In this document: positions 1-31,147 of the stretch, one piece after another
Position numbering within the stretch: position 1 is the stretch's first letter
Layout of the letters: each line of letters opens with the position of its first letter
IMG/VR virus record: IMGVR_UViG_3300009502_000145
Location: 1 to 31,147 of that record
Reading direction: 5' to 3' (one strand)
Source of the DNA: a virus
DNA: 31,147 nucleotides
The notes under the pieces: generated by a model
The model's database searches: none
What the model was told of the DNA's origin: nothing
The model's input: the letters and a program-made list of their open reading frames with translations, nothing else
Translations under genes and position numbers: made by a program

Positions 1-2
1 AA

Positions 3-137
3 AATATATTTTATATAAAATATTATTCTCCTACGACCACTTCCCAAATCTCTAAGGTAATAACTAAATTACAACGGATATTTAAACATAATTACAATTT
101 TTATCTTGAAAATGATTATATAAGTTTTAAATATTAA
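3..137 (+). CDS. Possible 3' end of an upstream gene (partial)
   Basis: An open frame enters from the left edge and runs 44 codons to a TAA at 135-137. In sequence this AT-rich, that many codons without a stop are unlikely by chance, and the codons (AAT, GAT, TAT, TTT) match the neighbouring genes. The encoded tail is rich in Tyr, Phe, Lys and Asn and ends YISFKY. It matches no family I recognise. It could equally be a chance open frame, because the start and most of the body would lie outside the window. Confidence 0.33.
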   Translation, partial: NIFYIKYYSPTTTSQISKVITKLQRIFKHNYNFYLENDYISFKY

Positions 138-150
138 TATGTATTATAAA
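138..150 (+). promoter_or_regulatory. Possible promoter, TATGTATTATAAA
   Basis: This sequence is one base away from the TATGTATAATAAA form found before the homing endonuclease genes, and close to the TATTTATAATAAA form before virion genes. It lies about 80 nt upstream of the first baseplate-block gene. No AYTTTY box is seen 17 nt upstream. It is a candidate start for the 229-3209 transcript. Confidence 0.35.
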
Positions 151-228
151 CACACGTTATTTATCGCATAAACGCGAGATTTAACATTATCTATTATTAA
201 TCAATATAATACGCGATTACAAAAAAAC

Positions 229-582
229 ATGGCTGATAGTTCATTAGAAAACATAGTATTCAAGAAAAAAAGATTTGCTGATATTCTTGAAGAAATATAT
301 TCCAATCAAAAAAATAAAGAGAAGACGATTCATGGTTTAATAGTAGATTTAAAACCTCTAATCAAAACAACCAGTGATGCTACTATTCTCGTACCTCTAA
401 TTGCTTCATATATGGAAGTAGGAGTTAAAAATGATGAACATCTTATTAAGATGGCTACTATTGTTCAAAGAGTATTCAATAATAATTCAGGTGGTAATGG
501 AGATGACTTATTTATTTCAGAATCTGAAAAGAAACAATTGATGGCTGAAATGAAAGCTTTAGAAGCAGAAAAAAAGAAATAA
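229..582 (+). CDS. Small acidic/basic protein of unknown function in the baseplate block
   Basis: The gene encodes 117 residues from an ATG preceded by an A-rich leader with no Shine-Dalgarno sequence. The middle (residues 30-80) looks helical. A Gly/Asn linker (NNNSGGNGDD) separates it from a charged helical C-terminus rich in Glu and Lys that ends KKK. There is no signal peptide or membrane segment. I do not recognise the family. The stop codon abuts the ATG of the next gene, so it is probably co-transcribed with the gp5-like protein, and a small tail-assembly or structural role is a reasonable inference from position only. Confidence 0.8.
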   Translation: MADSSLENIVFKKKRFADILEEIYSNQKNKEKTIHGLIVDLKPLIKTTSDATILVPLIASYMEVGVKNDEHLIKMATIVQRVFNNNSGGNGDDLFISESEKKQLMAEMKALEAEKKK

Positions 583-1773
583 ATGCAAAAATATGGATTT
601 GCTGGTTTAAACCAGTCTTTAGATTTAAAAAAAGATGATGTGAGATTACTTGGACAAATAAATGATTTAGATTCTAAATTAATTCCTGTTCGAGTAACTG
701 ATATTGTTTTGGATAATAATCATCCTAAATTTAAAGAATACGGTGGATGGAATAGTATAGGAATTATTGAATTTGAATTACTTGATAAACCTGTAAATAA
801 TACTCAAAAATCAAAAGCTTATCCTTATTTTTCAAATTTTAAAAATTATCCTTTAGTTAATGAAATTGTTTCTATTTTAAAATTACCTAATAGAGATATA
901 AATGAGATAAGTAATTTATCTACTTATTATTATTTACCTGCCATTAACTTATGGAATAATCAGCATCACAATATTTATCCTAACCCTTTAAGTAATTCTG
1001 AAGTAGGATTTAATAGTCCCACAAATGGAGGAACATTTGTCGAAAGAACAAATATACATCCTTTATTACCTTTTGCTGGAGATAATATTTTCGAAGGGAG
1101 ATTTGGTAATAGTATAAGACTAGGTTCGACTGCTAAAAATGGTTTTAACAATTGGTCTTCAACAGGTGAGAATGGAGATTCAATTTTCATAATAAGAAAT
1201 GGTCAGCCACTGAAATCATCTGAGGAAGCTTGGATTCCTCAAGTAGAAGATATAAACAACGATTTGTCATCTTTTTATGCTACTTCCACACAAAAAATAC
1301 CTATTCAAACATCATATGAAGATTATTCTTCATTTTCTGAATTTCCTATATTACCAAGAGAATACAACAAGCATCAAATAATATTATCTTCTGGTCGATT
1401 AATATTTAATGCTAGAGAAAATGGAATTATATTAAGTGGGCAAAAATTTGTAAGTATAAATTCAAATAATGAGGTAGGTATAAATACTAAAAAGGCCTTT
1501 ACTGTAAATTCTACTAAAGTAAATTTAGGAAGTAAGGATGCTGACCAACAATTAATTCTTGGGAATAAATTTTTATCTCAAATAAGTAATTTAACTCAAT
1601 CACTAATTAATGTTATTCAGATATTAGAAGGAACTTTACAAGATTGGCCTGGTGGTCAAGCATCCACCCATCCATCTAATATCCCATTAAGTATGCAAAG
1701 AGAAACATTAACAGATATATTAAATGTAATAAATAGTGATAAATTGTTATCTAAAGTAAGTAGAACTGTGTAA
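583..1773 (+). CDS. Probable gp5-like baseplate hub/spike protein
   Basis: The protein has 396 residues. The N-terminal part (about 20-115) looks like the beta-rich OB-fold entry of T4-like hub proteins. It includes VRVTDIVLDNNHPKF, GIIEFELL and a segment FKNYPLVNEIVSIL followed by YYLPAINLWNNQHHN. The C-terminal part (about 262-330) is a run of short alternating beta strands: IILSSGRLIFNARENGIILS, then VSINSNNEVGINTKKAFTVN, then VNLGSKDADQQLILG. This is the pattern of a trimeric beta-prism/needle. A helical end follows. T4 gp5 is longer and carries a lysozyme domain, which I do not see here. Its position just upstream of gp25- and gp6-type genes supports a baseplate role. The alternative is another virion protein with a similar spike domain. 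Confidence 0.58.
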   Translation: MQKYGFAGLNQSLDLKKDDVRLLGQINDLDSKLIPVRVTDIVLDNNHPKFKEYGGWNSIGIIEFELLDKPVNNTQKSKAYPYFSNFKNYPLVNEIVSILKLPNRDINEISNLSTYYYLPAINLWNNQHHNIYPNPLSNSEVGFNSPTNGGTFVERTNIHPLLPFAGDNIFEGRFGNSIRLGSTAKNGFNNWSSTGENGDSIFIIRNGQPLKSSEEAWIPQVEDINNDLSSFYATSTQKIPIQTSYEDYSSFSEFPILPREYNKHQIILSSGRLIFNARENGIILSGQKFVSINSNNEVGINTKKAFTVNSTKVNLGSKDADQQLILGNKFLSQISNLTQSLINVIQILEGTLQDWPGGQASTHPSNIPLSMQRETLTDILNVINSDKLLSKVSRTV

Positions 1774-3209
1774 TGGCAAATATAATTAATATATATACTC
1801 TTTCAAATAATTATACTGTTGAAATATCTCAAACAGGCCCATGGATAATTGCTACTTTATTTTCTCCTTCTCATGAATTAATTATTGAAGGTCTTAAATC
1901 TTTTTCTGATGAAGGAGTTCTATTAAATGAAATATTAATTAATAAATGGACGTTTGAAAATGAAAGACCAACTGTAATAAGTTCAAAAGTCCCACCTTCT
2001 CCTGTTATTACTCCTACAATAGAAACTAAACTTTATTCTATAAATGGGAAAGTAGCTGATGAATCTTTAACCCCATTAGTTGGAATCGATATTTCGATAA
2101 ATACGAAAGGATTAAATAGAAATATTTCCGTAAAAAGTGATAAAGAAGGAGAATATACTCTAAAAGTTACCTTAGAAACCCTAATAAGTACTGGATTACC
2201 AAATGAAAGACCTTCAATAATATTTAAAGATCCAACTAATAAATATAGTGAAATTTCTATAATCCCCTTTAAACAAGATGGTAATTTAATAAATAATCCA
2301 AGTCCTGTTTCTATGAAACTCCAAAAAAAGGATATGGAAGATGTTAAAATAAAATTTAAACAAAATGCTTCATCAGTTGCTATTAAAGCTACTAAAACTC
2401 TTCCTAAGAGTCCTGAACAAGCCTTAGTTAATTTTATAAAACAACAAGTAAAAATTCTTATTAATATTATTCTTCCAGTTATATTAACATTATTAGCTGC
2501 CTTTGGAATAGATCAATTAAATAAATTTCTTAAGGGATCGAAAAGTGGGTATTGTCCTTCAAAGAAAAAATTAGATGAGTTAATTAAAGTAAGAAATCAA
2601 ATAATTCGACAATTAAACGAAATGTCGAAGTCATTAGATGTTCTTATAATAGCTGTAGGAATAGTTCAAGGATTAATAGGAGTTTTACAGGTAGCTATTG
2701 GAATAATTTTATTATTACCTATTCCAGCATTAACAGTTACTACAGGTATCATTACTACATTCTCATCTGTAGCAGAAGCCCTTAAGAAAATATTAGATAA
2801 ATTCTCAACTGTTAGTATAACAGTATTAATGGCTCTATTAATTGTAAAATCTGTTATAGCTCTTATATTAGCATTACTTAAAATATTAGATTCACTTATT
2901 TTAGCTTGTGATCCTAATGCTAATTTAGATGGTTTAAATGATGCTCTTACTATAATAGATAATGAATTAAATAACAATGATGATAATCTTGATGGTTCAT
3001 CTTTAACAAGACGAGTAAATGGATTCACATTATCGACTCAAATTTTAGAGACAAATGCTGTAGGTAATTTAAAACGAAAACAAGCTATAGCAAAAAATTC
3101 TCAAGGAGTTATAATGATTTCTGGAGAACCATCCTTTAGTGCTGATGAGCAAGTATTATTAGATGAACTAGAATTTTATATTAAAAGTAACAACTTAAAA
3201 GCTCAGTAA
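1773..3209 (+). CDS. Virion-type protein: Ig-like (CarboxypepD_reg-like) domain plus long hydrophobic helices
   Basis: The protein has 478 residues and its ATG overlaps the previous stop by one base. Residues about 87-185 form a beta-sandwich resembling carboxypeptidase regulatory-like domains: YSINGKVADESLTPLVGIDI, then SVKSDKEGEYTLKV. The second half is unusual for a soluble virion protein. It has strongly hydrophobic helical stretches at about 226-246 (ILINIILPVILTLLAAFGI), 288-330 and 346-378, separated by Lys-rich amphipathic helices. No signal peptide is present. Possible roles are a tape-measure-like or membrane-inserting protein delivered at infection; the sequence alone does not decide. 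Placement between gp5-like and gp25-like genes argues for the tail/baseplate. Confidence 0.75.
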   Translation: MANIINIYTLSNNYTVEISQTGPWIIATLFSPSHELIIEGLKSFSDEGVLLNEILINKWTFENERPTVISSKVPPSPVITPTIETKLYSINGKVADESLTPLVGIDISINTKGLNRNISVKSDKEGEYTLKVTLETLISTGLPNERPSIIFKDPTNKYSEISIIPFKQDGNLINNPSPVSMKLQKKDMEDVKIKFKQNASSVAIKATKTLPKSPEQALVNFIKQQVKILINIILPVILTLLAAFGIDQLNKFLKGSKSGYCPSKKKLDELIKVRNQIIRQLNEMSKSLDVLIIAVGIVQGLIGVLQVAIGIILLLPIPALTVTTGIITTFSSVAEALKKILDKFSTVSITVLMALLIVKSVIALILALLKILDSLILACDPNANLDGLNDALTIIDNELNNNDDNLDGSSLTRRVNGFTLSTQILETNAVGNLKRKQAIAKNSQGVIMISGEPSFSADEQVLLDELEFYIKSNNLKAQ

Positions 3210-3214
3210 TTTTA

Positions 3215-3227
3215 TATTTATAATAAA
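3215..3227 (+). promoter_or_regulatory. Putative late promoter TATTTATAATAAA
   Basis: This is one of five exact TATTTATAAT(A)AAA sites in the window (also 12601, 16082, 21355, 28861). All lie shortly upstream of phage genes on the + strand. Here the ATG of the 128-residue protein follows after 11 nt. No matching -35 box is visible, as in T4-type late promoters, but the consensus differs from T4 TATAAATA. Confidence 0.6.
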
Positions 3228-3238
3228 CAATAAGTTTT

Positions 3239-3625
3239 ATGGACAAGAAAGAGTTAAAACAATTAATGAAGGAAGCTGCTAGGGAAGTATTTCAAGAAGA
3301 AATGAAAGAAATTCTTTTAGAGGCAGTTCGTTCTCCGAAGATACCTATACAAGAACAATTTGTAGACCCTGGATATTCTAAACCAGATTTTAGTGGATTC
3401 AATAATAATTCAGGAAAACCCCAAATTCAAACTCCTGTAAATACATCTATAAACCCTGAAGAAATCAGACAAAAATATATGAGTGTAATTAATGAAACAG
3501 CTCAGGCTTTTAATAATCCCAATGCTGGTGGATTTAATCCAATTGGTATTGATCCTATAAATGGGGATTTACCACAAGGAGAATTATCTATGGATCAAAT
3601 AATGAATTTAATGGGTAAAAAATAA
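3239..3625 (+). CDS. Small protein upstream of gp25, unknown function
   Basis: The gene encodes 128 residues. The N-terminus (1-32) is a charged amphipathic helix, starting MDKKELKQLMKEAAREVFQE. Its pattern resembles the MKKSELRSLIREEI leaders of other proteins in this window. The rest is low-complexity, Asn/Pro/Gly rich and probably disordered, ending with a short helix DQIMNLMGKK. The stop overlaps the start of the gp25-like gene by one base, which implies translational coupling and a role in baseplate assembly or the virion. I recognise no domain. Confidence 0.8.
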   Translation: MDKKELKQLMKEAAREVFQEEMKEILLEAVRSPKIPIQEQFVDPGYSKPDFSGFNNNSGKPQIQTPVNTSINPEEIRQKYMSVINETAQAFNNPNAGGFNPIGIDPINGDLPQGELSMDQIMNLMGKK

Positions 3626-4038
3626 TGGCTTTTAATCCTATTCAAATATTCCCCAATGATACTAGAGCACGAGTTGCTATAGGTATTAATTTACCTCTTA
3701 ATGGTTCTGCTGTTTTTAAATCAAATTATCAAACAAAAGATGCTATTAAAAGTGATTTAATAAATTATTTATTGACAAATCCTGGAGAAAGAATAGGAAA
3801 TCCAAATTTTGGTGCTGGGTTAAAAAATTATCTTTTTTCTCAAATAACTGATGGGAATTTAGATTTTTTGAAAGAAGATATTCAATCAAAAATAAATAGA
3901 TATTTTTCAAATGTAATTATAGATGAATTAGATATAACCCAATCATTTTCAGGTTCTATAACTGTCTATAATATATTCATTAAATATAAAATTACTAATA
4001 CAAACATATCTGATACTTTAACTATAGGATTTTCATAA
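3625..4038 (+). CDS. 25: Baseplate wedge protein, GPW/gp25 family
   Basis: The protein has 137 residues, typical for the family. The diagnostic core is at residues 45-71: INYLLTNPGERIGNPNFG followed by AGLKNYLF, which matches the LLTNPGER...P.FG.GL signature of GPW/gp25 proteins. In T4, gp25 sits in the inner baseplate beside the sheath and belongs to the wedge, with a fold related to T6SS TssE. The flanking N-terminus (VAIGINLPLNGSAVF) and C-terminal beta strands fit as well. It is immediately followed, with no gap, by the gp6-type wedge gene, the usual gp25-gp6 order. The symbol is by homology to T4. Confidence 0.93.
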   Translation: MAFNPIQIFPNDTRARVAIGINLPLNGSAVFKSNYQTKDAIKSDLINYLLTNPGERIGNPNFGAGLKNYLFSQITDGNLDFLKEDIQSKINRYFSNVIIDELDITQSFSGSITVYNIFIKYKITNTNISDTLTIGFS

Positions 4039-5880
4039 ATGACTAATAAGGAAATAAAATATGTAAATAAAGATTTTGATTCATTTAAATCAAGTCTTAT
4101 TAATTTTTCTAAAACATACTTTAAGGATTCATACACTGATTTTAGTGAAGCTTCTATAGGAAATATGTTTATAGAATTATCATCATATGTAGGAGATGTT
4201 ATGTCTTTCTATATGGATAACCAAATTCAAGAAAATTTCCAACAATATGCTAGACAAACAGACAATGTTTTTGCATTGGCTTATATGTATGGTTATAAAC
4301 CAAAAACAACTGGGTTAGCAAACGTTAATGTGGATTTTTATCAATTACTTCCTTCTAAAACTATTAATAATCAAGTAGTACCAGATTATGATTATGCATT
4401 AAATATAAATTCTAATACTACTGTTAATTCTAAATCAAACCCAAACATAGGTTTTATAATAGAAGATCCAGTCGATTTTACTGTCTCGAGTTCATTTGAT
4501 CCTACTTCAATTAATATATATCAAATTAGTAATAATCAACCTCAATATTTTTTATTGAAGAAAACAAGAAAGGCAATATCTGGAAATATAAATACGACTT
4601 CATTCTCATTTGGTAATCCAACAGAATTTCCCACTGTAATAATAAAGGGAAATAATATTTCAGAAATTCTTGATATAGTTGATTCTGATGGTAATATATG
4701 GTATGAAGTTGATTATTTGGCTCAAGAATTAATATATGATAATATTAAGAATACTAATTTAAACGACCCAAACAATTTTCAAAACGAAGACAATTCTCCA
4801 TATATTTTAAAAACTAAACAAGTGCAAAGAAGATTTGTTACTCGTTTTTTAGATGAGACTATATTACAAATACAATTTGGATCAGGTAAAACACAAGATA
4901 TAGATGAAGAAATAGTTCCTAACCCATCAAATGTTGGTTTAGGATTACCATTTGAAAAGAACAAACTTACAACAGCATATTCTCCACTTAATTTCATATT
5001 TACTAATACTTATGGGATTGCACCTTCCAACATAACATTAATTGTTAGGTATTTAACGGGAGGTGGAGTTATATCAAATATTCCTTCAAATGATTTAACT
5101 AATATAAATACGAGTACTGTAAAATTTCTGAAATCAAATTTAAATCCTAACACAGCTCAATATATTTTTAATTCAATTACTTCAAATAATGAATTTGCTG
5201 CTAGTGGGGGTCAAGACGGAGATACAATAGAAGAATTAAGACAAAACTCTATTTCAAATTTTTCCACTCAATTAAGAAGTGTTACCCAGGATGATTATTT
5301 AATTAGAGCATTAAGTATGCCTTCTAAATATGGAAGTTTATCTAAAGCGTTTATTAAAAAATCAACGGCTAGTAATAAGGATACTAATTTAGATTTATAT
5401 GTTTTATCATATAATATTGATAGTAAATTAAATATTGCTTCTAGTACTTTAAAAGAAAATTTAAAAACATATTTAAATCAAAATAGAAGTATAGGAGATT
5501 CCATAAGTATAAAAGACGCCTTCATAATTAATATAGGATGTGAATTTAGTATAATATCGCTCCCTAATTATAATAGTAGTGATATATTAATTAAATGTAT
5601 ATCTTCTTTGAAAGACTTTTTTAATATAAATAAATGGCAAATAAATCAACCTATAATTTTAGGTGATTTGTTTTTGTTATTAAGTAAGGTAGAAGGAGTT
5701 CAATCTGTTAAAGATATAAAAATAATTAATAAAGCAGGAACTACTCAAGGATATTCTAGTTGGGCATATGATATGGATTCTGCTACTCAAAATAAAATAA
5801 TATATCCCTCTTTAGATCCTTCAATATTTGAAGTGAAGTATCCTGAAATAGATTTAAAAGGTTTTCTTACAAATTATTAA
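4039..5880 (+). CDS. 6: Baseplate wedge protein, gp6/Baseplate_J type
   Basis: The protein has 613 residues, close to T4 gp6 (660). The N-terminus carries the gp6-type opening NKDFDSFKSSLINFSKTYF and then ASIGNMFIELSSYVGDVMSF, a conserved helix in this family. The Baseplate_J-like segment includes GGQDGDTIEELRQNSISNF (about 389-407) followed by LRSVTQDDYLIRALSMPSKYG. The last 120 residues contain a helix/strand domain ending near YPEIDLKGFLTNY. In T4, gp6 dimers form the ring linking neighbouring wedges. It directly abuts the gp25-like gene and is followed 10 nt later by the next structural gene. Confidence 0.92.
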   Translation: MTNKEIKYVNKDFDSFKSSLINFSKTYFKDSYTDFSEASIGNMFIELSSYVGDVMSFYMDNQIQENFQQYARQTDNVFALAYMYGYKPKTTGLANVNVDFYQLLPSKTINNQVVPDYDYALNINSNTTVNSKSNPNIGFIIEDPVDFTVSSSFDPTSINIYQISNNQPQYFLLKKTRKAISGNINTTSFSFGNPTEFPTVIIKGNNISEILDIVDSDGNIWYEVDYLAQELIYDNIKNTNLNDPNNFQNEDNSPYILKTKQVQRRFVTRFLDETILQIQFGSGKTQDIDEEIVPNPSNVGLGLPFEKNKLTTAYSPLNFIFTNTYGIAPSNITLIVRYLTGGGVISNIPSNDLTNINTSTVKFLKSNLNPNTAQYIFNSITSNNEFAASGGQDGDTIEELRQNSISNFSTQLRSVTQDDYLIRALSMPSKYGSLSKAFIKKSTASNKDTNLDLYVLSYNIDSKLNIASSTLKENLKTYLNQNRSIGDSISIKDAFIINIGCEFSIISLPNYNSSDILIKCISSLKDFFNINKWQINQPIILGDLFLLLSKVEGVQSVKDIKIINKAGTTQGYSSWAYDMDSATQNKIIYPSLDPSIFEVKYPEIDLKGFLTNY

Positions 5881-5890
5881 AACATAATTA

Positions 5891-7027
5891 ATGGCCATTT
5901 ATAGATTATTCCCCAATCAAGATACAACTATATATTCAGCATATCCACAAATGAATGTTGGGTTGGATTCTATTTTAGAAATAAATAATATAAAATCATT
6001 AGATGGGTCTTCTCAAGTAGCAAGAAGTTTAATTAAATTTGATCAAGATGAAATTGATTATGTTTTAAGTAATTTAGTTAGTGGTTCGAATTTTGAGGCT
6101 AACCTTAGATTATATATTGCTGAAGTTGAAGGAATTACTCAAGAAACAAAATTAGAAATTTACCCCATATCGGGTTCGTGGGGAAACGGAAATGGTCAAT
6201 ATTTAGATAGTCCTTTAAATCCATCTGGTGTGTCTTGGTTTTACCAAAACTATGAGCAGAATAAGTTGTGGGATGTAGATGGCACAAATCAATACGTAAC
6301 TAGTTCATATTCTGGTTTTAACAAAGGTGGAGGAACTTGGTTTACTGGTTCAGATAATATTTATATTCCTAATATTTTAGTTACTCAATCATTTAATTCA
6401 AGAACATATTTTGATTTAAATGCTAATATAACAGATATCGTTAAAGCTTGGTCTATATCTTCTAGTTCTTCTATAGAAATAAATAATGAAGGTTTAATTA
6501 TAAAACTTGATTCTAAATCTGAATTTAATCCATCATCTTCTGCTCAACCTTCATTTAAATATTATTCTGTTGATACTAATACTATATATCCTCCGGTTTT
6601 GGAAATAAAATGGGATGATTCCATATATGAAACAGGAAGTTTACCGTTTTTAAATACTGCAGAAGCATATATAAGTTTAAGTAATAATCCTATAAAATTT
6701 TATCCTGACAGTATTAATAAATTTAGAGTAAATGCAAGACCTAATTATCCTCCTAGAGTGTATCAAACATCTTCAATATATACAAATAATTATATTTTGC
6801 CAGAACAATCATGTTATGCCATAAAAGATTTAGATACTAATGAAATGGTAATAGATTTTGATGACCAATATACAAAGTTGAGTTGTGATAGTAAAGGTAA
6901 TTATTTTTCGTTAAATATGAGTGGGTTAGAGACTGAAAGAAATTACGTTATTTTAATCAAATCGTTAATAGAGGGAGATACAATGATTGAAGATAATAAT
7001 TTTATTTTTAAAATATTAAATGGTTGA
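5891..7027 (+). CDS. Beta-rich virion structural protein, DNRLRE-like N-terminus
   Basis: The protein has 378 residues. The first 60 resemble the opening of DNRLRE-type beta-sandwich domains: YRLFPNQDTTIYSAYPQMNV, then ARSLIKFDQDEID. Residues 85-240 are beta-rich and aromatic (WGNGNGQYLDSP, GGGTWFTGSDN, VKAWSIS, LEIKWDDSIYETGSLPF), as expected for an extended domain found in bacterial surface and phage fibre proteins. The C-terminal 130 residues contain a second beta domain. It lies between the gp6 and 1733-residue genes, so it is probably a baseplate accessory or fibre-attachment protein. Its last codons overlap the next gene by 8 nt. The exact T4 counterpart is not recognisable. Confidence 0.72.
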   Translation: MAIYRLFPNQDTTIYSAYPQMNVGLDSILEINNIKSLDGSSQVARSLIKFDQDEIDYVLSNLVSGSNFEANLRLYIAEVEGITQETKLEIYPISGSWGNGNGQYLDSPLNPSGVSWFYQNYEQNKLWDVDGTNQYVTSSYSGFNKGGGTWFTGSDNIYIPNILVTQSFNSRTYFDLNANITDIVKAWSISSSSSIEINNEGLIIKLDSKSEFNPSSSAQPSFKYYSVDTNTIYPPVLEIKWDDSIYETGSLPFLNTAEAYISLSNNPIKFYPDSINKFRVNARPNYPPRVYQTSSIYTNNYILPEQSCYAIKDLDTNEMVIDFDDQYTKLSCDSKGNYFSLNMSGLETERNYVILIKSLIEGDTMIEDNNFIFKILNG

Positions 7028-7400
7028 AAAAGTAGATTTAAATAAAAAAGTATATGAAAAAAATTCATATACTAAGACCATAGATACCAAATTCAGAGAA
7101 TTAGGGGTAACTTCTATTGCTGAGGATTTAAGTGATATTATATCTGTTGATGATTTCTTTTCAAATTATAATTCAATATTTTATCAAATTCCCAAAAATG
7201 GAGATAGTAATTCACATGAATTTTTAGTTAAAACTAGTGGAGACTATATAGATTTCAATCAAACAAACGAACAAATTTTGGCTCTTCAAAAAGAAATTTC
7301 TACATTACGAGAAACAAATTTGCAGCAAAATATAACCATTCTTGGTTTACAAACCGGTCAAACATTTAACATAACAGGTTCAATTCCATCAATACAATGA
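7020..7400 (+). CDS. Small baseplate-block protein with a short coiled coil
   Basis: The protein has 126 residues. Residues 1-80 are mixed and charged. Residues about 83-110 form a probable coiled coil (NEQILALQKEISTLRETNLQ), followed by a short Gly/Thr beta tail. Both ends overlap neighbours: 8 nt with the upstream gene and 4 nt (ATGA) with the 1733-residue gene. Translation is therefore probably coupled and the protein may assemble with them. I do not recognise the family. Confidence 0.75.
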   Translation: MVEKVDLNKKVYEKNSYTKTIDTKFRELGVTSIAEDLSDIISVDDFFSNYNSIFYQIPKNGDSNSHEFLVKTSGDYIDFNQTNEQILALQKEISTLRETNLQQNITILGLQTGQTFNITGSIPSIQ

Positions 7401-10400
7401 GTCCAGAAATAATTATACAACCCGTTGATTCTTCTACATTTGAATCTCAGACAACATATCTGACTCAGGATGATACCATAATCTCATCTTTTTATTTAGA
7501 TATAAAATTTAATTCTATTTCAGATTATGTAGAAACAAACATATATGATGAAAATCAGAATCCATTATTAAATAGTATTACCCCTAAATCTGATTTTTCA
7601 GTATTAAATAATGATATAATTTTAAATCCTGACCAAAACTTAACTCAATCAGGTTTTGATCAAGGTTCATATTATATAAAATATAATTTCTTCAGAAAAG
7701 TATTAAAATCTGATAACAATTCGTTATATTATATCAGTGAAATTAATTCAGATAGGAAAGAAATTCGTTTATCATCTAATCAAATTTCAGACTCTGACAT
7801 AATATTTTCAACTACTTTATTTTCACAATTAAGAGATAGTGCTACTTATTTTGTTGATTTTTATTTAAATTTTGGAGAAAATGATTTATGTATTGCTAAT
7901 AATGTAAAATTAGATACAACCCAAAACAATCCTTCTATTTTAATAAAATTATACGAACCATTATCTCTAAATCATAATTTAAAAGATACACTATGGGTAG
8001 TAGAACCAATATCTGATTCTCAAACATATTTAGTTACTTTTCCTGACCCAATAATTGAAATCAATGATTCTCAATATATACAAGGCCCTAACTTTAGTTT
8101 AGATATAAAAAATCAGACAGGTCTGTCTTCTCAAATATATTCATATAATGATTTGATTGGTACTAATATATCTGGTTCTCAACAACAAATTAAAAATATA
8201 TTAAATAAAAAGGGAATAGATATAAATTTAGATTATAATGATTTTTCAAATTTTATTCATTTTTCATCTGCTACTAGTAGATTAGAAAATTTTTATTATA
8301 AAGTCTCATTAATAGAAGATTATTCTAATGAAATATCTGATTTTATAGGCAGCATTTCAGGAAACACTACTTCATCTATTTCATATAATTCAAGTTATAA
8401 TTCATTATCTGGAAGTATTGATTCTATAATAAATAATTTTGATGAATATGAATATTTTTTATATTTTAATAGCGGTTCAATAAATTCATGGCCAAAACAG
8501 AATTCTCAACCCCCATATCAATTATATAGTACTGGAAGTTCTCAAGTAAGTGTGTGGTTTGAAAATATATTAGAACAAGCTTCAATATATGACCAAAACA
8601 ATCAGGATTGGTTGTATTGGACTATACCTGAATATTTAAGAAATGATTCTGAAAATAAGAACTATGAAGTTTTCTTAAACATGATAGGACAACATTTTGA
8701 TAGTATATGGGTTTATATAGAAAGTATATCTAATAGATTCAATGCTGATAATAGATTAAATTATGGAATTTCAAAAACTTTGTTAGCTGATGCTCTAAAA
8801 GATTTTGGAATTAAATTATATTCTAATAACTTTAACATAAATGATCTATATACTTCATTTTTAGGAATAACCCCATCAGGTAGTTTATTTCCATTCCCTG
8901 ATATAACATCAACCTTACCAGCAACTTCTGGTTTTGAATTTATTGATACTAAAATATCTTCTTCAAATTCTGAAGTAATTCCTTTGGATGATTTGAATAA
9001 GAAGATATATAAAAGATTATATCATAATATCCCTTATTTAGTTAAAACTAAAGGCACAATAGCAGGTTTAAGATCATTAGTAAATATATATGGAATCCCT
9101 GATACTATTCTAAGGATCAATGAATTTGGTGGTAAAGACAGAAACAATTCAGGTGATTGGGATTATAAACAAAATATATTTAATTATAGTTATTCAGGTT
9201 CATTGACAACAGGTTTTTTGAGTAATCCTAATCTAGGTGATACTTTACCTGAAACAATACAATTCAGATTTAAAACAAACGGAGTTCCTATTAGTGGTTC
9301 TCAAGAATTATTTTTGTCATCTGATGGAGGTACTCAAGTAAGTTCTATAATAATTGATTATTCTAATTTAGGTTCATTAAATGGATCATATTCTGGTTCA
9401 ATTGATGAATATAATCAATATGGAATTGTAAAATATATACCTGATGTAAATAATTCTAGTAAAAGTGCTAGTATTTATTTACCTATATTCAATAATGATT
9501 GGTGGAATATTCAAGCTAATTTTGATCATTTTTCACTCACTGCAAGTTTATATATTGCCAATAAAATAGATGGTAAAGTAGGTTTTAAAGCATCAGATTC
9601 GATAAGTGATTCATTTATTTCATATTTCTCATATTCACCAACTACATCTTCTCTTATACAATTCAATGGTCAATTCCAAGAATATAGATTATATAACACA
9701 GTCATTAGCGAAAGCATTTTCTATGACTATGTTTTAAATCCATTATCATGTGAAGGAAATTCTATAAATAGCACCCCAGACGAACTATATTTTAGAGCAC
9801 CTCTCGGTAGTAATCTTGATTTAGACTCCAGAACATCCATTCATCCTAAAGTAACAGGATCATGGATTCCTACTGCTTCATTTAATAATGAAAGTGAATT
9901 CTATTTAAGCAGTGGTTCATTTGTTTCAAATATTGAAAAAATATATTATGATCAACCTATTGCAGGTATAAAAAATGCTGTAACAGACAAAATAAATATA
10001 GAGGAATCAGTGCTTCCTGAAGGAGATACTTTATCACCATTTCGTTCTATTCAACAACAATCATTTGTTTCTTCTAGTTATACTCCAGACATAAATTATC
10101 TTGAGGTAGCATTTTCTCCACAAGACCAAATTAATGAAGATATAATGTCTCAGATTGGTTATATTAATATAGGTGATTATATAGGAGACCCTCGTCAAAT
10201 AAATAATGATGGGAATACCTATCCTGACCTAAATAAATTAAGAGACGATTATTTTCAAAAATATAAACATAATTATAATGTAAAAGACTTTATTCGTCTG
10301 ATAAAATACTTTGATAATTCTTTATTTAAAATGTTGAAGGATTTTGTTCCTGCTAAAACAGATTTAGCAACAGGGATAGTAATCAAACAACATATATTAG

Positions 10401-12598
10401 AAAGAAACAAACAAAAACCAGTACAAGTATCTTATGAAGATGTAACATATACTTCTTCAATGAAGAATTTGCCAAATAATTATGAAGAAGGTGAATTACT
10501 TTACACTACTGAAGGTGGTAGTGGAGGATCTTTCTCACATATAAGCGTAGATTCTCAACAGTGGAGTCAAAGTATACACTTCCCGTATAAACCGACTTCA
10601 AGCGCAAATGACGCAATTAAAATCGCAGATAATCGCGAATTTTATAATGGTGAGTTGCCAGGTTCTTCTCTATATACACAAATGACAGAACATTGTGGAA
10701 AATATAAAGCAGGAGACACAACAGGATTTGACCATGATTTCGATTGTCAACCTAACTTAAATAATGTTGAAAAATCAAGAGAAAATCCTAACCTCCAAGA
10801 TGTAGATTATTCATTTGGTATAGATGTTCCTGTAAATATAGGATTGATAATATCAGGAAGCGCAACAAAAGGTACTGTTCCAGAATCAAATTATTCTCTT
10901 AAAAGACATAAAGGGCCAAGATATGATGGAAGTAAATCATCATCTGATGGAGTTAACTTATCAACTGGTCTAACTGGTTCATATGATAATTACCCTCCAG
11001 TAGAGAGTAAGAAAACACATTTTGCTTATATTAGTGAGATAAAAGATCCATATCCAGTAGTAAATAATAAAACATATCTTAATGTAAAATATATAGTTGA
11101 TACTGAAACTAATATCGATAATCCTGGATTAAGTGATGTAACTTTTTATAATATGAAAGATGTATTTGTTCCTACAGAAACAATAAATTCATCATTAATA
11201 ATTCCTAAAGCGGAACCACAATTTAATAAATTAAATAAAACACAAAATATATCTCATATTGGAGAAATAGCAGTACCTATTTTATATTCCCAGATATCTA
11301 GTGATAATTATTCAACTAATCTACATTTCTCTTCTTCATTATCAATCCCATTAACTTATTGGGATTACACAACAACAGCTACTAGTTCCTTGAGCAATAT
11401 AGATGATAATTCTACATTGTTTTCTTTCATCCCAGATTATTCAGTTAATATAAATTATGTAAATGATAAATTATATGTAGATCCATATAATTATTATTCA
11501 CCTTTATATAATACTGAGAGAGTATCTTTATCAAATGTTATTTTATCAGAAGATCAATATTCTTTAACTTATAATCACATTTTAATTACTAGTCCTATAG
11601 GAAATACAACAGGCATCACAGGTTCATTAGATATATCTATCAGACATAGAAATGCTGGTTCTCCAACATCAGGTAAAATACCTATTACATTATTAAAAGG
11701 AAAAATAACTTTTAATTGTTTAAACAATGATGAATTTACATATGATATAATAGATGTATTGGGTTCAGATTTTACCATATCTGCAAATAATATTAATATA
11801 TCATATAGTAATTCTAATTATAATTCATTCATTATAAGCCATGGCATTGTAGATATAAATTATCTAACTTGGGATATTCAAATAAAAGATGCAGGTACCA
11901 TTCAACCAACATTAGTACCAGGAGCTGAATGGTGTGGGTTAGAATTTAACTCTAAGGATACCGATATAACATTTAATCCATATTCTGTTATATCTAACAA
12001 ATCGCATTCATTCCTAGAATTATTAAATATAACTAACTTATATGTTCAACCAGATGATTTAAATATATATAGAGAAACAGGGTATAATAATAAAATATAC
12101 ATAGATAATCAATATATGATATTATCATATGATCAAGGATATATACAAACCCCAATACCTTATACATCTAGTTTTTCGAATAGATTTAAAAATAATTTTG
12201 AACCATATGGAACCGAGTTTCCTAAAATAAAAGATCAATGGAAATTAGAAATAGGGGATCAAATACGTTTTGAAAATAATGAAGAAAAATGTTATGAAAT
12301 AACTGATATAAATCCATTTTATTTTGATGTTTATGGTGTTGGGCCTGTGATATTAATAACATTAGACCGAGATATTTCTACTTCGACTAATTTAAATTTC
12401 TTCTTGATAAGAAGATGGGAAGAAAACAGAAATAATATCACAGTAAATCAAACATTCCCTTACTCAAACCAACTTATATCAGCTTCTTTGGCTCCCACAA
12501 CTACTGGTTTTATATTCCCAAAATATCCAGTAGACGCGATTGCTAAAAATCCTGACAAGATAATTAGAGACTTAATTGATAAGAAGATAATAGAATAA
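7397..12598 (+). CDS. Giant baseplate/tail protein (1733 aa) with tail-protein-I-like and LamG-like domains
   Basis: This is the largest gene in the window. Residues about 400-445 (DWLYWTIPEYLRND, then FLNMIGQHFDSIWVYIE) and 540-580 (KRLYHNIPYLVKTKGTIAGL, then NIYGIPDTILRINEFGGKD) resemble phage tail protein I/baseplate wedge cores, where KTKG...L...YGIP is a recurrent signature. Residues about 600-790 look like a concanavalin/LamG jelly roll (WWNIQANFDHFSLTASLYIA, then QFNGQFQEYRLYNT). Residues about 925-1024 are helical (DYFQKYKHNYNVKDFIRLIK). The remainder is beta-rich Ser/Asn/Tyr sequence. It occupies the position of T4 gp7 after gp6, but I cannot assign orthology. Host-surface carbohydrate binding by the LamG-like part is inference. 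Confidence 0.85.
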   Translation: MSPEIIIQPVDSSTFESQTTYLTQDDTIISSFYLDIKFNSISDYVETNIYDENQNPLLNSITPKSDFSVLNNDIILNPDQNLTQSGFDQGSYYIKYNFFRKVLKSDNNSLYYISEINSDRKEIRLSSNQISDSDIIFSTTLFSQLRDSATYFVDFYLNFGENDLCIANNVKLDTTQNNPSILIKLYEPLSLNHNLKDTLWVVEPISDSQTYLVTFPDPIIEINDSQYIQGPNFSLDIKNQTGLSSQIYSYNDLIGTNISGSQQQIKNILNKKGIDINLDYNDFSNFIHFSSATSRLENFYYKVSLIEDYSNEISDFIGSISGNTTSSISYNSSYNSLSGSIDSIINNFDEYEYFLYFNSGSINSWPKQNSQPPYQLYSTGSSQVSVWFENILEQASIYDQNNQDWLYWTIPEYLRNDSENKNYEVFLNMIGQHFDSIWVYIESISNRFNADNRLNYGISKTLLADALKDFGIKLYSNNFNINDLYTSFLGITPSGSLFPFPDITSTLPATSGFEFIDTKISSSNSEVIPLDDLNKKIYKRLYHNIPYLVKTKGTIAGLRSLVNIYGIPDTILRINEFGGKDRNNSGDWDYKQNIFNYSYSGSLTTGFLSNPNLGDTLPETIQFRFKTNGVPISGSQELFLSSDGGTQVSSIIIDYSNLGSLNGSYSGSIDEYNQYGIVKYIPDVNNSSKSASIYLPIFNNDWWNIQANFDHFSLTASLYIANKIDGKVGFKASDSISDSFISYFSYSPTTSSLIQFNGQFQEYRLYNTVISESIFYDYVLNPLSCEGNSINSTPDELYFRAPLGSNLDLDSRTSIHPKVTGSWIPTASFNNESEFYLSSGSFVSNIEKIYYDQPIAGIKNAVTDKINIEESVLPEGDTLSPFRSIQQQSFVSSSYTPDINYLEVAFSPQDQINEDIMSQIGYINIGDYIGDPRQINNDGNTYPDLNKLRDDYFQKYKHNYNVKDFIRLIKYFDNSLFKMLKDFVPAKTDLATGIVIKQHILERNKQKPVQVSYEDVTYTSSMKNLPNNYEEGELLYTTEGGSGGSFSHISVDSQQWSQSIHFPYKPTSSANDAIKIADNREFYNGELPGSSLYTQMTEHCGKYKAGDTTGFDHDFDCQPNLNNVEKSRENPNLQDVDYSFGIDVPVNIGLIISGSATKGTVPESNYSLKRHKGPRYDGSKSSSDGVNLSTGLTGSYDNYPPVESKKTHFAYISEIKDPYPVVNNKTYLNVKYIVDTETNIDNPGLSDVTFYNMKDVFVPTETINSSLIIPKAEPQFNKLNKTQNISHIGEIAVPILYSQISSDNYSTNLHFSSSLSIPLTYWDYTTTATSSLSNIDDNSTLFSFIPDYSVNINYVNDKLYVDPYNYYSPLYNTERVSLSNVILSEDQYSLTYNHILITSPIGNTTGITGSLDISIRHRNAGSPTSGKIPITLLKGKITFNCLNNDEFTYDIIDVLGSDFTISANNINISYSNSNYNSFIISHGIVDINYLTWDIQIKDAGTIQPTLVPGAEWCGLEFNSKDTDITFNPYSVISNKSHSFLELLNITNLYVQPDDLNIYRETGYNNKIYIDNQYMILSYDQGYIQTPIPYTSSFSNRFKNNFEPYGTEFPKIKDQWKLEIGDQIRFENNEEKCYEITDINPFYFDVYGVGPVILITLDRDISTSTNLNFFLIRRWEENRNNITVNQTFPYSNQLISASLAPTTTGFIFPKYPVDAIAKNPDKIIRDLIDKKIIE

Positions 12599-12600
12599 CA

Positions 12601-12614
12601 TATTTATAATAAAA
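12601..12614 (+). promoter_or_regulatory. Putative late promoter separated from its gene by an HEG
   Basis: TATTTATAATAAAA is followed by TAACAATAATATT. At intact sites the same kind of leader (ACAATATT, TAATATT) runs straight into ATG. Here the leader is followed by CACAATAA and no start codon. The gene that should be next, the virion protein at 13490, comes only after the homing endonuclease gene. Confidence 0.6.
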
Positions 12615-12672
12615 TAACAATAATATTCACAATAATTTAACTACTTAATAACCTTTAAGCACTTTTCTTCGA

Positions 12673-12701
12673 TCTTTTCTTAGAACTGTAATATGTATAA
12701 T
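12673..12701 (+). promoter_or_regulatory. Putative HEG-class promoter (TCTTTT-N17-TATAAT)
   Basis: The exact 10-mer TATGTATAAT ends at 12701. TCTTTT lies 17 nt before its TATAAT, in the place of a -35 box. The same arrangement occurs before other HEGs in this window. The ATG of the 49-codon ORF begins only 5 nt after the motif. Confidence 0.55.
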
Positions 12702-12706
12702 CGACA

Positions 12707-12856
12707 ATGGGAAGAATAAAAAAATACCAGACAGAAGAAGAACGTATTCAAAAACAACTTGAATATAGTAAAACATATTATTGGAAAAATAAAGATAAAG
12801 TCGATGGAAAAAACAAAGAACGTTATCATAGGAATATACAAGATAACAAGTCCTAG
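12707..12856 (+). CDS. 49-aa ORF overlapping the GIY-YIG start (copy 1)
   Basis: This ORF begins MGRIKKYQTEEER, contains YYWKNKDK and ends RNIQDNKS before TAG. It is homologous to the ORFs at 26415 and 30213: same length, same MGRI start, same YYW-N-K core and same RN(I/L)Q-N-S end. The endonuclease start lies 97 nt downstream in the +1 frame, so the last 53 nt are read in two frames. The basic, aromatic composition resembles Lys/Tyr/Glu-rich N-terminal modules of viral HEGs, possibly DNA-binding. It may be a real overlapping gene, or a relic of a former N-terminal domain. The stop position is partly forced by the nuclease's Pro-Ser-Gly codons. Confidence 0.5.
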   Translation: MGRIKKYQTEEERIQKQLEYSKTYYWKNKDKVDGKNKERYHRNIQDNKS

Positions 12857-13484
12857 TGGAAAAATTTATATAGGTCAAACTACTAATTGGAAGAAGAGGT
12901 TAGGATATTATAATAGATTAGAATGTAAAGGTCAAGTAAAATTATATAATTCATTAGTTAAATATAAATCTGAAAATCATATATTTGAATTTATAGAGGA
13001 ATGTTCGAGTGAATTATTAAATGAACGAGAAATATATTGGGGTGATTTTTACGATGTATTGGGTGAGAATGGATTAAATCTGAAAGAGTTAGGTATAGGT
13101 GGAAAATGGAATGATGAAATGAAAGCTAAAATGAAAGAAAGATGCAATACTCCTGAACATAAAGCTTTCATATCTAATATCCATAAAGGTAAAATAACTT
13201 CTTCAGAAATTAGAGCTAAGATGAGTGAAACTCATTTATCAATGAATAAAACTCAACCAGAAGAATTAAAAATAAAAAGAGGCTTATATAAAAAGCATTC
13301 TCCAGAACATATAGAAAGATTTATTAAATCGGCTTCTAAACCTATTATACATCTTCCATCAGAAGTGATATATGAAAGTATAACTCAAGCCGCTAAAATA
13401 TTAGGAATAGATCATTCTAATATAATAAGAATATTAAAAGGAAGACAAAATAATTATAAAGGAACAACATTTAAATATATTTAA
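12804..13484 (+). CDS. GIY-YIG homing endonuclease (copy 1)
   Basis: The protein has 226 residues from the ATG at 12804. Upstream in-frame starts exist, but homologous copies at 26512 and 30310 start at the corresponding site. The GIY-YIG core is GIYKITSPSGKIYIGQ with a downstream KKR arginine. The acidic catalytic-region segment is LNEREIYWGDFYDVLG. NUMOD3-like helices follow (EMKAKMKER, SSEIRAKMSETH). The C-terminus is an IENR1/NUMOD1-like helix-turn-helix: ITQAAKILGIDHSNIIRILK. Such free-standing enzymes cut a target in phage DNA lacking the gene and drive its copying. It sits just upstream of the virion gene at 13490, so that gene's 5' region is the likely target. Confidence 0.88.
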   Translation: MEKTKNVIIGIYKITSPSGKIYIGQTTNWKKRLGYYNRLECKGQVKLYNSLVKYKSENHIFEFIEECSSELLNEREIYWGDFYDVLGENGLNLKELGIGGKWNDEMKAKMKERCNTPEHKAFISNIHKGKITSSEIRAKMSETHLSMNKTQPEELKIKRGLYKKHSPEHIERFIKSASKPIIHLPSEVIYESITQAAKILGIDHSNIIRILKGRQNNYKGTTFKYI

Positions 13485-13489
13485 AAATC

Positions 13490-14140
13490 ATGGGATTTCA
13501 GAATAATCAACAGATTACAATAGACTGCATTTTGACTCGCGCTGGAAGGGCCGCACTCGCAAAAGGTGATGGGTCATTTAATATTACACAATTCGCCCTT
13601 TCAGACGACGAAATAGATTATACACTTTATAATCCAACACACCCATCCGGTTCTTCATATTATGGAGAAGCTATAGAAGGTATGCCTCTTCTAGAAGCAT
13701 TCCCCGATGAAAATCAGATTATGAAATACAAATTGGTTACATTACCAAGAGGTACTGCTAAAATGCCTGTATTAAGTATTGGTTATCCAGCCATTATATT
13801 AAAACAAGGTGATACACTATCGATTACACCAGCCACTTTAAATTATCTTGGTAATACAACTACCTATGAAACAAGTGGATATGTAGCAACAATTGCTGAT
13901 GCTAGAACAATGTCTTCATTTGAAGGAGTAGGCAAAACAAATGCTGCAGCTACTTCAAATATTTCACTTGGAACTAATCTTTCTAAATCAGTTACAGGTA
14001 CTCAAATAAATCTTAAAGCAACAACCGTCAATACATTATATGGTTCTAATACACAACTCAAAACTACACTTACTGTAGTAGGTATTGATAGTGGTGCTCG
14101 TATAGTGATTCCAGTAACTATTAATAAAATAACAATTTAG
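13490..14140 (+). CDS. Conserved-looking virion structural protein
   Basis: The protein has 216 residues. The N-terminus reads TIDCILTRAGRAALAKGDGS followed by FNITQFALSDDEIDYTLYNP. This is a compact alpha/beta opening of a kind I associate with T4-like phages of low-GC hosts, where such proteins are usually unnamed structural proteins. The C-terminal half is Thr/Asn-rich and beta-rich, possibly an exposed domain. The first 130 nt use more C- and G-ending codons (CGC, GCC, CTC) than the AT-rich neighbours. The original late promoter is probably at 12601, with the HEG now in between. The gene ends 3 nt before the next structural gene. Confidence 0.72.
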   Translation: MGFQNNQQITIDCILTRAGRAALAKGDGSFNITQFALSDDEIDYTLYNPTHPSGSSYYGEAIEGMPLLEAFPDENQIMKYKLVTLPRGTAKMPVLSIGYPAIILKQGDTLSITPATLNYLGNTTTYETSGYVATIADARTMSSFEGVGKTNAAATSNISLGTNLSKSVTGTQINLKATTVNTLYGSNTQLKTTLTVVGIDSGARIVIPVTINKITI

Positions 14141-14143
14141 AAT

Positions 14144-15148
14144 ATGAGCTTTAAAAGATTAGATCCACAGGATTTTATAACTAGTGCTGACTCAGTAGTA
14201 TCTCCTGCTTGGTCTGGAAACGTTTCTGCTTTATCTACATTTTTCACATCATCTACTCAAACAAGTGGGTCTTCTGGAAATTATTATCTAGACATATATA
14301 ATCAAAACCCATCTGCTTCTACTGCTGAAGTTCAATTTAGTATTGCATATGCTAATAAAAATGGAGGAGGGGCTGTTCCATATAATTCTACTATAACTGG
14401 AAGTACTTATACTTCTACTTTGTATGGTCAAATGAGAACTCTTCTTTTAGAAGATGAAAATGCTAGTTTTAGTTTTAATGGAGTAACAAGTGATGATTTT
14501 TATATATTAAATATAAATCGTGCTCGCTATAAAGAAAAATTAATGCCTGGAGCTTGGAATTTACGATTACCAACATCCCCAAGCTCATCTGTTGATCTAA
14601 CTGACAATTCAAATAATGTAGCTCTTCCAGAATATTATGGTACTCAACGTGTATATCAAGTTGTAAATGGATTAAATGGTTCTGGTAGTATTACACCTAG
14701 TTCGGGTTCGTATGGATTATTTTTCCCAGATACTTCTTTATTATTAATGAACCCATTAGCATTAAATATGTCTGTAGCTAATGGTGGAGTATTGTTAGGT
14801 ACATCTACTGTGACTTCTTCAATGGTTCATAATGAGAGAAGATTATTTAATAAATTAAATATTAGTGGTAGTTATTTTCAACTTCAATCTGAAGAAACAA
14901 TTACGTCAAATTATATATTTGTTCGAGCTAGAAATAGTGAATTTAACTACTCAGAAAATCCTAGCTTCATTTCAGGATCAACAGGTGAAGTAATTCATAA
15001 TAGTTTTATTTATAATCCACAAACATACCCAACAACAGTAGGTCTATATAATGATTCAAATGAATTATTGGCAGTGGCTAAATTATCTAAACCATTATTG
15101 AAAGATAGTACGAAAGAATTACTTTTGAGATGCCGTCTCGATTTTTGA
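14144..15148 (+). CDS. Tail/virion protein, paralogue of the next gene at its C-terminus
   Basis: The protein has 334 residues and starts MSFKRLDPQDFITSADSVVS. The body is Ser/Thr/Asn/Tyr-rich and beta-like, with no membrane segment. The last 70 residues (EFNYSENPSFISGSTGEVIH, then TVGLYNDSNELLAVAKLSKP) align with the end of the 298-residue protein that follows. Both also start MS.FK.L..QD.I.S. This implies duplication of a structural gene. A role in the tail, fibre or capsid decoration is plausible from context only. Confidence 0.72.
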   Translation: MSFKRLDPQDFITSADSVVSPAWSGNVSALSTFFTSSTQTSGSSGNYYLDIYNQNPSASTAEVQFSIAYANKNGGGAVPYNSTITGSTYTSTLYGQMRTLLLEDENASFSFNGVTSDDFYILNINRARYKEKLMPGAWNLRLPTSPSSSVDLTDNSNNVALPEYYGTQRVYQVVNGLNGSGSITPSSGSYGLFFPDTSLLLMNPLALNMSVANGGVLLGTSTVTSSMVHNERRLFNKLNISGSYFQLQSEETITSNYIFVRARNSEFNYSENPSFISGSTGEVIHNSFIYNPQTYPTTVGLYNDSNELLAVAKLSKPLLKDSTKELLLRCRLDF

Positions 15149-15151
15149 CCC

Positions 15152-15171
15152 ATCCCATAATTAACTGGGAT
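15152..15171 (+). promoter_or_regulatory. Small hairpin between paralogous structural genes
   Basis: ATCCCA and TGGGAT form a perfect 6-bp stem around an 8-nt loop (TAATTAAC). It fills most of the 33-nt gap between two structural genes. No T-tract follows, so it is not a standard terminator. It may be an RNA-processing or attenuation element, or chance. Confidence 0.35.
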
Positions 15172-15181
15172 AAACTATAAT

Positions 15182-16078
15182 ATGAGCGTTTTTAAAACAT
15201 TAACCTCCCAAGATATTATTGTATCTCCATTTGAAGTAAATAAGTCGTTTACATTCATAGGTGGAGATACACTCTTATCTGCTAGTATTCAAAGATATAT
15301 AGGCACAAATAATGGAGAAGACCTAATATATAATTCAATAAAACAATTGTATTACTCAAATTACATTTCAGGAAGTGATGGAAATATTTCTAACTCAGCA
15401 ACTGCTAGTATAGGATCAGATGGTTTATATTATGGAGAAGTTTATTCTACTTTATATCAAAACTATTTAGCAACCGATTTAAATCCACAACGTTATTTCC
15501 CAACTAGTTCAGGTAATATTATTGGCGTGATGTCTATCCCTAAAGAATTATTTGGAGATTATATCCAACCTAATTCATTACATATTGTTACTCCAAGTGG
15601 AAGTTATAAAGATGATGGAGAAGGACGGTTATATAATTCATCAATTCTTTTATCATCTATTTATGGAACAGGAATTTATGGAGGAAGTATATATGGTAAT
15701 ACAATATATTGCGGAAACGTAATATATGAACATGGAATTGTAGTTCTTATTAAAGGAGGAATCCCCTCAATAAACAATTTTATTTCTTCAACAGACATTC
15801 AAGTTTCATTCTCTAGTTCATATACTTTATATGAAACACAATATAAATGCACTATATCAGAAAACGAATTCAATTATACTAATAATCCGTCTGTTATAAC
15901 AGGAAGTGATGGTAGACTATATAATCATTTTACTGGGTCATATTTTGCACCATATGTCACAACTATAGGTTTATATAATAATAATGAAGAATTACTTGCA
16001 ATAGGAAAACTAGCACAACCATTACCAACATCAAGAACTTCTGATATGAATATTATATTATCAATTGATCGTTTATAA
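15182..16078 (+). CDS. Tail/virion protein, paralogue of the preceding gene
   Basis: The protein has 298 residues starting MSVFKTLTSQDIIVSPFEVN. The central part is beta-rich, with a short Gly/Tyr run (IYGTGIYGGSIYGNTIYCG, about residues 160-178) that looks like a repeating turn. The C-terminus (EFNYTNNPSVITGSDGRLYN, then TIGLYNNNEELLAIGKLAQP) matches the end of the 334-residue protein. It probably occupies a similar place in the particle. The next late promoter begins 3 nt after the stop. Confidence 0.72.
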   Translation: MSVFKTLTSQDIIVSPFEVNKSFTFIGGDTLLSASIQRYIGTNNGEDLIYNSIKQLYYSNYISGSDGNISNSATASIGSDGLYYGEVYSTLYQNYLATDLNPQRYFPTSSGNIIGVMSIPKELFGDYIQPNSLHIVTPSGSYKDDGEGRLYNSSILLSSIYGTGIYGGSIYGNTIYCGNVIYEHGIVVLIKGGIPSINNFISSTDIQVSFSSSYTLYETQYKCTISENEFNYTNNPSVITGSDGRLYNHFTGSYFAPYVTTIGLYNNNEELLAIGKLAQPLPTSRTSDMNIILSIDRL

Positions 16079-16081
16079 TCA

Positions 16082-16095
16082 TATTTATAATAAAA
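16082..16095 (+). promoter_or_regulatory. Putative late promoter TATTTATAATAAAA
   Basis: This is an exact copy of the late-type motif, followed by CAATATT and the ATG at 16103. Its leader closely matches those after 21355 and, with the start codon lost, 12601. Confidence 0.62.
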
Positions 16096-16102
16096 CAATA
16101 TT

Positions 16103-16393
16103 ATGGCAAAATTACTCAACCAGTATAATACAGATATCGAAACTGGAGATATCATTCAATCGTCTCATATCACACAGTTTGCAGATGCTTTAACTGGAAA
16201 AGAAGAATATAATATAAGTATATTTGGTTCTTTAAAATTAACAGGTTCATTTGATGTAAAGCGTTCAATAAGTATTTATCCTATTGATATATTTGATGAC
16301 AATGCAGATGCCTCTTCATTACCGTTAGGTAAAGTATATATGGCGTCTGGGGATGGAGCTAATCCAAAAGGAACATTAATGATAAAATATTAA
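16103..16393 (+). CDS. Small structural-type protein, possibly fibre-associated
   Basis: The protein has 96 residues. The N-terminus (LLNQYNTDIETGDIIQSSHI) and the middle (EYNISIFGSLKLTGSFDVKR) form regular short beta strands. The strand pattern SLKLTGSFD is common in phage fibre and tail-tip proteins. The C-terminus ends GTLMIKY. It has its own late promoter. I do not recognise a named family. Confidence 0.72.
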   Translation: MAKLLNQYNTDIETGDIIQSSHITQFADALTGKEEYNISIFGSLKLTGSFDVKRSISIYPIDIFDDNADASSLPLGKVYMASGDGANPKGTLMIKY

Positions 16394-16418
16394 AAAATAA
16401 TATTTAGTAATATACAAA

Positions 16419-16544
16419 ATGATTAATTTTATAAAATATTTAATATATAAAATATATTACATTTTATATTTAAAAAATTCATATGGTTATGGTAAATATT
16501 CTAAATCTATATATACAAAACTTTTAAAAAATATAAAAAAATGA
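16419..16544 (+). CDS. Possible 41-aa peptide, Tyr/Ile/Lys-rich
   Basis: This short ORF fills most of the 147-nt gap between two genes. It starts MINFIKYLIYKIYYILYLKN and ends LLKNIKK, and its TGA overlaps the next ATG (ATGA). The first half is hydrophobic and could be a single membrane helix with a basic tail. The region is extremely AT-rich, so a chance ORF is a real possibility; the coupled stop/start is the main support. Confidence 0.3.
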   Translation: MINFIKYLIYKIYYILYLKNSYGYGKYSKSIYTKLLKNIKK

Positions 16545-17464
16545 ATGACACATTTGATTTAAAAGCCTATCTAGGTAGTAAACGCCTATTAACTGAAAAT
16601 TACGAACCTGTTTCTGAAGAAGAATCAATAAATGATAATTACTATAAAGAATTAGACCCAAAAGCGGCTATTGATAAAGCAACCATTGATTTCCAACACG
16701 CTAATAAAACTGGTAATGATGGGTTAGCTAATAAAATTGCTGGAAATTTAAAAATCTATCTAGATTATAAACAATATGATTGGAAAAAAGATCCAAAAGC
16801 ATTAGAAATATTGGATGGATTTTTAGATGAAAATATTAATGGAAATCAATCCTCAAACATAATCCGTCAATTAAAACCTGGACAAGAATATACATGGTTT
16901 ATGGGTGCTTCTCCTATGAAATGTACTTATATAGGGAAAGATGAAAAAGAACCTACATATACATTTAAGTTAGGTAATTCGATTCATAAATTATCTATTA
17001 AAGATGTAAAAGACTTCATTGAACCATTAAGTACATATGAAGAATATGCCGCTGAAAGTAATATTGATGAAGCTAATAAATTTACTTTAGGTAAACATGG
17101 TATTAAGAAGCGCCTTAAAACCGCAGTCAGACAAGCTTTAACTGAAAAGAAGAAAATCAAAAAAGATTTAGATCCTGAAGATATCGATATCGAAAGTGCA
17201 TTTACAAAAGAACCTGAAGTAGAAGAAAATCCTGAACCACAACCAGACGAACAAGCAGCAGCTCCAGTAGATGTTAATCCAATCGATACTTCAAATACTG
17301 AACAAAAACCAGGATTCTCTAAAGAAGAACAAGAAATTCAGAATTCTCTAAAGGTAGCTTATGATCACGCTACATCAATTGGTGATCAAAAATTAGCGAC
17401 TCAAATAGGAAATTCACTGAAATATTTTGTAAAAATGCATGTTGTATCACAGGATCTTAGCTAG
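16541..17464 (+). CDS. Acidic/lysine-rich protein with duplicated segment and FDLKAYLG leader
   Basis: The protein has 307 residues. The first 20 include FDLKAYLGSKRLLTEN, a leader nearly identical, including at DNA level, to that of the frameshifted gene at 22661. Residues 41-74 (ATIDFQHANKTGNDGLANKI) and 269-297 (KVAYDHATSIGDQKLATQIG) are an internal duplication. Residues 110-165 form a small beta domain (GQEYTWFMGASPMKCTYIG). Residues 186-206 (GIKKRLKTAVRQALTEKKK) resemble a segment of the next protein. A Pro/Glu-rich linker follows at 223-262. The LLTE end of the leader resembles the L/I-x-E prohead cleavage sites of T4 internal proteins, so an internal capsid role is inferred. Confidence 0.78.
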   Translation: MNDTFDLKAYLGSKRLLTENYEPVSEEESINDNYYKELDPKAAIDKATIDFQHANKTGNDGLANKIAGNLKIYLDYKQYDWKKDPKALEILDGFLDENINGNQSSNIIRQLKPGQEYTWFMGASPMKCTYIGKDEKEPTYTFKLGNSIHKLSIKDVKDFIEPLSTYEEYAAESNIDEANKFTLGKHGIKKRLKTAVRQALTEKKKIKKDLDPEDIDIESAFTKEPEVEENPEPQPDEQAAAPVDVNPIDTSNTEQKPGFSKEEQEIQNSLKVAYDHATSIGDQKLATQIGNSLKYFVKMHVVSQDLS

Positions 17465-17467
17465 GAA

Positions 17468-18007
17468 ATGTTAGATAAAAAGACAGTTGATTTAAAGGAT
17501 AAAATATTTAAAGCGATGATGACTAATAAAAGAGAATTAGTCAGACGCTATGGAAAAGACGCTGAAAAAGTAGCAATGGGAAAGAGTATTTCACAGGCTA
17601 AAAAGCAAATCGAAGCGAACGCTGATGATAATATAGATGAAAGTTTTTCCATTAAATTAAAAGAAGCTGTTAAACAATGTTTATCCGAAAAAATTGATAA
17701 AAATGGAGATGAATGGGAAGACCCAGAAGAATATAATAAAGATTTAACTGATTATGAACCTTCCCAAAAAGAAATAGACGATTTCAAACGCGATGAACAA
17801 GGTTTACCTCCTAAACAACAATATCAACCACAAGTAAAACCCGAATATACTGGATGGGCTTATCTTGAAGTAAGTGCTGGATTAGGTAAATGGAGTACTG
17901 TAAAATATGGTCCAAATAAAATTATATATGGGCAATACACTAAATTAATTAAAGAAGATCCCAATAATAGTAATCGTTATAGAGTAGTCCCAGAACGTAA
18001 AAGATAA
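17468..18007 (+). CDS. Small charged protein, unknown function
   Basis: The protein has 179 residues and lies 3 nt after the preceding stop. The N-terminus includes KRELVRRYGKDAEKVAMGKS, a helical basic segment. Residues 60-76 (FSIKLKEAVKQCLSEKIDK) resemble residues 190-206 of the preceding protein. An acidic Pro/Gln-rich middle leads to a C-terminal beta-rich domain (GWAYLEVSAGLGKWSTVKYG, about 133-152). I recognise no family. The shared motif and placement suggest function together with the upstream gene. Confidence 0.75.
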   Translation: MLDKKTVDLKDKIFKAMMTNKRELVRRYGKDAEKVAMGKSISQAKKQIEANADDNIDESFSIKLKEAVKQCLSEKIDKNGDEWEDPEEYNKDLTDYEPSQKEIDDFKRDEQGLPPKQQYQPQVKPEYTGWAYLEVSAGLGKWSTVKYGPNKIIYGQYTKLIKEDPNNSNRYRVVPERKR

Positions 18008-18012
18008 ATAAG

Positions 18013-18516
18013 ATGAAATTATCAGAATTTAGAGCCAAAATACAAAAACTCGCTAAAGAAGTTTATAAAGAAAAATCTAAATCAGATGATTCAGCTTTAG
18101 CATACGATGAATTAACTAAATTTCCTGAACTCAAAAAAGTAATTGTTGATTTATTAACATCAGATTTCGCAAAATTCCTCGAATCTATTGATTGGGTCGC
18201 TCCTAGACCTTCAACATTTCGTGTAAATCTCTTGAATTCTCAAAATTTCCTTATTATATTCACTGAAAGAAGCTGGATAGCTCAGGTAGAAGGGAAGAAG
18301 TATTATTTATTGAATTTAGATGAAGAAGAAAGAGCAGCCGAATCTATATCACGAATATTACAATATGGGGCAGTCGTAAAAAAAGATGAGTTCGGAGAAG
18401 ATATAATAGATGAACCAAAAAAGAAATCTAAAAAATCTTCAAAATCATCATCCTCTAAATCTGAAACATCACCTCCTGCTGAAGAAGCACCAAACCCAGA
18501 AGACGAATTTAAATAA
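18013..18516 (+). CDS. Small protein with basic helical N-terminus and Ser/Lys tail
   Basis: The protein has 167 residues. The N-terminus MKLSEFRAKIQKLAKEVYKE follows the M-x-x-S-E-[LF]-[RK] pattern of the REEI leaders at 28903 and 29883. Residues 55-115 form a compact alpha/beta core (STFRVNLLNSQNFLIIFTER, then KKYYLLNLDEEERAAESISR). The last 35 residues are low-complexity Lys/Ser then Pro/Glu. No known domain is recognised. Confidence 0.77.
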   Translation: MKLSEFRAKIQKLAKEVYKEKSKSDDSALAYDELTKFPELKKVIVDLLTSDFAKFLESIDWVAPRPSTFRVNLLNSQNFLIIFTERSWIAQVEGKKYYLLNLDEEERAAESISRILQYGAVVKKDEFGEDIIDEPKKKSKKSSKSSSSKSETSPPAEEAPNPEDEFK

Positions 18517-18520
18517 AACT

Positions 18521-18754
18521 ATGGAAATCAGAAAATTAATTCGTCAACTTATAAAAGAAGAATTAAGCACTCTCCCTTTAATCAACTCGAAGAAGAAATA
18601 TGAATTCTCGTATGAAGAGATAAATCTTATTAATAGAGATTTGGAGAAGCTAAATTCTTTCTTATATTCACAAACAAACAACTCACCAGACTTGGCTGAC
18701 AAGAAGATGAGACTTAAACGAATTATCAAAATAATTGATAAGAAACTTTTGTAG
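18521..18754 (+). CDS. 77-aa helical protein with REEI-type leader
   Basis: The ATG at 18521 is chosen because it lies 4 nt after the preceding stop. The frame stays open upstream, but there it would overlap the preceding gene. The protein starts MEIRKLIRQLIKEELSTL, a leader like those of the 28903 and 29883 proteins. It continues with two helices (EINLINRDLEKLNSFLYSQT, then DKKMRLKRIIKIIDKKLL) that could form a hairpin or coiled coil. Function is unknown. Confidence 0.68.
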   Translation: MEIRKLIRQLIKEELSTLPLINSKKKYEFSYEEINLINRDLEKLNSFLYSQTNNSPDLADKKMRLKRIIKIIDKKLL

Positions 18755-18775
18755 TATAAACAAAACAAATATTAA

Positions 18776-19870
18776 ATGGAAGTTAAAACAATATTATCGG
18801 AGATTACCGAGCGTATTATTACTGAACAACAATTATTGGACATTTATAGTATATCTTTGAACGACTGGGAGGTAGAGAAGAAGGTTATTAATACGTGGGA
18901 GGTTGGTAGCAAAACAGCGTCTGGTGAAATAGCAACTACGCCATTATTTCAGGTGAAAGTTTGGTTGAAGAGTAAAAAAGAAGTAAAAGAGTTAGAAGAT
19001 ATTAGAAAGGACTTCATAGAAGATATAAAGAAATTATCACCAAAAGTAGAGTTAAAGAAATATGAACCTGCTATTGATAAACCAGCACATATGCTTCAAA
19101 TCAATATTTTTGATTTACATTTTGGTAAGTTGAGTTGGGCTCCAGAGTGCGGTGCAGACTTCAATATAGGAATAGCAGCTGAATTGTTTAATAGTGCAAT
19201 AGATACATTTATAGAAGATACTAAAGATTTTCATATTGATAAAATATTATTACCTTTAGGTAATGACTTTTTCAACAGCGGAGTCGCATACCCGTACAAT
19301 AGTACAACTAAAGGGACGGCACAAACCGAGTCTAATGTTTGGAAAGAAACATTTACAAAAGGTCGTCAATTGCTTGTAGAAAATATTAAAAAATTATCTA
19401 AAATAGCGCCTGTCGATGTTTTAATAATCTTAAGCAACCATGATATGGAGCGTGTATATTACTTGGGAGATAGTTTAGAAGCATATTTTCATAATGACAG
19501 TAATGTGAATGTAAATAATGGACCTACAACTAGAAAATACTATAAATATCATAATATATTGTTGGGATTTGTCCATGGTGACAAAGAGAGTATTAATAAT
19601 CTTCCACTTATAATGTGTCAGGAACAAGCGGTAAATTGGGGATTGACCAAATATCGTGAATTCCATTTGGGTCACATTCATCACAGTAAATCAACTGTTT
19701 ATAATCCTATTCGTGAATTACAAGGTGTAATGATTAGACATATGCCGTCCCTTAGTGCAAGCGATGCATGGCACGTTGAGTCGGGTTACGTGGGGTCAAA
19801 AAGATCTGCTGAAGCCTATTTGTGGAGCCAAGACAAAGGTTTAAAATCAATTCTCTACTACACTTTGTAA
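18776..19870 (+). CDS. Calcineurin-like metallophosphoesterase
   Basis: The protein has 364 residues. All metal-binding motifs of the calcineurin-like fold are visible in order: FDLHFGK (D113, H115), PLGNDFFNS (N163, D164), LSNHDME (N221, H222), FVHGDKE (H267) and HLGHIHHSK (H300, H302). The enzyme should therefore bind two metals and hydrolyse phosphoester bonds. The substrate is unknown; phage relatives include DNA-repair nucleases and nucleotide phosphatases. The N-terminal 100 residues are an extra alpha/beta region whose start (KTILSEITERIITEQQLLD) has L/I-x-E sites like the leaders of nearby genes. It is followed by the HNH homing endonuclease locus. Confidence 0.9.
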   Translation: MEVKTILSEITERIITEQQLLDIYSISLNDWEVEKKVINTWEVGSKTASGEIATTPLFQVKVWLKSKKEVKELEDIRKDFIEDIKKLSPKVELKKYEPAIDKPAHMLQINIFDLHFGKLSWAPECGADFNIGIAAELFNSAIDTFIEDTKDFHIDKILLPLGNDFFNSGVAYPYNSTTKGTAQTESNVWKETFTKGRQLLVENIKKLSKIAPVDVLIILSNHDMERVYYLGDSLEAYFHNDSNVNVNNGPTTRKYYKYHNILLGFVHGDKESINNLPLIMCQEQAVNWGLTKYREFHLGHIHHSKSTVYNPIRELQGVMIRHMPSLSASDAWHVESGYVGSKRSAEAYLWSQDKGLKSILYYTL

Positions 19871-19881
19871 CGATCTCTGCG

Positions 19882-19910
19882 ATTTTCTAGGATTTCATCA
19901 TATGTATAAT
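19882..19910 (+). promoter_or_regulatory. Putative HEG-class promoter (ATTTTC-N17-TATAAT)
   Basis: An exact TATGTATAAT ends at 19910, with ATTTTC 17 nt upstream of TATAAT. ATCATA (19897-19902) and TATGAT (19913-19918) form an inverted repeat over the TATAAT and could be an operator. The HNH gene start is 69-99 nt downstream. Confidence 0.55.
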
Positions 19911-19918
19911 CGTATGAT

Positions 19919-19977
19919 ATTAGGCCTATCATTAAAAATATTTTAAGAGGATTTTAGAATTGCATTAGAGGCCTAAT
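19919..19977 (+). repeat. Inverted repeat ATTAGGCCT ... AGGCCTAAT
   Basis: Two perfect 9-nt arms (19919-19927 and 19969-19977) flank about 41 nt in the leader between the HEG promoter and the HNH gene. Folding would bring the leader ends together just before the ATG at 19980. It could be an insertion-site scar, an mRNA structure or a protein-binding site. Confidence 0.4.
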
Positions 19978-20009
19978 CTATGTTTTTCTTTAATCCTCCT
20001 CCTTTTAAT

Positions 20010-20879
20010 ATGAACGAAAATAAAAAATGTACCAGATGTAGTGAAGTTAAATCTTTAGAAGAATTTAGTAATAGGAAATATAATAGAGATGGGAAATCTG
20101 TTTATTGTAAAGAATGTGTTAAAAAAGAAAGAGAAGAACAAAAACAATATAAAATAATATATAATTATGTAATTCCTAAAGATACAAAAATATGCAATAA
20201 ATGTGGTGAAACTAAATCTTTAGATGAATTCCATAATCTTAAAAGAAGTAAAGATGGTAAACAAGGTTATTGTAAAGAATGTAGTAAAATATATATTGAA
20301 AATAATAAAGAACATTTAAAAGAATATAGTAAAAAATATTCTATAGATAATAAAGAACATTACCAAGAATATCAAAAACAATATAATAAAGAACACAAAG
20401 AAGAAAGATTAGAATATCAAAAAGAATATGATAAAACTGAAGGAAGAAAAGTATATCATCAAAAACATTTCCAAAAACATAAAAGAGCAAGAGTAACCCA
20501 TCAAAACGAATATAATAAGGAAAAACGAAAAACAGATCCATTATATAAATTATATGATTGTATTCAAACTAGAATATATGGTTCTTTAAAGAAAAAGGGT
20601 ATAGTAAAATCCAAACGAACCGAAGAAATGTTAGGTTGTACTATTGAAGAATTTAAATTATACATAGAAAGTAAATTTGAGAGCTGGATGAGTTGGGATA
20701 AATATGGTCTATACAATGGTGAATTTAATTATGGTTTCGACCTTGACCACATTATACCCGTCTCAAGCGCACAAACAGAAGCAGACCTCCTCACCCTAAA
20801 CCACTACTCAAATTTCCAACCGCTTTGTAGTAAAATAAACCGCGACATCAAAAAAGCAAGACTCGATTATGAATCCTGA
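20010..20879 (+). CDS. HNH homing-type endonuclease with two zinc fingers
   Basis: The protein has 289 residues from the ATG at 20010; an in-frame ATG at 19980 would add MFFFNPPPFN. I prefer 20010 because such proteins usually open close to the first zinc finger. Two similar fingers follow: CTRC...YCKEC and CNKCGETKSLDEF...YCKEC. Then comes a Lys/Glu/Tyr-rich repeat region (EYSKKY, EYQKQYNKEHKEE, EYQKEYD), probably a long basic helix. The HNH site is at the C-terminus: FDLDHIIPVSSA, HYSNFQPLCSKINRDIKK (His257, Asn278, Asn287 counting from 19980). The last 145 nt have much higher C content than the rest. The end overlaps the P-loop kinase start by 11 nt. Confidence 0.85.
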   Translation: MNENKKCTRCSEVKSLEEFSNRKYNRDGKSVYCKECVKKEREEQKQYKIIYNYVIPKDTKICNKCGETKSLDEFHNLKRSKDGKQGYCKECSKIYIENNKEHLKEYSKKYSIDNKEHYQEYQKQYNKEHKEERLEYQKEYDKTEGRKVYHQKHFQKHKRARVTHQNEYNKEKRKTDPLYKLYDCIQTRIYGSLKKKGIVKSKRTEEMLGCTIEEFKLYIESKFESWMSWDKYGLYNGEFNYGFDLDHIIPVSSAQTEADLLTLNHYSNFQPLCSKINRDIKKARLDYES

Positions 20880-21363
20880 ACAATACATTACCCAACCTAT
20901 ACTTAATATTTGTAACCAGTCCAACCAAATCGTTATTATAGGCCCCCCTGTGAGTGGCAAATCTTCTATAGCAGCCTTCCTCGCCAACAACCTCCCACAC
21001 GCCTTAGTATCAACAGATCACTATCTCGTATCAAGAAACCAAGAAGAAGCCTTAACAAAAATACTAGAAGATGTATCTAAATATAATAAACAACTAATAA
21101 TAGAAGGCACTCTTGGGTTTGTGTTACTGAGAAAGGGGCTTCAATCAAACTCATACATCCCTGACTTAATCATTAAATTAAAATGTGATGAAAAGAGTAT
21201 AACACATTTATATAACAAATTCAGAGATCCTAAAAAATTAAATTATGTGAATGGTTATATCCAGGGAGTGAACAAGGTGTGGAACGAATATATAGAACTC
21301 CATAAACAATACCATGCCAAAACAAAATGTATTGAAATTAATACATCCCTTACATATTTATAA
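20869..21363 (+). CDS. P-loop kinase / AAA-type nucleotide-binding protein
   Basis: The protein has 164 residues. The Walker A motif GPPVSGKSS is at residues 25-33 after a hydrophobic strand (QIVIIG). The small size, the early STDHYLV segment and a later basic helix (YNKFRDPKK) fit the AAA_33/zeta-toxin-like and polynucleotide kinase group. The expected activity is ATP-dependent phosphoryl transfer to a nucleotide, nucleic acid or small molecule. The substrate cannot be read from the sequence. The first 150 nt are C-rich, continuous with the C-rich end of the HNH gene. The start overlaps that gene by 11 nt. Confidence 0.78.
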   Translation: MNPEQYITQPILNICNQSNQIVIIGPPVSGKSSIAAFLANNLPHALVSTDHYLVSRNQEEALTKILEDVSKYNKQLIIEGTLGFVLLRKGLQSNSYIPDLIIKLKCDEKSITHLYNKFRDPKKLNYVNGYIQGVNKVWNEYIELHKQYHAKTKCIEINTSLTYL

Positions 21364-21368
21364 TAAAA
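21355..21368 (+). promoter_or_regulatory. Putative late promoter TATTTATAATAAAA
   Basis: An exact motif overlapping the last codons of the kinase gene, whose C-terminal Tyr-Leu and stop are encoded by it. It is followed by CATAATATT and the ATG at 21378. The layout closely matches that at 16082. Confidence 0.62.
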
Positions 21369-21377
21369 CATAATATT

Positions 21378-21737
21378 ATGTCTATAAGTTTACTTCGAAT
21401 ATTGCAAGAAATTGGTTTTGAAAAGATCTATCGCGTACGTGGTCTACTAGTCACTAACCCGCACGAACGTGGTCTAGGAAATATACTTTCCGATATACGT
21501 TCCTTACTCGGAGTTACTACTGTACGAGTAGAAGAACTTCCTAACCAAAACGATAAAGAAGACGGATATAAAAGTATTCTAAATCTTAAAATTGATCCAT
21601 ACCCTTTTATCAAATCTGATCAATTCTCTAATGCTCAATCTGAAGAAACAGTAGCATTCGTACGAGATCAAATACAAAAAATAGAAGGAGTTAAATCGAT
21701 GCGTTTTTCATCTAAAATAGATATATTAAATAATTAA
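21378..21737 (+). CDS. 119-aa alpha/beta protein of unknown function
   Basis: The protein starts SISLLRILQEIGFEKIYRVR. Helix-strand segments (ILSDIRSLLGVTTVRVEELP, SILNLKIDPYPFI, FVRDQIQKIEGVKSMRFSS) give a two-fold beta-alpha-beta pattern suggesting a ferredoxin/ACT-like fold; this is inference from spacing. I associate similar proteins with marine T4-like phages but know of no function. Codons are richer in C and G than in neighbours (CGC GTA CGT, ACC CGC ACG). It is read from its own late promoter and is followed 3 nt later by the next gene. Confidence 0.75.
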   Translation: MSISLLRILQEIGFEKIYRVRGLLVTNPHERGLGNILSDIRSLLGVTTVRVEELPNQNDKEDGYKSILNLKIDPYPFIKSDQFSNAQSEETVAFVRDQIQKIEGVKSMRFSSKIDILNN

Positions 21738-21740
21738 AAT

Positions 21741-22637
21741 ATGAATAAATGCCTTGACTGTTCAAAAAAATCAAATACTCCCTTAATAACTGAAAGTAGA
21801 GTATTATCTGTAATTTCTGAAAATATGAAATATCATATTGATAAGAAGATTACTTTATATAATTCTCCTTTAAAAGAAGATGTACAAAAATATATTTCTT
21901 TAGTTAAGGAAGCTCGCAAACTATATTCACGCAACTTACTTACGTTAAATGAGGTAGATTCTTCTATCGTTAATTCTAATTTAGGTGATCAAGGTAATTA
22001 TAATGGTGAAAAAGTTAATTTAGATTTACCTACCAAAGGTGAAAATCCTATTGATACACTTACTTTGGATATTCCATTATTTATTCGTATGCTTGAGTAT
22101 GCTAAAGAAGATGCTAAATCCGATATAGAATTACACGATGCTACTGAAAAAGCAATCGCTCTATCTCAAACAGGCGATGTTTTAAATATGGATAATTATG
22201 ATGATATAGTAGGTAAAAAAGTAGCTGAATCATATGAAATGTATCATAGAAATCCTTCTACTAAACAAGTTGCTAAACATAAATTTGACATATATGAACA
22301 AGAGTTCAATGTAGATAGAGTAAGAAAAGCTATAGAAGAAATACTAACTATAAAAGAAGATTCACCTATCACAAGTAAACCTTCCCTTATTAAATTCCTA
22401 TATAACTATACTACTGATCGTTTCTATGAAACAATAGTTGAATATGAAGACAAAGAAGATGACACACTGAATTGGTATCAAACGAATGAACTATTACAAG
22501 AATTAGAAATAACAATAGATATTCCTGATCATTATAATGAAGAAGAGCTAGACAAGATACTAGAGGAACTAGAATATCAGAACATAAAAGCTGTCTATGA
22601 CCAATCAATGAGTGCTCCATCCGACGACGAATTATAA
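21741..22637 (+). CDS. 298-aa mostly helical protein, unknown function
   Basis: The protein starts with a Cys pair (MNKCLDCSKKSNTPLITESR), which could bind metal or form a disulfide, and has an LITES site that fits the L/I-x-E leader pattern. Residues 88-165 form a recognisable block (DTLTLDIPLFIRMLEYAKED, then HDATEKAIALSQTGDVLNMD, then NYDDIVG) that I associate with unnamed proteins of T4-like environmental phages. A later block includes SKPSLIKFLYNYTTDRFYET. The C-terminus is acidic. A scaffold or internal head protein is possible but unproven. Confidence 0.77.
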   Translation: MNKCLDCSKKSNTPLITESRVLSVISENMKYHIDKKITLYNSPLKEDVQKYISLVKEARKLYSRNLLTLNEVDSSIVNSNLGDQGNYNGEKVNLDLPTKGENPIDTLTLDIPLFIRMLEYAKEDAKSDIELHDATEKAIALSQTGDVLNMDNYDDIVGKKVAESYEMYHRNPSTKQVAKHKFDIYEQEFNVDRVRKAIEEILTIKEDSPITSKPSLIKFLYNYTTDRFYETIVEYEDKEDDTLNWYQTNELLQELEITIDIPDHYNEEELDKILEELEYQNIKAVYDQSMSAPSDDEL

Positions 22638-22660
22638 AATAAACATAAAATATAAATAAA

Positions 22661-22725
22661 ATGAATGACAATTTGATTTAAAAGCATATCTTGGTAGTAA
22701 ACGATTATTGACTGAAAACTACGAA
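22661..22725 (+). repeat. Leader repeat shared with 16541-16606
   Basis: The first 65 nt of this gene match the first 66 nt of the gene at 16541 except for one missing base and a few third-position changes. The A/T-rich untranslated leaders are also alike. Both encode FDLKAYLGSKRLLTEN, and the proteins diverge afterwards. This indicates duplication or shuffling of an N-terminal module. Confidence 0.7.
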
Positions 22726-23251
22726 GTAGAAGAAAACGCTGGTCTAGGTGTAAACGATCTCATTTCATATGATTATCTTATTGAATTAGCTCGCAAAGCT
22801 GGCGATGCAGTAATTGACGCTAGAGATGCACTTATTGAATTAGCTATCAAATAGAGGTGGTAAGAAAGGTGTTTCTGTAAAAGCTGTAGAAGAAGTACTT
22901 GCAGAATATGATATGACTCTAGAAGATTTAGAAGAAGATAGTCCATATCCTGAAGATAGAGAATTCGATTCAGGAAGTGAACCCATCTCATTTGATGATG
23001 AACCTGAATCACTAGATGAAGAAGAAGGAACATACCCATGGTCTAAAAAAGAAGATATAGCTGAATTAGGTCCTATTAAACCAGTAGATGATGAATATGA
23101 TGGATTAGATCCGGAAGATTATGATTTAATGGATGATGGAAGTATGGTTGACCCTGAAACTGGTAAAACAGTATGGACTCCTACTGAAGGAAGAATTAAT
23201 GAAGAAGCCAATCCAGACCTAGAAGAAGAACTCATGTCTCAATTAGATTAA
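22661..23251 (+). pseudogene. Frameshifted gene with FDLKAYLG leader; acidic C-terminus
   Basis: The start at 22661 (ATG AAT GAC) loses one base at about 22670, compared with the homologous start at 16541. Reading continues in another frame through KAYLGSKRLLTENYE and LISYDYLIELARKAG to a TAG at 22852. An extra T there restores the first frame (RGGKKGVSVKAVEEVLAEYD), which then runs to the stop at 23249-23251. If both indels are repaired the protein is about 196 residues: leader, a helical domain of about 60 residues, then a very acidic tail (EDSPYPEDREFD, DDEYDGLDPEDYDLMDDG). Two compensating indels in one gene suggest sequencing error. Real decay, with only the 22913-23251 part expressed, is the alternative. 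Confidence 0.7.
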
Positions 23252-23307
23252 CATTCAGACTGATTTATAGCCAGTCGTTTTCAAAAATAAAATTAATTGA
23301 TAGTTGT

Positions 23308-23340
23308 AGCATCTCTTTTTGGAGATGCTCTTCTGTTTTT
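23308..23340 (+). terminator. Rho-independent terminator
   Basis: AGCATCTC and GAGATGCT form a perfect 8-bp stem around a 6-nt loop, followed by CTTCTGTTTTT. It closes the operon ending with the frameshifted gene. A weaker 5-bp hairpin (GACTG/CAGTC, 23258-23276) followed by GTTTT lies just upstream. The remaining gap to 23444 holds a CGC-rich patch but no supportable gene. Confidence 0.85.
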
Positions 23341-23444
23341 ATATATTAAATAAATGCGATTTAAACGAGGAAAATACATAGTCGCCACGTTTGGTGGATG
23401 ATAATAGATAATCGCAAATATCGCGTTAAATACAGTAATATAAT

Positions 23445-23705
23445 ATGCAAATCAACGGAACTAAAACAGAAAGAATTTGGGTAGATATATCTATAGAAGA
23501 TATATTTGGATTATTAAATGGTTATTTAAAATTTGGAAGTGGTGTGTGGGTTGCTAAATCTGAAAATAATCCTGATAAGTTAGCTTTATGGTCTGATCAT
23601 GGTGGTTCTCATTATAGTGAAGGTCAAGACAGAGAATTAACTGAATCTGAACAGGAATATTATGAAGCATTACAAGTTATTAAAAAATATTTAAAAGATA
23701 AATGA
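23445..23705 (+). CDS. 86-aa protein of unknown function
   Basis: The protein starts MQINGTKTERIWVDISIEDI and has a compact alpha/beta core (FGLLNGYLKFGSGVWVAKSE, then LALWSDHGGSHYSEGQDREL) ending in a helix (EYYEALQVIKKYLKDK). It stands alone between a terminator and an HEG. The upstream stretch with TCGCAAATATCGCG resembles a CGC-containing patch before the gene at 229, perhaps a shared regulatory sequence. No family is recognised. Confidence 0.72.
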   Translation: MQINGTKTERIWVDISIEDIFGLLNGYLKFGSGVWVAKSENNPDKLALWSDHGGSHYSEGQDRELTESEQEYYEALQVIKKYLKDK

Positions 23706-23744
23706 AAAGTTTTAACAGGAGTTTGTTTTGACTTTAAAGTCATA

Positions 23745-23757
23745 TATGTATAATAAA
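23745..23757 (+). promoter_or_regulatory. Putative HEG-class promoter TATGTATAATAAA
   Basis: An exact TATGTATAAT lies 22 nt before the GIY-YIG gene at 23777. Just upstream is a perfect 12-nt palindrome, GACTTTAAAGTC (23730-23741), and a TTGACT with 15-nt spacing to TATAAT. The spacing of the upstream box differs from the other HEG promoters. Confidence 0.55.
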
Positions 23758-23776
23758 CAATCAAATATTATTTATT

Positions 23777-24745
23777 ATGACTTACATTTATATTTTAGAA
23801 AGAAACGAAATCCCATTTTATGTTGGTAAAGCAAAAGATTTTATTAGGAGAAAAGGCAAACATAAAGAATTATATGGTAAAGATATAATTATGACTATAA
23901 TTGATAGTTGTGGGGATGAATATGAATGTTGGAAACCATTAGAAAAATTTTGGATATCATATATTAAATTTTTAGGATTTGAATTAACTAATAAAAATAA
24001 TGGTGGAGGAGGTCCTTCAAAATATACTGAAGAATCTAAAATAAAAATGAGAAAACCACGAAAAGAAGGAACTGGTGCTAAAATATCTAAAACTTTATTA
24101 AAAAACAATCATTCAAAATATTACACAGATGATGTAAAGCAAAAAATGAGTAATGGAATGACCGGTTTAAAAAGGGGACCTATTTCTGAAGAAACAAGAA
24201 TAAAAATTAAAGAAGGATTAAAAGATCATTCAAAACATTATACTCCTGAAATTTGTCAAAAAATGAGAATAGCATTAAAAGGAAGTCATGGTGGACCACT
24301 TTCTGAAGAACATATAATTAAGATGAAAGAAGGTAGACGAAAAAAATCAAAAAGAGTATTTCAATATGATTTGAATGGAAAATTTATTAAAGAGTGGAGT
24401 GGGAAAGGAGAAATATCAGATTGGGTTAAAGAAAATGAAGAAAGAGCTAGAACCCAAAATGTAATATCTCAAATAAATGATTGTTGTATAGGTAAAATAA
24501 TAAGTTGTTGGGGCTATATATGGAGATTTAAAGATGAATTTATTCCTGTAATTCCTAAATATTATCCTATTGAACAATATTTAGATGATAAATTTATAAA
24601 TGAATTTTATAATGAAATAGAAGCTGAAAATTATATTATAGAAAATAAATTAAGTAATAATAAAGATAAACCAAGAGATTTATTAAAATTGAGTATAAAA
24701 AAAGATCGAAAATTTTGTGGGTTTAAATGGAAATATAAAAAATAA
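23777..24745 (+). CDS. GIY-YIG homing endonuclease, divergent type (322 aa)
   Basis: The GIY-YIG equivalent is YIYILERNEIPFYVGKAKD with the following Arg in FIRRKGKH, and a catalytic-region Glu in LEKFWISYIKFLG. Three NUMOD3-type repeats follow (EESKIKMRKPRKEG, EETRIKIKEGLKDH, EEHIIKMKEGRRKK). A NUMOD1-like module comes next (RVFQYDLNGKFIKEWSGKGE ... CWGYIWRFKDEF). The C-terminal 70 residues appear to contain a second such ending (FCGFKWKYKK). Its core differs from the other three GIY-YIG genes, and it has no 49-codon overlapping ORF. It lies 6 nt before the oxidoreductase gene. Confidence 0.87.
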   Translation: MTYIYILERNEIPFYVGKAKDFIRRKGKHKELYGKDIIMTIIDSCGDEYECWKPLEKFWISYIKFLGFELTNKNNGGGGPSKYTEESKIKMRKPRKEGTGAKISKTLLKNNHSKYYTDDVKQKMSNGMTGLKRGPISEETRIKIKEGLKDHSKHYTPEICQKMRIALKGSHGGPLSEEHIIKMKEGRRKKSKRVFQYDLNGKFIKEWSGKGEISDWVKENEERARTQNVISQINDCCIGKIISCWGYIWRFKDEFIPVIPKYYPIEQYLDDKFINEFYNEIEAENYIIENKLSNNKDKPRDLLKLSIKKDRKFCGFKWKYKK

Positions 24746-24751
24746 ATAAAT

Positions 24752-26053
24752 ATGAAAAAAATAATTTATGTAGGTGCAGGTGTGTCAACACAATATGGAG
24801 TTTTACATTTATTAAAAAATGGTTATAATCCAAAAGATATTATAATTATTGATAAAGGAAATTCGATATACACTCGTAAATCTGATGAAGTTATGTGTGG
24901 TAGTGGAGGATGCGGAACCTTTTCAGATTTTAAGGTTCTGCAGTCGTGGACTCAAGGTGGTATATTTACTCCAGAATATGTTGAACAAGAAGTCGCTGAT
25001 CAATTAGGTGAACAAGTCATCAAATATATTAAAGAATTTCATCCAGACGAGTCTAAAATAATGTATACTTCTCCAGAAGCAGAACCACAATGGTTAAAAG
25101 ATTCTCCATTCGAACTCAAACAAGCTCCTGTGCTTCATCTTGGAACTGATTTTGGACGTAAGCAAGTGCAAAATATATTTGAGTATTTTGATAATATGGG
25201 TGTAACTCAATATTATAATACAGAAGCTATCGATATTGATTTTGAAAATAAGTTTATTTGGATTAGATATAAAGATCAAAATAGGATTCAACCTTTAGAT
25301 TACGATAAAGTAATTTTGGCAGGAGGCAAATCAGGTGTAGATTTTTTAGATAAACTTATTCATAAATATAATTTAAAAACAACTCCACGTGCTACACAAA
25401 TTGGATTGAGATATGAAACAGATGCAAGATACTTTAAAGATTTATTATCATTTGCTTATGATTTTAAGTTATATAAAAGATGGGGAAATGTAAGTGGTAG
25501 ATCTTTTTGCTGCAACTCAGGAGCAGCATTTGTAGCACCCGAAATAACATATAATCAAATTACTTTCAATGGACATTCCTTAAAGAATCCGGATAAATTA
25601 AATGATAAAGTGAATTTTGGAATTATGTTAGAAATTAAAAATGAGATAGAAGATCCATACATATTCTGTCAACAACTCGTTTCATTTTTTAATAAAGATG
25701 GTAAAGGTGCTTCATATTCTCCTACTAATAGACAATCATCCAAAACGGACGAAGGTAAAGATATGCCTTGTTATCCAACTACATTAGAAAATTTGAAGAA
25801 GGGTTACGGGAAATATGCTAATCATATAATGGAATTTATAGAAGATTTAAACAAGACGTTTGGAATAGAAGATAATTACATAACATACTTACCAGAAGTC
25901 AAATATTCATCCAATACTTTGATATTTAACCATTCAGATTTCTCACTTATAGATCATCCAGATGTCCATATACAAGGTGATCAGGCGACCAGCCGCGGAA
26001 TTTGGCTGGCCAGTATAATAGGTTTATATGTTGCTAATAGCTTACTCAACTAA
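24752..26053 (+). CDS. FAD-dependent oxidoreductase (COG2509-like)
   Basis: The protein has 433 residues. The N-terminal dinucleotide-binding fold is IIYVGAGVSTQYGVLHLL with the acidic end of strand 2 at IIIIDKG (Asp34). CGSGGCGTFSDFKV (about 49-62) resembles the G-G-x-G-T-F-S-D segment of uncharacterised FAD-dependent dehydrogenases. A second nucleotide-binding strand is VILAGGKSGVDFLDKLI. The C-terminal FAD-contact motif is IQGDQATSRGIWLASIIGLYV, in the place of the usual GD....RGI.QA..SG. It is therefore expected to bind FAD and oxidise or reduce an unknown substrate in the cytoplasm. Many Cys (C49, C54 and a CC pair) could be redox-active. It is an unusual cargo gene next to an HEG. Confidence 0.82.
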   Translation: MKKIIYVGAGVSTQYGVLHLLKNGYNPKDIIIIDKGNSIYTRKSDEVMCGSGGCGTFSDFKVLQSWTQGGIFTPEYVEQEVADQLGEQVIKYIKEFHPDESKIMYTSPEAEPQWLKDSPFELKQAPVLHLGTDFGRKQVQNIFEYFDNMGVTQYYNTEAIDIDFENKFIWIRYKDQNRIQPLDYDKVILAGGKSGVDFLDKLIHKYNLKTTPRATQIGLRYETDARYFKDLLSFAYDFKLYKRWGNVSGRSFCCNSGAAFVAPEITYNQITFNGHSLKNPDKLNDKVNFGIMLEIKNEIEDPYIFCQQLVSFFNKDGKGASYSPTNRQSSKTDEGKDMPCYPTTLENLKKGYGKYANHIMEFIEDLNKTFGIEDNYITYLPEVKYSSNTLIFNHSDFSLIDHPDVHIQGDQATSRGIWLASIIGLYVANSLLN

Positions 26054-26079
26054 CTTGTCTTATCAATAAATTATAATTA

Positions 26080-26090
26080 TATTTACAAAA
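26080..26090 (+). promoter_or_regulatory. Degenerate late-type promoter TATTTACAAAA
   Basis: The leader TATTTACAAAATTAAAATAACAATATT before the ATG at 26107 resembles the late promoter plus ACAATATT leader seen at 16082, but with changes in the TATAAT part. It probably serves the 79-residue gene. Quoted parts overlap the site only at its 5' end. Confidence 0.35.
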
Positions 26091-26106
26091 TTAAAATAAC
26101 AATATT

Positions 26107-26346
26107 ATGGAAGAATATGCTAAAGAACAGATTTTAAAGAAAGAAGATGGCACAGAAGCCCACGTACTAGACAAACGACTACATTGTTGGGACGGAGCTG
26201 CACTTCGTTTCCCTAAAGCTCTAAAACAGAAAGACGAATATTACATTTATGGTATTCATTATACAAAAGAACAATGGGAAGAAATGAGAAAGAATAGAGA
26301 AGGCTTACCCTTTTTCAAACAATCAGGAACCAAAATGAGAAATTAA
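26107..26346 (+). CDS. 79-aa protein of unknown function
   Basis: The middle (LHCWDGAALRFPKALKQKDE, then YYIYGIHYTKEQWEEMRKN) resembles single units of short repeat proteins in phages that have a DGPA...YPDG...YW.NG pattern; only one unit is present. The N-terminus is charged and there is no membrane segment. It ends 69 nt before the second 49-codon ORF/GIY-YIG locus. The homing target may lie near its end or near the start of the 69-residue gene after the HEG. Confidence 0.7.
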   Translation: MEEYAKEQILKKEDGTEAHVLDKRLHCWDGAALRFPKALKQKDEYYIYGIHYTKEQWEEMRKNREGLPFFKQSGTKMRN

Positions 26347-26383
26347 GTCTCATAACAGTGCTTACTTTGTAACAGTTTTTGTA

Positions 26384-26412
26384 ACTTTTATTAATCTTAT
26401 AATATGTATAAT
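26384..26412 (+). promoter_or_regulatory. Putative HEG-class promoter (ACTTTT-N17-TATAAT)
   Basis: An exact TATGTATAAT ends at 26412 with ACTTTT 17 nt before TATAAT. TTTGTAAC occurs twice just upstream. The 49-codon ORF starts only 2 nt after the motif, so a transcript begun at normal spacing would start inside or after its ATG. Confidence 0.55.
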
Positions 26413-26414
26413 CG

Positions 26415-26564
26415 ATGGGAAGAATTAAACAACATTTAACTAAGGAAGCCAAATTGGCTGCTAAAAATAAAGCTTCTCACAAATATTATTGGAATAATAA
26501 ACAAAAATGTGATGAAGAAGCAAAAGAACGCTATTATAGGAATTTACAAAATAACCAGTCCTAG
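26415..26564 (+). CDS. 49-aa ORF overlapping the GIY-YIG start (copy 2)
   Basis: The ORF starts MGRIKQHLTKEAKLAA, contains YYWNNKQK and ends RNLQNNQS before TAG. Length, offset to the endonuclease start (97 nt, +1 frame) and 53-nt overlap equal those of the copies at 12707 and 30213. The overlapping TATGTATAAT motif so close to the ATG makes translation from this promoter doubtful. That is the main argument that the ORF could be a relic. Confidence 0.48.
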   Translation: MGRIKQHLTKEAKLAAKNKASHKYYWNNKQKCDEEAKERYYRNLQNNQS

Positions 26565-27273
26565 TGGTAAAATTTATATAGGACAATCCGTTAATATAGA
26601 TGAAAGGAAGAAAGTTTATAAACGTATTAACTCATTAGTTGGACAGCCTAAAATATATCGTTCAATAAATAAGTATGGTTTCGAAAATCATACTCATGAG
26701 ATAATTGAAATATGTTCTATAGAACAACTGGACGAACGCGAAACTTTTTGGAAAAAATATTATTTAGAACAAGTCAATAACGATTGGCAACAAGTATTAT
26801 TTTGTGAATTATACGATAATGGTGGAGGTCCTAAATCTGAAAAGACAAAACTTAAAATGAGAAAACCTAGATCGGAAGAAGCCAAAAAGAATATGAAATA
26901 TCCTAAATCGGATAAATTCAAAGAAATAGTAAGGTTAGCTCATATAGGTAAACCTAAATTAGCTGCTCGAGGCATACTTAGATCAGATGAATCAAAATTA
27001 AAGATGAGTTTATCTCGAATGGGTCAATCAATATCTGAAGAAACCAAAATAAAAATGAGTTTAGCTAAGAAAGGGAAACCTAATTTGAATAAAGGAATAC
27101 CCAAATCCGAAGAATTTAAGAAACACATGAGAAAACCATGTGTGATTAAAGGAGTAGAATATATTTCTAGATGGGAAGCTGCAGAAATATTAGGAGTGAC
27201 AGCAAATGATGTTAATCATTGGATACTTAATCCAAAACCTAAATATGATGATTGTTATTGGTTACACAAATAG
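26512..27273 (+). CDS. GIY-YIG homing endonuclease (copy 2)
   Basis: The protein has 253 residues from the ATG at 26512; an in-frame GTG lies just before. The core is GIYKITSPSGKIYIGQ, with DERKK carrying the arginine and the acidic segment LDERETFWKKYYLE. A Gly-rich linker (DNGGGPKSEKTKLKMRKPRS) begins a row of NUMOD3-like motifs (SDESKLKMSLSRMG, EETKIKMSLAKKGK, SEEFKKHMRKP). The C-terminal helix-turn-helix is WEAAEILGVTANDVNHWILN. It resembles copy 1 closely in the catalytic part and less in the DNA-binding tail, as expected if each copy recognises a different site. It ends 23 nt before the 69-residue gene. Confidence 0.88.
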   Translation: MKKQKNAIIGIYKITSPSGKIYIGQSVNIDERKKVYKRINSLVGQPKIYRSINKYGFENHTHEIIEICSIEQLDERETFWKKYYLEQVNNDWQQVLFCELYDNGGGPKSEKTKLKMRKPRSEEAKKNMKYPKSDKFKEIVRLAHIGKPKLAARGILRSDESKLKMSLSRMGQSISEETKIKMSLAKKGKPNLNKGIPKSEEFKKHMRKPCVIKGVEYISRWEAAEILGVTANDVNHWILNPKPKYDDCYWLHK

Positions 27274-27296
27274 GATGAAATTAAAAATAACTAAAT

Positions 27297-27506
27297 ATGG
27301 ACAAACAACGTTTACAGGAGTTAGCAGGCATAACTCCAACCTCACAAAAATTAGCATCGCTTATCTCTTCCTCAATTGCATCTATTGATCCTAATATGTC
27401 ATATAAAGATTTAGCAGGAGCAGTCGCTATCGTATTGAAAAATGAATATGGAACTCATAATTATGAAAAATTTATAGGAACATTGAAATCTAATTTAGAA
27501 GAATGA
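27297..27506 (+). CDS. 69-aa protein with RLQELAGI leader
   Basis: The protein starts MDKQRLQELAGITPTSQKLA. The QELAGI opening recurs, in my experience, in small proteins of T4-like environmental phages. The remainder is helical (ASLISSSIASIDPNMSYKDL, then YEKFIGTLKSNLEE). It is sandwiched between two HEG loci. Function is unknown; the short helical leader fits the group of proteins here with modular N-termini. Confidence 0.68.
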   Translation: MDKQRLQELAGITPTSQKLASLISSSIASIDPNMSYKDLAGAVAIVLKNEYGTHNYEKFIGTLKSNLEE

Positions 27507-27527
27507 TGGAAATTTGTTGATTTTCCA
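27507..27527 (+). terminator. Weak hairpin, possible terminator
   Basis: TGGAAA and TTTCCA form a 6-bp stem with a 9-nt loop right after the stop of the 69-residue gene. The following TAGCTCTTATAT is only moderately T-rich, and the 3' arm overlaps the upstream box of the HEG promoter, so this is tentative. Confidence 0.35.
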
Positions 27528-27548
27528 TAGCTCTTATATATGTATAAT
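27520..27548 (+). promoter_or_regulatory. Putative HEG-class promoter (ATTTTC-N17-TATAAT)
   Basis: An exact TATGTATAAT ends at 27548, with ATTTTC exactly 17 nt before TATAAT. The endonuclease ATG is 28 nt downstream. Confidence 0.55.
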
Positions 27549-27576
27549 ATATAAGACAACTGTAAATCAATAAATA

Positions 27577-28323
27577 ATGCCTGCAAAATCATCCCAAGAA
27601 GAATTTATTAAAAAAGCTAATCTGAAACATAATTTTTATTATGATTATTCATTGGTAGAATATATTGATGCTAAAATTAAAGTAAAAATAATATGTCCAA
27701 AACATGGTGTATTCGAACAACAACCTAATAATCATTTATTTGGTCAAGGATGTGTTTGGTGTATGGGTGATAGAGTAAAAAAAGCTAGAACATCCAATAC
27801 ATTTGATTTTATTAATAAATCTAAAAAAATCCATGGGAATAAATATGATTATTCTTTAGTTAATTATAAAGGAGGGAAATATAAAGTTATAATAATTTGT
27901 CCAAAACATGGTGAATTTCTTCAAACTCCTTTTGCTCATTCAAGTCCATCAATGACACAAGGGTGTCCATTTTGTAAAATATCAAAAGGAGAAGATGAAA
28001 TAGAAAAATATTTATTGAAAAATAATATATTATATAAAAGAGAGCTTAGATATAAAAATTGTATAAACCCAAAAACAAATAAAACTTTACCTTTTGATTT
28101 TTATATTCCTGATTTAAATTTAATAATAGAATATCATGGTGAACAACATTATAAAAAAATGGGGGGTTATTTTGAGGAAAGAGATGGAGGATTAGAAGGA
28201 AGACAATATAGGGATAATATTAAAAAACAATATTGTTTAAATAATAAAATAAATTTTTTAGAAATATCATATACAAATTTTAATAAAATAAATTTAATAT
28301 TAGATGAATACTTTACAAAATAA
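27577..28323 (+). CDS. Vsr/PD-(D/E)XK-like homing-type endonuclease with duplicated zinc-ribbon modules
   Basis: The protein has 248 residues. Two similar N-terminal modules follow one another: FYYDYSLVEY...KIICPKHGVFEQ...GCVWC (about 20-62) and KYDYSLVNYKGGKYKVIIIC followed by PKHGEFLQTP...GCPFC (about 87-130). Each has a Cys-x2-3-His and a C-x-x-C pair, probably a small zinc-binding DNA contact. The C-terminal part has FDFYIPDLNLIIEYHGEQHY, with Asp, Glu and His-Gly-x-Gln-His residues, then RDNIKKQYCLNNKINFLEIS. These are hallmarks of Vsr/EDxHD-type nucleases. It should cut DNA at a specific site. Its 3' end overlaps the ATPase gene by 20 nt. Confidence 0.8.
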   Translation: MPAKSSQEEFIKKANLKHNFYYDYSLVEYIDAKIKVKIICPKHGVFEQQPNNHLFGQGCVWCMGDRVKKARTSNTFDFINKSKKIHGNKYDYSLVNYKGGKYKVIIICPKHGEFLQTPFAHSSPSMTQGCPFCKISKGEDEIEKYLLKNNILYKRELRYKNCINPKTNKTLPFDFYIPDLNLIIEYHGEQHYKKMGGYFEERDGGLEGRQYRDNIKKQYCLNNKINFLEISYTNFNKINLILDEYFTK

Positions 28324-28858
28324 AATATGTCGTATAGGATTTACTAGTACACAATCGTGTGGTAAAAGCACATTGGTCAAAGCACTAGCAGAGCTTCCTG
28401 AATTTACTAATTTCCATATTTCAACAGAGCGATCAAAATACTTAAGAGATCTCGGTATCAAATTGAATGGATCGTCAGATGTATACGGTCAGGTTATATT
28501 TTTGAGTGAACGCTTAAATGAACTTCAAAACGACTTGCTGATAAGCGATAGGTCAATTTTGGATGTTATGTCATTTACCTCACTATCGACAGAAATTTCT
28601 GAACAAGACAAGAATCGTTTTGAAGTGTTTGCTGCTCCATTTATCAAACAATACGATTATATATTTTATATCTCTCCTGATGGAATGGATTTAGAAGATA
28701 ATTCAGTTCGTGATACAGATCCTGAATTTAGAGCGGCCGTAGATAATAAAATTAAACATTATCTTGATTATTATGGTTTCAATATCAAAAATTTCAAGCA
28801 GATTTCTGGAACAGTAGAAGAAAGAATTGCAGAAGTATTGCAAACTGTAAAATTTTGA
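28304..28858 (+). CDS. P-loop ATPase/kinase, AAA_28-like
   Basis: The protein has 184 residues. The P-loop is GFTSTQSCGKSTLVKAL at about 12-28. The first Gly of the standard Walker A is replaced by Ser, leaving S-T-Q-S-C-G-K-S. Downstream motifs (FHISTERSKYLRDLGI, then LLISDRSILDVMSF, a likely Walker B-type Asp-Arg, and YDYIFYISPDG) match the order in AAA_28/NadR-type nucleotide kinases. Phosphorylation of a nucleotide or nicotinamide riboside-like substrate is possible but unproven. The ATG at 28304 lies inside the end of the endonuclease gene, and no later Met precedes the P-loop, which supports this start. Confidence 0.8.
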   Translation: MNTLQNKICRIGFTSTQSCGKSTLVKALAELPEFTNFHISTERSKYLRDLGIKLNGSSDVYGQVIFLSERLNELQNDLLISDRSILDVMSFTSLSTEISEQDKNRFEVFAAPFIKQYDYIFYISPDGMDLEDNSVRDTDPEFRAAVDNKIKHYLDYYGFNIKNFKQISGTVEERIAEVLQTVKF

Positions 28859-28860
28859 CA

Positions 28861-28873
28861 TATTTATAATAAA
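28861..28873 (+). promoter_or_regulatory. Putative late promoter TATTTATAATAAA
   Basis: An exact late-type motif beginning 2 nt after the ATPase stop. The ATG of the 326-residue gene is 29 nt downstream, after a leader containing AATATTATAAT. Confidence 0.62.
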
Positions 28874-28902
28874 TAACTAATCAAAAATATTATAATTATC
28901 AA

Positions 28903-29883
28903 ATGAAGAAATCTGAATTGCGTTCTCTAATTAGAGAAGAAATAACAAGTACACTTAAAGGAGAACAGCCATTAGATGAAATGGCAAAGATTCAAGGCGA
29001 ACTCAAAGCAGCTATTGAAGCTGTTATAGAAGACAATCCTGAACTTGATGGTAAAGAATTGAAACGAGCTATTAGAAAAGATCCAGACGTTCTAGATGCA
29101 CTCGATTTAGATAATGCTGATGAGCTTTATGATAATCAGTTAAATAAATTTATCGCGTTAATTAGAGGTGAACGTACTCTTAATCAACGTGGTAGAAAAG
29201 AAGGTGGTTCTAATAAGAAACCTGAAGCAGAAGCTCCTGAACGCGAAATGACTATGGAAGGTGAAGAAGAAATTGACGAAATGGCTAAAATATCAGGTGA
29301 CCTAGAATCAGCTATTAAAGCAGTTATTGCTGCAAATCCTGAAATAGAAGGTTTACCATTGAAAAAACAAATCAAAGCTAACCCAGACGTAATCAAAGCG
29401 TTAGATGGTGATGATTTATATGATAATCAATTAAATAAATTTATCGCTAATATTAAAGCTGGTAAAGATAAAGGACAACAAGGTCGTAAACCATCCGAAG
29501 CTAAACCAGCTGCTCCTGGTGCTCCTAAATCATCTATTACTCCAGCCAAACCAAAAGAAAAAGCATATTCGATTGCTCCTTCTCAAACAGCATATACTGT
29601 TGATAAAACAAAACCGACAGACGATAATGATAAGTTAAAAGGTGTTGCTGAACCAACTGATTATGAATTGAAGCAAATGGCTCGTTCTAGAAATGTAGAG
29701 GATGAACGCGATGAAACACTTAAACAACAAGAAAAACGTAAATTGATTAAAGCATTCTTGGCTAAAATGCAAAAACAAGGTGTTGTTGATAGCGCTAATC
29801 GAGTTTTAAATCGCCAAGAATATGATTCACAGTGGGAAAAATATCAACCTCTTATTAAAGCTAAATTAGCGACTATACAATAA
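28903..29883 (+). CDS. REEI-leader protein with tandem 75-aa repeat
   Basis: The protein has 326 residues. It starts MKKSELRSLIREEITSTL, a leader shared with the next gene. Two homologous segments follow. Residues 24-99 include LDEMAKIQGELKAAIEAVIE and YDNQLNKFIALIRGE. Residues 124-197 include IDEMAKISGDLESAIKAVIA and YDNQLNKFIANIKAG. An Ala/Pro/Lys-rich linker leads to a helical C-terminus (LIKAFLAKMQKQGVVDSANR). The composition is charged and largely helical with no catalytic motif. It may be an internal or scaffold-type head protein, cleaved at L/I-x-E sites, but that is inference. The stop overlaps the next start by one base (TAATG). Confidence 0.78.
   Translation: MKKSELRSLIREEITSTLKGEQPLDEMAKIQGELKAAIEAVIEDNPELDGKELKRAIRKDPDVLDALDLDNADELYDNQLNKFIALIRGERTLNQRGRKEGGSNKKPEAEAPEREMTMEGEEEIDEMAKISGDLESAIKAVIAANPEIEGLPLKKQIKANPDVIKALDGDDLYDNQLNKFIANIKAGKDKGQQGRKPSEAKPAAPGAPKSSITPAKPKEKAYSIAPSQTAYTVDKTKPTDDNDKLKGVAEPTDYELKQMARSRNVEDERDETLKQQEKRKLIKAFLAKMQKQGVVDSANRVLNRQEYDSQWEKYQPLIKAKLATIQ
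28972..29493 (+). repeat. Coding tandem duplication within the 326-residue gene
   Basis: Two copies, about 28972-29199 and 29272-29493, encode the DEMAKI...YDNQLNKFIA repeat, separated by an acidic linker. Conservation is clear at protein level and partial at DNA level (GATAATCAATTAAATAAATT in the second copy versus GATAATCAGTTAAATAAATT in the first). Confidence 0.75.
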
Positions 29884-30078
29884 TGAAGAAATCTGAATTC
29901 AAATCATTCCTTAGAGAAGAGATTAAACGTAAACTATCAGAAACTACAATTGTAGATAAAACAACTGATGTAAATAAAGTTGATGATATTGCTCGTTCGG
30001 AAAAAGAAAGATCCTAACACAATTAAAGCGGCTATTACTCAAGCAAAAACGTCCGGACAACCTGTCACAATAGCATAA
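29883..30078 (+). pseudogene. Small REEI-leader gene with one frameshift
   Basis: The first frame reads MKKSEFKSFLREEIKRKL and then VNKVDDIARSEKERS to a TAA at 30015-30017. The +1 frame continues coherently from about 29998 (KKKDPNTIKAAITQAKTSGQ, then PVTIA) to a TAA at 30076-30078, just before a terminator. Removing one base near the GTTCGGAAAAAG tract would give a single protein of about 64 residues. A homopolymer error is the simplest cause. A truncated 44-residue product or true frameshifting are alternatives. Confidence 0.6.
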
Positions 30079-30110
30079 CATTTTTTCATACCTTTCTTTT
30101 TTTTATTTTT

Positions 30111-30147
30111 ACCCTCCAGCCTTTGTGAAAAGTTTGGAGGGTTTTTT
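30111..30147 (+). terminator. Strong Rho-independent terminator
   Basis: ACCCTCCA and TGGAGGGT form an 8-bp GC-rich stem around a 16-nt loop, followed directly by a run of T (TTTTTTG). A preceding T-tract (30091-30110) lies on the 5' side. It ends the 28903-30078 operon and isolates the HEG/terminase unit. Confidence 0.88.
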
Positions 30148-30170
30148 GTCTTATTTTGACTTCTTTTGTG

Positions 30171-30199
30171 ACTTTCCCTAATTTCGTCATATGTATAAT
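30171..30199 (+). promoter_or_regulatory. Putative HEG-class promoter (ACTTTC-N17-TATAAT)
   Basis: An exact TATGTATAAT followed by AAA, with ACTTTC 17 nt before TATAAT. The 49-codon ORF starts 13 nt downstream. With a terminator just upstream and the terminase start just downstream, this may be the main promoter visible for the terminase gene. Confidence 0.57.
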
Positions 30200-30212
30200 A
30201 AACACATAGTTT

Positions 30213-30362
30213 ATGGGGAGAATAACTAAATACAAAACAATAGAAGAGAAGAAACATGCTCAGCTATTGGCTTCCAAAAAATATTATTGGAATAATAAAG
30301 AACAAGAAGATGGCAAAGCAAAGGCTAGGTACCATAGGAATTTACAAAACAGTAAATCCTAA
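30213..30362 (+). CDS. 49-aa ORF overlapping the GIY-YIG start (copy 3)
   Basis: The ORF starts MGRITKYKTIEEKKHA, contains KKYYWNNKEQ and ends RNLQNSKS before TAA. It has the same length, +1 relation and 97-nt offset as the copies at 12707 and 26415, although the third-copy nuclease has diverged here (TVNPKG instead of TSPSG). Because the reading frame stays open and similar despite these changes, selection on it is plausible. Here the promoter-to-ATG distance (13 nt) would allow translation. Confidence 0.52.
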   Translation: MGRITKYKTIEEKKHAQLLASKKYYWNNKEQEDGKAKARYHRNLQNSKS

Positions 30363-31020
30363 AGGAAAAATTTATGTGGGTCAATCTATAAATATAGAAC
30401 GTAGAGAAGAAGAGTATAGAGGATCAAGATGTAAAGGACAAAAAAAATTGTATTATTCTATTATAAAATATGGTTGGGACAATCATACTCATGAAATAAT
30501 AGAAGAATGTTCTATAGACCAATTAGACGAACGCGAAATATATTGGGGAATGTTTTATGAAGTATTAGGTAAGAATGGATTAAATTGCATGTTGGGGAGT
30601 GGTAAAGGATATGTGAGTGATGATACCTTAGAAAATATAAGAAAATCCATGAAAAATAGAGTGTATTTTCATTCTCCTGAAACTCTAATTAAGATGAGGA
30701 AGCCTAAACCTGAAGGATTTGGTGAAAAAGTAAGTAAAGCTAATCTGGGGAGACATGCTGGTATGAAAGGAAAATCTCAAAAATTTAAAGGAAGAATATC
30801 TCCAAATAAAGGGAATTCATATAGTCATTCTCAAGAATCAAATGAAAAGAAATATAAACCTATTTTACAATTTGATTTACAATATAATTTTATTAAAGAA
30901 TGGCCCAGTATAAAACAAGCTAAAGAAGATTTAAGTATAGTAAATATATCAGTAGCATTAACGGGAGATAATAAAACAGCTGGTGGATTTATTTGGAAAT
31001 ATAAAAATGAACAAAAATGA
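30310..31020 (+). CDS. GIY-YIG homing endonuclease (copy 3) upstream of terminase
   Basis: The protein has 236 residues from the ATG at 30310, which aligns with the starts of copies 1 and 2. The core is GIYKTVNPKGKIYVGQ, then INIERREEEY with the arginine, and LDEREIYWGMFYEVLG for the acidic segment. NUMOD3-like motifs follow (DDTLENIRKSMKNR, PETLIKMRKPKPEG). The end is NUMOD1-like (ILQFDLQYNFIKEWPSIKQA ... AGGFIWKYK). The final TGA overlaps the terminase ATG (ATGA), so expression of the two is probably linked. The terminase gene's 5' end is the likely homing target. Confidence 0.88.
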   Translation: MAKQRLGTIGIYKTVNPKGKIYVGQSINIERREEEYRGSRCKGQKKLYYSIIKYGWDNHTHEIIEECSIDQLDEREIYWGMFYEVLGKNGLNCMLGSGKGYVSDDTLENIRKSMKNRVYFHSPETLIKMRKPKPEGFGEKVSKANLGRHAGMKGKSQKFKGRISPNKGNSYSHSQESNEKKYKPILQFDLQYNFIKEWPSIKQAKEDLSIVNISVALTGDNKTAGGFIWKYKNEQK

Positions 31021-31147
31021 GTGAATCAGAAAATATAAAAGTAAATAGTCAAGATATTAAACAAATAATGCGTTCTGAATATATGAAGTCAGCTTCTGAC
31101 CCTATATATTTTTTACGTAAATATTGTTTTATATCGCACCCTCAGCG
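31017..31147 (+). CDS. 17: Probable terminase large subunit, N-terminal fragment (runs off the window)
   Basis: Forty-three codons are visible from the ATG overlapping the HEG stop. After a short leader (MSESENIKVNSQDIKQIMRS) comes EYMKSASDPIYFLRKYCFIS followed by HPQR. The segment DP.YF..KYC.I.HP is typical of the start of T4 gp17-like terminases of this phage type, just before the ATPase domain. In that family the protein is the DNA-packaging motor and headful nuclease. The Walker motifs would lie beyond the right edge, so the call rests on the N-terminal signature alone. The symbol is by homology to T4. Confidence 0.72.
   Translation, partial: MSESENIKVNSQDIKQIMRSEYMKSASDPIYFLRKYCFISHPQ

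Follow-up and report, generated by a model that had tools for sequence, protein, structure and literature searches.

The window, i.e. the whole stretch of 31,147 nt that was analysed (IMG/VR virus record IMGVR_UViG_3300009502_000145), comes from a phage that is related to Flavobacterium phage immuto, its closest cultured relative as judged by the baseplate gene. It has three loci of the same build, designated cassettes A, B and C (Table 1). At each of them a 49-codon ORF follows a promoter-like motif, TATGTATAAT, and overlaps by 53 nt a GIY-YIG endonuclease gene that begins exactly 97 nt downstream (position +97) in the +1 frame. The three peptides have in common MGRI, YYW-N-K and RN(I/L)Q-N-S. 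These features are all present as given in the initial annotation, including a motif that nearly touches the ATG of cassette B; TATGTATAAT ends 2 nt before this ATG (26415), 5 nt before that of cassette A (12707) and 13 nt before that of cassette C (30213).

Table 1. Features of the three cassettes in the window
Cassette	Feature	Position	Strand	Evidence
A	tandem 12-bp repeat TTTTCTTCGATC/TTTTCTTAGAAC, putative operator	12663..12686	+	shuffle test p=0.042
A	late-promoter-like TATGTATAAT	12692..12701	+	T4 late TATA box rule (PMC2988020)
A	49-codon ORF; conserved codons 1-41 = 12707-12829	12707..12856	+	family-wide purifying selection
A	GIY-YIG/NUMOD1 homing endonuclease, start overprinted in peptide codons	12804..13484	+	PF01541 E=2e-5, NUMOD1, phrog_314 1.4e-30
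B	tandem repeat CTTTGTAAC-AGT-TTTTGTAAC, putative operator	26365..26385	+	shuffle test p=0.040
B	late-promoter-like TATGTATAAT, 2 nt before ATG	26403..26412	+	sequence match
B	49-codon ORF	26415..26564	+	AlphaFold2 one helix, residues 10-46, pLDDT 89
B	GIY-YIG/NUMOD3 homing endonuclease	26512..27273	+	phrog_314 7.8e-25
C	degenerate repeat TTTTGACTTC/TTTTGTGACTTTC	30154..30176	+	sequence
C	late-promoter-like TATGTATAAT	30190..30199	+	sequence match
C	49-codon ORF	30213..30362	+	ORF list, shared motifs
C	GIY-YIG homing endonuclease	30310..31020	+	phrog_314 3.7e-25

In IMG/VR we found 77 distinct versions of the cassette, a mobile element of uncultivated phages in which ~165 bases hold repeats, a putative late promoter and the gene of a short protein. 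The nuclease ATG is located at +97 in 52 copies and at +121 in nine, always in the +1 frame; the peptide start codon is ATG in 76 versions and GTG in one. Across the family the stand-alone peptide ORF has mostly 42-60 codons, with conservation limited to about codons 1-41, and the conserved unit consists of the putative T4-type late promoter and these first ~41 codons. The exact length of 49 residues, earlier taken as conserved, and the RN(I/L)Q tail are not kept in the family; they are by-products of GIY-YIG DNA read out of frame. None of the 55 class-1 versions has a stop in the peptide frame (the other two frames contain stops in 31 and in all 55 versions). Given the 77 versions, the 52 copies with the ATG at +97 and the stop-free frame in 55, the peptide ORF is beyond chance.

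The overlap noticed initially holds and belongs to a larger, unforeseen arrangement: the cassette is common to different nuclease families and has upstream repeats of its own. Loci with different nuclease types share an identity of ~0.95 between -42 and about +120 (about +125 for one version, in front of different nucleases at different sites) and of ~0.33 outside. Flanks upstream of -42 are random (about 0.3), even between copies sharing a nuclease type, and the same cassette element is found at different insertion sites. The enzymes behind it include several GIY-YIG groups as well as HNH, EndoVII-like, DUF723-type and NUMOD3 zinc-finger types. The downstream ORFs carry homing-nuclease domains (PF01541, NUMOD1/3, phrog_314 and others) and are free-standing homing endonuclease genes (HEGs) of T4-like phages, with cleavage and homing predicted.

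Selection on the peptide frame was assessed in codons lying outside the nuclease gene. Among 26 disjoint nearest-neighbour pairs there were 127 synonymous and 114 non-synonymous changes, vs 53 and 188 for neutrality (dN/dS ~0.25, p=2.7e-25); in one clade of 18 sequences pN/pS was 0.054. As far as codon 41, the peptide frame is also the constrained one inside the overlap. Neither the free accumulation of stops or indels nor the dN/dS near 1 that the initial annotation had named as counter-evidence was found. As purifying selection outside the overlap is clear, the peptide is very probably made, and we rate it as highly likely, from the comparison of sequences, that the cassette is real and its peptide translated. 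The suggestion of a separately translated accessory or regulator is supported by this selection and by an independent nuclease start, which in one class has an embedded Shine-Dalgarno sequence.

TATGTATAAT matches a T4-type late promoter by sequence (8-bp TATA box, no -35 element) and is regarded as a putative one. In T4 late promoters the 8-bp TATA box precedes the transcription start by roughly one helical turn (PMC2988020). With this spacing the predicted start falls at the A or T of the peptide ATG in most class-1 cassettes, so that a start 1-2 nt later would drop the ATG from the mRNA.

Most cassette promoters are directly preceded by a repeat of 9-12 bp that is present twice in tandem. 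These cassette-associated repeats are new here. Significant repeats (shuffle test, p<0.05) were detected in 25 of 36 clade representatives vs 3 of 63 other late promoters; at several other cassettes the test gave no significant repeat, and the cassette C copy is degenerate, its first unit being apparently 2 nt short in comparison with that of locus L032. Unit sequence and spacing (11, 12, 13 or 14 bp) track the peptide clade. Upstream similarity for similar peptides is 0.78 with different nuclease types and 0.76 with the same type; for dissimilar peptides it is 0.53. Such covariation may be due to descent alone, since repeat and peptide are inherited together. One contig (L048) has three cassettes with three different repeats. 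Each of seven phage contigs has a single occurrence of the Q-clade repeat, that at its cassette; this is at odds with a genome-wide transcription factor site. A role as nuclease target is disfavoured as well, as different nucleases stand behind the same repeat. The repeats are specific to the cassette clade, with a putative role as operators. Other late promoters mostly stand without repeats.

With a median net charge of +7 over 41 aa the peptide is basic, and the AlphaFold2 model of the cassette B peptide has an isolated helix only. Sequence searches of Pfam, NCBIfam and PDB gave nothing meaningful, with no known DNA-binding fold or solved homologue; neither the Pfam and NCBIfam matches nor the single-helix model revealed the helix-turn-helix fold of C proteins. 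PHROG gave weak matches to families of unknown function, and no convincing match to three query sequences was found among 50,697 records of cultured phages. In bacterial and archaeal genomes the only match, a weak one, was to a Thermoplasmatales MAG. An HNH/EndoVII-like protein of locus L118 carries the same N-terminal module in frame; the earlier idea of a former N-terminal domain is therefore plausible as to origin.

We propose the following model. The cassette would consist, in this order, of two tandem repeats, a late promoter, the peptide start, which coincides with the predicted transcription start or follows it by a few nt, some 41 conserved codons and an overprinted nuclease start in the +1 frame. 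Judging by the spacing, late RNA polymerase would begin at the peptide ATG or immediately beside it, producing a leaderless or near-leaderless mRNA. The peptide would then be translated, for which the evolutionary evidence is strong. The nuclease would be initiated independently at the internal ATG, in phages that use Shine-Dalgarno sequences from an embedded one, and here the sequence evidence is strong, too: in seven of nine class-2 (+121) cassettes GGAG is located exactly 7 nt before the nuclease ATG, inside peptide codons. In the group present in the window the nuclease starts have no embedded Shine-Dalgarno sequence. Finally, the basic single-helix peptide may bind its own repeats beside the promoter and regulate this promoter, most likely as an autorepressor capping nuclease output, with activation as the alternative.

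That this small, basic and helical peptide binds DNA and regulates the cassette encoding it, in the functional manner of a C protein, is in our judgement an evenly balanced proposition, and we give the same middling weight to its presumed binding to the cassette repeats. Repression rather than activation is a doubtful choice. The wider reading, in which a mobile regulatory cassette is common to homing endonuclease families and each basic peptide recognizes its own tandem repeats, is tentative, slightly short of an even chance; such a cassette would amount to a minimal regulator-operator pair whose specificity differs by clade and which is overprinted on the beginning of the gene under its control. 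Different nucleases could sit behind the cassette because it would provide them with a start codon, timing and dosage control.

Other explanations have to be weighed against this regulator model. The peptide may be a detached DNA-binding subunit, once an N-terminal domain, that acts in trans with the nuclease at the target or in homing and not in promoter control. The in-frame module of L118 and the basic, helical character of the peptide fit such a role. Still, near-identical peptides accompany different nucleases, which makes a nuclease-specific partner unlikely; related nucleases also occur cassette-free, in L042 and L236 with the promoter immediately before the nuclease; and the clade-specific repeats are left unexplained. 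We consider this subunit role unlikely. Somewhat less probable still is a translational device, in which translation of the short ORF limits the nuclease by coupling or ribosome interference and the amino acids matter little. The geometry fixed at +97 or +121 is compatible with it, and T4 offers a precedent: HEG starts overlap upstream ORFs (by 20 bp for segC, 11 for segF, 23 for mobA and 24 for mobC), and coupling is suspected (PMC2988022). Yet a dN/dS of about 0.25 (0.05 in one clade) indicates that the amino acid sequence itself is selected. Moreover, the start is fixed while the stop varies in position, the nuclease start about 30-70 nt before the stop is poorly placed for reinitiation, and no conserved RNA hairpin such as those of T4 mobE or I-TevI was predicted in 21 diverse cassettes.

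A programmed +1 frameshift joining peptide and nuclease in one protein, also suggested initially, is very improbable. In its favour, every overlap uses the +1 frame and L118 has an in-frame fusion; however, all class-1 sequences have stops that close frame +2, and this alone favours +1 overlaps. Furthermore, the nuclease ATG keeps its place at +97 or +121, class 2 has the embedded Shine-Dalgarno sequence, and nuclease genes without the peptide exist. A common slippery motif was not seen, nor a downstream frame devoid of its own start. Hardly credible is a noncoding cassette, i.e. promoter-proximal DNA kept as a recombination arm for swaps of nuclease modules, with an incidental ORF. Its sharp borders and exchanged downstream modules would suit such an arm, but the third-position bias, the stop-free frame, the conserved start codons and the protein sequence kept between clades with diverged DNA all speak for coding, and the dN/dS result contradicts it.

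The arrangement resembles operons of C proteins and restriction endonucleases, with a small ORF first and an overlapping or adjoining endonuclease ORF. In pvuIIC-pvuIIR the regulator gene comes first and the endonuclease start is near or overlaps its end, within about 20 nt (PMC2997769); the transcript is leaderless at the regulator ATG, the regulator controls its own promoter and the endonuclease start is uncoupled (PMC2997769). The last three properties are also those proposed here for the cassette from its sequence. Unlike C proteins, which have a helix-turn-helix and serve restriction enzymes, the cassette peptide is shorter, basic and single-helix; the cassette also differs in its phage late promoter, in an overlap that is longer and has the nuclease start overprinted within conserved codons, as well as in having many different nucleases behind the same element.

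The T4 seg and mob genes are likewise free-standing GIY-YIG or HNH HEGs, some with a late promoter, whose starts overlap an upstream ORF. In T4 this ORF is a resident phage gene, whereas that of the cassette is mobile and conserved across sites; no conserved RNA hairpin of the T4 kind was found. I-TevI itself represses its own late promoter via an adjacent operator (PMC2988022). By analogy, the cassette may be a homing system that represses its late promoter via an adjoining operator, although the candidate repressor is distinct from the nuclease, and it is this peptide with which the repeats vary. The repressor CapR, whose homologue is the DNA-binding domain of ICP1 T5orf172 HEGs (PMC10448857), is a precedent for such a domain acting alone as a transcriptional repressor; unlike the cassette peptide, it has a different domain, is satellite-encoded against phage capsid expression and does not overlap an HEG.

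If the model is true, selfish nucleases separate expression control from the nuclease and use a plug-in expression module, one mobile unit that allows the catalytic modules behind it to be exchanged. Homing endonucleases would thereby have their own, independent counterpart of C-protein control in restriction-modification systems. The candidate DNA-binding peptides (roughly 40-60 residues) and their putative operators, with dozens of natural variants, would then suit specificity studies. Gene callers easily miss such ORFs because of their small size and their overlap with a larger gene.

The three short ORFs reported in the initial annotation have the geometry described there: each is 49 codons long and overlaps by 53 nt a nuclease gene that is read in the +1 frame from an ATG at +97. 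All three precede a gene for a GIY-YIG homing endonuclease with a NUMOD-type C-terminus (weak in the third). The phage of the window is T4-like; its baseplate wedge protein has 43.5% identity to the counterpart in Flavobacterium phage immuto. With peptide queries and a DNA pattern we gathered from IMG/VR 77 distinct versions of the cassette (tandem repeats, a late promoter and the peptide ORF). The peptide starts with ATG in 76 versions and with GTG in one. The downstream ORF, chosen for each cassette by a script, starts at +97 (class 1) in 52 versions, at +121 (class 2) in nine and in a few at +127, +136, +142 or +157, always in the +1 frame with rare exceptions.

Coordinates of cassettes and related features in the window and in IMG/VR contigs used for comparison
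Sequence	Feature	Position	Nuclease start
Window	Cassette A, peptide ORF	12707-12856	12804
Window	Cassette B, peptide ORF	26415-26564	26512
Window	Cassette C, peptide ORF	30213-30362	30310
Window	Exact TATGTATAAT, plus strand	12692, 19901, 23745, 26403, 27539, 30190	
Window	TATTTATAAT, late-promoter-like motif	12601-12610	
Window	Structural gene	13490	
L048	Three cassettes	937, 2501, 4260	
L111 (= L077)	Peptide gene without nuclease	2501-2659	
L112	Tandem repeat and TATGTATAATCG, no peptide ORF	1581-1610	
L118	In-frame 254-aa protein, start MGRIKKYLTEEEK	2257-3018	
L236	GIY-YIG nuclease without peptide		1501
L042	GIY-YIG nuclease without peptide (TATTTATAATAAATG)		

Comparison of the versions shows that selection acts on the peptide frame. 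On codons upstream of the nuclease start, the peptide frame of class 1 (55 versions) had a pN/pS of 0.44, compared with 0.90 and 1.17 for the other frames; in one clade (n = 18) the value for the peptide frame was 0.054. Among 26 disjoint nearest pairs we counted 127 synonymous and 114 nonsynonymous differences where neutrality predicts 53 and 188 (dN/dS ∼0.25, p = 2.7e-25). Of the two frames read in the overlap, that of the peptide remains the more constrained as far as codon 41. Most searches relied on peptide-derived patterns, which badly decayed copies would escape; in a search started from a nuclease, the peptide frame was intact in close, full-length, cassette-bearing relatives, and distant relatives had no cassette. 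Given this purifying selection and the intact frames, neither the free stops and indels nor the dN/dS near 1 that would speak against a coding role were found.

The ATG at +97 is formed by the codon for Asp33 and the G of the next codon (GAT-G in 55/55 class 1 versions), and the ATG at +121 by the last two bases, AT, of one codon and the G of the next (T-ATG). Where the next gene starts elsewhere, position 34 is mostly Lys, Arg or another residue and has no ATG. The nuclease start is therefore overprinted on the peptide. The tail past codon ∼41 varies between cassettes, since it is nuclease DNA in another reading frame; the shared length of 49 and the RN(I/L)Q ending in the window, initially taken as features of the peptide itself, are explained in the same way.

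Seven of nine class 2 cassettes carry a GGAG in the codons for (R)MEKYY, at a distance of exactly 7 nt from the nuclease ATG that follows; this embedded site argues for an independent start of the nuclease. No such site occurs in the class 1 cassettes (0 of 52), which fits hosts that dispense with Shine-Dalgarno sequences; such sequences are almost absent at the listed gene starts of the window. In two loci (L042 and L236) a nuclease of the same kind begins behind a late promoter at the usual position of the peptide start, and no peptide is present. The peptide is therefore optional for making a nuclease, and the arrangement suggests that leaderless or very short mRNAs are the norm in these phages.

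T4 late TATA boxes start at −13 (PMC2988020), and the promoter motif begins 12 nt before the peptide ATG in 41/55 class 1 cassettes; transcription is therefore expected to start at the ATG, within ∼1 base. The peptide would be translated from a leaderless mRNA; the alternative, loss of the ATG from the transcript, is disfavoured by the selected reading frame.

In most cassettes the promoter is immediately preceded by a 9-12 bp unit in two tandem copies. The repeat was significant (p < 0.05, dinucleotide shuffles) in 25/36 clade representatives versus 3/63 other late promoters of the same contigs (combined p = 1.7e-20, with representatives not fully independent owing to ancestry). Most of class 1 has a spacing of 12 bp, the GRLKKY...KKQRA clade one of 11 bp, the L066 clade one of 13 bp and class 2 one of 14 bp. 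The unit differs between clades, while the two copies within a cassette match; upstream similarity tracks peptide similarity rather than nuclease type. Seven phage contigs each contain the repeat of the largest clade at exactly one place, the cassette. The repeats are thus cassette-specific. These traits would be expected of a private operator recognised by a cassette-encoded factor, and the peptide, as the sole conserved product of the cassette, is the candidate reader. It is basic (median net charge +7 over 41 residues), with a predicted extended GRIKKY-like N-terminus followed by a single helix (residues 10-46, pLDDT 89), a modelled shape compatible with DNA binding. In the best model the peptide would bind DNA as an autoregulator of its cassette, in a direction we can only infer.

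The C-protein operon is the nearest working analogue. There, a small regulator made from a leaderless mRNA acts on its own promoter, and its gene abuts or overlaps that of the endonuclease, with no coupling of translation between the two (PMC2997769). The cassette peptide, however, lacks the C-protein helix-turn-helix and so falls outside that family. I-TevI autorepression and CapR illustrate that homing systems and their domains act in promoter repression (PMC2988022, PMC10448857). We found no description of a peptide-nuclease pair of this type in the open-access literature.

In the largest clade, cassettes before different nuclease types are ∼0.95 identical from about −42 to +120 and ∼0.33 identical on either side; with the same nuclease type, identity is still high downstream and equally random upstream. 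Since identity is confined to this interval between loci with differing nucleases, the alignments reveal a portable unit of ∼165 bp, at different genomic sites and before different nucleases. Over the full set of cassettes, the enzymes that follow include GIY-YIG nucleases of several groups as well as HNH, EndoVII-like, DUF723-type and NUMOD3 zinc-finger types; non-HEG neighbours are a terminase large subunit (L111) and an exonuclease (L112). One contig (L048) carries three cassettes with three repeats and three nuclease types, all different. In L111 the peptide gene follows a terminase-like ATPase ORF and is overlapped in the +1 frame by the start of the terminase large subunit gene; the arrangement may be a remnant of a lost HEG or reflect an ancestral role of the peptide. 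The L112 site, which precedes a gene for a zinc-finger-type nuclease, resembles a cassette whose peptide has been lost.

All exact plus-strand copies of TATGTATAAT in the window are upstream of homing-type nuclease genes, and TATTTATAAT, one mismatch away, is found before several other late genes; the HEGs of this phage therefore seem to have a late-promoter variant of their own. One TATTTATAAT motif follows the 1733-aa gene, and the first HEG unit lies between it and the next structural gene, as if inserted between promoter and gene.

The in-frame protein of L118, encoded just before a tail gene resembling that structural gene, begins with the N-terminal module of the peptide, continues with further Lys/Tyr-rich segments and has at its C-terminus an HNH/EndoVII-like motif (DIDHIIPL) assigned by eye; Pfam and PHROG gave no match to this protein. 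Since it carries the same module in frame, the cassette peptide may have originated as an N-terminal domain that was set free, or the derivation may run the other way.
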